Source: Paracyclopina nana
Taxonomy: Eukaryota; Arthropoda; Copepoda; Cyclopoida; Cyclopettidae
Direction: 5' to 3'
NCBI GenBank assembly: GCA_019096065.1
Contig: JAGUCH010000003.1
Location: forward strand, 3,100,001-3,164,000
DNA: 64,000 bases
Shown here piece after piece: positions 1 to 64,000 of this stretch. A program made the translations under genes and the position numbers. The notes beneath the pieces are model-generated. The model was not told the DNA's origin and did no database searches. It saw nothing but the letters and a program-made list of their open reading frames with translations. The first letter of the stretch is position 1, and each line of letters starts with the position of its first letter.

Positions 1-547
1 CTGCTAATTAGAGTGATTGTTACCATACCTGGCCGGCCCATAGCATAGGTGCATTTCTAATCTTATTAATGTAGCGGCAATCTTTTCATTAATTGTTTGA
101 TCTTTGCCGCGCCAGTCTCTACGCACTAATTAGTCTTGACGCTCCATTTCATGGAAATGTAATATATTTCACAAATAAGCGAGGCTAAAGAGTTATTCTT
201 ACGATTCAAGACATTTAAGTATGATATTTCATAATACACCTTGATTTCAATACTTCTTCCAATATTTAAGTCAAGGTCAATGTTAGAATTCCTGTCGAAA
301 CAGTAGCTTCTCATGAGCACTTGTGGAAAACAGCAATCTGCAAGAAAAAAGTCCATTACAGCTACTAAATATTGAACAAAATCTTCTAATTGATCTCTAA
401 AGGCTAAACTGGAGCTGTCGAGTAGATGGTGACGTCACTTAATTGAAATATTAGCATTCAGTCGAGACTAGCTACTTGTAGTCTATAGTTTCTTGACATA
501 AATCTAAAATAACTTCCAAGCCGAAACCAAGGAGTTTCCTTTGGAGA
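1..547. other. 3' flank of the protease, no gene seen
   Basis: AT-rich sequence downstream of the serine protease stop. An antisense open frame at 126-356 has no ATG-supported start, no recognisable domain and no matching splice sites, so I do not call it a gene. Confidence 0.4.
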
Positions 548-1413
548 TCAAGTTTCAGAAATGCACGATTTTTGTTTGTGGGGTTGCTGTATCCATTTTT
601 TGTATCTTGTTACGCTCGTAAATAATGAGTAAACTGGCTGCGTGTTATTCAATGAGCACGTTATGTTGATTTCACCGCCATATGCAAAATTCCCATGTAA
701 AATACCAACCAGTTTGGGGTTTCTCCCTATTGTGACTAGTGGACCCCCTGAGTCACCCTAGAAAAACAATTAACAATAAACATAAGTAACTCCATGCAAA
801 AGCTGCAGTACCAAGCATGTTACGGCAAATTTAGAGTAGCCACAAAATAGCTTATTCGAGCCATTGACTCCTGTTAAATTGGAGAAACAAGCTTTTTCTG
901 AGATAGCTTCAAATATTTGGCTTCGCAAAACATCACCGCGGTGATATTCAGTAACATAGCCCCACCCATAGAAATCATACAATTCTCCTGGTGTCATTAT
1001 CTTGAATTGTGTCATGGGCATGACATTTTGGTCAAATTTCAAGGTCTCGAGTAACACCAAAATTGCCAAATCATTCAAGCCATCCACAAACAAATTAGGC
1101 GAGGATGGGTTATATTCAGGATGATAGAAAGCTCTTTTGATAGGGTACGGACCATATTCTCCATGAGGGCCAACGCAAACCTAGGCAGGTTAGGAAATCG
1201 TACAAATGTGCCACTTGTTCAGCATAGTAAATCCAAATTACCCTCATATATTTATGGCACCAATAATCTATAGCATCCCCTCTGTACATAATGCAATGTC
1301 CTGCGGTGATGATGTGCTTTTTTGTCAGAATCACACCTGAGCAAGATGGAACTAATTTTTCATTTTTTTTGTACGTTCCTAAGAAGGCCACATATGGAGC
1401 TTCGTCTTCATAA
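548..1413 (-). CDS. S1-family trypsin-like serine protease (5' end unresolved)
   Basis: Secreted chymotrypsin-fold protease by family; substrate unknown. Exons read on the minus strand: about 1413-1242 (catalytic His in TAGHC), 1180-812 (catalytic Asp in NDLAIL) and 757-548 (catalytic Ser in GDSGGP, then stop). Introns of 54-61 bp have GT/AG ends and the joins are in frame: exon 2 ends in TCL and exon 3 starts at GDSGGP, as in S1 enzymes. All three catalytic residues are present, so the enzyme may be active. The exon or exons for signal peptide and activation site should lie upstream (about 1430-1750) but I could not place them with confidence. Confidence 0.85.
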
Positions 1414-1756
1414 AAAAGAAATTAAGCTTACATGCATAAATTAATGTTAATTTTTTGGCTTGCATTACTCGTTGTTATCCTCCTGCCGCCCGCCATTCTA
1501 GGCGTTTGACATTTTATGCAACTGATAATGTTAATAAGCATAATTACTTTCAGCATGATTTATGGCATATTCTTTATGCGCATCAAAGCAGCTTCAGCAC
1601 CTCACATATTAGGCTCCTTTAAAGACACTATGATTGTGATGGATAGCAAAGTAAAATATAGTTTCTTATTTTTTTCGTAGGAGCAACAATTTCTCATATT
1701 TTTACTGTTTATTACAAGGTATGGACATTATCAGGTTATGTTAAAAAAGGCCCTGT

Positions 1757-4700
1757 TTATGAGTACAACGTAGCGATTCGCTTCAACCTACGATTAATGC
1801 TTGCGAAGAAGATACCCCTTTGGTCCTCTTCAAAAGTTGCCTCCACGGAATCCAGCTTTCGGAACAAGATTTCGTTGTACACCGTTCTGGTGTCCTTCTT
1901 CAGCTTCTCCACGCTTTCTTCTGAAGACAAAACCAGATCCGACTTTCGCATTTTCACAATAGGATCCAATTCTAGAATTTAAAATCAATTTGGGTGCAAA
2001 TGTTAAAGATTGCCTCAAAATGAGATGATCACTTACCAATTCTCTGCCTTGAACTCGAGGAATGGAAAAAGTGGTCCAAGTGCCTCCAAATGACAAAAGC
2101 CACGTTTTCCACAGAGTCCACGCTCAAAGCTAACTGATGCTCCTTGTCATCAATCCGCATGCGCATCTGGTCAGCAGCTTGAGACCGTTGATCAAGTCTG
2201 GAGCTTTTTGAGACATTGGAGGCCAAAAACGATGATAGCTCGTTTGTACTCAAGTGTCCCACGGTGGCCAGCTTTTCTTTCAATTCCCTCAAGTTGGCTC
2301 TCGTGGCCAAAAGAAAAGCCATCGTGTGCTGCATCATCAAGGTCAAGTGACCGAGAGTCAATGACCGATGATTCCCGGAATCAGAGTCGTCCAAGCTCGG
2401 GCTGGCCAAAACACGGCACATTTTCCCCTTTCCTGTCATGGATGCAGCATAGGCCGCACAATTGGCATTGATTTCCATCACAAGGTTCAGTGCTTTTGCC
2501 TTGGAGTCTTCAGCAAAGAGATTGCCAGAGGCCATTTTCTTGATCAAGCATTCATTTTGACCAAAGTGGGCAGTCAGAGCGAGCATTTGCCGTTGGATCC
2601 GGGACAAATTTGAGGCGATTTCAGGCTCAACTTCTGAGGCAGTTTCATATGTGATGGACCTAGCAATGACTCCAGTCAGCAAAGAGAGCTCTTGAAGGCC
2701 AGACAAGGTGAACAGGTTGCTGTAGTGCAATCCGACCCTCACTAAACACTCGTGAGCCGTGATGAAGTGCAAAACTTGCGAAGCTGCTGAACGATTTTCA
2801 CTGCCTAAGCTTGCTAGGATAGCTTCACACAGTTTGAGGGCTGGGAACACAACTTGCTGGTACATGGCAGACACAGCCTCATCGTGGTGTCCCTCAAAAC
2901 TTGCCTCTGGCCTCATGCTGAACACCGACATTTCAGCTAGCTTTATCATGAGGCTGGACTCGAGCAGTATTTCTGATCCTGTCGCAGTTGAGGCCAATCG
3001 GGTGAGAAGGGCCATTTTCGTCTCATACGTGTAGAAGGCCTTCAAATGATCAGATGGTTTTGAGCTCACCAAGTTGGCCAGCTGATTGTCCTCAGTGAAC
3101 AAAGACTCGATTATGTGCCTCAGGTATCCTTGCTTGGACAAGTAGTAGAGCCACGAGCCTCGACCTTCGAGATGAATCAATTCATCTAAAAGGCTGAGAG
3201 CCAACATCATCCGGATTTCGTGACCACTAACTGAATCGCGACAAACAATGTCGAGGAATCCATCGCCATAGCATTGCAAGACTTCTAGATTGGCTTTGCG
3301 AAGCCTTTCCTTGTCTGCATTTCTCTCCTTTTTATCTTTTCCAATTCTGAGATAATTGAGCAGAGCACCATATAGATTAGCTCGTACTCTTTGAGCAGCT
3401 GCACTCGTTCCAACTATCCACATAACCAGTCCTTTCAAAATGGCCTAAAAATCACAAAAAAGTAACAGAAATGTCGCTCGTCTATAATCGATAATTCTAA
3501 CCTGTAGAGCAGCGGAGTAGAGTTTTGAGGTCTCTTTCACTGAACTGGAATCAAGCATGGACACGAAAGACTCCTTGTTCTGCTCCTCGTTTTTTCCGTC
3601 ATAGGTTTGCCTCAAACTTGTCATGAGCAACAGGACAATTCCAGAGACCTGGTTGGTCATTTCAAGCAAAGCTTTGTCCGCTAAGACTTTGTTGAGCAGC
3701 ATCTGAATTAATTCTAGCAAGAGTCGCTGCTTTGAGGTTGCCAGCAAAATTTGGTCAGAGGGCAAACCGCATAGAAGCATCTCGGCCACTTGCCTCCACG
3801 CATCCAACAAATTGCGTTTCGATGCTGTCCTCTCTTGAAGGTTGTTCCATTCCACAGCATACGCCAAGATTTGCCGGATTTCCTCCTGGATGAGCCCTCG
3901 CTGGCTTCCCAGCCCATTTGAGGTTGAGCTTTGCAAATTGGCCAGCTCAATGCTCAAAATCTTGTGCAAGCCCCTGATGTCAACCCTACCATTAACCTTG
4001 CATTGCTTCAGTACGTGGTCAATCTGGCCAGCGTCAAACACTTCAAACTGAGGCTGGAACATGGTTTCTTCAGAGAAGTCGATTGCCTCCAGAATGTTCA
4101 ATAAGCGGTGCTGCTGGCCTCCTTGGTCTTCAAGAGGCCGCATGCCACCACTAAATGGGACTTGAGCTCTGGACAATTGGCTCAAAAAAGTCGAGGAATT
4201 GATCGTCTGCCCAGAACTTTCGGACGAGTTCAACAAGAGACTCGACAATCTCACCACTTGAGATCTCTGCCTCATTTGGCTCAGCATTTTGACCTCGATG
4301 GCCACCGTTTTCAGTAACCAGGCCATGGCAAGGTTGGTTTGCTCGTTCTTGCCCTTATAGGGCAACAACGAGATTTGCGAGCACAGAAAGTCCTCAGCTG
4401 ATCTCAAGAACCTCAGCGTCACCTCCGACGTAGCCATATTCGAGCACAAATGGAAAATTAGCTTCATAGAGGCAACCACCAGGTTTGGGCTTTCGTTGAG
4501 AGAGGGGTTCTGCTCACCAGATGGCATGGGGCGAAGGTACGTCAATATGGCATGGAAGGGCGACCTCACCGCACCTAGGACTCCTTGAGGCTGAATTGTC
4601 GACTTAGAGATGCCCTTTTGCAGGTTAAATCCGAGTAGAAAATGAGTCAAGGTTGGCCCAGGCAAGTTGAGTCCATCGAGAAGCAATTCAATGGTTGCCA

Positions 4701-7654
4701 ATTTGATGGCTTCGGTAGTGACAGCGGGTCCCGTGCCTTCATCCAGAATATCCGCAAATCCCTTGATGATCATATTTGCAACAGTCTCATTGACCCTGAA
4801 CGTTGCCAGTAAAGAGGTTTGGGCTGAGGCTGAGGATCGACTTACGCCTCGAATCACTCCAATCGCATGAAGGCTGTGGGTTGGGAGCCTCCAAGCATGG
4901 ATAACGAATTTGGCAACATTGAGCATATGATCAGGCTTCCCAGATCGTGGGTTAATTGCCAGCAAAAGATTGCTCAACGACGTCAGAATTAGGCTTGAGT
5001 TTGATGCAGCTCTTGAGGACTCCATCATTGGTCCCTGTAGTTGGAGGCCGATTTCAAGCAGCTGAAGGGTGCAAAGGCTGCAGCTCTCCATTTCCGCCTT
5101 TCCAAGGAAATCTTGGTAGGTATCCAGCAAGCCGACAGATTCGTCAAGCAGAAACAAGAGCAGTCTCAGAGTCTCGCTAGACTGCAGCAATGATGTCATG
5201 ATCTGGAATCCAATTGACGTCATGCCTCCAAATTCGCCGACTGAAGGCTCATAATCCTTGAGTAGTTTCACCATGATCTTCAGCACCAGTCGGCCAATGT
5301 CCCACCGCTCAGACACGTTCTTGTAAGCCCTCGTGCTGAACTTGAGGAAAATGTGGTCTCTGATGAAATTGTAGTAGGGTCGAAATCCGGGTACGCGAAG
5401 GCCCTGGCCAAGACCATCGGGCAGGCCGTGGTCAGTCAGGCCGTCAATGAGCCTCAAAAAGGCCCGAGTGAGAGGGTACTCCTCATTTCTAGCCTCAACT
5501 TCTTCGATCTCCGAAAAGAGGCCGAGGGGCCGCTGCTGACTCGTGGTAGGGATGGTGTTGATAACTTGAGCAGCTTCAATATTTTGCCAAATAGAAGCGG
5601 CCACTTCTGCGCTTAACGCAAGAGACGACAGTGCGTTGAGAATTTCCGCTTTTAACCCCGTGGGCACAGCACAGCTGAGAAGACCGACCATGACGAGTCC
5701 AGGCTGCCAACCCGAGTGCTCAGAAATGGCGATCCTTGCGGCCTCCGAGAACTTGGTCACATTTGTGATAAGCTTTAACACTGAGCCCAGGCCTTGAACC
5801 TCGGTGGGCGAAATTCCCCGAGTCATCGGTCTTCTGTAAATGGAATCCATCATGGGCTGCTGCACAGAATCCTGTCGAAGATTGGCAAAGTATTGGTGAA
5901 GGCTGGCAAAAAAGTGGTCCCACGATACAGTCTGACCAACGTTCACTTTGAGCAGGTTGAAGCAGTGCAGCGCGGCCTCAGGATGGCTGGACAAGCTGTT
6001 CAGGAGATTGACGTATGGGGTGTAAAGGCTTGGCATCAGAAGGTCCCCAGCCAGTCGAACAAACTTGTTAAGGCTGACCTGCCGTTGCGGGAGTCTTTCA
6101 GTGTTTTCCGAAGGACACCAATAGTCGAGGATCAATCCGTACTGATCGTTCGTGTACAAGCTGGCCAATGCCCCAAGAAGGTTTTCAAAATGTTGGCCCA
6201 CTAAAGGTACTGAAAATTGTACACCTTCTTGCTCATGCATGAGTTTGTTGCGTGCAGCCTCATCTGCGCGATTGCGGAGATCCTTCACTTTGAGGGGCAT
6301 TTGAATGATCAAATCAGTAAGAAGTTGATGTAGCCTTCTCACATAAAATTCCTCAGTCTTTAGTAGCTTCGAAGGCAAGATGCATTCCAAGAGCCAATGA
6401 AAAGTTCCATTTTCAAGGGCAGTTTCCAGAACCAGCTCATCTTCTTCAACCACCACTTGTTGATCTTCCTTAAGGCTACTGGCTAAAGAACGAAGCGTGG
6501 CAATTGTCATAGACCACGCAAACTGAGCCAAGCTTTGCAGGCCAGTGTGTCCCCAAGGCTCGGTCTTGGCCAGCCTCCGATGAATGGTGGGAATGAAGGA
6601 CGTGTCCCCAAGAATCGGGAGCCCTTGCAAACTTTCCTCACCATCAGAACACTAAAGGAACACAAGCATGAGCTTAGAAGAATGTTTACACCGAATAGCC
6701 GTTACCTTTGTTATTGCACCAGCGTCGATGCTATACAAAAGAGCCATTGTTAAGGTAAGGTTGACATCGTCCAGAACTCCAGAAGCGGTTACATCTGAAG
6801 GCTTGACTTTGGACAAGTAGTCAATCAGCCTTAAGGTATCTTGCTTGGGAAGTCCAGACTGAGCGGCAAAAGCGAAAATGCAATCTGCCAGGCCTTGACG
6901 AATGTCATTGAACAAGTCGTACACCTCACGGCGGTGGCGGGCATCGCCTAAGGCAAGATTCTTCTGCAATAGCATAACTTCAGCGGGCCAGTCATTGGAT
7001 TTCAAAAATGACAGGATTTTATCGACCAACCCATCTTCAAGCAAAGACTGGGTGTACTTGGTGACCAAATCAGTGATATCCTCAGAAGACCCAATGGTCC
7101 AAGATACACCAGCTCGCCCTTGAATCAAAGTTCGCAATGCCTGCACTAGAGCTTTTCGGCCGTCATAATACAAGAGAACGGCCACAAGACCACGAGTCAG
7201 GCCGGGATACTGGCAAAGCTGTTCTTCCGCTGAAAAAGCAATTTGTTGAACTCAGCATTGAAGTCATCGTCAAAAATAGGTTTCACGTACCTTGAAGGAG
7301 AAGTTGAAGAGAGGAGATTTCATTCATCTCGAACATTTCAGACACGATCATCGCTTCTTCGACTATGGATGCCGGTAACTTCTGTTTAGATGGCTCCGAA
7401 ACTGACTCAGAGGAATTAGACGACAATAGCGGCAGTGAAATGCCTTCAGTGGCAGCTTTCCGGACCAACGCTGCATCGGCGGAATTTCTGGGAGAATTTT
7501 TCAGAAGGCCAATCAAGGTTGGCTTATGTTTCTTCAATGCGGCCTCAAAGTCGTTCAAGATTCCAGGCTGATTCCGGAGGACAGCAGCCTCCACAGTTGC
7601 CGCCAAGTGCTTTAACGGCGTCCAGGGATCTTCAACGGTGCTTTCGGCCGTCAT
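1757..7654 (-). CDS. Nup205: Nucleoporin NUP205
   Basis: Large scaffold nucleoporin of the inner ring of the nuclear pore complex. Five exons: 7654-7291, 7229-6706, 6651-3502, 3444-2037 and 1971-1757; four introns of 54-65 bp; total 1,886 aa, near the usual NUP205 length of about 2,000. The start is the ATG at 7654; the open frame extends upstream only through a TTG. Family-like stretches include KKHKP near the N-terminus, LTRGLVAVLLYYDG across the first splice join, VKDLRNRADEAAR, and a PQRQVSLNKFVR block. No frame breaks. It is arranged head to head with ATG16L1, sharing a gap of about 550 bp. Confidence 0.95.
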
Positions 7655-8203
7655 TGTTGCGCAAAACTTGAGAACCAGGCGCTTTAGCGTGAAAAACAAA
7701 AATTCTTGAAATCGCGCGGATTTTGTTTTGATTTCTTTTTCTGCAATTACAACAACAAAGCGCTACCAGATTAGAATTGTGCTAGAAATATCGTAAAGCA
7801 TACTTTAGAAAGGAAAGTGTGGAATACCCTTTTCTCTGAACATATTAGGAATATAAAGTAGCTAACATAAGCTTCCCTTATAACTGCATTGTAAATCATT
7901 TGAATTTCACCTAAAGGAAACAAAATTGAGGCTTTTTAGATATAATTTCGACGATTTGTAACATGATGCTCTGATAACTTTCATTCTCATCAGCTAAGCG
8001 CTCTCCAAAGTAAAGAACGCAACCTACGCGGACACAGCTGCTAGGCGTGCTAGCCGTCGCAGATTCCAGATTGGCATGCATGTGCAACAGCAGCAATTCA
8101 GTGAAATCATGACTGACGACGTCGAATATGGTCGATTCTACAACGAACCTGAGGCAAGTGACTTTTTCTTTCTCTGAATTCCTCCTTCGCTGTCCTCTCC
8201 AAA
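7655..8203. promoter_or_regulatory. Shared divergent promoter region NUP205 / ATG16L1
   Basis: The 549-bp gap lies between two outward-facing start codons, so both promoters must lie here or overlap the 5' ends. I see no clear TATA box. A short upstream open frame starts with the ATG at 8108 and could be a 5' leader ORF of ATG16L1. Confidence 0.5.
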
Positions 8204-10003
<1,800 letters not shown>

Positions 10004-10133
10004 GATTGGCAAATCAATGCCTTTTTGCTTAAACCTTATGCTATTTGTGTATTTGAGTTTTTGTTATACAAGTTATCAGTGGTTCAACACATATAAAAGC
10101 TGGTACTTAATGCTATTAAACTTGAGTTGATTA

Positions 10134-11045
10134 ATGACATTATTGGTACTTTGGGTCAAAATTCAAATAGTAGTAATTTGGACAGCGATGGAGGGGAGAC
10201 TATTCAGGTTTTTCTTTTTTTGGTTATTTTAGTTTTGCTGTCTCTATTTTTAGTGGTTCAACTCGTGTGACAACCAACTGGACAACAATGCTGTCAAGTA
10301 TAAGGCCGATTTAGCTTTTGCAAAGCGCGACTATGCATCAGCCACAAACGGATACCTGGAGTTGATGCAAACCAATCCTAAATGCAATTCAAGCTTGTAC
10401 AGGGAAATCGTGGAAAGTCTCACCAGATGCTACATTCACACCAAAAACTATGAAAAGGCGCTTGAGCTCTCCAGGATCTTGGTAACTAAAAAGTGACTTT
10501 GAAAATATGTAAGATTATAATGTATTTTTCAGCTTTTGAAGACGAACCCTGCAAATGTGGAGCAGATGGCCAATTGCTGGAGTCTTCTAGCTCAAGCGTA
10601 TGGTGGTGTTGAAGACTTTAATAGATCTGTTGCAGCTCTCGTCTCACTCGTTGAGCTTCATCCACAATTGCCGGAAATATGGCAAGAAATGGCTGTTGGC
10701 TTTGATTCATTGGGGAATGCAAAGATGGCCCTTTATTGTCGCGTTAGGGAGCAAAGGCTATTGCAGTCGGTTCAAAAAACTGTCTCTGGAATTGCCCTTA
10801 CTACAAACTTGAAAAAGCAGTCTGATGTTGAAATGTCCCGTGAGGATGCTACCCTCATTATTGAGCTCGTCGACGAAGAGTTATTTCATAGGGGCAAAGC
10901 AGTTGAAGAAAAAGACAAGCTAATTAGTGAGAACACTTTGTCACCTGCTCCAAATAATCATCCACCATCATGGATAAATGACGCTGAAAAAGCAGAGGCT
11001 GTCGTATCAGATTTCACTAAGAATTGCCTGAAAGAGAAGTGCTAA
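10134..11045 (+). CDS. C8orf76: TPR-repeat protein, C8orf76-like (start uncertain)
   Basis: Exons 10254-10481 and 10533-11045, joined in phase 0 by a 51-bp intron. The first visible exon starts WFNS and continues with KADLAFAKRDYASA, which resembles the start of the C8orf76 TPR region, followed by further helical repeats such as NYEKALELSRIL and RSVAALVSLVELHP. Function of this family is poorly known. The initiating exon is not settled: ATG ACA TTA TTG followed by GTACTT at 10134-10145 fits phase 0, whereas the ATG at 10188 does not. An AATAAA at 11062 fits the 3' end. It follows ATG16L1 closely on the same strand. Confidence 0.65.
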
Positions 11046-11460
11046 TTTTAAGAATATTATGAATAAATGGAGCCGATTTTGTGATAATACATGAATGGAT
11101 CTTTTTGTGGGAACTTAAGTGAATTATTTGAGCTTTTTCAAAATACCAAGGTCGGGAAAACAAGTTAATTAGGGCTCTAGTGCCATTGAATTTTTTTTTT
11201 TTGGATTTTTTAGGGCTTGAGCATATTTGGTTTCGTGCCACTAAAGGATCACGAGGCTACAAATTTAGTTATTTTTTTCTCGCTGCAAATATAGTTCATT
11301 TTTGGCTCATTATTAGGCTGGCTCGTTGAGTTCATTAATACAGCTTGGATAACGTGTTAAAATAGCTTGACGGAAATGAGAGAATCTGGATTTGGGCCTT
11401 ATGCAATGCAGTCAACTTCTCTAGTTGCTTTTGCTACAATCTGCAGTCATTAGCAAAGAG

Positions 11461-12447
11461 ATGCCACTCTGCAACGCATATAACCGAATTTATATTGTAG
11501 GTCTCGGTTTGGAACTGGCCATCGGCATAATTAGCAATGTTGCTTGCATACTTTACATTGTCCACAAGCTAAAATTGAACTCGACCATCAAGCAAATCCT
11601 GCTTGCCGATACTTGGATCACTCTAGCCTGCCTGTTATGCAGTGCGTCTGGATACATTATAGTATATGTGGCTGAAATTTGTTCATCTTGGTCTTGCACT
11701 ACCTTTTTGCTCCCGCTCAGAATTGCGTTCACCAGCTCCACTCTCATCACGTTCGTTTTGTCATATGTAAGGTACCAAATGGCTCACAAAGCCTCTCTTG
11801 GTGAGATTTATGACAACCCTCAGCTGAAGGTGAAGCTGAAGGCGTTTGTATTCATCCTCGTCATTTACCAAGTTAGCATATTCTTGGCCTCTGCCATTTT
11901 CAAGGCTGGTGTAAGCAATTCTGTTATTCAGTGCTACGGGGGAATAAAGGGCGTTCTGGGATACGTGAATTTCTTCCTGCTCTTGGCAAGCTTTTGGCTC
12001 ACCATCTTTTATGATCTGGCAATGGTCAAATTTTTGAGGGACAGGTCCAGGACAAGACCCATAGAAATGGCTGTTTGGTCCACCAATCCCCAGCTAATTT
12101 TCCCATCTTCAAGGTACTATTTGGTAATTATATGTTTAATTGATGAAACATCCTCTTACTGTATATATAGGAACCCCCTAAGTGATCTAGTGCCGATAAA
12201 GTCAACCATCTTCAGCATTATCGGCATTTTGTTCATCCTTGTGGTCTCGAGTTTCATAATTTTTGTGGATGTGGATGACGGATATGGGCTCAACCAAATC
12301 ATAGTTTTACTTGGGGCTGCGAGGGCAGCTTCGCATATGGTTTGCACATTGATGTTCACTGTCAAATCCCAAGACGAGCAACCTCGACGTATTGTCCCTC
12401 TACCGCCGAGAGCTTTGCAGTATCATGACAACGTAGCAGCAAAATAA
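11461..12447 (+). CDS. Seven-transmembrane receptor-like protein
   Basis: Multi-pass membrane protein with about seven hydrophobic segments and the general layout of a rhodopsin-class GPCR; TYVRYQ-like context after helix 3 (SYVRYQ) sits where DRY is expected. Ligand unknown and no subfamily recognised. The start is the ATG at 11461; upstream is an in-frame TAG at 11422. A 57-bp stretch, 12114-12170, has intron ends (AAG|GTACTA ... TATATAG|GAAC) but is also open in frame, so both a 309-aa spliced and a 328-aa unspliced product are possible. The gene converges on the Toll gene. Confidence 0.6.
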   Translation: MPLCNAYNRIYIVGLGLELAIGIISNVACILYIVHKLKLNSTIKQILLADTWITLACLLCSASGYIIVYVAEICSSWSCTTFLLPLRIAFTSSTLITFVLSYVRYQMAHKASLGEIYDNPQLKVKLKAFVFILVIYQVSIFLASAIFKAGVSNSVIQCYGGIKGVLGYVNFFLLLASFWLTIFYDLAMVKFLRDRSRTRPIEMAVWSTNPQLIFPSSRYYLVIICLIDETSSYCIYRNPLSDLVPIKSTIFSIIGILFILVVSSFIIFVDVDDGYGLNQIIVLLGAARAASHMVCTLMFTVKSQDEQPRRIVPLPPRALQYHDNVAAK

Positions 12448-12558
12448 TGTTTCAAAATATAAAATCTATCTTTATTTGATTGTCGATTGAAGCTTGCTAA
12501 CATTAGGTAAATGAAATACCGACTGTCGGTTAAAATATCACATTGCGTTGCGAGATCT

Positions 12559-15500
12559 TTAGATAGGAGAAACTGAATTGGCTCTTCCGTTAAGAATGCT
12601 ACTGAAAGAGATGCCATTGCTTTCATTGAGCTCAGTTGAAGATTCCAACGACTGGGTCATCACGTGATTGTTGCTTTCAAAATTGCTGGGCATGGCGTAG
12701 CTGGTTGCATTCAGTCTGGTAGCATTACTTCTTCCAAATATTGAAAGGCAGCATCTTGCTCTTGCTCCTTTATGAGGTAAGGCATACCTCAATTTCTCCC
12801 AAAACCACCTGTCATCCCATGACAAGTAGGTATTGCTTCGCACATACTCATTCAGACCTTCGGGCATGAGCTCTTTGCTGGGAATGGCACCTTTCACCAC
12901 AACAATCAGTTTACTTCTCTTTTGAGCAATTTCGAACCTAAAATTGACGGATGTTATTAACCCTTGTTAATTTTTGTTTATGGAACCCCTTGTATACCGA
13001 CTAATTTATAAAGGAGGAAATGAGCAAAATGACGAAATGGGAATAGGGAGAATTGAAACATTAACTTGAGGGACAGCCTTTCTTACAAATTCCTGAACAA
13101 AAATATGAGGGTTCATTTGGTAGCGTTTCCCATAGCATAAAATTTCAAATAAACGTCTAGCTCAGTTTTAGTTAGTTTTTCTGTCATTGTGACAAAAATT
13201 GACCCCCTCCAAAATTAAAAGACCTAACTTTTATTACTTCATGCAACAATCACTGTAGTATGCAGGAAAGGAGATAGAGAAAGGCTATCCAACTGTGATT
13301 ATAAGAATAAGCTTTTTAAAATTAAAATGTCTCTCTTCCTGAGCATTTTAGAGACTTGCCTATCCAGCAAATAAAGCTAGATATGGGACTTTTATAGGTG
13401 GTCATTGCTATGAACAACCTTTTTAAAAGAATCAAAGTTAAAGGTACTAGTGGGTTTTAAAAAGTTTATGTTATGGGAAGCGCTACGCCAGGATTTTAAA
13501 TTACTTCCAAATGAACCAGTGGTGAATGAACTTTAAAAAAATGTGCATATTTTTGATGGAGAATTTTGTCTGGGTTTGGCTACCCCACCTCACCCTACTA
13601 TGCACATAAGCCAACTTTTAACAGCCTCTACACCCGACTGCGCCATGGCTGAACTTTTTTCGGCTGAATCACCTCATTGTGCTCTGTAAAATACATTTTA
13701 GCTTCCAGACAAGTAAGTAAGTCCCCACGTGCGAATGGAGTAACTTTTAAAGATGAAAAGTACTCTACTACTGATCGAATACCAAACAAAAGTTATAATT
13801 CAGTGACTTGCTTGCCAGACGATTTGTAAGGTGAATTATTTGTTCAAATGCCTCCCTTGCGCACAAAATATGAGAAATTTCCTATTTAATTCCAAGTAAT
13901 ACATCCGCATTTTTCAGAGTTAGGTTTATATACTCTTGTTTTTCCTCCTAGGAAAAGCATTACTCCCTACCTTTCATACCAAGCGGAAGCATGTTAATAA
14001 AAATAAGCTTACTCTTGCAATGCCCAGCCACTTGAAATGAAGTTTTCCGAGAGAACAATTAGTGTACGGTTGGACTTGTCCACTGCTTCGATGATCTGAT
14101 CATTGATGGGCCGCCCTGGTACAAAGTCACGCACATGGACAATGCATCTGTATGTATAATCACTGCTTTTGTCCTCAAGAATGGGCACCATTTGATCCTC
14201 GACAAAGTCCTTGTCAACACTGGAATAGCTGATAAAGACATCGTAGTCCTTGTCCACATTTTCATCTGCAGAAAAGCATAAGGACCTCAACATGGGCTTT
14301 GAATAGATCCAAATGAAGAATGTCTGCCTGTACACTAAAAAGACTATTGCAAACAGCAGCAACAAGATGGACACTAGAGAGGCAGGCAGGGCCACTGATG
14401 TGGCCAAGTCTTGAAACTCTAGGCAAAACTCCTTGTAATCACTGATATTCAGTATAGGCATGGAGTTAGCCTTACAGTCTAAGGAAACCATATTAGCATC
14501 TTGAATCATGGATCCAGGATTTCGAGTCACAAGTTGATACAGTTGTCTTGATTCACAGTCACATAAGAAAGGGTTGCCACCGATCCAGATCTTTTGCAGG
14601 CTTGGCAGTTCTGCTACCAAACCTTCAATGTCAATTTCCTCAAGATGGTTGCCATCAATAGCCAAGTGAACTAGGTTGGCTGGTAAATCTTCAGGAGCAA
14701 AAGTTTCCAAGTTGTTTTGGCTCAACGCAATCCTTGTAACACTGTCAAAATCTTTGATCAATGCTCTTAGATGACCAGTTGAGTTGAGGCTAGTCTTGCT
14801 CAAATCAAGAGCCACGTCATTTACCAAGCCACCATTCACGATGGCAGGAATGAAAGTTGGTAAGCTTGGTCTTCCAGAACAGTCCACCGTGATCTTGCCC
14901 TTTTGCTCTTCAGGCGACTGGTACGGTGCATAATCACATCTGCACTCACTGGGGCAAGCATCACGTAAGTAGTATGAAGGAAAGCTGCAAGTTAAATTTC
15001 TAATGTCAATCTTGGACAGCGAAATGCCTTCGCAAGTAATGTCATGCTTGAAATTCATCCAAGTAGTCAGGGAATCATGAGCAAGTTTGTCCCTCAAGTG
15101 CAAGGCTAAGTTGACATTTCTGCAGTCACAGGCAATAGGATTTTTAGAAATGTCAATAATGGCAGGAGCCCTTGTGCTAGGTGAAATGGTAGACAAATGT
15201 TGATATGCCAGGGAATAGGACACTTCATCTAAATTGTTGGAAGACAAATCAACGTCCACACTTTCACCGCTGATATGGAAGAAAAAATCTGGCCATATCT
15301 CAATCTTGGGGCCGATGCTGTTATTTCTTAAATTGAGCCTTTGCAACCGATGGTAAGCTGAAAAAATAAATAATTGCACACGAGGAATCATTATTTCGAT
15401 TAGTGTAAGCCATACTTGTTCTGAATTGCTCAGGGACATGACTGATTTGAATCTTGTTGTTGGACATGTCCAGACTTTCAATGCTCCTCATTCCTATCCA

Positions 15501-16913
15501 CAATGGCTCAGATGTGTCGTCAAAAAATATTATGTTATTGGACAAGTTAAGATCCTCCAAGGAATTGAGGCTAACCAAGGCACGGGTGGATATGCTTGAC
15601 AAGTTGTTATTGCTTAAGTTCAAAATCTTCAGCTTATTTGCTTTTTGAAAGTGTTGATCATTGATTGCACCAATTCTGTTTTGCTCCATATTCAAAGTTC
15701 TTAAAGAGCTGACAGGATGAAATAATTTTGGCGGAATCACTTCAATTCGGTTCCAAGACAGGTCCAAGTTTTGCAACCGGAGAGAATCTCGAAACAGCAG
15801 CTCAGGAATTTCAGTCATGCGACAGCGATTCATTTTCACAGTCTGCAAGTTGCCGCAGCCCCAGAAAAAGTCCTCATTAAGCTTCAAACCTTTTGAATAG
15901 GACAAGATGATTTCAAAACTCTTGAGCTCAGTGAGATTTCTGAGGAAACTTTTGGGCTCAGTGAAGCATTGGCTGCACTTGTCATAAGCCCAAGTAAAAA
16001 ATTGAAGTTGCGGATTTGAATCGAAAAGCTGTTCCGGAAGCTCAGAGAAATTCGTCCCACTGATCGTCACATTCTTCAGCTGAGGCATGTGGTGAAACAG
16101 TGGCAGGTTTTTCTCATCCAACATCTGACTGCCATCAATATTGGTCAAAACCACCGAGATCAAATTAGTGTTCTCCTCAAACAAGTTGGCGTTGGGAGTA
16201 ACATTCACGTTGATCTCTAGATTCTTGAGAGACTTGAGGCTCTTGAACAAGCCATTTGGAAGGTGACCGAGCGTTTTCTCTATAATCTCCAATGACAATA
16301 GGCCTGTGAGGTCTGAAAACATTCCATCACTTGGGAATGATACAATCTTATTATTTGACATGTGCAGAGACTCTAACCCTGCCAATCCTTTGAATGCATC
16401 AGGGTGAATTTGGCCAATAATGTTGTTAGTGAGGCGAATCCTCCTGAGGCTTGATCCAAGACCTTCAAATTGTCCTCGAACTAACTCATTAGTTTGACAA
16501 TGTGTAGCTCTGAGCTCAAACAAGTTGGTTTTGTTCATTGCCAAAATGAGCTTTCCAAATGAGCTTGGAATAGGGCAAGTTTTGAATTCCACAGTGGTTA
16601 AAGTTGGGCCCAACGAAACTTTCTCCAAAACTGCAATCATGTCTTCTTCTGTAACACCTTGATCATGACAAGTCACCCACAAAGCTTGAGGCTGTAGATG
16701 CAGCCTTATATTGGGTTTTTCGCTGTTGGGACACCATGCATCGTCGCCCTCGATGGAATCAGCACAGGCACAAGAGCCCTTCAAACCAGCAAATTCTTCA
16801 AGGCAGCTTCCAGCGTCATCACTTTTGATCACAGACACCTGAGCTAATGTTGCAGTCAAAATCAGACAAAGCTGTACGCCTGTCATTGCCGTTGAGCAAA
16901 TGTGGTCAAACAT
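12559..16913 (-). CDS. Toll-type receptor (LRR / TM / TIR)
   Basis: Innate-immunity and developmental receptor. Exons 16913-15416, 15357-14013 and 12937-12559 give 1,073 aa with all phases matching. Order: signal peptide, leucine-rich repeats, a cysteine cluster (NPIACDCRN), a second cluster (CPSECRCDY), further LRRs, another LRRCT (NPFLCDCES), one transmembrane helix (about residues 860-885), then the TIR domain (DYDVFISYSS box 1, RDFVPG box 2, WFWEKLRYALPH box 3). The internal double cysteine cluster is the protostome (Drosophila Toll-1) type. Exon 2 ends inside the TIR domain; a 1,075-bp intron separates it from the TIR end. TTTATT at 12473 on the + strand is a likely poly(A) signal. Confidence 0.95.
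13110..13517. mobile_element. Small inverted-repeat element in the Toll intron
   Basis: The ends match as an inverted repeat: GGTTCATTTGG at 13110-13120 and CCAAATGAACC at 13507-13517, with further imperfect pairing inside (CGTTTCCCATAGCATAA against TTATGTTATGGGAAGCG). It is 408 bp and non-coding. Part of it resembles 55570-55655, so it belongs to a dispersed family. No target duplication is evident. Confidence 0.6.
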
Positions 16914-17869
16914 TTTCCGAATGACTCACGTGGATTTTCTCCAAGAGATTTTCTCAGGCGTAACGTCATTGACTGCGACTTACTACGAAGACTGAGCTTT
17001 TTAATAGCTGCCACATTTGCTGAGACTTAATTTGCTCAGCCTTCAGGTGTGCATGCACTTGCGCAGTTTGGCCTTCAGCTTTTGGAGCTGTTGACATAGC
17101 TGACATAAAAACTTGTCAACGAAACTGAGCTTCGTTGAGGCTTGAGTTAGATCTGTTTTAGCTCGATCTCATAGGCCTAATCATGCCTTTCAATAACATT
17201 GTAGCTCCCAAAACTTTTTTACAATAAAAAAATGCAGGCCATAGTGCATAATAAAATAGAAATACATAAACCAGTCCAACAGCTACAGTTTTTTTCCCAT
17301 ATACCATCATACTGAGGATTCATAAGGAAAATGTCATGCCTTCAAAAGCTAAGCTCGTCTCCTCAGATTTTACATCAAGTTATTTCGCGTATTTTTTGGA
17401 AATGATTGCACGGAATTTTGATTGTGGAATTGTTATGCTTGAAAGCACATTCGAGGCAACATTTCAAGAATGAAGATATGATCTAGTTGATGTTCTCAGC
17501 TAGATACAAGCCTGCGTCGGTTTGGATGGGACGCTCAAATGTAAGTGATGAAACTTTTTTTAATCACCAGAAAAAATTTGAGTAGCGTATCGCATAGACG
17601 TTTGCCCCAGAGACTTATATTTTATAAGCATGGAGCAGATTGGGCAAATAAGGACAACTTTTGCCCCATTTCTGAAGAGACAATGAGGGCGTCTATCTAT
17701 GCACAAAAAATGTTGCGTGTACACCAGTTTCACTACTTGAGAATTTGGGCACCATCGAGAATTTAACCAAACTTTGGGGGCTCATATCCCTACTCCCAGG
17801 GGGGTGAGGGTAACAAACAGCTTTTGGCATAGTGAACCTCTTAGAGTAGACCGAACGGGTGCATGACAT
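16914..17869. other. Toll 5' flank, no gene seen
   Basis: AT-rich intergenic sequence. It should contain the Toll promoter; I see no clear core element, and short open frames here have no recognisable features. Confidence 0.4.
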
Positions 17870-20443
17870 TTAAGAGTCTATGCAGGAGCCAGGTGGCAAA
17901 TTCATGGTAAGCCAAAATTCTAGAATGAAATGACACCTATCCCAATAGTACCCCCATATAGTGGGATGATTAAGTTATTATGCAACATGGGCTTAGAATT
18001 GGTCCTGGGCTGAGCTAGAGGCCAATTTTTGGACCTAGGTGGAAAATTGGCGATTTTTTGGCCCTTTTTAGAAAGCATTAAAAATTCAATTGCTCCAGCT
18101 AGGCAAGGCAGATCAAAAAAAAATTTTTACCACTTGATTATTGGGTTATGAGGAGTTTTTTGACAGCAAATTATTTTCACTAGGCTTATTGGTTTGTCAG
18201 CTGAAAGAGAAAACGCTCAAAACTGTTTTTATTAAGAAAACTTTTTTGCGGTCGATGGTTTTGGCATAAATCTTTGGCTCTTTGGAAAGCTCTGATCAAG
18301 CCACATGTTATGGCAGGTAGCCTAGGTTGAACTGACCCCATAGCCGCTGAGCTATTCAAGCTTGAATGTGGAAAAAATGGGCATTTTTCTTTTCTGGTGC
18401 ATTTATGGACATTTTTACTTCATAAAATATTTTTTTTTCATAAAATAAGAATTACTTAAATTGAAAAAGGAAACAAAAAATATTTATGGTGTTTTGGATT
18501 TCTATCACTTAAATACATTGTGCAAGGCTTGGTACACCTAGCAATAGGAATAGAATAAGTTAAACAGAAAGAATTTGAAAAATTAGTCTCAAAATGGCCC
18601 CAGAGGCCACCATTTTTGTGGACCCACTTCTAATTTTGTTGGATGTATTTCCATGGTTAGAATAATCTATGGCATCTTCCATCAACCTTGATGATCTAGA
18701 CTTTTGAGCTCAATTCTTTCATTAATGTCCACTTTGTGTCATGCATTTGTGTCAGTTTTAGATTTTTTCAATTCAAAAATCAATGTTGATGACTATCAAA
18801 TCTATTCAAATGAAGTAAGGAAGCCAAAAAACATAGCAAAGCTATTGAATTTGGAGACAATTGTTATTCATTTTTAGTTAAATAGACTGTCCCTTCTATA
18901 AACTTGGGCTAACCTTTTGAGCTAACTCACATTTGTCTTGTGGCTGTACTTAGATTGGGTAGAACATACTGTCCCTGGATGGACTGCAACAGAAAGTCTC
19001 TTGATTGGCACACAGTCCTTGGATTGATAAGATGGGACAATACTTGTATGAACTGCTATGACTGAGAAGGACCTGGGTCTACTAAAAGAAACTGTAAATT
19101 GATAGACTAGCAGAAAAACTCATTTTCCTTGGATCTACTGTGACAATGTACTTGATACTACTGGGGAATCCTATCTACAAAGGTTGGGTTTCCAGGACAT
19201 TCCCAGCTGGGCTTGGGTGACAGAGCAAGACTTTCAAAGTTGGCTTGGGTGGCCAGGTTAAGATAGCTTTCTTAGCCTTCTCTTTGGAAGAGCTTGTTAA
19301 TGTAGTCAGTTCTGGTTTATCAAAGACCTTGCTCTTGTAGGTGATCCAAGGATGATTAATTTTGTGGATCCAAGTCTGGTTCATTATAGTCTATCCACAT
19401 ACAATACGTTGTTGATCCAAGGCTATAAGTTCCATTTGTGATCTAACTTGTGCATCAATGATCCAATGTGGAATCTTACCTGGTACTACCAGAATGCATC
19501 GTTTATGGAACAACTGCAACAGATCATCCCTGAAAATACTGTCAAGGCAGATTGTACTTGGTGCCACAAAAAGCAATTGTATGCCATGATACTGGCTCCA
19601 GGTGCAGTGCATGTTGCAAGTAGTGCGAGGTGTGCGTTTTGTAGCACCAGGTATCTGTGGCAGTACCAGGAACGGAACTGGCACCAAATCCAATTGGATG
19701 CCTGGGTTATGTCTTTTCAAAAACTAGAGCCATTGGGGCCACTCTCTGTTTAACTTATTCTGTTCTTATTGCTAGGTGTACCAAGCCTTGCACAATGTAT
19801 TTAAGTGTTAGAAATCCAAAACACCATAAATATTTTTTGTTTCCTTTTTCAATTTAAGTAATTCTTATTTTATGAAAAAAAAATATTTTATGAAGTAAAA
19901 ATGTCCATAAATGCACCAGAAAAGAAAAATGCCCATTTTTTCCACATTCAAGCTTGAATAGCTCAGCGGCTATGGGGTCAGTTCAACCTAGGCTACCTGC
20001 CATAACATGTGGCTTGATCAGAGCTTTCCAAAGAGCCAAAGATTTATGCCAAAACCATCGACCGCAAAAAAGTTTTCTTAATAAAAACAGTTTTGAGCGT
20101 TTTCTCTTTCAGCTGACAAACCAATAAGCCTAGTGAAAATAATTTGCTGTCAAAAAACTCCTCATAACCCAATAATCAAGTGGTAAAAATTTTTTTTTGA
20201 TCTGCCTTGCCTAGCTGGAGCAATTGAATTTTTAATGCTTTCTAAAAAGGGCCAAAAAATCGCCAATTTTCCACCTAGGTCCAAAAATTGGCCTCTAGCT
20301 CAGCCCAGGACCATTTCTAAGCCCATGTTGCATAATAACTTAATCATCCCACTATATGGGGGTACTATTGGGATAGGTGTCATTTCATTCTAGAATTTTG
20401 GCTTACCATGAATTTGCCACCTGGCTCCTGCATAGACTCTTAA
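17870..20443. mobile_element. Foldback DNA element with 695-bp inverted arms and TTAA ends
   Basis: Left arm 17874-18568 and right arm 19745-20439 are almost perfect reverse complements; the first inner bases read GAGTCTATGCAGGAGCC. Both ends abut TTAA (17870-17873 and 20440-20443), as expected for a TTAA-specific (piggyBac-like) transposase. The 1.18-kb centre has no transposase-like frame, so the copy is non-autonomous. A transcript through it would form a very long hairpin. Arm identity indicates recent arrival or strong homogenisation. Confidence 0.85.
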
Positions 20444-21043
20444 ATTCCTGAAAGCTTTTGCCGCCGCTATAGACTCACTCTTTCCTTTTGTGAGATTTTT
20501 CAAACTCTAAGCACTAAGCTAAGAGCTGTAATCTTTGGCTAATTAGTGTCTGATTCTTTCTTGTTGACTCTGACTCTTTCTTCAAGAAATAGGATGGGAT
20601 GTGCAGCTTTAAATATTGCATGGAATGCTGGTGTCTTGACAGTGTTCCTTGACAGCAGTGTTCCTATGGGATGCTTAACCAAAAGTTGAAAAACCCACAC
20701 GATTTTTTCTGAGAGCCCTTGATTCCTTCGGTGCATAGAGTAGTTTTTAGATGCCATCCACTGCATAAAAGCAGCAAGCACAGTCTGACTTTCAAATTAT
20801 GTTACAATTGTAACAGGAATATTAAAAAATTACGAGGCTTCACTCGGCTACGCCGCCTTCTTCGGTTTTAAATAAAAAGATATTGAACAAGCAATCTTCA
20901 TAATTTAAATAAGGGAGATACGCAAATTAAAGATTGTTGGTGTAATACCTTTTATTTCCTCCCCTACATCAATATACAGTATTAAAGGACAGATACTTAA
21001 ATAGCATGATGCGAGTGTGCACAATTAGGCACGCACCATGCGT
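20444..21043. other. Intergenic, no gene seen
   Basis: AT-rich sequence with only short open frames. TTTATT near 20949 is a plausible antisense poly(A) signal for the small gene ending at 21044. Confidence 0.4.
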
Positions 21044-21578
21044 CTACTTTTTCCTCCACATTCTCATTGAGTAGAGTGGGTCATGCTTCAAATGATCAGC
21101 TTGATGATCATTCAATGCAAAAGCTCTGATATGACCATAAGCCTGCAATCAAATCAATAGAGAGAGGTGAGACTTTAAATGGGCGTTTCCCGTACACAGC
21201 TTTACCGATTTCATTTCATTTTCTTCTGAGGCCAACCTCGAGGCTGCATCAATTAGCGATTCGACAATTGACTCCATCATCTGTTTCTCTCTCATTTCAT
21301 AATTGGAACCTGCCTCCTTGCTTAACCGATTCAAAGCTTCCTCAATGCTGCTCAAATCACCCAGCTCAAGATGGTTTTCCAATCCAGGAATCAAGGATTT
21401 CTTGTTCAATCGAAAAATGTTCTCATTAAATTGCTTCTGGTGACCAGCCCTAGAAGGGTAAAGCTAAAGAAAACTTTCAAGCGTTGCTGCATTAGTCTCA
21501 ATTATTGCTGATTACCTTAGAGGCCTCGGTTAAGACCATAGCAAAAAGGAGACAAATGGCTGTGAAAGCTAATTTCAT
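21044..21578 (-). CDS. Small secreted protein (splice frame unresolved)
   Basis: Exon 1, 21578-21516, encodes a clean signal peptide (MKLAFTAICLLFAMVLTEA). Exon 2, 21464-21206, encodes a helical acidic segment with SSIEEALNRLSKEAG, and exon 3, 21142-21044, ends in RMWRKK. Exons 2 and 3 join in phase 0. Exon 1 ends in phase 0 but exon 2 needs two incoming bases in its long frame, so the join is one base out. Either another first exon is used, there is a one-base error near 21413-21425, or the copy is broken. It lies beside a gene of similar style at 21806-22238. Confidence 0.5.
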
Positions 21579-21805
21579 TGCGATATGTCCGCACTTAAGC
21601 ACTCTTCCAACAAGAATGCCACTTCTTCCACCCTTGATTGCTCAATAACTTAACTAAATGTAATTATTGATTTCCGTTGATCACGGCTTACCACTATAAT
21701 TGTTTCAAAATTGGACAAAAAAAGGCGCAATTCAATAAGGAAGCATCATTGTCTTATATTCACTTTTAAATTAGCTGCAGATAAATTAAAATGCTCATTA
21801 GTTCA

Positions 21806-22238
21806 TTATTTCATCCTTATCTTGTCAAGGATGTATTTCTTCAGAGCTTCTTCTTTGGTCCTCTCCTTCTTAATCTTCTCCTCTTTGGCCAGCTCGTCTT
21901 CCGTCTGGACAATATGCCTCCGCTAATGGCATAATTTGCAGTATTAGTAATAATTCATGGAAACTCGCGGTGTTTGTGCTTACCATTTTTATTTTCTCGT
22001 ATTCGGCCATGGCAAGGACTGAGAGCTCCAGAAGCTCATCCAGTTTGAGATTGAGATCTGTATTGGAAATCTCGCCGTCATCGTCAGAGTTATGCTGGAG
22101 AATTGCATTCATGGCAATTGTAAGCTTTTCAAAAGGGCCAAGATTATCGTCCCTCTTGGCATAATCCTGAAGGCTCAAGCTTCTCGCAAAGGCCAAACAG
22201 GCAAAAAGTACAGACAGACCAATTATGATGCGTCTCAT
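21806..22238 (-). CDS. Small secreted charged-helix protein
   Basis: Exons 22238-21984 and 21922-21806 join in phase 0 to give 123 aa. The first 20 residues are a signal peptide ending near ARS. The mature part is acidic (HNSDDDGEIS) then strongly basic and helical (KEEKIKKERTKEEALKK). I do not recognise a family. Gene size, exon plan and orientation resemble the neighbour at 21044-21578; they may be diverged duplicates. Confidence 0.65.
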
Positions 22239-22528
22239 GTCGTCAGTGATTACTTTTCAACTGACATGACATGCTCATGATTGAATCAAATGGTAATTAT
22301 TTGCTCTTTCAAAATTCAATCAGTTCAATTAATTTCACAAGTGCCTTATTGGAAAATGTAGACTGGGCTGACAATTACCATGGAAAATGTGAGTCTTGAA
22401 GTTAAGGTCTCATGGTTGAGATAAAAAATGATGAAAATGGTGGTAGAATTTTCTAAACAGTAATTTTGAAGTTTTATTAAAAGGCTCAGCCTTTAAATTT
22501 GTTCCCTTCAAATCAATTATTTACCAAT
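22239..22528. other. Intergenic, no gene seen
   Basis: AT-rich flank between the secreted-protein gene and the retroelement insertion site. Confidence 0.4.
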
Positions 22529-22532
22529 CCTT

Positions 22533-23133
22533 TGAAGCGTGACATATAGTGGGGGCCCGATGAGCGCAGGCAGCGCGCAGGCAGCTTCATAGAGGACGAG
22601 AGCGAGGGAAGGCGCCGAGCAAGGAACGAGCCGGATCATCCAGGAGTCGCTTGTGGGACGCCATATCGCGATGTCCAATTAAGTTTTGCTGTACTTAGTG
22701 ATTGCAGACTTGAGACCTGGAGGGTCTAAGATAGCAATAAAAGCAGCCTATTGAATAACAAAACAGTGGTTTTTAGTGAACAAACTCCATCGAGAACTCA
22801 GCCTTTCAACCTGAGTTGTTCGCGTAGCGCTGACTTGAAGCCTCAGTTCATCCAGAGGCATCTCAATTCGGTAGTGATCCTACGGTGTGGGATATCTCGC
22901 CTCTCAAGAGTCTCGTCTCCGGAACTGGAGGTGCATAGACGCTATAGAGCCTTGAGGTCACAAGGGGCCGAGGAAGAGGCCGATCAGGACTGTCGTACCG
23001 GCCAGTCCACGAGGAGACCAGAGTGGTAGACTAGAGAGGTAGAGGCCCCTCGTCCCAAGGGGAAGCCGATCGAGCCTCAGAGTGCAGAATACGTATTTAG
23101 GCCTCTGAGGCCCCGACCATTCAACCCCTTTCA
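22533..23133 (+). repeat. 5' LTR
   Basis: 601 bp, starting TGAAGCGTGAC and ending CCCCTTTCA (TG...CA ends). An AATAAA poly(A) signal is at 22736. Compared with the 3' copy I see one difference near 22859 (a/c) and two near 23116-23117 (ac/gt). No TATAAA is obvious; a TCAGTT initiator-like motif lies near 22840. Confidence 0.95.
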
Positions 23134-23134
23134 A

Positions 23135-23152
23135 TGGTGCCGCGACCCGGGA
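23135..23152 (+). promoter_or_regulatory. Candidate tRNA primer-binding site
   Basis: TGGTGCCGCGACCCGGGA starts two bases inside the 5' LTR. TGG is the complement of a tRNA CCA end, and TGGTGCCG matches the 3' ends of animal tRNA-Phe and tRNA-His. The later bases agree partly with each, so the primer is not settled. Confidence 0.65.
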
Positions 23153-23819
23153 GTGACCTGACAGGCGGAAGGATGGGCCTGTCAGTAGACCTCTAGGGAG
23201 TCTTCTTTGTCAGACCAACTGGCTTTGCGGGGGCACGGGCGGTGCAAGTGCCTAACTCGCGGGTTGGCCGATCTCGTCTGTCTCATCCTGACAGAAGATC
23301 GCGAATAGTGTAAAGTCGGCCTTCGGTGAAGGCAAAAAGGACCACGTGCGCGAGGAGAAGGGCCCACAAGTGTGTATAAGACCCCATTTCTTGTCTCGGC
23401 GTGAGAGGAGTGCCGGGTACCTTCAGAGTCTTCGAGAGATATAAACCTTTGTAGCCCGGGCTCTGAAAATACATTAGTCAAGTGGTGCGTTTGACTGCGG
23501 GGGGATCCAGGATTCCTAGCTTACGCGACTCGAGCCACGCCCTCTGCGAAGAAAGTCGAGGTCGGAAGGATTGGACTAGACTTTGGACGCCCCGATCGGA
23601 GGAATCAGAAGAAAGCTCGATTTTGGGCGGAATTTACGACTCCGCACCTGCGAGCCGGACACTGGAGTGATCCCGAGAAGAAGGAGGGGACAAGACGTTT
23701 AGAAAAAAGAAAGCCGAACTCAGGACGAGTTCACGGGAATTGCCGCACAGTCAGGCGAAAGTCGCAGTAGACCGCCGCAAAATCCCAAAAGTTAAGAACT
23801 AAAATACAGTATATTTTGC

Positions 23820-24085
23820 TCTGCCCACTGCTAACGAAACGCTTTGCTTATTTCTAGCTCCACGAAAGAAATCAGGAGAGTTTACGAAAAACTCTCCCTG
23901 CTTCTCAAGTCCATACTTGAGATAACTTCTGCTCACTGCTCACTGCTAACGCAGCTTTTTCTGGTTTTTGCTATAAAAAACCTTCCCTCTCAAGCCCAGC
24001 CTTGAGAAGTGCCTTGCCCACGTTGCTTTTATTGGTTTTTGCTGTAAAAAACCATTTGTCCCACCTCAAGTCCAGACTTGAGACC
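23820..24085 (+). repeat. Three tandem units, each with two hairpins
   Basis: Each unit has a first stem (GGAGAGTTT/AAACTCTCC at 23875-23897; GGTTTTT/AAAAACC at 23963-23982 and at 24034-24053) and then a second stem built on CTCAAG/CTTGAG (23904-23921, 23989-24006, 24065-24082). In unit 1 the first stem has changed sequence on both sides and still pairs, which is covariation within one molecule and supports a real RNA structure. Confidence 0.75.
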
Positions 24086-25102
24086 TTTCACGCTTGACAA
24101 ATTCTACAGTGATTGACAATTAAATAAAACGACTTTTCTGCTCAAAATATTACGCAAAAGTATCACCAAATTTGCACATTTTGCGCGCTGAAAAAGAGAC
24201 CTTTTTCGCAGATTAAATCAGAGTAAAAAGAGACATCTTTTGAAAAATTCTAAGCTTCGCACTGCAACCCACTTTCAAAAGTTGCAGAGCCAAGTTCAGC
24301 CACATCAAAACTCTTTTTTTTTCACCAGATAAAACTAGTTTGCCTTCAACTCAAAACCCAAGCAAGACAAGCACCAATAAATAAACTAGAAGGGCCTATT
24401 ATCTTGCCAACTCACGCACACAATTTTGCAACCTTATTCACTACTCTCGAGCGTGGGCCGCAAGCTGTGTAGCCCCGAGTCATTTCAGCTCAGAAGAGAA
24501 AAACAGGTTTCTGCACAGCCAAATCTGGCCATCTACTCCAAGCATTCCTGCCTTATTTGGGACCCTTTTTCAAAAGAACCCATTATATTGCTATAATAAA
24601 CTTTACTCTTTACTCGATTTTACGCGCACCTTGCACGCAGAAAACGGGAACGTTTTGCTACTCAACTCGCAGAGATAATTTCAGCCTCCACACTTTTATA
24701 AGGAAAATAAAAAGTACTCTATTGAATTAAACTTTGATTCAGCTGCGACCTACTTTCAAAAGTTGCAGAGCCAAGTTTAACCACACAAAGAACCCTTTGT
24801 TACTTCAATCCAGCCATAAATTGTGAGGCCCAAAAATCTTTTCACACACAACTAGCGAAAACCGGTTCCACTCTAATCTTTTGCACACATCACGAAGTCA
24901 GCGAGACGGCCCAGCATAAAAAGTCTTGAAGGGCATTTTATCTAGCTGACTCACACCACAATTTGGCCAAGTACTCAGCTTCAAGCCATCATCATAAATC
25001 TTGCCTGAAGGTTTTAAAGGAGCAGCATAAAAACTGCACTTGCCAAACCACTTTGCTTACGTGTAACTCAGAACTGGAAATAAAATCTATCTGCCAACAA
25101 AT

Positions 25103-27484
25103 ATGGCTTCCAATGACATAACCGACATTCAAGACACTATGACCCGCGCACTTTATATCGCGAGAATTGCCAGCCATCTTGACCAAGATGAAGGCCAGGT
25201 TGACCGGGAAATTAATGCACTCACGATTCTAAAAGGACCCATCGAAAATGTCATGCCTCTGTGGACCAAACGCGCGCGTTTCCCCGAGGAGCTCCCTGAA
25301 ACACAATTGACCCAGCTACAGCTAATTGAAGCCTGGAACACAGCCCGAAGTGAGGAAAATGACATTTGGCCACGTGAAAAGTCCGCCTCGGTCTCCGAGC
25401 ACATTGTGACGATCATGTCAGGCCTGAGGGAGGGATCTGCCTTGATGCAACTTATGCAAGTCATACGCTACATCCTACACATAAAAAACTCTGGTATCGA
25501 CCCGATTGTTGTTCAAATCATCACGTATTTTCTTGGCCTTGAGGCCTTATCCGAGCTCATGGCCGTGAAAGAGAAGCTCACTGTAGTGGATAACATTCGA
25601 GCGGCCATCATAGCTGCGCTGCCAAATCCTCGCCAAAACATACTGCCTCTAGCTAAAGGAATCGAGATTGTTTCCATCATACTTGACCAGCAACAGATGC
25701 CTCAGAAAGATACTAATGTGCAACGAGAAGCCCAATTAGGAGGCATGAAAAAACCAGGAGTGTCTTTCGGGGACACGACAACGATTGGAGCCCGGGACCA
25801 CCTCTTGAGCACCCAAAATAATACGAGCCAAACTCAAATGCCCAGCTTTGATGCCAGCCGCTTCCACACCTCGGTAGATGAAAATACATTATCAGAGGTG
25901 CAAACTAAAGTTCTAGCAGGGGAAAATACGACCCCTGAGGAGCAGCGAATATTTTACAACCACTTACGCGATTTATATAACGATCAGATAGCGACTACAG
26001 CATTAAACGCACTGCGAGCCATCTACAGAAAATACGTAGGGAGTGACAAAAACGCGCACCGAGCAACGGAAATTAAAGCCAGGATTGAGGCCATTACCCG
26101 AGATGGAATAGCCCTGGCAGAAAGCCGGGTTCAGCACGAATCCTTTGAGGAACCTATATTTAATAGAATCAGCAGAATGGATATCTCTAACGTCAGCAAT
26201 CGTGAAACCGCTTTAGAAGCGGCCTCGCAGCTTGTCGACCCATCGACAAACGAGCGCGACAAGCAGAGAGAAATTTCAGCCACACTATTATTACTCACGA
26301 ATGAGCCCAACCTTACTAATCTGCAGAAAGCAGCTTTTCAAGAAGCCTTTGTTAAAAACAGTCAAATGCTTGCAGCCCCGTCCGGAATTAGCAGCGTAAC
26401 TTACTCACTCGAAAATAACGAGCTGTACGTGCAACCTCCCCCGTGCGGAGCAGTTGCTCATCCGGACGCTAAGACCATTAAATTGATCCGACAGTCTCTG
26501 TACACGACGAAATTCGATGCGAATTCCCCTGATAATCTGGACTCCTCGACGATGACCTTTTTCCGAGCGCTAGCCGACCAAGCATCTCTCAAGCAATGGT
26601 CCTGGAAGGCCACAATCGAAGCCTTATGCCTCATGTGCTCTCAAACCACGGTAGCAACGATACACACACTCATGATGGAAGGAGAGCAAGCCTTCCCCAC
26701 TGTCTGGTCCTATCTGCAATCATCGTCTCACACTAAGCCATCTTACCATGAAATCACACGAAAAATCAACAATTTGTATAACAACAACCAGCTCGGCTTC
26801 GGTCAAGTGATGGAGCGCTTTTTAACACTCCGCACTCACCAATATAAGGGAAGATCGCTAGGCCCAGGATCAGCTGTCGCAGCCACTCTCCTCGACGGTA
26901 AATCCTGGTTGGACAATTTCTATCCCAACGATGCCAACTTAATTGACGACCAATTTGAAAAACACTTGGCCAGCTCGGGCATTAAACCCAACAGCTCAGA
27001 AGCTTACCACGCATTAATTCGATTAGTACAAAAAATGATTGGGAACAGTCCTCCACGTGCCCAGAAAGAAAAAGAGAAGGATCATCGATTGCCTTTCATC
27101 ACAGGAGCCGAAAACCCCAAGCCTCGCGTTCATGCCATTGAAATCGAAGGATCTGACGCAGGATCACAGGCCGATCTACGCTCCGTAATACAGAAAATGA
27201 TTAAAGACGAAATTCAAATTGCCGCATTACAAGCCGTAAACGCTGGAGCAGCAGCTCAACCCGCTTCAAGCTCGAATGAGTTGAATCAATTCACCGACCC
27301 TGAAAAGACGGGAGCATGCTTACTCTGCAATCAAGCAGGCCACTTATTTAAAGTGTGCCGCGAATATCCGAATACGCCGCGCACACACTTTCGAAATGTA
27401 GGCCGCTGCAGCTTTTGCGGAGGCTACCACAGAGCCCTGGAAAATCTACTTTGCTGGAAAATCAAAAAAGAAGCATTAAAATGA
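25103..27484 (+). CDS. gag: Gag-like structural polyprotein
   Basis: 793 aa starting at the ATG at 25103 after a stop-rich leader. Mostly helical. Near the C-terminus is a CCHC zinc knuckle (CLLCNQAGHLFKVC, spacing C-2-C-4-H-4-C) followed by a second irregular one (CSFCGGYHRALENLLC). Expected role: particle assembly and RNA binding. It is much longer than the usual 300-500 aa gypsy Gag. Its TGA stop overlaps the ATG of pol as ATGA at 27481-27484. Confidence 0.9.
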   Translation: MASNDITDIQDTMTRALYIARIASHLDQDEGQVDREINALTILKGPIENVMPLWTKRARFPEELPETQLTQLQLIEAWNTARSEENDIWPREKSASVSEHIVTIMSGLREGSALMQLMQVIRYILHIKNSGIDPIVVQIITYFLGLEALSELMAVKEKLTVVDNIRAAIIAALPNPRQNILPLAKGIEIVSIILDQQQMPQKDTNVQREAQLGGMKKPGVSFGDTTTIGARDHLLSTQNNTSQTQMPSFDASRFHTSVDENTLSEVQTKVLAGENTTPEEQRIFYNHLRDLYNDQIATTALNALRAIYRKYVGSDKNAHRATEIKARIEAITRDGIALAESRVQHESFEEPIFNRISRMDISNVSNRETALEAASQLVDPSTNERDKQREISATLLLLTNEPNLTNLQKAAFQEAFVKNSQMLAAPSGISSVTYSLENNELYVQPPPCGAVAHPDAKTIKLIRQSLYTTKFDANSPDNLDSSTMTFFRALADQASLKQWSWKATIEALCLMCSQTTVATIHTLMMEGEQAFPTVWSYLQSSSHTKPSYHEITRKINNLYNNNQLGFGQVMERFLTLRTHQYKGRSLGPGSAVAATLLDGKSWLDNFYPNDANLIDDQFEKHLASSGIKPNSSEAYHALIRLVQKMIGNSPPRAQKEKEKDHRLPFITGAENPKPRVHAIEIEGSDAGSQADLRSVIQKMIKDEIQIAALQAVNAGAAAQPASSSNELNQFTDPEKTGACLLCNQAGHLFKVCREYPNTPRTHFRNVGRCSFCGGYHRALENLLCWKIKKEALK

Positions 27485-30400
27485 GCACCAACAATAAAGA
27501 TTTAATTACACCAAATGCCTCACCCGCAGAGCCTCAAAAGGAGGCTGACAAAACAAAAAACGCTGACGCAGACGAAACTAAGAGCTATAACTACGAGCTG
27601 CCCCCTTTCATGCAGGGACACTTTTCCCGAGAATGCGGAAAGGCAAGCTTTTCATTCTACAGAGCTCAATCTGAAGCAAAGAAACTTAAGGAAACAGGAG
27701 TAGCAGAAGTAGCCAAAGTGTCCACGAAAACTCAGACTGAGATCGAAAGTACTTGTCATTACTTCGACGACGAGCCTGCCGATATCATCGAAACTTGGGA
27801 TTCGGTCAGTAACCAGGGGAAACCTAAAATTGACAAGCCCGTAACAATAATCGAAAATAGCCCATTAGCCGACTCCAGCGAGGAGAAAACCTTACTAGAG
27901 CAAGGCAATGTATGGGACTATGCAATTTACTCCTCACTGGCCATACTAGGAGCCTCCTTGGCCACCCAAGCTGTAAGGAACCCTTTAATTACCAAAGCAG
28001 CCTCTACGGCCATCATCATCGCAGTCGCTGGTAAAACCGTAGCCGAATACGCTAAGAATAATTTAACCAACTTAACAAGATTACTAGGCCTAAATAAGGA
28101 AAGCAAGGAAAAAGAAGTAGCATGCCTGGAAATAACCAATCAGACCGTGCCCTGCGAAAGCAGCACTGCTGAGCTCAACAAAGCACCAATTCCCGAAACA
28201 AAACTTGAGATTTCCACCCCTGCTGATGCCCCAGTCTCGGCCACAGTCGTAGCCGAGACAGCTGAAGCAACAACCAATAATACAGTTGCAGCCGAAGATG
28301 ATGATATAATGACCGTAATTCAGTCCAAAATTAATTCAGTGCAGGCAGTAAACTTTAGCACACACGTAAAGAAATCCCTAGATGAAGTAGACGTCTGGGA
28401 CAACGAGGACATTCAAAGTTGTCATTCACTAGAGTTAAATGACCTAGCAGATCGCCCATTCATCCACGTACAGCTACCAGGCCCGGTTTTCATCAAAGCG
28501 ATGATCGACACAGGCTCGCAGAGCCAAATAATTTCGACAAAGCTCGTAGAAATCATTGAAAATAAATTAGGCTACAGCTTACCAAGAGTAGCCACTAGAC
28601 ACAAGCTAAAAGTATTTAACGGCGACTCGATACCATCTTCCGAAGCAGTAGTACTACAAATCCTACTAGGAGGAAAAATACTACTGAGAAAAGTCATGTT
28701 TTTAATAGCAGATGTAGAAACGATGCTACTGATAGGCAATTCACTTTTCGCGCATAACGATGTAAGACTGACTTGTAAAGGAAATACACAATACATAGAA
28801 TTAATTGGAAAAATGTCAAAATACGGTAAAATACCATTAGAATTATCATCGCAGGAGTTTTACCCAGTAATACTAACCCATTCTGTGGCATTAAGCCCAG
28901 GAGAAGAAATTACCACGTTAGCATACATCAAAGACGAAGCCCCCATACTGCCAGGCCTCGAGTACAACGAGGACACAGACTGGGAGGCCGACGAAGATGA
29001 TGAATCGATTATCAGCCATATATCCAAATTTGAAAACCAACCTATGCTCTTCGAAGCGGAAGAATTTTTAAAATCAGAATTAACGGATGGTGCAGTCACA
29101 AAAGCCGACCACAACGGAATGGTGGCCATCAACTTGAGAAACACATGCGAATTTCCCATACGACTTGACGGACAGCAGATAGTTGGTCATGTAAATCTAA
29201 TCGATTCGCACCGATTTAAAAAGACGGACAAAATAAATCGCATCAATCTGGGACTAAAAGCCATAGCTAGATATCCTTCCCAGTGTTATTGCCAGCCACA
29301 TGGAATAATCGCCCAATTTTCAGATGTTAATGGGCTCACACGTACTACGTTCAATGCCTTCAATAGAGCAAACCCACTAAAAGGCAAAAATAGACCTAAG
29401 ATTGTATACCGAGACATGCAGCTATTTTTAGCCAGCGACCAACAAGACTCATACGACCAACTTACGGACGAGTACCTGCAAAAATGGCTTTCGAAGAAAG
29501 AGATAACTCACATTCCATGCATATTCGTAATTCCCGTTGAGCAACACTTATCGGGAGAAATGAAGAGGATTCTTTGCACATGCAATCGATTATTCAACAA
29601 TTTTAAGCTTTTACATTTAAGACACAACCATTGTTGCCACCGACACCAAACACTAGCCACAGCCCCTATTACCTCCTTCCTAGCTGGATACGAATACACA
29701 GTTTTAACCATCTTCGCTGATGGCCTCGAATGCTTCAATTTCCAATACCAAAAGAACAAAGGAGAGGATTTCTATGACCTCGAAGTAATGGGCTCACGGC
29801 TGAGACTATACAAACTGGCCAACGATATTCATATCATCCTACACATCCGTCAAGAGGACGTGGAAGACATCGAATACACCACGGCCCTGATATACACTAT
29901 ATTGGGACAATTACGCTTCAAGCAAACAAGCGACTACATTTACGTACGGGCCGTGACCGAATGTCTAATAAACTTAAATGATAACCCTCTATTTTTAGCC
30001 AGCGCAGCAGCTCTCACCCTTCTTTCCGGGCTAAAATACTACCCCGAAGAAAGCACTTTTCAAGACCTCCGTACAGACTATAATATACACCACTTTGTCT
30101 ACATACCCGAAGGCTGCCGCTGCAACCTATGCCTAAAGAGAGAAAATGATCAACCAGTCACGGTCTGCGGAGTAAAGACAATCTTCGAGGGTCACCTGGA
30201 AGAGTACCACAACCGCCAGACGCTGATCAGAAAGACCTCAGAACTGGACTTAGTGAGCGCATCCCTAGACATAGCCGAACATACCGAGACGGAGAGACAG
30301 CTCTTTGAAGAAGTATATCAGCTTCTAATAAATCACCCTTCTAGCATAACAGAGAACACGATATTCAACGGGCTAGGCGGCTATTTCTTCGCCACCCCTG

Positions 30401-33400
30401 ATGAAGAGTTCGACAAGTTCGATCTGAGCCACATACCTGACAGCCACAGGGAGAAATTTAGATCCCTCATGAAATCATACAACGACTGTTTCACAAATGA
30501 CCCGCGCGCGTACAAATTATGGAACAGCCCTCCTATAGAGTTCGAAACAAAAGATAACGTAAAGGTCGTGGCCAAGGCCTATAATATGGGAAAACAGGAC
30601 GTCGCACTCTGTGACCGAAAAATAGGCCTTATGCTGGCCAGTGGCTTGATTGAGCCCGTAGATGCAAGCCTTAATAAATTCGGCTCGAGCCCCTGTTTCA
30701 TCCGCAATAGAAAAAACGATGAAGACACCCCTATGAAGCAGCGCAAAGTCAGATTACTATATGACCTCCAGGAGCTAAACAGCCACATTGTCTACCGTGA
30801 GACAGGCCATGTAATCCCACCAATACAAACACTTTTGCCGATGCTTAATAGGGCCTGTCTGCTAACCACAGTAGATTACGCCTCGGGTTTCGACCAGTGT
30901 AGATTAGCAGAAAGCTCAGCTGATTTATCTTGCTTATGCGTAACCTCCCCACGAAGTATATACAGAGGCCACCTTTTCAGGCCCAAGACCATCCCGATGG
31001 GACTAGCACTATCACCAGTAGTTTTCTCTACAATTGTGCAACAGTCCTTACATCCCGAAATACTCGACAGATGCACATGCTATGTAGACGATTTGTGCCT
31101 GGCACGGATCAAACACGAGCCCGCTCCCGCAGATGATAACGACTACGAATGCCATTTACGTGACTTCCAGCTCATGCTAGAAAGCATGCGCAACTTAAAT
31201 GCCCTACTTTCATTAAAGAAAAGCAAAGTGGCAGTAAAAGAAGTTGAAGTCTTAGGCCACATAATAAAGATAGCACAAAACGGACGAGTAACAATGGAAA
31301 TGCCACCGAAATACAGGGACGCATTTGACAATTACCCGCCACCAAAAACTAGAAAGCAACTGCAGCGCTTCGTAGGCCTCACAAATTGGCTCAGCCAATA
31401 CTGCCCCAGCCTGGGAGCCTACATAGCCCCGATATTAGATATTCTTGGCACCGACGATGGCCGAGCTGGAAAATTCACCCTCTCTCCATTCCAAGAAAAA
31501 TGCTTCAAAGCTATTGTCGAAGAAATAAAACTAGGCCTCACACTAGCACTACCCTCCTACGGAGAAACATATGTAATAGTTGACGCTGGAACGATAAGCT
31601 ATTCAGCACTACTAGCAGAAGTAGATTCTCAAGGCAAAATGGTTTGCCTCGGGGCCCACTCAGCCAGATTCCCTTTAGCCATTGTGCTAAATTACTGCTC
31701 ATTCACCAAAGAATGCGTGGGAGTGTTAGCAGCAGTCACACATTATAAGAAAATTCTCGATGCATGCACGCGAGTTATAATTATCACAGATTGCATGGCA
31801 ATAGCCTCTATCCTCTCGCACTCATTCACTACAAATAACTCGTTCATGACGCGCCTAGCATCACGATTATATGCTCTACCATACTCGTGGAGACTGAGAA
31901 CAGTCCCAAGAGACCAATTAGACGTGGTAGATGTACTACTAAATAAATTTAAATTCTCGACCGACGAAACAATGTTTTTCGCCCCCTATAGCAATTCATG
32001 CCAACTCACAAAAGACCTATACGCAGGCAAACTGGAACTGCCTGCCGAATTAAAGAATAAAGTTATAACCACGCAGGAGCTTCTCACACACATCTATAAT
32101 ACATTATTAAACAATGGCCTTCTTTCCAAACAGCTACTAGACAAACGCCTAGCATCGCTTCGCGATAAATGGACTGACTTGATAGGCCCATGCGATAACG
32201 AACCATGGGACGAAGACAGCCTGGTCATCGTCAAGGACGATCCACAAGGAGAACCCATTAAGCACAGCCACGAAGAGGAAATCAACCCTTACTCAGCCAT
32301 AAGCTACCTAGAAAATAACCCCGTAGTAGAAATACTCTCAGTAAAAAGAGCCCCCGAGCCGAGGCTACCGGGAATTACTCGCAATTTGCTCATTAAACTT
32401 CAGAGAAACTGCGAAGAAACGCAAACTATTGTAAAGCTACTACTCATCAGTGATAAAAAACACATCCCTCCGGAACTTTCGAGCCGCTTTAGAGTACTCG
32501 ACGCATCTATACTAGTGGCTCGCAAGAACCTAAAAAGGCCTTTTTCGCAGGCCAGCAATACGAAAATATATATGAGCACTCATAACACAGCGTATTTACT
32601 AGCATGTACTCACTTATTACACAACCACTTAGGTGCGAATAAAATGAATCTACTCTTTACACAATCCATGTACGGCACTTACAGTGCAAGAATTGCACGC
32701 ATTATATCCTCAGCATGCATCCACTGTAGCCTAAACAAACAATCAAACACCCGGTTCATAGGGAAAAGCCGTTTCCCCTTACCGAAAGCCCCTTTTGACA
32801 TGGTCTCCATAGATTTAGCATTCTTCGACGAAACACTGATAACAGGCAGAAATGCCACAGTGGCTTTTATAATGGTAGACATGTTCAGTAAGCTTCTTAT
32901 AGTCAAGCCTCTCACAGATGCCAAATTCAAACAAATATCAACAGCCATGGAAGAGATATTCTCCACATATGGCACCCCAAAGCACATAATTGCTGACAAC
33001 GGAGGTAACCTTACTCGAAATCTAGCCATGCAGGAATTAATAAATAAGTATAGCGTAGAGACCGTAGGACTACTATTCACTACTCCCCATAAGCATACAA
33101 ATAGTTATGCAGAAAGTAATATACGCCTATTACGAAAAGCTCTACTGCAGAATCTGCAATGCTATAATAAAAAGCAGAGCGAAGTACTAAAATACACAGT
33201 GTTCGCCCTCAACAACCGACCGTTAACCTTTTACAAATATGTTGATGAAAAAGGTCACACCATCATCCCTACACCGTTCAGCCTATTTTTTGACCGAAAG
33301 CCAGTTTTCGACATTGGACATGACATTTATGACATTCTGTCGGAAACAGAAAAATTAGTACAGAAGAAACAATGGGCCGAAATAATACAAGAATATGATG

Positions 33401-33600
33401 AAAAGGAAGAAGAGAGGATAAAAGTCATGTCAAAGACTGAATCCTTGTCCTTCAAACCAGAAATTGGAAGCCTCGTGTTCGTTCGACGATTGCCGGAAAA
33501 CAAACACAGGCGAAGATTTATGGCCGAGTTACACGAAATTGTAGATATAACGCGCACCCAGGCCACAGTCAAGCCCTACTTACGTAAAGGAAAAGAATGA
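27481..33600 (+). CDS. pol: Pol polyprotein: protease, reverse transcriptase, RNase H, integrase
   Basis: 2,039 aa from the ATG at 27481, in the -1 frame relative to gag; the frame is open further up to 27355. An N-terminal region (about 1-340) has a hydrophobic pair of segments near residues 145-195. Aspartic protease motif IDTGSQ near 342. A linker of about 650 residues follows with a Cys/His cluster (CRCNLC...H...H). RT has the YVDDL active site near 1200 and the gypsy-style GLTNW thumb. RNase H carries the VDAG, KEC, TDC and DVVD acidic positions. Integrase has an HH-CC zinc site (CIHC) and the D-D-E triad in SIDL, ADNGG and SYAES. Ends at TGA 33598-33600. Confidence 0.95.
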   Translation: MSTNNKDLITPNASPAEPQKEADKTKNADADETKSYNYELPPFMQGHFSRECGKASFSFYRAQSEAKKLKETGVAEVAKVSTKTQTEIESTCHYFDDEPADIIETWDSVSNQGKPKIDKPVTIIENSPLADSSEEKTLLEQGNVWDYAIYSSLAILGASLATQAVRNPLITKAASTAIIIAVAGKTVAEYAKNNLTNLTRLLGLNKESKEKEVACLEITNQTVPCESSTAELNKAPIPETKLEISTPADAPVSATVVAETAEATTNNTVAAEDDDIMTVIQSKINSVQAVNFSTHVKKSLDEVDVWDNEDIQSCHSLELNDLADRPFIHVQLPGPVFIKAMIDTGSQSQIISTKLVEIIENKLGYSLPRVATRHKLKVFNGDSIPSSEAVVLQILLGGKILLRKVMFLIADVETMLLIGNSLFAHNDVRLTCKGNTQYIELIGKMSKYGKIPLELSSQEFYPVILTHSVALSPGEEITTLAYIKDEAPILPGLEYNEDTDWEADEDDESIISHISKFENQPMLFEAEEFLKSELTDGAVTKADHNGMVAINLRNTCEFPIRLDGQQIVGHVNLIDSHRFKKTDKINRINLGLKAIARYPSQCYCQPHGIIAQFSDVNGLTRTTFNAFNRANPLKGKNRPKIVYRDMQLFLASDQQDSYDQLTDEYLQKWLSKKEITHIPCIFVIPVEQHLSGEMKRILCTCNRLFNNFKLLHLRHNHCCHRHQTLATAPITSFLAGYEYTVLTIFADGLECFNFQYQKNKGEDFYDLEVMGSRLRLYKLANDIHIILHIRQEDVEDIEYTTALIYTILGQLRFKQTSDYIYVRAVTECLINLNDNPLFLASAAALTLLSGLKYYPEESTFQDLRTDYNIHHFVYIPEGCRCNLCLKRENDQPVTVCGVKTIFEGHLEEYHNRQTLIRKTSELDLVSASLDIAEHTETERQLFEEVYQLLINHPSSITENTIFNGLGGYFFATPDEEFDKFDLSHIPDSHREKFRSLMKSYNDCFTNDPRAYKLWNSPPIEFETKDNVKVVAKAYNMGKQDVALCDRKIGLMLASGLIEPVDASLNKFGSSPCFIRNRKNDEDTPMKQRKVRLLYDLQELNSHIVYRETGHVIPPIQTLLPMLNRACLLTTVDYASGFDQCRLAESSADLSCLCVTSPRSIYRGHLFRPKTIPMGLALSPVVFSTIVQQSLHPEILDRCTCYVDDLCLARIKHEPAPADDNDYECHLRDFQLMLESMRNLNALLSLKKSKVAVKEVEVLGHIIKIAQNGRVTMEMPPKYRDAFDNYPPPKTRKQLQRFVGLTNWLSQYCPSLGAYIAPILDILGTDDGRAGKFTLSPFQEKCFKAIVEEIKLGLTLALPSYGETYVIVDAGTISYSALLAEVDSQGKMVCLGAHSARFPLAIVLNYCSFTKECVGVLAAVTHYKKILDACTRVIIITDCMAIASILSHSFTTNNSFMTRLASRLYALPYSWRLRTVPRDQLDVVDVLLNKFKFSTDETMFFAPYSNSCQLTKDLYAGKLELPAELKNKVITTQELLTHIYNTLLNNGLLSKQLLDKRLASLRDKWTDLIGPCDNEPWDEDSLVIVKDDPQGEPIKHSHEEEINPYSAISYLENNPVVEILSVKRAPEPRLPGITRNLLIKLQRNCEETQTIVKLLLISDKKHIPPELSSRFRVLDASILVARKNLKRPFSQASNTKIYMSTHNTAYLLACTHLLHNHLGANKMNLLFTQSMYGTYSARIARIISSACIHCSLNKQSNTRFIGKSRFPLPKAPFDMVSIDLAFFDETLITGRNATVAFIMVDMFSKLLIVKPLTDAKFKQISTAMEEIFSTYGTPKHIIADNGGNLTRNLAMQELINKYSVETVGLLFTTPHKHTNSYAESNIRLLRKALLQNLQCYNKKQSEVLKYTVFALNNRPLTFYKYVDEKGHTIIPTPFSLFFDRKPVFDIGHDIYDILSETEKLVQKKQWAEIIQEYDEKEEERIKVMSKTESLSFKPEIGSLVFVRRLPENKHRRRFMAELHEIVDITRTQATVKPYLRKGKE

Positions 33601-33651
33601 CAAGTAGGCCTAGACCAAATTAAAATATATCGCTTTCACGAGTTATACTCC

Positions 33652-35088
33652 ATGCTTCCTGAAAAAGTCACCGATTTATTATTGCGTACTTACACTCCAG
33701 AACAAATTAGCAAAAATGAGAGCTCAAGGGAGATGAGACAGTTCCTGACCAACCCTTTGGTCAAGCCTCCTCACAAAAGGAAAACAGACGAGATCTCAGA
33801 AAGAGAACTGGTAGAACAGCTAATTTCGGAAACCACGTCGGACACTACAACCTCGTACGATAGACAACTGCAAACCGCCTTAGATGCAGGCAGCATTCTG
33901 CAAAGAAAGGCCGCTGACATATTTAAGCCCGAAGACATCGCTCGAGTAAGACAAAAAGCGCAGGATGTTGTTCTCGAAGATTGGAAACAGTTCAAGATCA
34001 GACATAAAGACTCCCCTGAACAAATAAAGGCCCAACTGGGCCTTGACAAAAACATGCCCTCGTTTAGACAGCTAGCTTTAGATAGGGTCAAAAACCAGGC
34101 TCCACAGCAAGACCCTAAAACGATGGAATACTCCACACCAGATAAACCAGCTGAACCAGTTAACCCAGACTACAGTTCCATATCGAAGGCATTCCCGAAG
34201 GACCGGGAGCAAAATCAATCATTCGACACGGACGGAAGTTTTTCTCCCGACCACCCCATATTAAACGAGAATAATCTACAAGCCGAGCTTTCTAGAATCA
34301 ATTTCCCGAACCGAAACATGGACCTCGAAATCGAGTCTTTAGCTGACTCCTTCGCTAAGGCCTCCATTGAGCCTCAAGACCCACTGTTCTCGGGATTACT
34401 GCAACCTACAGACCTAACTAAGGCCTTTGACAATACTAAAGAGTTCATCGAAGAATTCGAAAAACAGACCAGCTTTGTCAGCCCAGAGAGCAAAAATAAA
34501 CTACTAGAAGGCTTTAGAAGACTGTCACGAGCTTTCACTTCTCCCTTTAAATCACCCAAAACACGCCTAGAGGATGCAGGCACAGAAATGTCACCCCTGA
34601 TTCCAAGCACTAACGATCCTTCACACGATCCTGACGTATACGAGGACGTGGGAGAATATGGGGCCACCGCCAGGCCGCCCACACCAGATGAAGAAGACGA
34701 ATTAGTCTCACCACCTAGTATAGCGGACGAAGTGATGCGTAGACTGCGAGGCAGAAAACCAATAAATTACAGAGAAGCAAGAGCATACACAAAAAAGGTA
34801 CACTATGTGCCACTCGAACCCAGAGAAGGACCTCTGCCACTAGCAGAAAGGAGAAAACTTCGCGAAATATTCAACAGCGACAATGGTGATTCGCCTTATC
34901 GAGTCCAGTTGAAACATCACGTATTACGGGATTGGAAAGGAAAACACGTCGTAGCACCGCGTTTCGACTACGCCATCTTCCTCAAAGCCATGGGGTTAGA
35001 CAGCGAGAGCGACGAGCTACAAAAAACATTAATGAAGCACAGGGTTACGCGAGACGACATGTACCACCTATATAAAGGAACACTATAG
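33652..35088 (+). CDS. ORF in frame downstream of pol, unknown function
   Basis: 478 codons from ATG 33652, in the same frame as pol; the 17 codons between the pol TGA and this ATG are also open. It could be a separate protein or a C-terminal extension of Pol made by stop-codon readthrough. It is hydrophilic and acidic-proline-rich (ARPPTPDEEDE near residue 340), with a basic C-terminal domain (about 365-478). No family recognised; phosphoprotein- or matrix-like roles would be guesses. A TATATAAAGG at 35069 overlaps its end. Confidence 0.75.
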   Translation: MLPEKVTDLLLRTYTPEQISKNESSREMRQFLTNPLVKPPHKRKTDEISERELVEQLISETTSDTTTSYDRQLQTALDAGSILQRKAADIFKPEDIARVRQKAQDVVLEDWKQFKIRHKDSPEQIKAQLGLDKNMPSFRQLALDRVKNQAPQQDPKTMEYSTPDKPAEPVNPDYSSISKAFPKDREQNQSFDTDGSFSPDHPILNENNLQAELSRINFPNRNMDLEIESLADSFAKASIEPQDPLFSGLLQPTDLTKAFDNTKEFIEEFEKQTSFVSPESKNKLLEGFRRLSRAFTSPFKSPKTRLEDAGTEMSPLIPSTNDPSHDPDVYEDVGEYGATARPPTPDEEDELVSPPSIADEVMRRLRGRKPINYREARAYTKKVHYVPLEPREGPLPLAERRKLREIFNSDNGDSPYRVQLKHHVLRDWKGKHVVAPRFDYAIFLKAMGLDSESDELQKTLMKHRVTRDDMYHLYKGTL

Positions 35089-35169
35089 CCCTCAGGCGCC
35101 AGGCGTACCGTCCCTTCTTAGCCACCCGCGCACCACTGCTCCTCAGTACACTCGCTTAAGCCTTGAAAA

Positions 35170-35802
35170 ATGGAGCTTAACGCATGCAACCTACTAGCTT
35201 GGGAACCGGAGAAGAAACATCTAGCACTTGAATTGATAAGACAATACTGGGTGGGAATTTGCTCCACATCGCCCACACATCAAGAACAGGAAATTCTACA
35301 TGAGCTCTATGAGTTCGGAGTACACCAACACGCGAAAAGGGTTGGTAGACACAAAGCCTTTGTGCAGGCCACATATGACCTCCTGAGGCCTTCCCCATGG
35401 CATTCCTTAGTATCACGAGAAACGATATCTTCCCACGACACCTCAAGCTTGTACAACTTCGACGAGCTAATTGGGCTTACCGACGGCTTTATAAGAAAAA
35501 ATAAAGGAATAGCCTACGAGCAGGCACTAAGTGAACATTACCTCAGAAACCGTCACTATCCAGAACATTTCAGGGACGAACACCTGCGCCCTACACCAAT
35601 GCCTCTAGACGCGTTATACGAGAGCCTAATTGGCCTAATGGCCTGCCGATGGAGACTACACCACAGAGGCAACCCAGAAATGGATCACGAGAAATTGGTG
35701 GCCATTCCAGAGCAATTCTTAGAGGACCACTGCCAGAAATACTGCGAAACAGACAAGCTTCGAATTAAATCAATTTTGGCCCTCTCAAACAGTGAAACCT
35801 AA
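35170..35802 (+). CDS. DUF5662/HD-like accessory protein, copy 1
   Basis: 210 aa from ATG 35170. A histidine-rich core fits the DUF5662 pattern: HKAFV (about residue 59), SSHDTSS (about 86), FDELIGLT, then HYLRNRHYPEHF (about 119-130). That family occurs in large DNA viruses, phages and some cellular genomes and looks like a divergent HD phosphohydrolase; activity not established. An AATAAA near 35848 follows. It is paralogous to the next gene, 218 bp downstream. Family assignment is from memory of the pattern, not a search. Confidence 0.7.
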   Translation: MELNACNLLAWEPEKKHLALELIRQYWVGICSTSPTHQEQEILHELYEFGVHQHAKRVGRHKAFVQATYDLLRPSPWHSLVSRETISSHDTSSLYNFDELIGLTDGFIRKNKGIAYEQALSEHYLRNRHYPEHFRDEHLRPTPMPLDALYESLIGLMACRWRLHHRGNPEMDHEKLVAIPEQFLEDHCQKYCETDKLRIKSILALSNSET

Positions 35803-36020
35803 CATAGCCCTGTCAAATGAGGCCAAAGAACACGAAATTGCCAAGAAAAATAAAAGCCCTACATGTATCGTCAGGACAAATAAACTAATATAGCCTTTCT
35901 CATAAAACTTTCATTAAATTTATTTCATAATGCATAACACTTTTCGACCAGACAGCAGACAGTCTACTCATCACATTCTCTCGCTGCTACAGGAAACTTC
36001 GCAGTCTCTTCGCGTTCACT

Positions 36021-36653
36021 ATGGAGCCTACAGCACAAAAATTAATTATCAGAACTCCCGAATGGAAAAATACAGCTATACGGCTCATGAAGAAACATTG
36101 GATAGACAAACAACCAATTCCACCCCCAATTGGGATGACGAACCTTATGGACCGCGCCATGTTACACGAGCTGGCACGATTCGGCATCGACCAGTACGTA
36201 CAGCAAGTATGCACGCACAAAGCCTTTGTGATCAGAACTTACGAGCGCTTCATTCGCCCACCGTGGGAAAACGTAATCTCGCGAGACGAGATCGCAGCCT
36301 ACGACAACTCCTCATTGTACGAATTCGACGAGTTGGTTGGCCTGACCGAAGGCATTATTCATGGCCATAAAGGAGCAGCCTACAACAGGGCCATCAGGCA
36401 TCATTATTTGCGTAACCAGCACCACCCAGAACACTACGTCGACGGAAATGGCCAACCCTCTCCTATGCCATTTGCACCCCTCCTAGCAAGCGCCTTAGGT
36501 CTGATTGCCACACGCTGGGAGAAACAGCTACAGGGCGACCCACAAATCGACGACAAAACCTTGTTAATGATTGAGCCCCAAACATTGGACAATTACCATG
36601 AGCTTGACAAGATGCGAATTATGGGAATTACGTCTCTATTTAGGACACAATAA
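36021..36653 (+). CDS. DUF5662/HD-like accessory protein, copy 2
   Basis: 210 aa from ATG 36021, collinear with copy 1 over its length: HKAFV, SSLYEFDELVGLTEG, HYLRNQHHPEHY and PMPFAPL are shared. The first His of the HD pair is replaced by Tyr (YDNSS), so if the fold is metal-binding this copy may have lost or changed activity. The exact equal length and shared motifs indicate tandem duplication within the element followed by divergence. Confidence 0.7.
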   Translation: MEPTAQKLIIRTPEWKNTAIRLMKKHWIDKQPIPPPIGMTNLMDRAMLHELARFGIDQYVQQVCTHKAFVIRTYERFIRPPWENVISRDEIAAYDNSSLYEFDELVGLTEGIIHGHKGAAYNRAIRHHYLRNQHHPEHYVDGNGQPSPMPFAPLLASALGLIATRWEKQLQGDPQIDDKTLLMIEPQTLDNYHELDKMRIMGITSLFRTQ

Positions 36654-36758
36654 GCTAGAACCAACAATAGTAAATATGTATAATATATATATATAGAAAA
36701 TACAGCGCACTCTCGCACTCTAGTGCGTTATATAACCCCCAAATATTGCCTCAAATTC

Positions 36759-36840
36759 GGTTAGGGTGACCAGGTCACCATAACCTTTCACAACCTCCAT
36801 AAATAGTCACACACATCACACCAAATCTGGTTAGGGTGAT
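36759..36840 (+). repeat. Two internal copies of the PPT-like motif GGTTAGGGTGA
   Basis: GGTTAGGGTGAC at 36759-36770 and GGTTAGGGTGAT at 36829-36840 repeat the 12 bases that lie directly before the 3' LTR (44570-44581); preceding bases (CAAAT/AAATT) are also similar. The first copy is the left arm of a near-perfect palindrome, 36759-36785, with 13-base arms and one mismatch. Confidence 0.65.
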
Positions 36841-37090
36841 GTCCGTGACACCAGTGCGTAAAACGGAAGCCAAAAATAAGACAAAATTTTTTTTTGCCAC
36901 CCACCTTTTCCGAAGGGGGGGGAATGCGAGGCATACACACACGGATAGATCAATACGCTTTTTTGCATCAAATACGGTGTTTTATTTAGCAGATCTCAAA
37001 ACCTTAATTATGACACCCAAAAACAACTTTACTTCAGTCACATAAAACCAGATACAGCCGGCTGAATCACCCAACTGAGAGTTCAACAAC

Positions 37091-37127
37091 TATAAAAGGT
37101 TAAGCTCAATCAGCAAAGCCCTCATTC
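37091..37127 (+). promoter_or_regulatory. TATA + initiator core promoter
   Basis: TATAAAAGG starts at 37091 and TCATTC is at 37122-37127, placing the predicted +1 A at 37124, 33 bp from the TATA start. The downstream transcript is unclear; a basic 143-codon frame starts at ATG 37428 but overlaps antisense exons. Confidence 0.5.
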
Positions 37128-37311
37128 AGCATAAAAAGCAACCAGCGGAAGGACCGCATTGAGCGCTCTCTCAACGGAGCTATCACGGATCAATCATAGC
37201 CAGAGGAAATCGCTCATCAGTTGCCTCAGTTGAGTCTACCACATCAGCCTCGGAATCTTCAGAAATACGAAAGCGCAGCCCAGCGTGCTCAGCAGTTGGC
37301 CTTTTACAGAA

Positions 37312-38639
37312 ACCCTATCGGTGTACAAGACACCGGCCACCTGACAAAAAGAGAAAAATAAAACCTTCAAATTAGCACCGCACTGCAAACGAGACTCACC
37401 AGATTCACGCGCCCGCGCTTGCAACCAATGCCAAGCCTCCCAAAGGCACAGTTTTCCAAGGGGAACAAATATCATTTCGCAGCACGAGCCAAGACCAACC
37501 AGGTATACGCCTATCAGGAAACTTGTCCACGATGCGGCGGCGCCTCCAAGGGGAACAAAAATCATTTCGCTACACGAGCCGGGCCCATCCAGCCAACCGC
37601 ATTGGCCCCTCCCACTGGCCTCGGCCTCGCCCATTGGCCTGACCCCTCGAACATGCCGGACCACGCCTTCACAGAGAAGGCGGGGCCGCCCTCGAAGACC
37701 AAGGCGTCCCCACAGCACATTGACAAGTACAGGCCACAGCTATCGAACCAAACGCAGAGAGGCAAGCGACACGCCCAGTCCCGCCCATCGTCAGCGTGCC
37801 CCGCCCTCTCACCACGTCGGCCACCACGCCCTCGCCACGAAGATGGAATAGCAGGATAACTATAACGGCGATTTTTAAAAAACCACACTCTGTAACGAAA
37901 AAGAAAAAATATAACCCGTACTAATCACTTTGGTATAACAAAAATACTTACTTGACTTCCACTGAGGCCATTCAATGACTCGCCCATGCGAGAAGAAGCT
38001 CGAGCTCGGCCACTCCCACGTCTTGCGCTCGGCCACGCCCAGGACCTGACAATGACAAAGTCACACGCGAGCTCCGCCCGCCTGATCACCATGAGGATTA
38101 TTATAACAGCGATTTTTATAAAATCACATCCTGCAATAAAATCAAAATAAAAGTTATATATGCGCGATACTTCCGAAAAGAGATTACTTACTAGACTTCT
38201 ATAGAGTCATCGATGACCCGCTCCTCGAGTCCCAGGATTCGGACGACGAACCGGGATCCCCGGGGCAAGTCATGCGGCTCCAAGTAAAGCTGACTCACCA
38301 CCGGGAATAAAAACCGCGGTCGCCTCCGAAAAACCCACACGAGGAACGGCAACCCGAGGTATATTCGGCATACCAGCCCAGCCGCTACCGTAATTAAGAG
38401 GCTGACACAGCCCCAAAAAGCGGCCTAATCAAAGCCCTGGATAACAGAGCTACCTCAATTAAAAAAGTAAACAAAAATTGCAAAATTCCACTCACACTTT
38501 CTGGAGCCGCGACAGCCACGGCCGGCGCCACTGACGTCGAGGTCAGCCCAGTTCCACTATAAAACTGCAAATCCGGAAAAGTCAAGCCATAAAGCCACGA
38601 ATTCCCGAACAATTTTACCTCTCGCACTATAAAAGACAT
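37312..38639 (-). CDS. Antisense spliced unit with duplicated exons (candidate)
   Basis: A first small gene is consistent: ATG 38639, exon 38639-38496, GTGAGT donor, acceptor at 38454, exon 38453-38394, 67 aa and hydrophobic. Further down the strand are strong donors near 38297, 38190, 37951 and 37395, and pyrimidine-rich acceptors at 38131, 37890 and 37333. The exon starts at 38130 and 37889 are homologous (shared (I/L)KIAVI(I/V)IL, transmembrane-like), as are the donor regions before them, so a segment of about 240 bp was duplicated. A repeated SC(S/C)EMIFVPLG follows. Exon phases for the whole unit are not solved. TTTATT at 36981 is a likely antisense poly(A) signal. Confidence 0.45.
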
Positions 38640-38960
38640 TTCAGTCGCCTCAAGCAAAAATCACAAGTCCAAATAGAGCTACCAGACCAAAGTCAGCTAA
38701 AGTCCCCGTTCGCAATGCGCAAAAGCCAAAATGAACTTAGAACGCGTCAACTATGACATCTGGTACCTCTGCTAGACAACGCGACCATCTATTAGGACTC
38801 AGAAAAAGGCCAAACTTGCCCCGGAAACGCCGAAACTGCGAGCTACAATATCAAACGAAAGCAAGCAACCACCAAGTGAAATGCAATCGCCATGATTTAT
38901 TAAACAAGTAAAATTAGAAAACCATGAACAAATAACTATACATGCAATGTGAGGCTATAA

Positions 38961-40049
38961 TTACGAAGCGGCCGCGCCATCGTCATGAATTTCTACAAGA
39001 ACCTCAGCCTCGGTGGCATCACCAGCATTGTTACTAGCGCTCTTGATGGCTCCAAGTGCAACATCAACTTGTCTACCCAAATCATCAAGGATCACACGCT
39101 GGGCCACCGTGCAAAGTGCCCCGTTGACCTTATCATGCAGCGCCTGATGCGCTGCCCGATTGCGAGCCTCTATACCCGCAATTAGCCCCTCCACACTTGG
39201 ACCCGCTACACTCGGGCGTAGCCCACCAGCCGCCGCCACGGTGCCACCAACAGCTTTTTGGCCCGTTTTAGCCGCTGATCCACGCTTCTTACGGCCACTT
39301 CTACTCGCATCATCAGACGAATCCTCCTGCTTCTCGGCCGACAGAACTTGAACAGTGCTTGTTCCTCCCCCTCCAACGACCACCTGCTGGAGTTCGACAT
39401 CATAAGTCACAGGCTCACTCGGGGGAAAACGACGGTGGTATCGGTTCAAACACCAATTGTCGAGGCGACGATACCCCCAGATGCAGCCCCAGGCCAATGC
39501 CGACAAAATAATCTGCAACAAAAAAGGCCGAGCATAAGATTGAGCCCTCAAAAAGGAAGTCAACTAGAACTTACTATGATCCACACACCAAAGGAAATGG
39601 TGCCGAAAATGCCAAGCAAATCCACACTTTCGGGTCCAGCCGGCTCGCCCTTGGGAGCACCCGGGCAACCAGGTGCGGCCTCCGATGAAAATGCAAATCG
39701 CGGAGCAGCTGTGGTGAATTGGGCCACCGCTGTAGTCACTTTATCCACTATTTCACTGACTGGCAAATCCTATCAAGCATAAATATAAGCATACAGAATT
39801 ACTATTAGATTAAAAAATTTGCATTACTGGAAAGTACAAGTCGACCACCTCGCCCAAATTGAACGACCGCAGTGATTGGAGCACAGCCGATAATTTGGTG
39901 CAGGGAAAGGCAGTCCAAAACTGCTCTGCATAATATCGGTCTGCCTCAAATTCCTCCCGGCCCAAAGAGAGCTCATAAAGCAGCCGACCAAAGTAATGTC
40001 TTACCTCAGTACTGCCCGCCTCTTTAGCAGACGGGAGAACGAAACTCAT
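38961..40049 (-). CDS. Antisense three-exon membrane protein gene
   Basis: Exons 40049-39828, 39769-39575 and 39512-38961 have lengths of 222, 195 and 552 bases, all phase 0, giving 322 aa without stops; introns are 58 and 62 bp with GTAATG and GTAAGT donors and AG acceptors. A single transmembrane helix spans the second splice join (LLGIFGTISFGVWII then IILSALAW), followed by a basic stop-transfer end. The C-terminal tail is Ala/Gly-rich with a GRKKRG cluster. A TTTATT (AATAAA on this strand) is at 38896. I recognise no family. It runs opposite to gag-pol inside the element, a position reminiscent of antisense genes of some retroviruses. Confidence 0.75.
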
Positions 40050-40854
40050 GTCTCGTATATATGTGCGTACAGGAGCAATACCTCGAGCTTAATGAGAAAT
40101 AATCACCTTTCTTCCTGGCAGCCACAGATCGCGCCCCAGATCATCTCCCCCCGCGAAAGACATCGCGCATGCAATATCAAATCAGCAATAAATCAGGGAC
40201 ATCATAAACGCCCCCTTTTAAAAAGCGGTAGAGAGAAAAATACAAACCGGTTTTCGCATCTTGAAAACGAGACTATGCAACTGCAAGTCGAGCTCACTCC
40301 CCGCAGCGAGGTCACATTTCCTCAACACAGCTTTAAACACTCATCGCGCCATAAATCATGCTGACGTCAGCATTTAGCTCGAGCACTGATCTCGCCACAG
40401 ATGAGTGATGAGGGGAAAAAATGAATGCAAAAATTAACTAAAATATTAAGATATAAAAATGCACAATGGGTTCAGGCACCCTGAAAACGAGTGAATGGCC
40501 CGCTCATAACGCTTCGTCTAAATTCCGAATTCCCACTGCTCGAAACGAGACAAGAAACAAGACCATAAATCTTAGAGATGAACACTTACTACATTAAAAT
40601 TGCGAGAAAGAAACATAAAGCAGGGGGACGAAGTCAAAATTCCCCATGGCCATAATGCATGAGGAGTTATAACACATTACTTGAGTAAAACTCAGGACCG
40701 CTCAATCGTCATCATTATTCTTGCTTGTACAGTCTTACCAGAAAAGAGGGCTTAGCCCCAGGACAAAAACCCACGCTTTAAAAATAACCGGTTCTCGAGT
40801 GCTCAACCCTTTGTGACCACAAGGTCACACAGAAATGGGCCAGCCAGAGATGCA
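40050..40854. other. Non-coding spacer inside the element
   Basis: Contains the presumed antisense promoter near 40050-40150 and AT-rich spacer. A palindromic TGTGACC/GGTCACA pair at 40811-40827 resembles the GGTCA-type repeats at 36759 and 44514-44560. No gene seen. Confidence 0.4.
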
Positions 40855-40891
40855 GATAAATACAGCTTGCAAAAATGAGAAGGATTCATTC
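40855..40891 (+). promoter_or_regulatory. TATA-like + initiator core promoter for the spliced accessory gene
   Basis: GATAAATA at 40855-40862 and TCATTC at 40886-40891; predicted +1 A at 40888, 32 bp from the TATA-like box and 61 bp before the accessory start codon. Confidence 0.5.
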
Positions 40892-40948
40892 CCCTCGCAA
40901 CCAGCATTGCAGCCAGCACTACGACTACGTTAAGCCCCACGAAACAAA

Positions 40949-42177
40949 ATGAGCCAAGATAACCAAGCCGAGACCCCCAGGGTCCCTCTAGGCCCCATGG
41001 AAGTCGACCGTAGCGACACTCAGGAAACTCCAGCTCATCCCAACAATGAACGTGAGGTCGACTACGACACACCCGCAGAACCTGAGCGGCCCACCCTGGA
41101 AAAATGGGCACGCGATCTCGACTACTACTACAGCTTAGAGGAGCTAACCGCGCACCACACTCCTGAGCGCTTTATCGAGGGCCTAATAGCAATAGAAAAA
41201 GCCCGACAACCAGTGCAAAGCCCATTTATTCGCCAATTGAACTTATTAAAAGGTACACTAAAAAGTAACTCTCTTTTATTAACTTGTCAAGCTCATTGAC
41301 ACATTATAAATCAGGTCCCAGGCCAGAAGTTCAGTGGGGCATGCAACTGGAAGCCTGGCCCATGAAAAATGGCGAGCGATATGAGCCATCCTCTTTTCGC
41401 CAACCAATACGCATCCGTAACTTAGCAAGGTTGACCTTCGAGATCCGCCCCGGAGCAGCTGAAAGCGACGAGATTCCACGAGTAGCCCTAGTTCTTCTGG
41501 GCGGAGAAGAGGCTAACCCATACCCACTGTACAACACAACGGGCACCGCACTTGAGATCCAAGACATGTGTCCAGTACTGAGTCCCACACTGGGCTCCCA
41601 CTATAAGGTGGCCACCATCGGAAACGAAGGCTTGCCCGGTGTCTTCGTAGAAGCACCGGTGCGCAACCGAAAAGTCGACGTTTTGATTAAACTCGACGAG
41701 TCTTACGTAGAGCCCTCCTTATACATCGACCCGTCCACCATTGCAGTCCAGATCCTGGTGATCTCGCCGGAGTATCTGGCCAACGGCCTGCTTAGTTTTG
41801 GAAGCTTCTTCCCACTCAAAGTAGACATGCGCTACCAAGCCTGCCCGGAGGTCCAATCCTTCATCGCTCAGCTTGAAGAGGAGAATCCCCGCATGGTGCG
41901 CTACTTGCAAGGATGTTTCACCCTGCAGGAGCGTAAAGCCCTACAACAACGCCAGCGAGAATATAAGGAACGTGAGAATAGAGAACGGATCACTTCACCA
42001 CCGACAAGTTACGCAGCCGCTGCTAGAGCCAGTCATCGCCCAGCGCCCTCCAGAAGACCAGAGAGGACCGAGCCCTCGACCCAAATCGAGCGGGAAATCG
42101 CGTCCGCGCTTGAGCAGCTCGAGCCCAATAAAAGAGAACGCCTAAAAAGGGAGCTGCTCAGCATGGTGAAAAAATAA
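40949..42177 (+). CDS. Spliced accessory protein, unknown function
   Basis: Exons 40949-41252 and 41315-42177, 388 aa. The 62-bp intron (AAAAG|GTACAC ... AAATCAG|GTCCC) restores the frame exactly. The N-terminus is acidic and proline-rich (about 1-60); the middle (about 110-280) is a compact mixed domain; the C-terminus is highly charged, with a predicted coiled coil ending ELLSMVKK. No signal peptide, so probably internal or a structural/regulatory protein. It has its own TATA/Inr pair upstream and AATAAA overlapping the stop. No family recognised. Confidence 0.75.
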
Positions 42178-42399
42178 ACCGATGACCTCACTCCACCATT
42201 GAAACTTACCGAAACGACCCCGGACCTCTGCGAGAACAGGATTGCACAATTGCCTTGTACATAATTGTCAACAAAAATTCCCATAACATTTTTGAATCGA
42301 TGCTTACTAACCACAGAACTGGCGCCAGCATGAATGAAATAAAAATACTTGCATACCACACAAATGCGCGAGTTCTTCCCAGACGCGCGCCCGACCAAC

Positions 42400-42520
42400 A
42401 AATGCATCCCAAAGATGCACTTTTACAGCACAAATTCGCACGCTCGGGACCAGAAAAATGCAGCCTAAAAATGCACTTTTGCAGTATAAATTAGAGGCCC
42501 CTTGTAAATTGCACTCAGTT
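42400..42520 (+). promoter_or_regulatory. Env promoter with a duplicated upstream box, TATA and initiator
   Basis: A block of about 38 bp (AAATGCATCCCAAAGATGCA...) at 42400-42437 is repeated at 42456-42493. The second copy ends in TATAAA (42485-42490); the first has CACAAA there. TCAGTT lies at 42515-42520, putting +1 at 42517, 32 bp from TATA and 29 bp before the env start codon. The spacing and Inr match arthropod core promoters. Confidence 0.65.
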
Positions 42521-42545
42521 CAACAAGACCAACGTTAAATGCAAC

Positions 42546-44324
42546 ATGAAAGTGTTCATTCACGCAACCGCTTACTTAATATTAGCACTTGCTGACATCT
42601 CTGCGCCCGCATTTATTCACGAATATGGGCAAGTGCCGGAGAATTCGATTTGCATGAACAACTTCGCACTTAGGCCGTACCGTCGACTATATCATGTGCA
42701 AGAAGAAGCTGAAATGACAGTGCTGGACCTTGAGCCTTACGCACAAGCGCTAACCAATGTCAGGGCCGAAACGAAAGACTCGTTAGTGAAAATACGCCGC
42801 CACCCTCAAGATTTAAGCGTCCCCCGATTCCTGATGGACTACAACAATAAAATAGTAGCCCTGACCAATGGAGACGTGAAAGATTTGGACAAATTGTGTA
42901 ACGAAAGGATCCCCGGCTTCGAGGGATTCGAACCCGAGTCAAACGAAGAAATGTCCGAATTTCTACGTAAGGCATTAATCCTACGGTCTGGCTCGGGAAA
43001 TAAACACACGTTTAATATGAAGATCGACGTGGTCTTTAAATCCATTGTGACCCTCGATAAAAAACTGGTATTCGAAAACATGGAAGGAGCAGAGCCCAGT
43101 GGCACCTACGTCGAGGGCTTTCCTACACTCACAGTTGAAACAGAGCCACAATTTCCCAGCAAAATCAAGAAAATGACCGTGTTTCCACCCGTCACCGCAG
43201 TGCAAGACGCAGTCTGCCAGCGCAAATATCCTGCCTTGATAAACGACAAAAGCGCCTTCAACAAGTTCACCAACACAGTAGACTCATACCTGAGAAAAAT
43301 GGAAAGCGCCATCAAAGTCTTAGGCGAGTTAGCGCTCTCCGGATCAGCCCGCGAGTTTGCGACAAACATGATTAGAAAAGCCAAGAAAGCAACATTACCT
43401 GCCGCTCTCCGGCAGGCAGTACAAACCATAGAAAAAATCTCCAGAATAGTAAAAGTAGGTGGCATCGATAGCGAAGAACTTAACACCTTCATGGGAGGCC
43501 TCAAGCTAGTAGCCCAGTTCAGCAAAGCCATAAGAAGATTAAAGAATGTATATCGCTTTCCATACGCGAACGAAGCAACCGAGGAACTCGATGAAATCAG
43601 ATACGTGGGGATTGCCAACACTATCGAGGCCAACGACTACGTAATCCGAGGGGTAATGCGTCAAGACTCGCGAGATCCTGATCCGGAAACAGCTTACCTC
43701 ATAATTAGCAGAAGCCTGGACGGCAAGATTCTAAGGCCCAAATACTTAACACAGTACAAGAAGAAGGCCTACGTGACGAACGAGTTGCCTAACTACACCG
43801 ATTGCTACGAGGAGGAAGACGGGACCATCGTGTGCGAGCCCAACGAGTATCAGCCTACTCCCCAGGAGACACTATGCGCACACAGCCTGTTAGGAAAGGC
43901 AATAGATGACCCATTCGAAGTGTGTGAGCTCCAGCAACTAGGCGATAACACGCTCACACCCGTGGACTGCGACTTATACACAGGAATTGCAAACGTGGTC
44001 AAGGAAACTACCCTCAACCGCACTTGTGCAGAGGACGACACGCAAAAACTCATCCTGGAGCCCGGATCTTATCAAATCAAGTCGAACTGCCAACTGGAGC
44101 TGAATGATCAAACCATCGGCGTGCCAGAAATGGCCAAGGAGTCAGACATCGCACAATACATACACAAACTGCCGGAGAAGACCTGGCTCAATATTTTCAC
44201 TCGATGGGAAGTATATACCACCGTGGCATGCCTCTCAGGAGCCATCGGACTAATACTGGCCTGCATAATCTGGAGAAAACGACATCAATGCTGTAAAACG
44301 CGGCCTACACGACCAACGAGATGA
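42546..44324 (+). CDS. env: Envelope-like transmembrane glycoprotein
   Basis: 592 aa from ATG 42546. An N-terminal signal peptide (about residues 1-20), a large ectodomain with dispersed cysteines and N-glycosylation sites (NYTD, NRTC), a transmembrane helix near residues 558-580 (CLSGAIGLILACIIW) and a short basic tail with two Cys. Layout and position before the 3' LTR are those of Env in errantivirus-like elements. I see no clear fusion peptide or cleavage site, and cannot assign it to a known Env class. No frame breaks. Confidence 0.8.
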   Translation: MKVFIHATAYLILALADISAPAFIHEYGQVPENSICMNNFALRPYRRLYHVQEEAEMTVLDLEPYAQALTNVRAETKDSLVKIRRHPQDLSVPRFLMDYNNKIVALTNGDVKDLDKLCNERIPGFEGFEPESNEEMSEFLRKALILRSGSGNKHTFNMKIDVVFKSIVTLDKKLVFENMEGAEPSGTYVEGFPTLTVETEPQFPSKIKKMTVFPPVTAVQDAVCQRKYPALINDKSAFNKFTNTVDSYLRKMESAIKVLGELALSGSAREFATNMIRKAKKATLPAALRQAVQTIEKISRIVKVGGIDSEELNTFMGGLKLVAQFSKAIRRLKNVYRFPYANEATEELDEIRYVGIANTIEANDYVIRGVMRQDSRDPDPETAYLIISRSLDGKILRPKYLTQYKKKAYVTNELPNYTDCYEEEDGTIVCEPNEYQPTPQETLCAHSLLGKAIDDPFEVCELQQLGDNTLTPVDCDLYTGIANVVKETTLNRTCAEDDTQKLILEPGSYQIKSNCQLELNDQTIGVPEMAKESDIAQYIHKLPEKTWLNIFTRWEVYTTVACLSGAIGLILACIIWRKRHQCCKTRPTRPTR

Positions 44325-44569
44325 AGGGGCTCACGCGACACCGAAGAGACGCGATCACTGCAAACGCGACAACGATATAGCGATAAATTGGCCAACAATT
44401 TAACTCCACTCACCACATACCCCTCAACTTCTAGACTAGAATAAATACTGCAACTAACTTCTCATCAGGGAACATCCCCCACGTCCTGTGGCCGCCCTTT
44501 CTTTTATTTTTTAGGTTAGTGACCTCGTCATCCAAGGTCACACTGGACTTGGCCTCCGAGGTCAAAATT

Positions 44570-44581
44570 GGTTAGGGTGAT
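44570..44581 (+). promoter_or_regulatory. Polypurine-tract-like sequence before the 3' LTR
   Basis: GGTTAGGGTGAT abuts the 3' LTR where the plus-strand primer is made in LTR elements. It is purine-rich rather than purely purine. The repeats at 36759 and 36829 support it being a selected motif. Confidence 0.5.
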
Positions 44582-45182
44582 TGAAGCGTGACATATAGTG
44601 GGGGCCCGATGAGCGCAGGCAGCGCGCAGGCAGCTTCATAGAGGACGAGAGCGAGGGAAGGCGCCGAGCAAGGAACGAGCCGGATCATCCAGGAGTCGCT
44701 TGTGGGACGCCATATCGCGATGTCCAATTAAGTTTTGCTGTACTTAGTGATTGCAGACTTGAGACCTGGAGGGTCTAAGATAGCAATAAAAGCAGCCTAT
44801 TGAATAACAAAACAGTGGTTTTTAGTGAACAAACTCCATCGAGAACTCAGCCTTTCAACCTGAGTTGTTCGCGTAGCGCTGACTTGAAGCCTCAGTTCAT
44901 CCAGAGGCCTCTCAATTCGGTAGTGATCCTACGGTGTGGGATATCTCGCCTCTCAAGAGTCTCGTCTCCGGAACTGGAGGTGCATAGACGCTATAGAGCC
45001 TTGAGGTCACAAGGGGCCGAGGAAGAGGCCGATCAGGACTGTCGTACCGGCCAGTCCACGAGGAGACCAGAGTGGTAGACTAGAGAGGTAGAGGCCCCTC
45101 GTCCCAAGGGGAAGCCGATCGAGCCTCAGAGTGCAGAATACGTATTTAGGCCTCTGAGGCCCCGGTCATTCAACCCCTTTCA
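44582..45182 (+). repeat. 3' LTR
   Basis: 601 bp, same ends as the 5' copy, AATAAA at 44785. Followed by CCTT, the same four bases that precede the 5' LTR. Confidence 0.95.
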
Positions 45183-45273
45183 CCTTTCGCCCCTTATCAA
45201 AAGTGCTTGTCCAATATGTTTCACTCCATCGCATAATTAAGCGTGCTTATGGTGCAAAGCCATTTTGGTATAT

Positions 45274-45832
45274 CTGTTGAAATCCGTGTCCGCAAAAATC
45301 CGTGCCGTTATATTCCGCTCCGTAAAAATGCTCACCGTCAAAAACCGTTCAGTCAAAATCATCTCAGTTAAAAACCATTCAATATATTTTTGAAGAGCAG
45401 GGATAAAATCATTAGTGTTTTATGGCAATGAATCAATGCAAGGCCTTTGTCCCTGAAGTGGTCGAATTGACTGGTAATGGGGGCTGAAAGACCCATGACT
45501 CATTGTAATAGAGATCCAAATAAACACATTTTATCGCTATCTAGTGAAAAAATATGGGAAGTATTGGAGTGAAAAGGGCCATAATAATTTTGTTTTCCTT
45601 AGAAATATCAAAGTTAATAAAAAAAAACCAGCGCAATCACTGTAGCAACTTTTTTAATTGAACTCACCTAGCCATCAAAAGAAAAAGACTACCTACAAGT
45701 ATTTGGGGATTATCGGAGATTTACGGAGCTGATTATCACGGAACGGATTTTTACGGAACGGAATATTACAGCACGGATTTTCACGGAACGGAAAATAACG
45801 GCACGGATTTTTGCGGTCACGGATTTGAACAG
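45274..45832. mobile_element. Inverted-repeat element built on CCGT motifs
   Basis: Left end CTGTTGAAATCCGTGTCCGC (45274 on) pairs with right end GCGGTCACGGATTTGAACAG (ending 45832). The arms contain several short direct repeats of the type AAAATCCGTNCCGT. About 560 bp, non-coding, between the retroelement and the PNPLA8 3' end. Confidence 0.65.
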
Positions 45833-45871
45833 TTTGAACAGTACATTCGCCATTTTGATTATTGCCTTTAT

Positions 45872-47527
45872 TTATAGTTTCGTGAGCCTTGATTTCAAAA
45901 CATCGCGTTGACAAGATACATAATCCGACATTTGGTCATACAGTGATCTTTGCTGCACTAAACGGCTACAAGCCTCTTTGAATTTGGCCTGATTTCGCCG
46001 TGCATACATGTTGGCAGATTCGGCCATCAAGGCCATTTTAGCTGGCCTCTTCTCATCCAGTGGCAAATATTCTGGCAAATAGGGATTGAATCTGTAGTAC
46101 ACTTTGCTGTCCAAGTTGTCATTGAGAGTTTCATGCACCAGCTCGGTGTCAGTTGCACTATCAATGATTCTCGAAAACTTCTGGGCCAGTGACAAGGACT
46201 TGGAGGTGGTTGAGGTTGCCAACGATTCAATAGGGAACTCATTTCGGCCCAAGCCAAGGCTGATGACACAATGGACTTTTTCAGAGGGCCATAATCGTCT
46301 GGCCTCGTGAATTGCCACATGAGTTGCATTGTTGGTAAGGAGTCCTCCATCATGATGAATTTGATTCTCAAGCAGAAACTCGTCGAAATATCCTGGAGCC
46401 GCAGACGAAGCTCGCACTGCAGCCCACACAGGGTGCACATTTGACCCTTTAAAGCTAGAATGCACTCTGAAAGGAAGCTCGTAACTTCTGAACACGAAAG
46501 GGCTAATTCGCTGCTCACACACAAGAGAGCTGACAATGGCTACTTTTGGAGTTGACACCATGTTTCTATTCAAGCCTTTCATGGGGAATTCACCAACAAA
46601 GTCTTTTAGCACCTCTTCATAAAGTTTTGTGTTGTAGTACGAATGGCTAGTGACCCAACCTTTGGTGCCTTCTAAAATGGACTGAGTGAAGATTTTCGAC
46701 CCAATCTTCTTATAGATTTCTTCGATTTCGTCAATGGACTTTTTGTGAAAGCCCAAAAAGGACGCGATAATAGCGCCTGTCGACACGCCACAGATGAAGT
46801 CAAAAAGCTCATGAATTGGTTTGCCAGTTAGCTCTTCTAAGCACCGCAGCATTTGCAAGGCTACGATTCCACGCATTCCACCGCCGTCAACGGATAAAAT
46901 GCGAATGCCTCTGCCCTGCAAGGGGTAATTATAGCCCAAATTAGCTAGGGCTTCTCGTGCTTGAAGCTCGGTGGCCATATTTTCACGACATTGGGCTAAA
47001 ATGCTAAGAATACATCCGATAGCTTCGTTGCGAACAAACACGCCCTTTGACTCTGGGTATGCTTTCAGGTGATGGCACACTTCTTCAAGGCGTTTTACAT
47101 AGCAAGGATCTGTGCCAGTTCCACTGTTTTTCAAATTGGAAATAAGATTAAGCGTGACTCTGTCAACTTGAGGCTTGGTTAAACTTGCAGGCTTCTTCGC
47201 TACTATTTTGACTGCTGCTGCCTTTTTCCTCGAAAGGTGATCTCTGTAAGGCCATGTCAGGTATGAGGAGAGGAAAAAGCCTCGAGAATCAACCTTCTTC
47301 TCGGCAGAATTATCACTAACGGGTTGATTGATTGTTTGTCTACTTTGATGAATTTTCACTTTTTCTTCGTGTTTTTCATCCAGGATCAATTTCACTTTTC
47401 TTTGCAAGCTTTTAAATTCTGTGTCATCCAAGCTGGCCTTCCACTTGACCCTTTGCCTCAATTGCAAGGACACTTGACCTATTAGGCTTTTCATGACACT
47501 TCTGACATTTGACAGTTTCACATCCAT
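45872..47527 (-). CDS. Pnpla8: Calcium-independent phospholipase A2-gamma (PNPLA8-like)
   Basis: Patatin-family lipase that hydrolyses phospholipid acyl esters at mitochondrial and peroxisomal membranes. 551 aa in one uninterrupted exon, ATG at 47527. Basic, poorly conserved N-terminus (about 1-200), then the patatin domain: DGGGMRG oxyanion loop (about 214-220), GVSTG nucleophile elbow with catalytic Ser (about 246-250), and the catalytic Asp in HDGGLLTN. The C-terminal region carries FNPYLPEYLPLDE. Intronless, unlike nearly all neighbours. Divergent from PCGF3. Confidence 0.93.
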   Translation of the reverse strand: MDVKLSNVRSVMKSLIGQVSLQLRQRVKWKASLDDTEFKSLQRKVKLILDEKHEEKVKIHQSRQTINQPVSDNSAEKKVDSRGFFLSSYLTWPYRDHLSRKKAAAVKIVAKKPASLTKPQVDRVTLNLISNLKNSGTGTDPCYVKRLEEVCHHLKAYPESKGVFVRNEAIGCILSILAQCRENMATELQAREALANLGYNYPLQGRGIRILSVDGGGMRGIVALQMLRCLEELTGKPIHELFDFICGVSTGAIIASFLGFHKKSIDEIEEIYKKIGSKIFTQSILEGTKGWVTSHSYYNTKLYEEVLKDFVGEFPMKGLNRNMVSTPKVAIVSSLVCEQRISPFVFRSYELPFRVHSSFKGSNVHPVWAAVRASSAAPGYFDEFLLENQIHHDGGLLTNNATHVAIHEARRLWPSEKVHCVISLGLGRNEFPIESLATSTTSKSLSLAQKFSRIIDSATDTELVHETLNDNLDSKVYYRFNPYLPEYLPLDEKRPAKMALMAESANMYARRNQAKFKEACSRLVQQRSLYDQMSDYVSCQRDVLKSRLTKL

Positions 47528-47996
47528 TTGTTTTCATTCGAGGTTTCGCTGTTCGGTAACTTAGGCTCGTTACGTGTTTACTTTTACTATTTTATGCCAA
47601 AGCGGCAATATTGGCTTTTTCATAGAATAGCCGGCTGCATTCGCGGAAGAAATAAAGCATCCCAAAACGTAAAACTTCAGGCATTTTTTGATCTGAATAT
47701 TGATTTAATATGCATAACTCTGCACTTTATGAATTAAACTTGCAAATTTATAATTTTAATTAAAGCAAATATTTTGCCCTAATACACAGCAATACGTAAC
47801 TTTTTTTTCGAGAAATGGACTTATCGACGACTTATAAACTGAGCTCGGTCTGTTATTTGGTCATTCATTTCATTTGCGGCAGGCTGCAGGCAACAAATAT
47901 CAAATAAATCTAAGAGTTCTCCAGGAAAAGAGCAGTTTCATTAGCGTTAATTTGGCCTCCTTCATTTCAAGTGCGCTGGAAAGTGACGCCTGTAAA
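47528..47996. promoter_or_regulatory. Shared divergent promoter region PNPLA8 / PCGF3
   Basis: 469 bp between outward-facing start codons. The + strand frame is open upstream of the PCGF3 ATG to 47874 but without an in-frame ATG. No clear TATA box. Confidence 0.45.
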
Positions 47997-48749
47997 ATGT
48001 CACTGGACATCTCCATACCTGATCCATTGGATCGGAAGTGCAAACTTCGGAATCTCAACGAAATGATTACGTGCAAAATCTGCCATGGGTATTTGGTTGA
48101 CGCCACCACTGTCACTGAATGTCTGCACACGTTTTGCAAGTCCTGCATAGTGAAGCACCTCGAAGACTCCAATGTCTGTCCAGAGTGCGAAGATGTCATC
48201 CACCAATCGCACCCATTGGACTACATAGCGTACGATAGAACGCTGCAAGATCTAGTGTACAAAATCGTCCCAGAGTTGGAGAAAAACGAGTACGACCGTG
48301 AGCGCAAATTCTACCAAGATCGGGGCTTACCCTGTCCGAAAGATCAAGCCCTGGAAGAGGAGAAAGACATCAATGACACGAATAACGAGTCCGATTCAAA
48401 CACACCTGACGCCAACACAAATATGGACTTTCATAGGTTTGATGAGCAAGTTGGGCTCGTGCTTGAGCTCAAGGACGACAATGACAACACCAAGAAGCAT
48501 TTGGCATTAAAAAGGAGATACATCCGATGCTCCTCCTTGGCCACAGTGACGCACCTTAGAAAGTTTATAGCCAAAAAGTTACTCAACACAATTGATAAGC
48601 ACAAGAGCGTTGAGATTTATTGCAATGATGAAACGCTATTCAAAGACCACACGCTGAAATTTGTCTACGTGACAAAATGGAGGACCAAGGAGCCTCCACT
48701 GGTGCTCAAGTATGAGGCCAAAAATGAAGCCCCTGCCATGGAAGCATAA
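47997..48749 (+). CDS. Pcgf3: Polycomb group RING finger protein (PCGF3-like)
   Basis: Subunit of variant Polycomb repressive complex 1; pairs with RING1 for histone H2A ubiquitination. 250 aa from the ATG at 47997, single exon. RING domain at about residues 26-66 (CKICHGYLVDATTVTECLHTFC, then CPEC), the family block HQSHPLDYIAYDRTLQD, a variable acidic linker, and the C-terminal RAWUL domain with RRYIRCS, HLRKFIAKKL and DHTLKFVYVTKWR. Closest by eye to PCGF3/5 rather than BMI1. Confidence 0.92.
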   Translation: MSLDISIPDPLDRKCKLRNLNEMITCKICHGYLVDATTVTECLHTFCKSCIVKHLEDSNVCPECEDVIHQSHPLDYIAYDRTLQDLVYKIVPELEKNEYDRERKFYQDRGLPCPKDQALEEEKDINDTNNESDSNTPDANTNMDFHRFDEQVGLVLELKDDNDNTKKHLALKRRYIRCSSLATVTHLRKFIAKKLLNTIDKHKSVEIYCNDETLFKDHTLKFVYVTKWRTKEPPLVLKYEAKNEAPAMEA

Positions 48750-48990
48750 TGTTGTTTAATTTGTGATGATTTTACCATTGACTCTTTTGATCAATACACA
48801 TTAGTTGAAAGCCTTTTTTACAATCAGTAATGGTAGTATATTTCTCACGAAGAACAATTGATGATGCAAAACAGCCAAGTAATAATCGCTTTAAATAGAC
48901 TAGAGCAAAACAGAGTAGAAGAAGGAATTGATTTTTTTTTCGTTGAAGCATGCAATTTTTTTTAAAGAAAATGGGGATCATGAAAAATGA

Positions 48991-51900
48991 TCATTCTCGT
49001 TCGGTGTTCAAAGCCTTGATAAATTCTTCTAGCCTTTCTTGTATTTGGCGTACTCTCTCTGCAAAAGAAAAGAACATACATCAAAACAGGCCATTATTTT
49101 TAGAAATTGAGCGATCTTACTTAGCTCTTCGGCGAGTTGAACTCTCCGTCCTGTGAGCAGTTTTTGCTTCTTTTCTGGATCTTGGGAATATTCTTCCAGG
49201 ACATCTTTGATTTCCCTCTCCAGCCGTCGAGCTTCCCTGTTCATAACTTGCTGCCTGAGTGCGTTGGCAGTAACTTTCAACATTTGCTGGATCCTCCAAA
49301 AAAGCACTACGTCGTTGCAATCGAGCTGGGGACAGAAAAAAAATGTTCATGAAACCAGAACAGAATTTGTTTTAAGAGGGCTCACATCATTTTCAATGCC
49401 TTTGCTGTACATAAAAAAGCCTCGCCTGCAGTCATAACATCTGGCCAAGGCCTTTTGCAGAAAGTGCCTTCTATACACAGGATGCCAAGTCTCTCGAATC
49501 AACTCGTTATCCACCTCGATTCCTGAATTGGTTTGCAGATTGCGTTTCACTGTGGTTATTTCTTCAAACGACAAGTGCGCCTTATGGTCATCATCAGCCC
49601 TGCAACATCCTCTTTTGCATAAAAGGAATGAAACATGAAAAAGGTTATGGTCACCTGAGGATTCTTTCGAGCTCTGCAAGAATGGTGGCCTTTTTCGTCT
49701 GCTCTTCAGTCATTGAGGCCCATTTAAACCACCTCTCATAGAATCCAGGCCCAACTTGCTCTCGCAAATCAGCCTCGCTCAAGCTGAGCTTCTCTTTCAG
49801 TGATTGCTCTAGGAAGGTTATAGCTGAATCCCATTGGTATTTGTCATGCACTGCTCTATCCTCAAGAGTGTTGAGCTGAATGACACGCAACATTTCAGCT
49901 CCCTTGTCCTCCCACATGTGCATATGCATAGCCTCGTCAATGACAGCACTTTTGAGGTTGTCAAAAATGTCATCATGGTCTTTGGTCTTCTTCGACTTTT
50001 CCATCAGGCTTTGAAATTGCTCCTTCAACGACTCCCATCCAACCTCGACGCATTTGAGGCCAAGCTGGGATTCTGCCCATTGCTTCAACTTGATATCGAC
50101 CGTGGTATTGAAAGTGCCAGTCCTGTTGTGCATGGAAATTTGCCTTTGAGTTGAAGATGAACCGGAGCTCTGGCTGGCTGGTAAGTAGATGTTTTCAAAC
50201 ACATATGGAGCCACTTTCTCCCAGAGCTTTTTTGATATCGTGTCCTCCCAGGTTTGTGGAGAAACCAGACTTAAATTGATGACCTCGTCTAAAATATCTC
50301 CCCTCGCTTTTTCAAACAATTCATCTCTATCGAGTTCCCTGATACGAGGAAAGTTGTTTTTCCATTCGGTCTCGAGATTGAAACGAGTTGCTTTGAAGGC
50401 ATCTGCTTGCTGTTCAACTGTATCACGGACCATTTTCCAAAAGCACTCGGACACAGCAAAGCTCAAATTTCTTGTCGTAATCTGTGAGGAATTGACAACA
50501 CCTCCCCTATAAAAAAATATGTTAGCTATGTGTTGAAAGTAAGCAAATGACTGACACATACTTGAAAATCTTGGAATTTGCAAAGAATTGCTCTTCGTAG
50601 TCGCGAATATCTTGGATAGCATCATTTGCACTACCCTTACCGGTGACAACTGCGAAATACCCAAGGGCCTTCATGGGGAACAATTTTCCGGCCAAAATCT
50701 TGCGAATTCGGTCAGGATTGGCCATATTTTGCTCAGCCATGTCCACTTTGGTGAGGACAAAAATGGTTCGCTTTCCTGTTGGATCCATGGTAGCCACCAG
50801 ATCCGTGACGTTGCTCCTTTCAGCATCCACCGAGCCATCTTGGATGCACAAGATGATGGCATTTGGGTTAGACATATAGGTGGAAGCCAATGCTCGGATC
50901 TTATTGCCCGTTTCAGGGTCCATGTCAGTTGTCACGGTACTTATGATTCCAGGCAAGTCTACGAGTACCATGCGTTGCAGTCCAGGGCCTTTGACAGTCA
51001 TGGAAATTACCTCGTTGGAAATGGTTTTGCCTTGCCTCACGGTTTTCCTCATGCGAAATTCCACTTCTTTGCGAAGCTCAGCCAAATCCGATTCCTTGCT
51101 TAAGTCATATTCCCTTGAGGATCCTTTGAATTGAGCAATGTGATAAGGGCCTTCACTTAGGGTCACTTTTACAGGGGCTCGCGTCATCATTTCTCCAGCT
51201 CCGCGAGGAAATATTCTGGCTTGAGCTACCATTTCGAGCACTGATGTTTTGCCTGAGGACTGGTCACCAATCACGACCACTCTGGGCAAATGATCTGCAG
51301 TGTTATAAGAGGAATCATATCCGCTAAGTTCATCCAAGACCTCAGAGTACATATCGATTAGGGATTTTTTGATTTTGCGACTTTGCTTTTGGCTGACATT
51401 TCCTCTAAGCAACAACTGCTTTCGTAACTCCCGATTTTGGCTCTCTAATTTCTCAATTTCCTTCTGGTAACGAATTTGAGTTCGCATTAGTTCTTCTTGA
51501 GTGGATTCCAACTTTCGTTGCAGCACTTCATTCTTTTTGCGTTCCGTTTCTATTTTCTTGCGTTCTTCTTCTAGCAATTTTTCAGTATCTTGAGAGCTTC
51601 CCAATCCCAATGACAAGGCACTCAAAGGCTTGAAACCGATAGAAGTCAGAACTACAAAAAATTTGTCGTACTTATCATACATTTGTGAGATAGCATGCAA
51701 TACTCACTTGCTCCGTTAGGATCGCCAGAAGGTTTAGGTTTTTCTTTGTTGATGATGGGAACTTCAACTTTTTTTTCCACGTGTTCTACGGCTTTCGGGC
51801 TCTCTTTCTCAGCAGCTTGAATAGCGTCATCCAGACGCTTTTCAAACCACTGGCGAAAGTCAACGATTTTGCGCATAGCTGGATCTATTGCAGCAATTGA

Positions 51901-52556
51901 ATAAATTGCATTACGAAATAAATTAAGAAAAGTAATGCTTACCTAGGTCGATTTCATTTGCCTTCCCCTTAATGTTCTCGCCGGCTTTAATCAGGCCCGA
52001 AGAGAACCTTTTAATGTCAATATCAGGAATCAACTCTTTAATCCAATCAGTGTCAGGCAGGTTTTTCTTCCATTCTTCATATTGCTATGTTAGGAATTCA
52101 ATGAAAAAATGTATAAGGCGTCAAGCAATAACACTTTCAAAACTTACTTTTGCTAATGATGCTCCTCCACCTAATGCTCCTCCCAAGAGTAAGTACCTCA
52201 ATTTTAGCACACTTCTTAGAACTGTGGGAACCCAGCCCAAGCCTCTTGCCCCCGAGGGGATGACCAGAGGCTTTCTTCTGTGCAATAAACTTGCATAGCT
52301 CCTGTTTGATGTCTTTAACCTGGGTCCATGATGCAAAAGAGGCTGGAAATTCTTATTGCTCCTTTGGTTTCCGTCGCCATTGATCAACACGAACGCGGAG
52401 CTGGATCTTGACTGAAAACTTCTAGCGGGACGTGACGCATTTGCCAAAATGGAGAGGAGTCTGAAATTTAAAAAAAAATGAGACTTGACAGGGAAAATGG
52501 CAGGCTTGTGAGTACCTCAGCTTGTCCCGATGGATCACAGAAAGAGCCCTTGACAT
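48991..52556 (-). CDS. Opa1: OPA1 mitochondrial dynamin-like GTPase
   Basis: Fuses mitochondrial inner membranes and shapes cristae. Nine exons: 52556-52516, 52460-52148, 52084-51943, 51884-51708, 51651-50562, 50506-49655, 49599-49386, 49325-49121 and 49058-48991; phases agree and give 1,033 aa. Mitochondrial presequence from ATG 52556, then a transmembrane segment ([12 protein letters not shown]), coiled coil, the GTPase domain with GDQSSGKTS (G1), DLPG (G3) and TKVD (G4), the middle/stalk region with [11 protein letters not shown], and a C-terminal GED-like coiled coil (RRVQLAEEL). Introns are 52-65 bp. Intact. Confidence 0.95.
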
Positions 52557-52835
52557 TTTGGAATGCACCACGAATTCACAATTCAGTCATCAAGGCTTGT
52601 TTCAGGACATGAGAAATGAGAAGTGTTTACGTTCGATTCGACGACTTTTTTATGTCAACAAAGAAGCTACCAGATATTTCAAACAAAACTCAAAAAGAGC
52701 CAACAGAATAACACCTTTCGTTCCTTTTCACTTTCCCCCGAGTTTTTGGACTTTTCATGCTGATTTTGCTAAAACAAGTTAAGATTCATATCGGAGAAAA
52801 AGAGGCAAGAACAACATTATTTTGTTTATTTTGCA

Positions 52836-54751
52836 CTATGAATTAACAGGCTCTTGCTGAATGTGAATTTGCAATTCATGGTGCTCTACAATGGGAACAG
52901 GGAGTTCTATTGTCTGGACTATCTCTTCGACCTTTTCTTCTTCTGCCTTGAGTTCAACCATTTCACCATCATGGGCTCTCTCATAATGTTGCTTCAGCCT
53001 CTCCTTTCTAGCAAAAGTCAATCCACAAGCCAAGCATTGGTAGGGTTTGTTCTGATTATGCACAACCGACACATGTCTATCCAGATTTCTTTGGCTGTAG
53101 AAAAAAAATCCTCAGCTTCTTCTTGTCAAAACAGCTATTGAAAGGAAAATGATACCTGTGGAAAGTGCTGTTGCATTGCTGGCATATGAAGTAGTTTCCT
53201 TGGTGAAAGCATCTGACATGATTGAGCAAGTCTGTCTTCCTTTTGTACCTCTTGGTGCAATTCTCACATCCATATGGCATGGCTTTTTCATGAATGAGCA
53301 AAATGTGATTTTCCATGCCAGCTTTAGCTGCAAAACTGCGCCCACATGTCTCACACACATAAGGCCTCTGTTTTTCATGCACCATCCTCTTGTGAGCATT
53401 GAGTGTACTCGGTGAGGCTGTCTTGTACCCACACAGCTCACACACATAAGGCCTATTATTTTCATGCACAGAATTGGTATGGGCTATGAGTGAAGCCTTT
53501 TGTCCAGCCCTGTAATCACATTGATCACAGGCAAATGGCTTCACTTGCTCATGCACAACTTTCTTATGCACATCGAGAGTTTTGTCAGTTTGGAACTTTT
53601 TGCCGCAAGTTTCACACATGAAAATCTTGTGGCCTTTGTGCTCCTTCAGGGTGTGCCTGGTTAAGCCGCCTTTGGTATTAAAAGTCATGTTGCAGAGCAA
53701 ACAACGAAACTTCTTATTAGGATCATGCACCTGAAATTATAAGCCTTGATTTTCAACAAACCCTGTCATTTTGTGTGCATTTCACTATATTTGAGTTACC
53801 TTATGAATGTGCCTCTTAAGTAGAGCCTTATTAGGTGCCTTAAATAAGCACTCTGGGCATAAATGCAGGTTGCTTTCACTATGATATTCTTGCATATGCT
53901 TTGTCAGCTCCATTGGTGTACTGAAAGGAACAAGCAACTTAATTATATGTCCTTTAGGCTAGAAAATAATCTATTTTACCTTGCTTCAAAGGTGCACAAT
54001 TCGCATGCTAAAGAAGCCTTAGGGTCAGTAGGCTCTTCATAAAAATCTATATGTAAATCGTTAGAGGCTTCAGAAAGCTTGGAAAGCCTCTTTTTGGTCA
54101 ATGCCTCTTTGGAATGCTGATGCACTAGAGCTAAGTGAGCTTCTAATGAAGCTATTGTCATGAATTTGGCATCGCATTCTAGGCAAGTTTGAAGTCGTGT
54201 GCTTTCATCTATGTAATTGTGCATGGTCCATTGATGGCTGCTCATAAGAATTTGAGTTGAACATTTGAAGTGACACTGAGAGCACTCCAAATGCTTGTTG
54301 TAGTCAATCTTCTTGTCAAAATTTGAAGGTGCTAGGTCGACAACTTGAGGAGGTTCTTCTTGCTCTTGATTTTGCATGACAATAACCTGATAGCCATCAA
54401 AAGAGCCTGAAGTTTCTGTTGTGTACATTATGGTTTCATGGTCATTGCTTTTAGCCAAAGACACAGCGACTTCCAGGGAGTAGGGCTCATTCTCAGCCTA
54501 AAATGGACAATGACAGCATAAAAACTATGATAGTAACCTCAATATATTACCTGCAATACGCCCATTCTTGCATTGTCATTTGCAAGACCTGCAATAAACC
54601 TATCAATGACTTGCTGCTCCCCAAGGCCAATGTTTGATGCCAGCCTTGATAAAGCATTGGCAAATTCGTCAATTGACTCATTAGCTTCTTGCTTCCTTGC
54701 GTTGAACAAGTACTTGTTAAAAGCATGTGAGTTTGATATGTTGAGATCCAT
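52836..54751 (-). CDS. C2H2 zinc-finger protein with a Gag-like N-terminal domain
   Basis: Exons 54751-54551, 54497-53980, 53920-53800, 53730-53156 and 53094-52836 join in phase to give 557 aa. Twelve C2H2 fingers (for example YVCETCGRSFAAKAGMENH) with HEK-type linkers in the middle, then an acidic tail. Probably a DNA-binding transcription factor. The first 67 residues, a separate exon, have the pattern of a retrotransposon Gag capsid C-terminal domain: F..RKQEANESIDEFANAL, then a helix, then IDRFIAGLANDNAR..VLQ. That resembles the SCAN domain plan of vertebrates but must have arisen separately if real. Confidence 0.8.
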
Positions 54752-55763
54752 CGTGGCTCGTTTACCAAAAATGCAATTACAAGACGGAAGACTAAGAGCT
54801 AGTGGCTTTATTTATTCGTTCCTGTCAAATACGGCAACTAAGTCAATCCAACGTTGCTTCATTGCTCTTTTTTAGTTTATGAAGAATCCCGTTCTTAAAG
54901 CAAGCAAGAGCATCGAATTCAAAGATTTCAAAAATGAATGGACTAACTTGTTTTGAACGAAAGAAGCAAATTTTGCGCTAAGTTTTATTATCCTTCAAGA
55001 ATTAAAAGCCTAAAAGTCTGTTGTTCGATATGCAACCGTCATTTTCAGAAAAAAGCGCGAAAATTCAAATTAGCAAATAATTGGCCATATTAAACACTAT
55101 ATATCTATTTTTACACAAGGCGTTATGCAAACCTAACACGTGCAACTTTCCAATTTTGATTGTTGGAAAGTTTAGGTTTGTAGTTTGGCCACTGGGCTTG
55201 TTCGTCCGTCAACTATTTCTAGAGATGCAGTGAAAAATCGCAGAAAGCTCCCTCTCTGATTGCTCTTTTTACATAAAAAAATCTACCGCTCTGCTCTGCT
55301 GCAGATTCCGTTTCACATTGGCTTCATTATCGCTTCAAAATCATAAGGGCTAATTTTTTTTATTTCACAAGCAAGTTGCTAGGATAACCAGGAAAAGAGA
55401 TAGAGAGGGATAATTTTTCAAGTAGCAAAACATAAGTAACAATTTAAAATAAAGTTTGGCACTCCATATCTCCTTTTTGGGCCATTCTAGCGATTTGCTT
55501 ATGAAATAAAAAAAGTTAACCGTTTTGATTTTAAGAGAGGTCTTTGAAGCTGTATTCAGTGAGAAAAGCGTGCCGAAGAGAGCTAGAGGTTTTTTAAGAG
55601 TTTATGTTATGAGGAGGGATAGGCCAGGATTTTTTAACTACCACCAAACGAACCCTTTGGACAAAAGCTTTCAGAAAATATATAGGTTTAGGGGTGGTTG
55701 ACGAAGTCTAGGTTAAGTTTTCTCTCAAGTCAATGTGCTTTTACTTGATTGGTTCAATTTTGA
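54752..55763. other. Intergenic, repeat fragments, no gene seen
   Basis: AT-rich. The segment 55570-55655 resembles the right half of the element in the Toll intron (shared TTTATGTTATG and GCCAGGATTTT, ending in ACGAACC), so a relic of that family is present. Confidence 0.4.
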
Positions 55764-56543
55764 GGATATACTAAAATGCGCGACATGCGCGACAAGCGCG
55801 ACATGCGCGACAAACTACTAAAATGCGCGACATGCGCGACTACTAAAATGCGCGACATGCGCGACTAACTGCTAAAATGCGCGACATGCGCGACTACTAA
55901 AATGCGCGACATGCGCGACTATTAAATTATGGGACAACCAAAAGTACTACTTGGATTATTAATCCATTATTAATAATATACAGTCTGAATTTAAAGTATT
56001 TTTTTCTATTTTGACAAAAAAGATGGGAAAAGGCTCCAGCTTTCCAATGAGTATTTCTGGATTATGAAACCCCAAGTTTAGATTCCCACACCGTCCAATA
56101 TTGAACGGACGAGTACAGACTGCATAATAAATAACAGGCAAAAAGAAAAGAAAAAATGATAATTCTTTTTTAAGTCTAACATTGTAATTTTTTTCAAGTC
56201 TAACATAGCAATTTTTTCAATTCTTACTTTTTTTTTCAATTCTAAAAATTTTGCATTGTTTTATCTCCTCTCTGATAAAAAACTATGCCATAATTTCGGC
56301 CATAACCATAGGTGAACAGTGCAGAGTGAGCTACTTAAATGTAATATTTATGAAAAAGCATAACAGTTAATCAGTAACAGTAAATAGAAAAAATATTTCA
56401 AGAAGTGGTAACTAAACATTTTTTTTGCATTTTAGTAACCTGTGGTGCTTGTCGCGCATTTTAGTAGTCGCGCATGTCGCGCATTTTAGTAGTTTGTCGC
56501 GCTTGTCGCGTATGTCGCGCATGTCGCGCATTTTAGTATATCC
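55764..56543. mobile_element. Inverted-repeat element with GCGCGACAT minisatellite ends
   Basis: Starts GGATATACTAAAATGCGCGA and ends with the reverse complement (TTTAGTATATCC at 56532-56543). Each end is an array of ACTAAAAT and GCGCGACAT units in opposite orientation. About 780 bp, AT-rich non-coding centre. Confidence 0.75.
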
Positions 56544-57283
56544 CCAATTTTGGATAGCTGATATTAATACCACACTTGAGTTCAGAAAAGTAACGGTCTA
56601 AATATAGATGACAATTACCAAAAACCATCTATGTTTGCTCCGCAAATGGCACTAATATGTAATATGTTAAAGATGATCATCTAAGTCACTTAAAGCACTT
56701 AGGTATATTTGTACAGAGAAAATTAGCGCGCGTGGCGTTGCGTTTGCGTGCAGGCCACTAAAAACAGCAATTAGGTAACGGCAGCGATGACTCTATTTTT
56801 GCAGAACGCTCTATATAATTTCAATTAAGTATAACAAATGATAAAAATTCAAAAATGAATTGACACCAACATTACAATTACGTCTCTTCAAAGAGTGCTT
56901 TAAAAGTGCGTTGCATAATGTATTTTTAACCACTCAATGTTTCCTTGCGTTGAATTCACGTATCAAAGATTAACTCAAGCACCCTGATTCAGTGAAACAA
57001 TAGATGAGTTCTTTCAAAGACATCCTTCAATGTTTTCCGGGCATTGATAGTCACAAGGCCTGGGATAAGTCGTAATCATCACCATAATTGTAAGCTACGA
57101 AAGTACAAAGTTATTTTCTTGGCACATGATTGACAATTGAGGAAAACTAATGCAATAGTGGCCAATTGTTGGCTCCTGAGCTAAAGCTGTTGCACTTCAT
57201 GCATTTATAATAAGGTGATCGCTGGCATGAGCATTTTAGTAGCCTCTTTCTAGAGTAGTGGTTACTATACTACAAATATCAAG
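56544..57283. other. Upstream region of the first secreted cysteine-rich gene
   Basis: AT-rich, no gene. It should contain the promoter of the gene starting at 57284; no clear TATA box within 40 bp of a plausible start was identified. Confidence 0.35.
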
Positions 57284-60273
57284 ATGTCGAGAATTATTTT
57301 TCTTTTAGCCTTGCTCACATCAGTCACTGCAAAAAGTGGACAATTTTTCCCATTGCACTATGGGTCTCATTGGATTTGTAAGGCATACAAGTCTTTTGAG
57401 TTCCATGGTGCAGACAGGAAAAATGTTGAAGCTGCGACATTTTGCCTGATAGAAAATGATTGCTCTGGCTACGTGCTGCATTCTAACACTGTCTATTTGC
57501 TTAAAATTACGTCCGCATCAAATTTTACGCTGTTCTCTGATGACTTGGGAGTCACTGAAGTTTTCATTGACTTGGGTATATTTTCTTCTTAAATCATGTA
57601 AAGTATCTGGTGCATAAATGCTTCAAATGTCCCCTTGTAGGAATAGTGAAGCAAGAATTTTCAAAAATGTATGAAGTGGCAAATGACACCGCTGCAGGAC
57701 TTGAAAATATCAACTCAGGTTTGGTGGTTCAGAATCCCTTTGAGTGCATCTTCAATTGCATCTTTGTTGGCACTAAACCCTGCTCATATTTGGTATTCAA
57801 TCAAGATTGGCTGATGAACTGCTATATGGTAAAAAAAGTGAGCTTGCAAGATGCTACTTTTCCCCATTCCAGTCTCATGGATGCACAAGCTTGGAAACTA
57901 AAGGGTGAGTTCCTGTCCAAATTCATCAATTTTGGGGCGAACGCGCTTCGCGAGCCATCTCTACCACGAATTCGAGTGGCCACAGGTAGAATTATTAAGG
58001 CTAGAGCAGTTGAGCTAGTTTTTCTGACCACTTTTTACGACCAATTTTTTGAACACTTTTTATGAAAACTTTTTCGACCATTTTCTATGACACTTTTCTC
58101 ATCACTTTTTCTGACCACTTTACTGACCACTTTTCTCGGACTACTTTTTTCACTTTCACTGTCTATATCTTTGTAAGCACTTGCTCTTATCACTTTCTTT
58201 GGACACTTCATAGACCACTTTTCTGAACACTTTTTGTCCAACGACTTTAGTACTTTTCAGTGACTAATAATACAATCTTTTTTTCCCCAAAATACTGGTG
58301 CCATCAGTTAAAATATGGATATACTAAAATACGCAACATGCGCAATAAGCGCAATATACGAAAATGCGCAAAAAACTACTAAAATACGCAACATGCGCAA
58401 CAACTAAAATACGCAACATGCACAACTACAAAAATGTGCAACTAGCACAATTTCTGGGGATACACTAAAATATGCAACATGTGCAATATGCACAATATAT
58501 GCAAAATGCGCAACAAACTACTAAAATTCGCAACATGCACAACAACTAAAGTACGCAATATGCACAACTACTAAAATGTGCAACAAGCACAATTTCTGTT
58601 AAAGTATCAGATTTTTTGAAACCAACTGGTTTAATTTTCTAATTATTGTCATTTACTAATGCATGCTAATTTAAAATGTCAGCTTAATAAAATTTGAAAA
58701 TAGTTAATGCCAAAAAATCTAATCTATGTAATAATCGTTTTTTATTTCGAGCTAACGTACCTACGTAAAGTAGGGTCGTTAAATAGCTGAGCAATGATTT
58801 TAAAATGGGAAACCTTCTTTTCAGTTTGATAACAAGTCTTATTCTTGCTGAAAAGTATAATTGATGAAATATAAATATGCAGCTAACTTTTGTGTGATGA
58901 TATCCACGAACAGCCAAAAAATGAATCGGCTAAAAAGTCTCATTAAAATGCTATTATTACAAAAACAATGCTTTCAAAGTGCCTTAGATTACTTTGACGG
59001 ACAGTTTCAATAAACCTTTAATAAGCCACAATTATAAATCAGCTATCAAATTGGGAATTTCATCTGCCCAATTTGTGACAAAGTTGTGAGCTCACAAGTT
59101 GGATCAAGTTTGCATTTTATTCATTGTACACAGTTTGCATTGAACTAAATCATTATTGACAAACTCACACTTAAGTGTTAATTTTGAATATAGCATCAAA
59201 TTGTGTTGAGTTTTTATTTTGGTAAATTTTCAAGTGCTGATATGCTCAGACTCTTATTTAAAAGTCATGAAATATTAAAAAAATGTACAAGTTTAGTCTG
59301 TGAAATGTCAGATTTTTAAAGATTTTAAATCCATTTATAAATTCCAGCAGCAAAATTTATTTCACAAGTTTGAAGGATGTACAGAAAGTATGTCTTTTTT
59401 TAAAATGTATATATATATTCATGGATATTGCGCATGTTGCGCATTTTAGTAGCTGCGCATGTAGCGTATTTTAGTTGTTTCGCATGTTGCGCATTTTTGC
59501 AGTTTGTTGCGCATATTGCGCATATTGCGCATGTTGCGTATTTCAGTATATCCCGTTTTAATTAAGAATACAAAATTCAGTAAATAATTAAAATTGATTA
59601 AAGTGTTCTGAATGAATCGGCTTTTTTGGGTAACTGTTGCTCCCACAATCCGATTGCCATCTTGTGAACTAAGCTTGATTTCGGGTAACTATGAAAACTG
59701 TCAATGATAAAAAATGACAACTAATAGTTACTTATTTTTAACTTGCCAAGTGCGTTTGCCCCCAATCAGTCCACAATGTGGACGTTTACATCTGGTTTAC
59801 CTTCGAGTTTTCTTAACAGTTGCATTCCGGGATTTTTGCCAAGAAACAAGTTATTCTTATTACAATTACTTTGGGTACTACACCGATGAAGGCTTAGCTG
59901 AAAGTAATATTCTAGTTTTAAGGTAATATATAGGTAATTGTAAGGGGAAAACGCCTCTCAGTTTTACAACGCATGATTTAGAGCATCAGATTTCCCATAT
60001 GATATACGGAATTCGGATAATTGCAAGAGAGCTTGCACAGAGAAATCGGAAGAATTGTACAAGGAGCTTATTGGATTTACTTATTGGCGATATATTTATG
60101 GTACATCTCAGTTTGAGTAAGTGAGCCACTTTTAGTGAATAAATGGCATGAATAATAAAGAATGAATGCTTATTTCTTCTAGGTGTAATTGCGGCTTTGC
60201 TGGAGCATCAATATACAAGAGCGATTTCGTGTTACGTGACTACGCCTATGCCGTCTCATATATATTATGCTGA
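57284..60273 (+). CDS. Secreted cysteine-rich (PAN/apple-like) protein, copy 1
   Basis: Exons 57284-57575, 57641-57904, 59820-59903, 59990-60116 and 60183-60273 give 285 aa with matching phases. A signal peptide is followed by cysteine modules that look like degenerate PAN/apple units: CLIENDCSGYVLHSNTVYLL; FECIFNCIFVGTKPC with MNCYMV; and NCKRACTEKSEELYKELIGF; ending CNCGFAG. Likely a secreted binding protein; ligand unknown. Intron 2 is 1,915 bp and holds an inverted-repeat element; the matching intron in copy 2 is 56 bp. Confidence 0.75.
58021..58255. repeat. Degenerate minisatellite (GACCACTTTT units)
   Basis: About 15 imperfect units of 14-17 bases with the core GACCACTTTTT/GAACACTTTTT, in intron 2 of the secreted gene just left of the inverted-repeat element. 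Confidence 0.6.
58317..59553. mobile_element. Inverted-repeat element with GCGCAACAT minisatellite ends
   Basis: Starts GGATATACTAAAATACGCAA and ends TTCAGTATATCC, with degenerate arrays of ACTAAAATACGCAACATGC units inward. A second start-like block (GGGGATACACTAAAAT) lies at 58454, suggesting nesting or internal duplication. It is diverged from, but built like, the element at 55764-56543. It lies inside an intron. Confidence 0.7.
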
Positions 60274-61197
60274 AAGTTAGAATGAGGAATGATTCGATGA
60301 AAATGCCTCTGTCAATTCCTCGCTTTTTACCCTTGCCATTATAACATTTTTAACCTCACAAAAGCTTGCTTGAAATTACTTGTCAATTATGAGAATAAAG
60401 TTACATCGGACACAAGTTAGCCCCTTTACAAATGTAGATTACTTTTTTCACAAACGAAGTGATTGCATTAAAGAAACGAGTATTTTTCCCTAAAAAATTC
60501 GAGATCTGCTATTTTTCTATAAAGAATTAGCAACATATGTTTGAATAGTTCAACTGAATATCAGAGAGAGCGGCAATCTTGGCTAACTGAGATCAACGCG
60601 AGCCCTCCAAAAGCAAAGGTCGAACTTATTTACTTGGCGAGGTGGAGTGACAGATTTCCTAAAAATTGTGCCACCTATAACTTCAACTAGAGTTTCGACC
60701 TTTGCTAGTTTGCTATCTGCTCAGCAAGAATTAGACTGCATCTAATTCTTACATTAATAATGTATTAATAATCCAAGTACTTTTGGTTGTCTTATAATTT
60801 AGTAGTCGCGCATGTCGTGCATTTTAGTAGTTGCGCATGTCGCGCATTTTAGTAGTTTGTTGCGCATGTCGCGCATTTTAGTAGTTTGTCGCGCATGTCG
60901 CGCATGTCGCGCATAATTTAAAAAATTTGCCATTTTTTTGACAAATTAGCCATTGCATTGCTGAGTTGAGTAAAAAGTATTTTCTGGCAATCATAATTGC
61001 CATGCTAAAGTACCTGCGCTGGCGCGGAAACAGCTAAGAAAGTTGGGAAAAGTAATCCCAAAAGTAGTGAAATGTCCCTGATTTTTTAAATACATGTGGT
61101 CCTCTAAAACTTGGAAATATCCTTGGGCCTTGGAGTATAGGAAATATCTCATTTAAGTGAGACAAAGTTATGAGAACCATAAGATATTGCACGTATA
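60274..61197. other. Intergenic with a truncated inverted-repeat element
   Basis: 60750-60913 is a reverse-oriented partial relative of the 55764 element: it shares the GACAACCAAAAGTAC segment and the GCGCATGTCGCGC array, but only one end is present. No gene seen. Confidence 0.5.
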
Positions 61198-61940
61198 TAC
61201 TAAATACCGCACACAAACGCAACGCAACGCACACTACTAAATACCGCACACTACTAAATATCGCACACTACTAAATACCGCACACAGCAAAAAAATGGAA
61301 ATGCATTTGAAAAAATTTTGACAGCAATTAATTGATTTACACTGCTGGTTAAATCTAATGGAAGGCTAAAGCTTGAATCTTTGAACATTTTTTTTTGTCT
61401 TCTGGCAAAATAAAAAATATTTATCCGAATTTCGTTGCATGACAGCAAAAAATAAGTGATGCATCAGTTTTTTCTTGAAAATTTTCAGGGTTGAATTTTC
61501 TCGTTTTTTTCCGATTTACATTGATTTTTTCTATTTTTTTCAAAAAAGATGGGAAAAGACTCAATCTTTCCACCATTTAAAAGTCCTTTATTTCTTGAAT
61601 ATGTGACACAAAGTTTTCCCAAAGATTCCCATACTGTCCAATTTTGAATAGACATAGTGTGCGGTATTTAGTAGGCAACCATACTAAATACCGACACAGT
61701 AAAAAAAACGGCAAAAAAAACGGATTTTGGCTAAGCAATCCGGATTAACTCATTAATATATGTAGGTATGTGTTCATGCTTACTCGTGTTTGTACTCACA
61801 AAAAAAATAATTTGTGTTTTCCTTCAGCCAGTTTGATAAGTTCATTGATATAATATAATATAAAATGCTGTGTGCGGTATTTAGTAGTGTGCGGTATTTA
61901 GTAGTGTGCGTTGCGTTGCGTTCGTGTGCGGTATTTAGTA
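61198..61940. mobile_element. Pair of inverted-repeat elements with TACTAAATACCGCACAC ends
   Basis: 61198-61673 and 61682-61940 each begin TACTAAATACCG and end GGTATTTAGTA; they sit 8 bp apart. The outer ends carry matching (CGCAA) arrays (61209-61231 and 61905-61922), so the pair may instead be one element with another inserted. Confidence 0.65.
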
Positions 61941-62353
61941 TGTACCGATATTGCACCTCTGCTCTGATAAGAGGATAACCAGGCATTTTTCTTTGTGAGC
62001 CATCCTAGACAAGGCAGATATCAGAACACTATGGTTTGAACTAAAATCCGCTTGAAGGAGCATGGCTTTTCTAGTTTCGTCTTTTGCCACAAAATGCTTT
62101 GAAGAGTTGTAATTCGAAGAAAGGTCAATGAAAAAGTCCCAGGCGTTCTCTATCCAATGGCATAAGAACGCCAATATCTTCTCATTTTATTACATATCAC
62201 TCTCTGCATAATACGTAAGGAGTTTCAGCAAGAAAATAAGTGCAAAATACGCTTTTGCAATCGCTCCCTAAATTGGACAAGTTTTCCTAATGCAATTGCA
62301 TAGGGGGCCAATCATGACGTGATCCAAACTTCAGTAGGCGAGGGAAAGACAAA
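61941..62353. other. Upstream region of the second secreted gene
   Basis: AT-rich, no gene seen. It lies between the inverted-repeat elements and the start codon at 62354. Confidence 0.35.
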
Positions 62354-63450
62354 ATGGAAAGACTTGTGGTGTTATTTCTCGCATTTACGCCTGCCACAGC
62401 AATGAGTGGGAGATATCTAGAGATTGACTATGGCTTACATTGGGTAGTGAAAGCTCACAAGTCAATCGAGCTCGATGGCGCGGGCGGCAGACGACCTCTA
62501 GAATCTGCCTCTTTTTGTATTCATGACGAAAGTTGCTCCGGATTTGTCCAACATTCAAATTCTGTCTATCTGCTTGATTTAGACAGCAAAATCAATCACA
62601 CGCTGCAGGCCGATGACTTTGGTTTAGGCAAAATTTTCGTCGACATTGGTAGCTAAAAGCACTCACCCGTCTCCATGATGACATTTTTTGTGCAAGTTGT
62701 TTTCTAGTATGGATAGAGAAACAGCTTGTGGAGAAGTATGAACCGACAGACAATACCACAGGAAAAATGGAGAAAATAAATGCAAGGATGTCTGCTCAGG
62801 GATCCATCCGATGCCTGATTCAGTGCATTTTCTCGGTTTCCAAGCCATGCTTTTTCTTTGCATTCAATCCGGATTGGGAAATGAACTGTCACATGGCCAT
62901 GGAGGCTACTATCAATCCTGCTTCATTTCCTTACGATGATCTTACTGGGGCTCAAATTTGGCAACGGAAAAAAGGTCCATTTTGAAATCAGCACCAATAT
63001 ATGTACTGCATAATCATATTCTTTATCTAGATCCTTACGAGAAATTTTGCGAGGTTAATGGTAAATATGAATACATAGGAGAAGACGTTTACTACGTTGA
63101 CAATATGGCTCCCCTTGAGTACTTCTATTTCATATCATTCTATTCTCAGTGGATAAATATTGCTTTCGTAGACAAAGTGATTATCCTTACCCAATCAATA
63201 CAATCGAAGGATGCAAAAAAGCATGCATTGAAAAATCAATCGAATTGGGCACGGAGTTATTTGGATTTTCAGTTTGGAATGAACCTTCGTATGATAAGCG
63301 ATATATGTAAGTCGAAATGGGTAAAGTTGAGCCAAAAACCTACAATTTATATCTTTTTAAAGGTGCAATTGTGGGTGGGCAGGAGCCACCTTCACTCGTA
63401 GTGCTTTATTCAATGACTACAAGGATCAGTATTCGGCAAGAGTTTGTTGA
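62354..63450 (+). CDS. Secreted cysteine-rich (PAN/apple-like) protein, copy 2
   Basis: Exons 62354-62648, 62708-62974, 63031-63118, 63172-63306 and 63363-63450 give 290 aa; phases match and the exon plan is identical to copy 1. Signal peptide, then CIHDESCSGFVQHSNSVYLL, CLIQCIFSVSKPC with MNCHMA, GCKKACIEKSIELGTELFGF, and CNCGWAGA near the end. All introns are 53-59 bp. A tandem paralogue of 57284-60273, probably with the same secreted binding role. Confidence 0.8.
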
Positions 63451-64000
63451 GATAGTCATTGTAATAATAAAACTATTGCTAACAAATCATAACGGTACAT
63501 ATTATATGCCACACACTCATTGAATTTATTCAGGAAAAGTGCAATTTCCACAAAAATCCACAACGGAGAAAGCACATAATTTAAATGGCTTTTACGCCTT
63601 TTAAAAGTAGCACTACTTGTACTAGGTGAGAATTGACAGTTGATTTGACTTCAAGGTAGTAAGCCTGAAAAAGGGTCCATTTTTTGGCCAAAATTGGTTT
63701 GCTTGCGAAGCATCAGAAGTGATGTAGCACTTTACAAGCCATTTTGACTTGGTTTTAACAATGATATTTTGCCACAATTTTGCCACTTTCATTTTTTCTT
63801 ATTTGAACCGTTCAAATAATTAAAACAATAAAATAATCATACTACAATTAGCAAAATTGTGATGCTTAGAGCTAGTTTAAGATCGGTAAACTTTGTTGCT
63901 AAGCACTTATCTACATGAATACACGTATACATGCGTCCATCAAAAAGCGGACTAAATAAGATTCCTGATAAAAAAGCCTGTAATGTTTAGGACTTCATAT
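63451..64000. other. 3' flank, no gene seen
   Basis: AT-rich sequence after the last gene. Only short frames without features. Confidence 0.4.

Follow-up and report, generated by a model that had tools for sequence, protein, structure and literature searches.

The Burro elements of planarians are giant and gypsy-like, and the sections of PMC6431247 that describe them report an internal region of more than 20 kb, a 4,873-aa ORF1 polyprotein with apoptosis and ubiquitin domains, and env homology that sits between gag and pol in the same frame. The bdelloid LTR elements TelKA, Juno and Vesta have gained enzymatic or env ORFs 3' of pol, which the relevant sections of PMC5408684 identify as a GDSL esterase, a DEDDy exonuclease or a paramyxovirus-like env. 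Among arthropods, insect endogenous retroviruses and errantiviruses display a layout of LTR, gag, pol and env, in the outline given by PMC12992720, and errantivirus env is characterised as baculovirus-like in the corresponding part of PMC12440569. The account of Troyka in the latter source concerns a divergent animal LTR lineage near gypsy, with CG...CG ends and target-site duplications (TSDs) of 3 bp.

The element described here, from a 64,000-nt stretch of the Paracyclopina nana genome (the window, to which all positions refer; features are on the + strand unless otherwise indicated), resembles each of these in part. Errantiviruses are much shorter, and Pfam gave no baculovirus F-like match when three env proteins, one from each of three families, were scanned. 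As in Burro, this is a gypsy-like LTR element with an internal region that exceeds 20 kb, env homology and extra non-retroviral domains; however, gag, pol, accessory genes and env occupy separate frames, env lies downstream of pol, the LTRs are 0.6 kb long, and the extra domain is DUF5662. Membership of Burro, as portrayed in its source, was rejected, since env is an ORF of its own after pol and there is no giant polyprotein with env inside it. The likeness to TelKA, Juno and Vesta lies in the ORFs gained 3' of pol; the difference, so far as those elements are portrayed, is that the present element has DUF5662 in duplicate and an env of no recognised type. Membership of Troyka, as outlined, was rejected on account of the TG...CA ends and 4-bp TSD found here. 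No description of an element of such make-up was recognised among the best-ranked literature matches, and the word DUF5662 was not found in the literature searched. The locus is probably a giant LTR retroelement, Ty3-like and now endogenous, with the anatomy of a retrovirus; the gene functions proposed below form part of this reading.

The element measures 22.65 kb (22533–45182). Its 601-bp LTRs (5', 22533..23133, TGAAGCG...TTTCA; 3', 44582..45182) have TG...CA ends and three mismatches, and are flanked by a CCTT duplication (22529..22532 and 45183–45186). Alignment of the LTRs, which spanned 602 bp including one flanking T common to both, together with the flanks, bore out the original prediction in its coordinates, its three differences in 601 bp and its CCTT duplication. 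Three other copies also had TG...CA ends and TSDs; judged by eye, the TSDs of the four copies with flanks inspected were CCTT, GGTG, TCTA and CTCA, i.e., the combination of TG...CA LTRs with a 4–6 bp TSD that is typical of Ty3/gypsy (Metaviridae). A primer binding site for tRNA-Phe(GAA) follows the 5' LTR (23135..23152). Counting those in element copies, the genome held its 15-base core 26 times in forward and 20 times in reverse orientation, against none for a reversed control; tRNA-Phe genes were present at all five loci scanned, all of them on one contig and two overlapping. These LTRs, the TSD and the primer site show that the element was inserted by reverse transcription. The untranslated leader of about 2 kb (23153..25102) contains a 59-bp motif twice (81% alike), and no Rfam family matched at gathering score between 22000 and 46000.

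The gag gene (25103..27484, 793 aa) has two zinc-knuckle-like motifs near its C end, at residues 739 and 769, and the likely start of pol (27481..33600) is an ATG overlapping the gag stop (ATGA). Within pol the order is protease (DTG), a long segment, reverse transcriptase (RT; YVDD), RNase H and integrase (HHCC, DNG), so that Pfam, solved structures and motif order together gave the protease-RT-RNase H-integrase arrangement of Ty3/gypsy (Metaviridae). Pfam matched RVT_1 and RT_RNaseH, with the protease below the cut-off (E = 0.003) and no Pfam integrase match. Among solved structures the RT was closest to 4ol8 (E = 4.5e-17), which we take to be Ty3, and then to 7q5b, a named Ty3 entry (2e-16), which was also the sole match for the integrase (E = 5.3e-5).

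A stop codon at 33598–33600 closes pol in the window and is absent from the other six full-length copies, where the same open frame continues into a C-terminal tail (33601..35088, open for 495 codons in the window); stop to stop, the sibling frame is 2578 codons long in five of six copies and 1902 in the other. Given that the tail is under selection (pN/pS = 0.06 over 33652–35085) and is lost from its pol, the window copy is probably defective. It had been taken as apparently intact, with complete gag, pol and env; the element does have gag, pol and an env-like ORF, but pol is not complete and intactness fails on the in-frame stop.

A search of the genome for further copies brought the full-length total to seven, on five contigs, with LTR starts 22.05–22.26 kb apart. 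The region between pol and env was present in all seven and was therefore not a one-copy insertion; copies lacking the 33.6–42.5 kb block with clean junctions, the finding named beforehand as contrary to the original prediction, were not found. LTR pairs, measured in four of the seven, differed at 3/602, 1/600, 1/600 and 0/600 aligned bases, compared with divergence of 0.4–6% between copies over 9.3 kb; thus most of the divergence is older than insertion, and several insertions are recent. The description of the element as gypsy-like, young and very long, with an env and additional genes, was upheld.

Comparison across copies showed clear selection on four units between the pol stop and env: the pol tail, both members of a tandem DUF5662 pair, and a gene of two exons, with pN/pS of 0.06–0.25, against 0.57–0.96 in three spacer control frames. 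Selection acted on all four while copies replicated. Between the DUF5662 pair and the two-exon gene lies a spacer of about 4.3 kb without clear coding selection (36654..40933). The remaining ORFs tested, in 36.65–40.9 kb, gave pN/pS of 0.36–0.84; each suffered frameshifting indels, and most also bore stops in some copies. The least clear case was 39279–39779 (pN/pS = 0.36, indels in 4/7 copies, stops in 2/7). All were rejected as chance ORFs on these grounds, as were antisense ORFs at 38.96 and 42.03 kb. The claim that the extra length is genes rather than junk thus applies to roughly 3.9 kb out of the 8.9 kb from pol stop to env and not to the remainder; similarly, 'at least five further coding units' reduces to the four named above. 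Ty3-like elements can therefore keep several accessory genes under selection, here in an element of 19–23 kb and a compact, 92-Mb genome.

The two-exon gene precedes env. Exon 1 (40949..41252; pN/pS = 0.16 over 40949–41299) and exon 2 (41315..42177; 0.06 over 41269–42174), both values including part of the intron, flank a 62-bp GT-AG intron (41253..41314), and by arithmetic encode 388 aa overall. The intron was precisely missing from one of the seven copies (L035, on C3), the simplest reading of which is that one RNA was spliced ahead of reverse transcription. A further 75 matches to this gene were found in the genome, 23–27% identical.

The env-like gene (42546..44324, 592 aa) encodes 14 cysteines, a membrane-anchor window near 555–578 and a start that, judged by eye, is signal-peptide-like. 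Its position, anchor and cysteines would fit a fusion glycoprotein. No homologue was recognised in proteins, Pfam, PDB or NCBIfam; the protein search was word-based, scoring 8000 candidates, and may therefore miss distant relatives. Against viral contigs there were four pattern matches, none confirmed. This absence of a known homologue would suit a retrotransposon that moves only in the germ line, with the env-like and extra genes as passengers without a role in spread, and so would the broken pol of the window and the distribution of copies over five contigs of a single genome, which fits intragenomic movement. Yet the env frame is open in six of seven copies and is kept in 64 further matches from other families (28–34% identical), ten of its cysteines align across the three families compared, and purifying selection acts on the pre-env gene and the DUF5662 pair; such a restricted life is rather unlikely. 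Under the preferred reading of a retrovirus-like element, full-length RNA would yield Gag and Pol, the latter through restart at the ATGA overlap, while spliced RNAs would encode the DUF5662 pair, the 388-aa product of the two-exon gene and the env-like glycoprotein, and env would give, or have given, cell-to-cell spread.

Both DUF5662 genes (a, 35170..35802, pN/pS = 0.25; b, 36021..36653, pN/pS = 0.20) encode 210 aa, and b is a tandem paralogue 42% identical to a. Scores of 39.5 and 37.1 bits, against a curated cut-off of 27, place them in PF18907. The genome held 16 matches, 15 in element copies and one in an apparent host gene, while 14 control genomes held none for this Pfam family. Among giant elements of the genome DUF5662 was found in the window element's lineage only, which looks like a lineage-specific gain. 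The predicted model is helical (pLDDT 91.7) and the first five structure matches listed were HD-domain proteins; on this model DUF5662 looks HD-domain-like, short of proof. HD-domain metal phosphohydrolases bear the signature residues H...HD...H...D. The HD doublet was present in all 16 bacterial/viral loci aligned, in the apparent host gene and in all three public proteins; among the seven copies it was found in gene a of five (HG in two) and in gene b of none (YD). The first H was present in 14 of 16 bacterial/viral rows, and a late Asp190 in 18/18 rows of one DUF5662 alignment. Since element copies are altered at positions that relatives keep, their products may partly bind rather than catalyse. 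The target would most likely be a nucleotide important for reverse transcription or host defence.

Relatives of DUF5662 at seven bacterial and 12 IMG/VR loci raise the possibility that the genes are of bacterial or phage origin, not animal; these scans required a short shared pattern, and may therefore have missed relatives. However, the element proteins show 25–31% identity with the product of the apparent host gene and with the three public proteins, which come from public contigs. With gene a as confirming sequence, 0/151 viral and 0/91 genome stretches passed, compared with 12/151 and 7/91 for the DUF5662 relative P0032, which itself matched no phage or plasmid record. Trp160 and Asp190 are common to element, host and two public proteins and occur in 0/16 bacterial/viral rows, where the alignment is uncertain. 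PHROGs gave weak matches (best E = 0.0055, a family of unknown function), and the DUF5662 tree was unrooted and without bacterial rows. A bacterial or phage source is doubtful; rather, a cell-type enzyme gene would appear to have been acquired and then doubled in the window element's own lineage, where an HD-like hydrolase gene, captured once, would have been duplicated in tandem. The pair and its apparent host relative, in one genome, make a good case for the study of gene capture and divergence. That the whole 33.6–42.5 kb block was inserted later into an ordinary gypsy element is very improbable, being contradicted for everything but the DUF5662 pair (which does occur in this lineage only) by the want of any full-length copy without the block and by a pol tail, pre-env gene and env common to other families of the genome.

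Those families belong with the window element to a giant clade of about 80 copies, of which it is one family among several; some 75 further elements were represented by 76 RT matches (42–56% identical, 66 of them 50–53%). The gene set is therefore unusual, as had been suspected, without being a lone oddity. With a plan common to families, it becomes testable which extra genes are core and which were gained, and many copies are open to comparison, those measured being young. Elsewhere, RT relatives comprised 27 distant proteins (21–26% identical), with no pattern match in viral contigs; a 28-row RT tree that contained no reference retroviruses gave the window sequence a terminal branch of 3.8 and did not place it firmly. 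The clade is best read as a group of giant endogenous retroviruses, Ty3-like but divergent. A bolder proposal, improbable as it stands, is that it constitutes a lineage of family rank, as yet undescribed, of reverse-transcribing viruses with large genomes, in which a captured, doubled HD-type hydrolase acts on nucleotide signals. The hydrolase of such a lineage would act on or bind, for example, host-defence cyclic dinucleotides or the dNTP pool. Its members would range from about 19 kb up to perhaps 25 kb, with a long pol and its own C-terminal protein, a spliced pre-env gene and an unrecognised env, and their hosts would be small arthropod-like animals.

The element is a giant, env-bearing, Ty3-like endogenous element belonging to an unusual and abundant lineage. 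Its LTR pair, CCTT target duplication and coordinates (22533-45182) held on re-examination: the 5' LTR (22533-23133) and the 3' LTR (44582-45182) both begin with TG and end with CA, and there were three differences between them. The primer site matched the 3' end of tRNA-Phe. Its 15-base core occurred at 46 places genome-wide (26 forward, 20 reverse), element copies included, and a reversed control at none; a tRNA-Phe gene was present at all five core loci scanned, all of which were on contig C1 and two of which overlapped. Searching the genome with the LTR produced 31 matches. Fourteen of these formed seven pairs with starts 22.05-22.26 kb apart, corresponding to the window copy and six full-length siblings; one lone match (96%) was on contig C9, and the remaining 16 were older (69-84%).

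The original prediction described the window copy as apparently intact. It is broken: the pol frame stops at 33600, a stop absent from that place in all six siblings, where the frame ran from stop to stop for 2578 codons in five cases and 1902 in the other. Among the seven copies, env was open in six, pol in five and both in four. For the four pairs aligned, within-copy LTR differences were 3/602, 1/600, 1/600 and 0/600, and copies differed from each other by 0.4-6% over the 9.3 kb from the end of pol to env. Given near-identical LTR pairs against this divergence between copies, the insertions measured are young and the lineages of the family were already diverging before insertion.

Coding selection between pol and env was evaluated using pN/pS for each ORF, calculated from every pairing of the seven copies (21 in all); these pairs are not independent and so no significance is stated. 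Values were low for the pol C-terminal tail beyond the stop in the window copy (33652-35085; 0.06), for the tandem DUF5662 paralogues (0.25 and 0.20) and for both exon frames of the gene preceding env, hereafter pre-env (0.16 and 0.06, in stretches that take in part of the intron). Eight further frames, disrupted in some copies by frameshifting indels or stops, gave 0.36-0.84; the controls, three frames taken from the spacer (36654-40933), gave 0.57, 0.66 and 0.96. Of the eight, the ORF at 39279-39779 had the lowest value (0.36), below the controls; nevertheless, it is unlikely to be a real gene, since frameshifting indels affected four of the seven copies and stops two. The view that the extra length comprised genes rather than junk was thus correct in part: by the pN/pS comparison, approximately 3.9 kb of the 8945 bases separating env from the pol stop are coding, and approximately 4.3 kb (36.65-40.9 kb) are spacer. 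Synonymous difference was 0.06-0.07 in pre-env (40949-42174) versus 0.13-0.14 across the pol tail and first DUF5662 gene (33652-35799); recombination or a second constraint could account for this approximate halving. The strongest of the new results are selection on the pol tail, a pre-env gene that contains an intron and has relatives in other families, and the paired DUF5662 genes; what the extra genes do is something we infer.

The pre-env intron (41253-41314) comprised 62 bases, starting with GT and ending with AG, in six copies. Exactly these bases were missing from L035, the sibling on contig C3, where the frame was open throughout (393 codons); the absence would most simply be read as reverse transcription of spliced RNA. 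The gag and pol frames share the four bases ATGA (27481-27484), and this junction was compared over 301 bases between the window copy and two of the six siblings. The first sibling had no changes. In the second, four changes lay in the overlap: gag third positions accounted for three of them and pol third positions for none. Past the ATG, five of six changes fell at pol third positions. This codon-position pattern, comprising few changes in one sibling, fits translation of pol by restart at the ATG rather than by frameshift.

Among solved structures, the RT best matched 4ol8 (E = 4.5e-17), which we take to be Ty3, and 7q5b (2e-16), an entry named as Ty3; the remaining retroviral entries scored 2.5e-11 or weaker. 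In an RT tree with 27 database matches, which did not include named reference viruses, the window RT had a branch of 3.8 changes per column and no placement. The element is thus Ty3-like in its parts and their order, and a candidate member of the Ty3/gypsy clade. Neither the 569 pol residues ahead of the RT nor the 521 residues past the RT-RNase H piece matched a Pfam family at E 1 or below; the latter segment did match Ty3 integrase in sequence. Env had a membrane-anchor window at 555-578 and 14 cysteines, ten of which aligned with two other families; its start resembled a signal peptide by eye and fell below the hydropathy cut, and the motif R-X-[KR]-R was absent. Searches with env (protein, Pfam, PDB and NCBIfam) returned no known match above chance-level scores.

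Related elements were numerous. Outside the family, the RT search gave 76 matches at 42-56% identity (83 scored of 415 candidates), of which 66 were at 50-53% and those at 54-56% were partial. At least one element was split over two matches (C3:2800113 and C3:2800784) and others were decayed, for example one on C10 with 12 stops; therefore, intact elements number fewer than 76. A total of 106 matches came from the pol tail, with an element often contributing two (89 of 152 candidates scored); env gave 64 further matches at 28-34% (74 of 118 candidates scored) and pre-env 75 further at 23-27%. One relative on C6 had LTRs identical across 615 aligned bases and totalled 18.9 kb. In two others the RT-to-env span was 14.9 and 16.6 kb, versus 13.9 kb in the window element, and by extrapolation from these longer spans their full length is expected to be 23-25 kb. 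Between the pol tail and pre-env, three of four other-family pieces had no sense ORF of at least 110 codons; the other-family piece L041 had three sense-strand ORFs of 124-129 codons. Pfam searches at a cut-off of E 1 were negative for one pol tail and one pre-env protein from other families. On C7, an older relative (L039, G000:C7:5685600-5695500) was 84% identical in the pol tail and 70% in the first DUF5662 gene; between the DUF5662 gene and its 3' part, further long ORFs resembled, by eye, a second gypsy-type pol with a 594-codon ORF after it, and an LTR piece in opposite orientation adjoined this relative.

The assembly holding the window comprises 92 Mb in 10 contigs, and the ORFs flanking the element were animal-like (Nup192 family, ATG16/WD40, LRR-TIR, patatin-like, RING/RAWUL and OPA1-like). 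The sense strand of the element was A-rich and G-poor over 24001-44000 (AT skew 0.13-0.26, GC skew -0.09 to -0.18), a bias that extended over the spacer and from which most flanks differed. Six contig-end pieces (L053-L058) were read: three had TTAGG-type repeats, two CTGGC-type and one neither, the CTGGC/CAGGC pentamers being on one C1 end and one C2 end. On this evidence we regard the host as an arthropod. Several related-looking tandem arrays with units of 9, 17 and 25 bp (GCGCGACAT..., TACTAAAAT) occurred in both orientations at 55776-61910 of the window.
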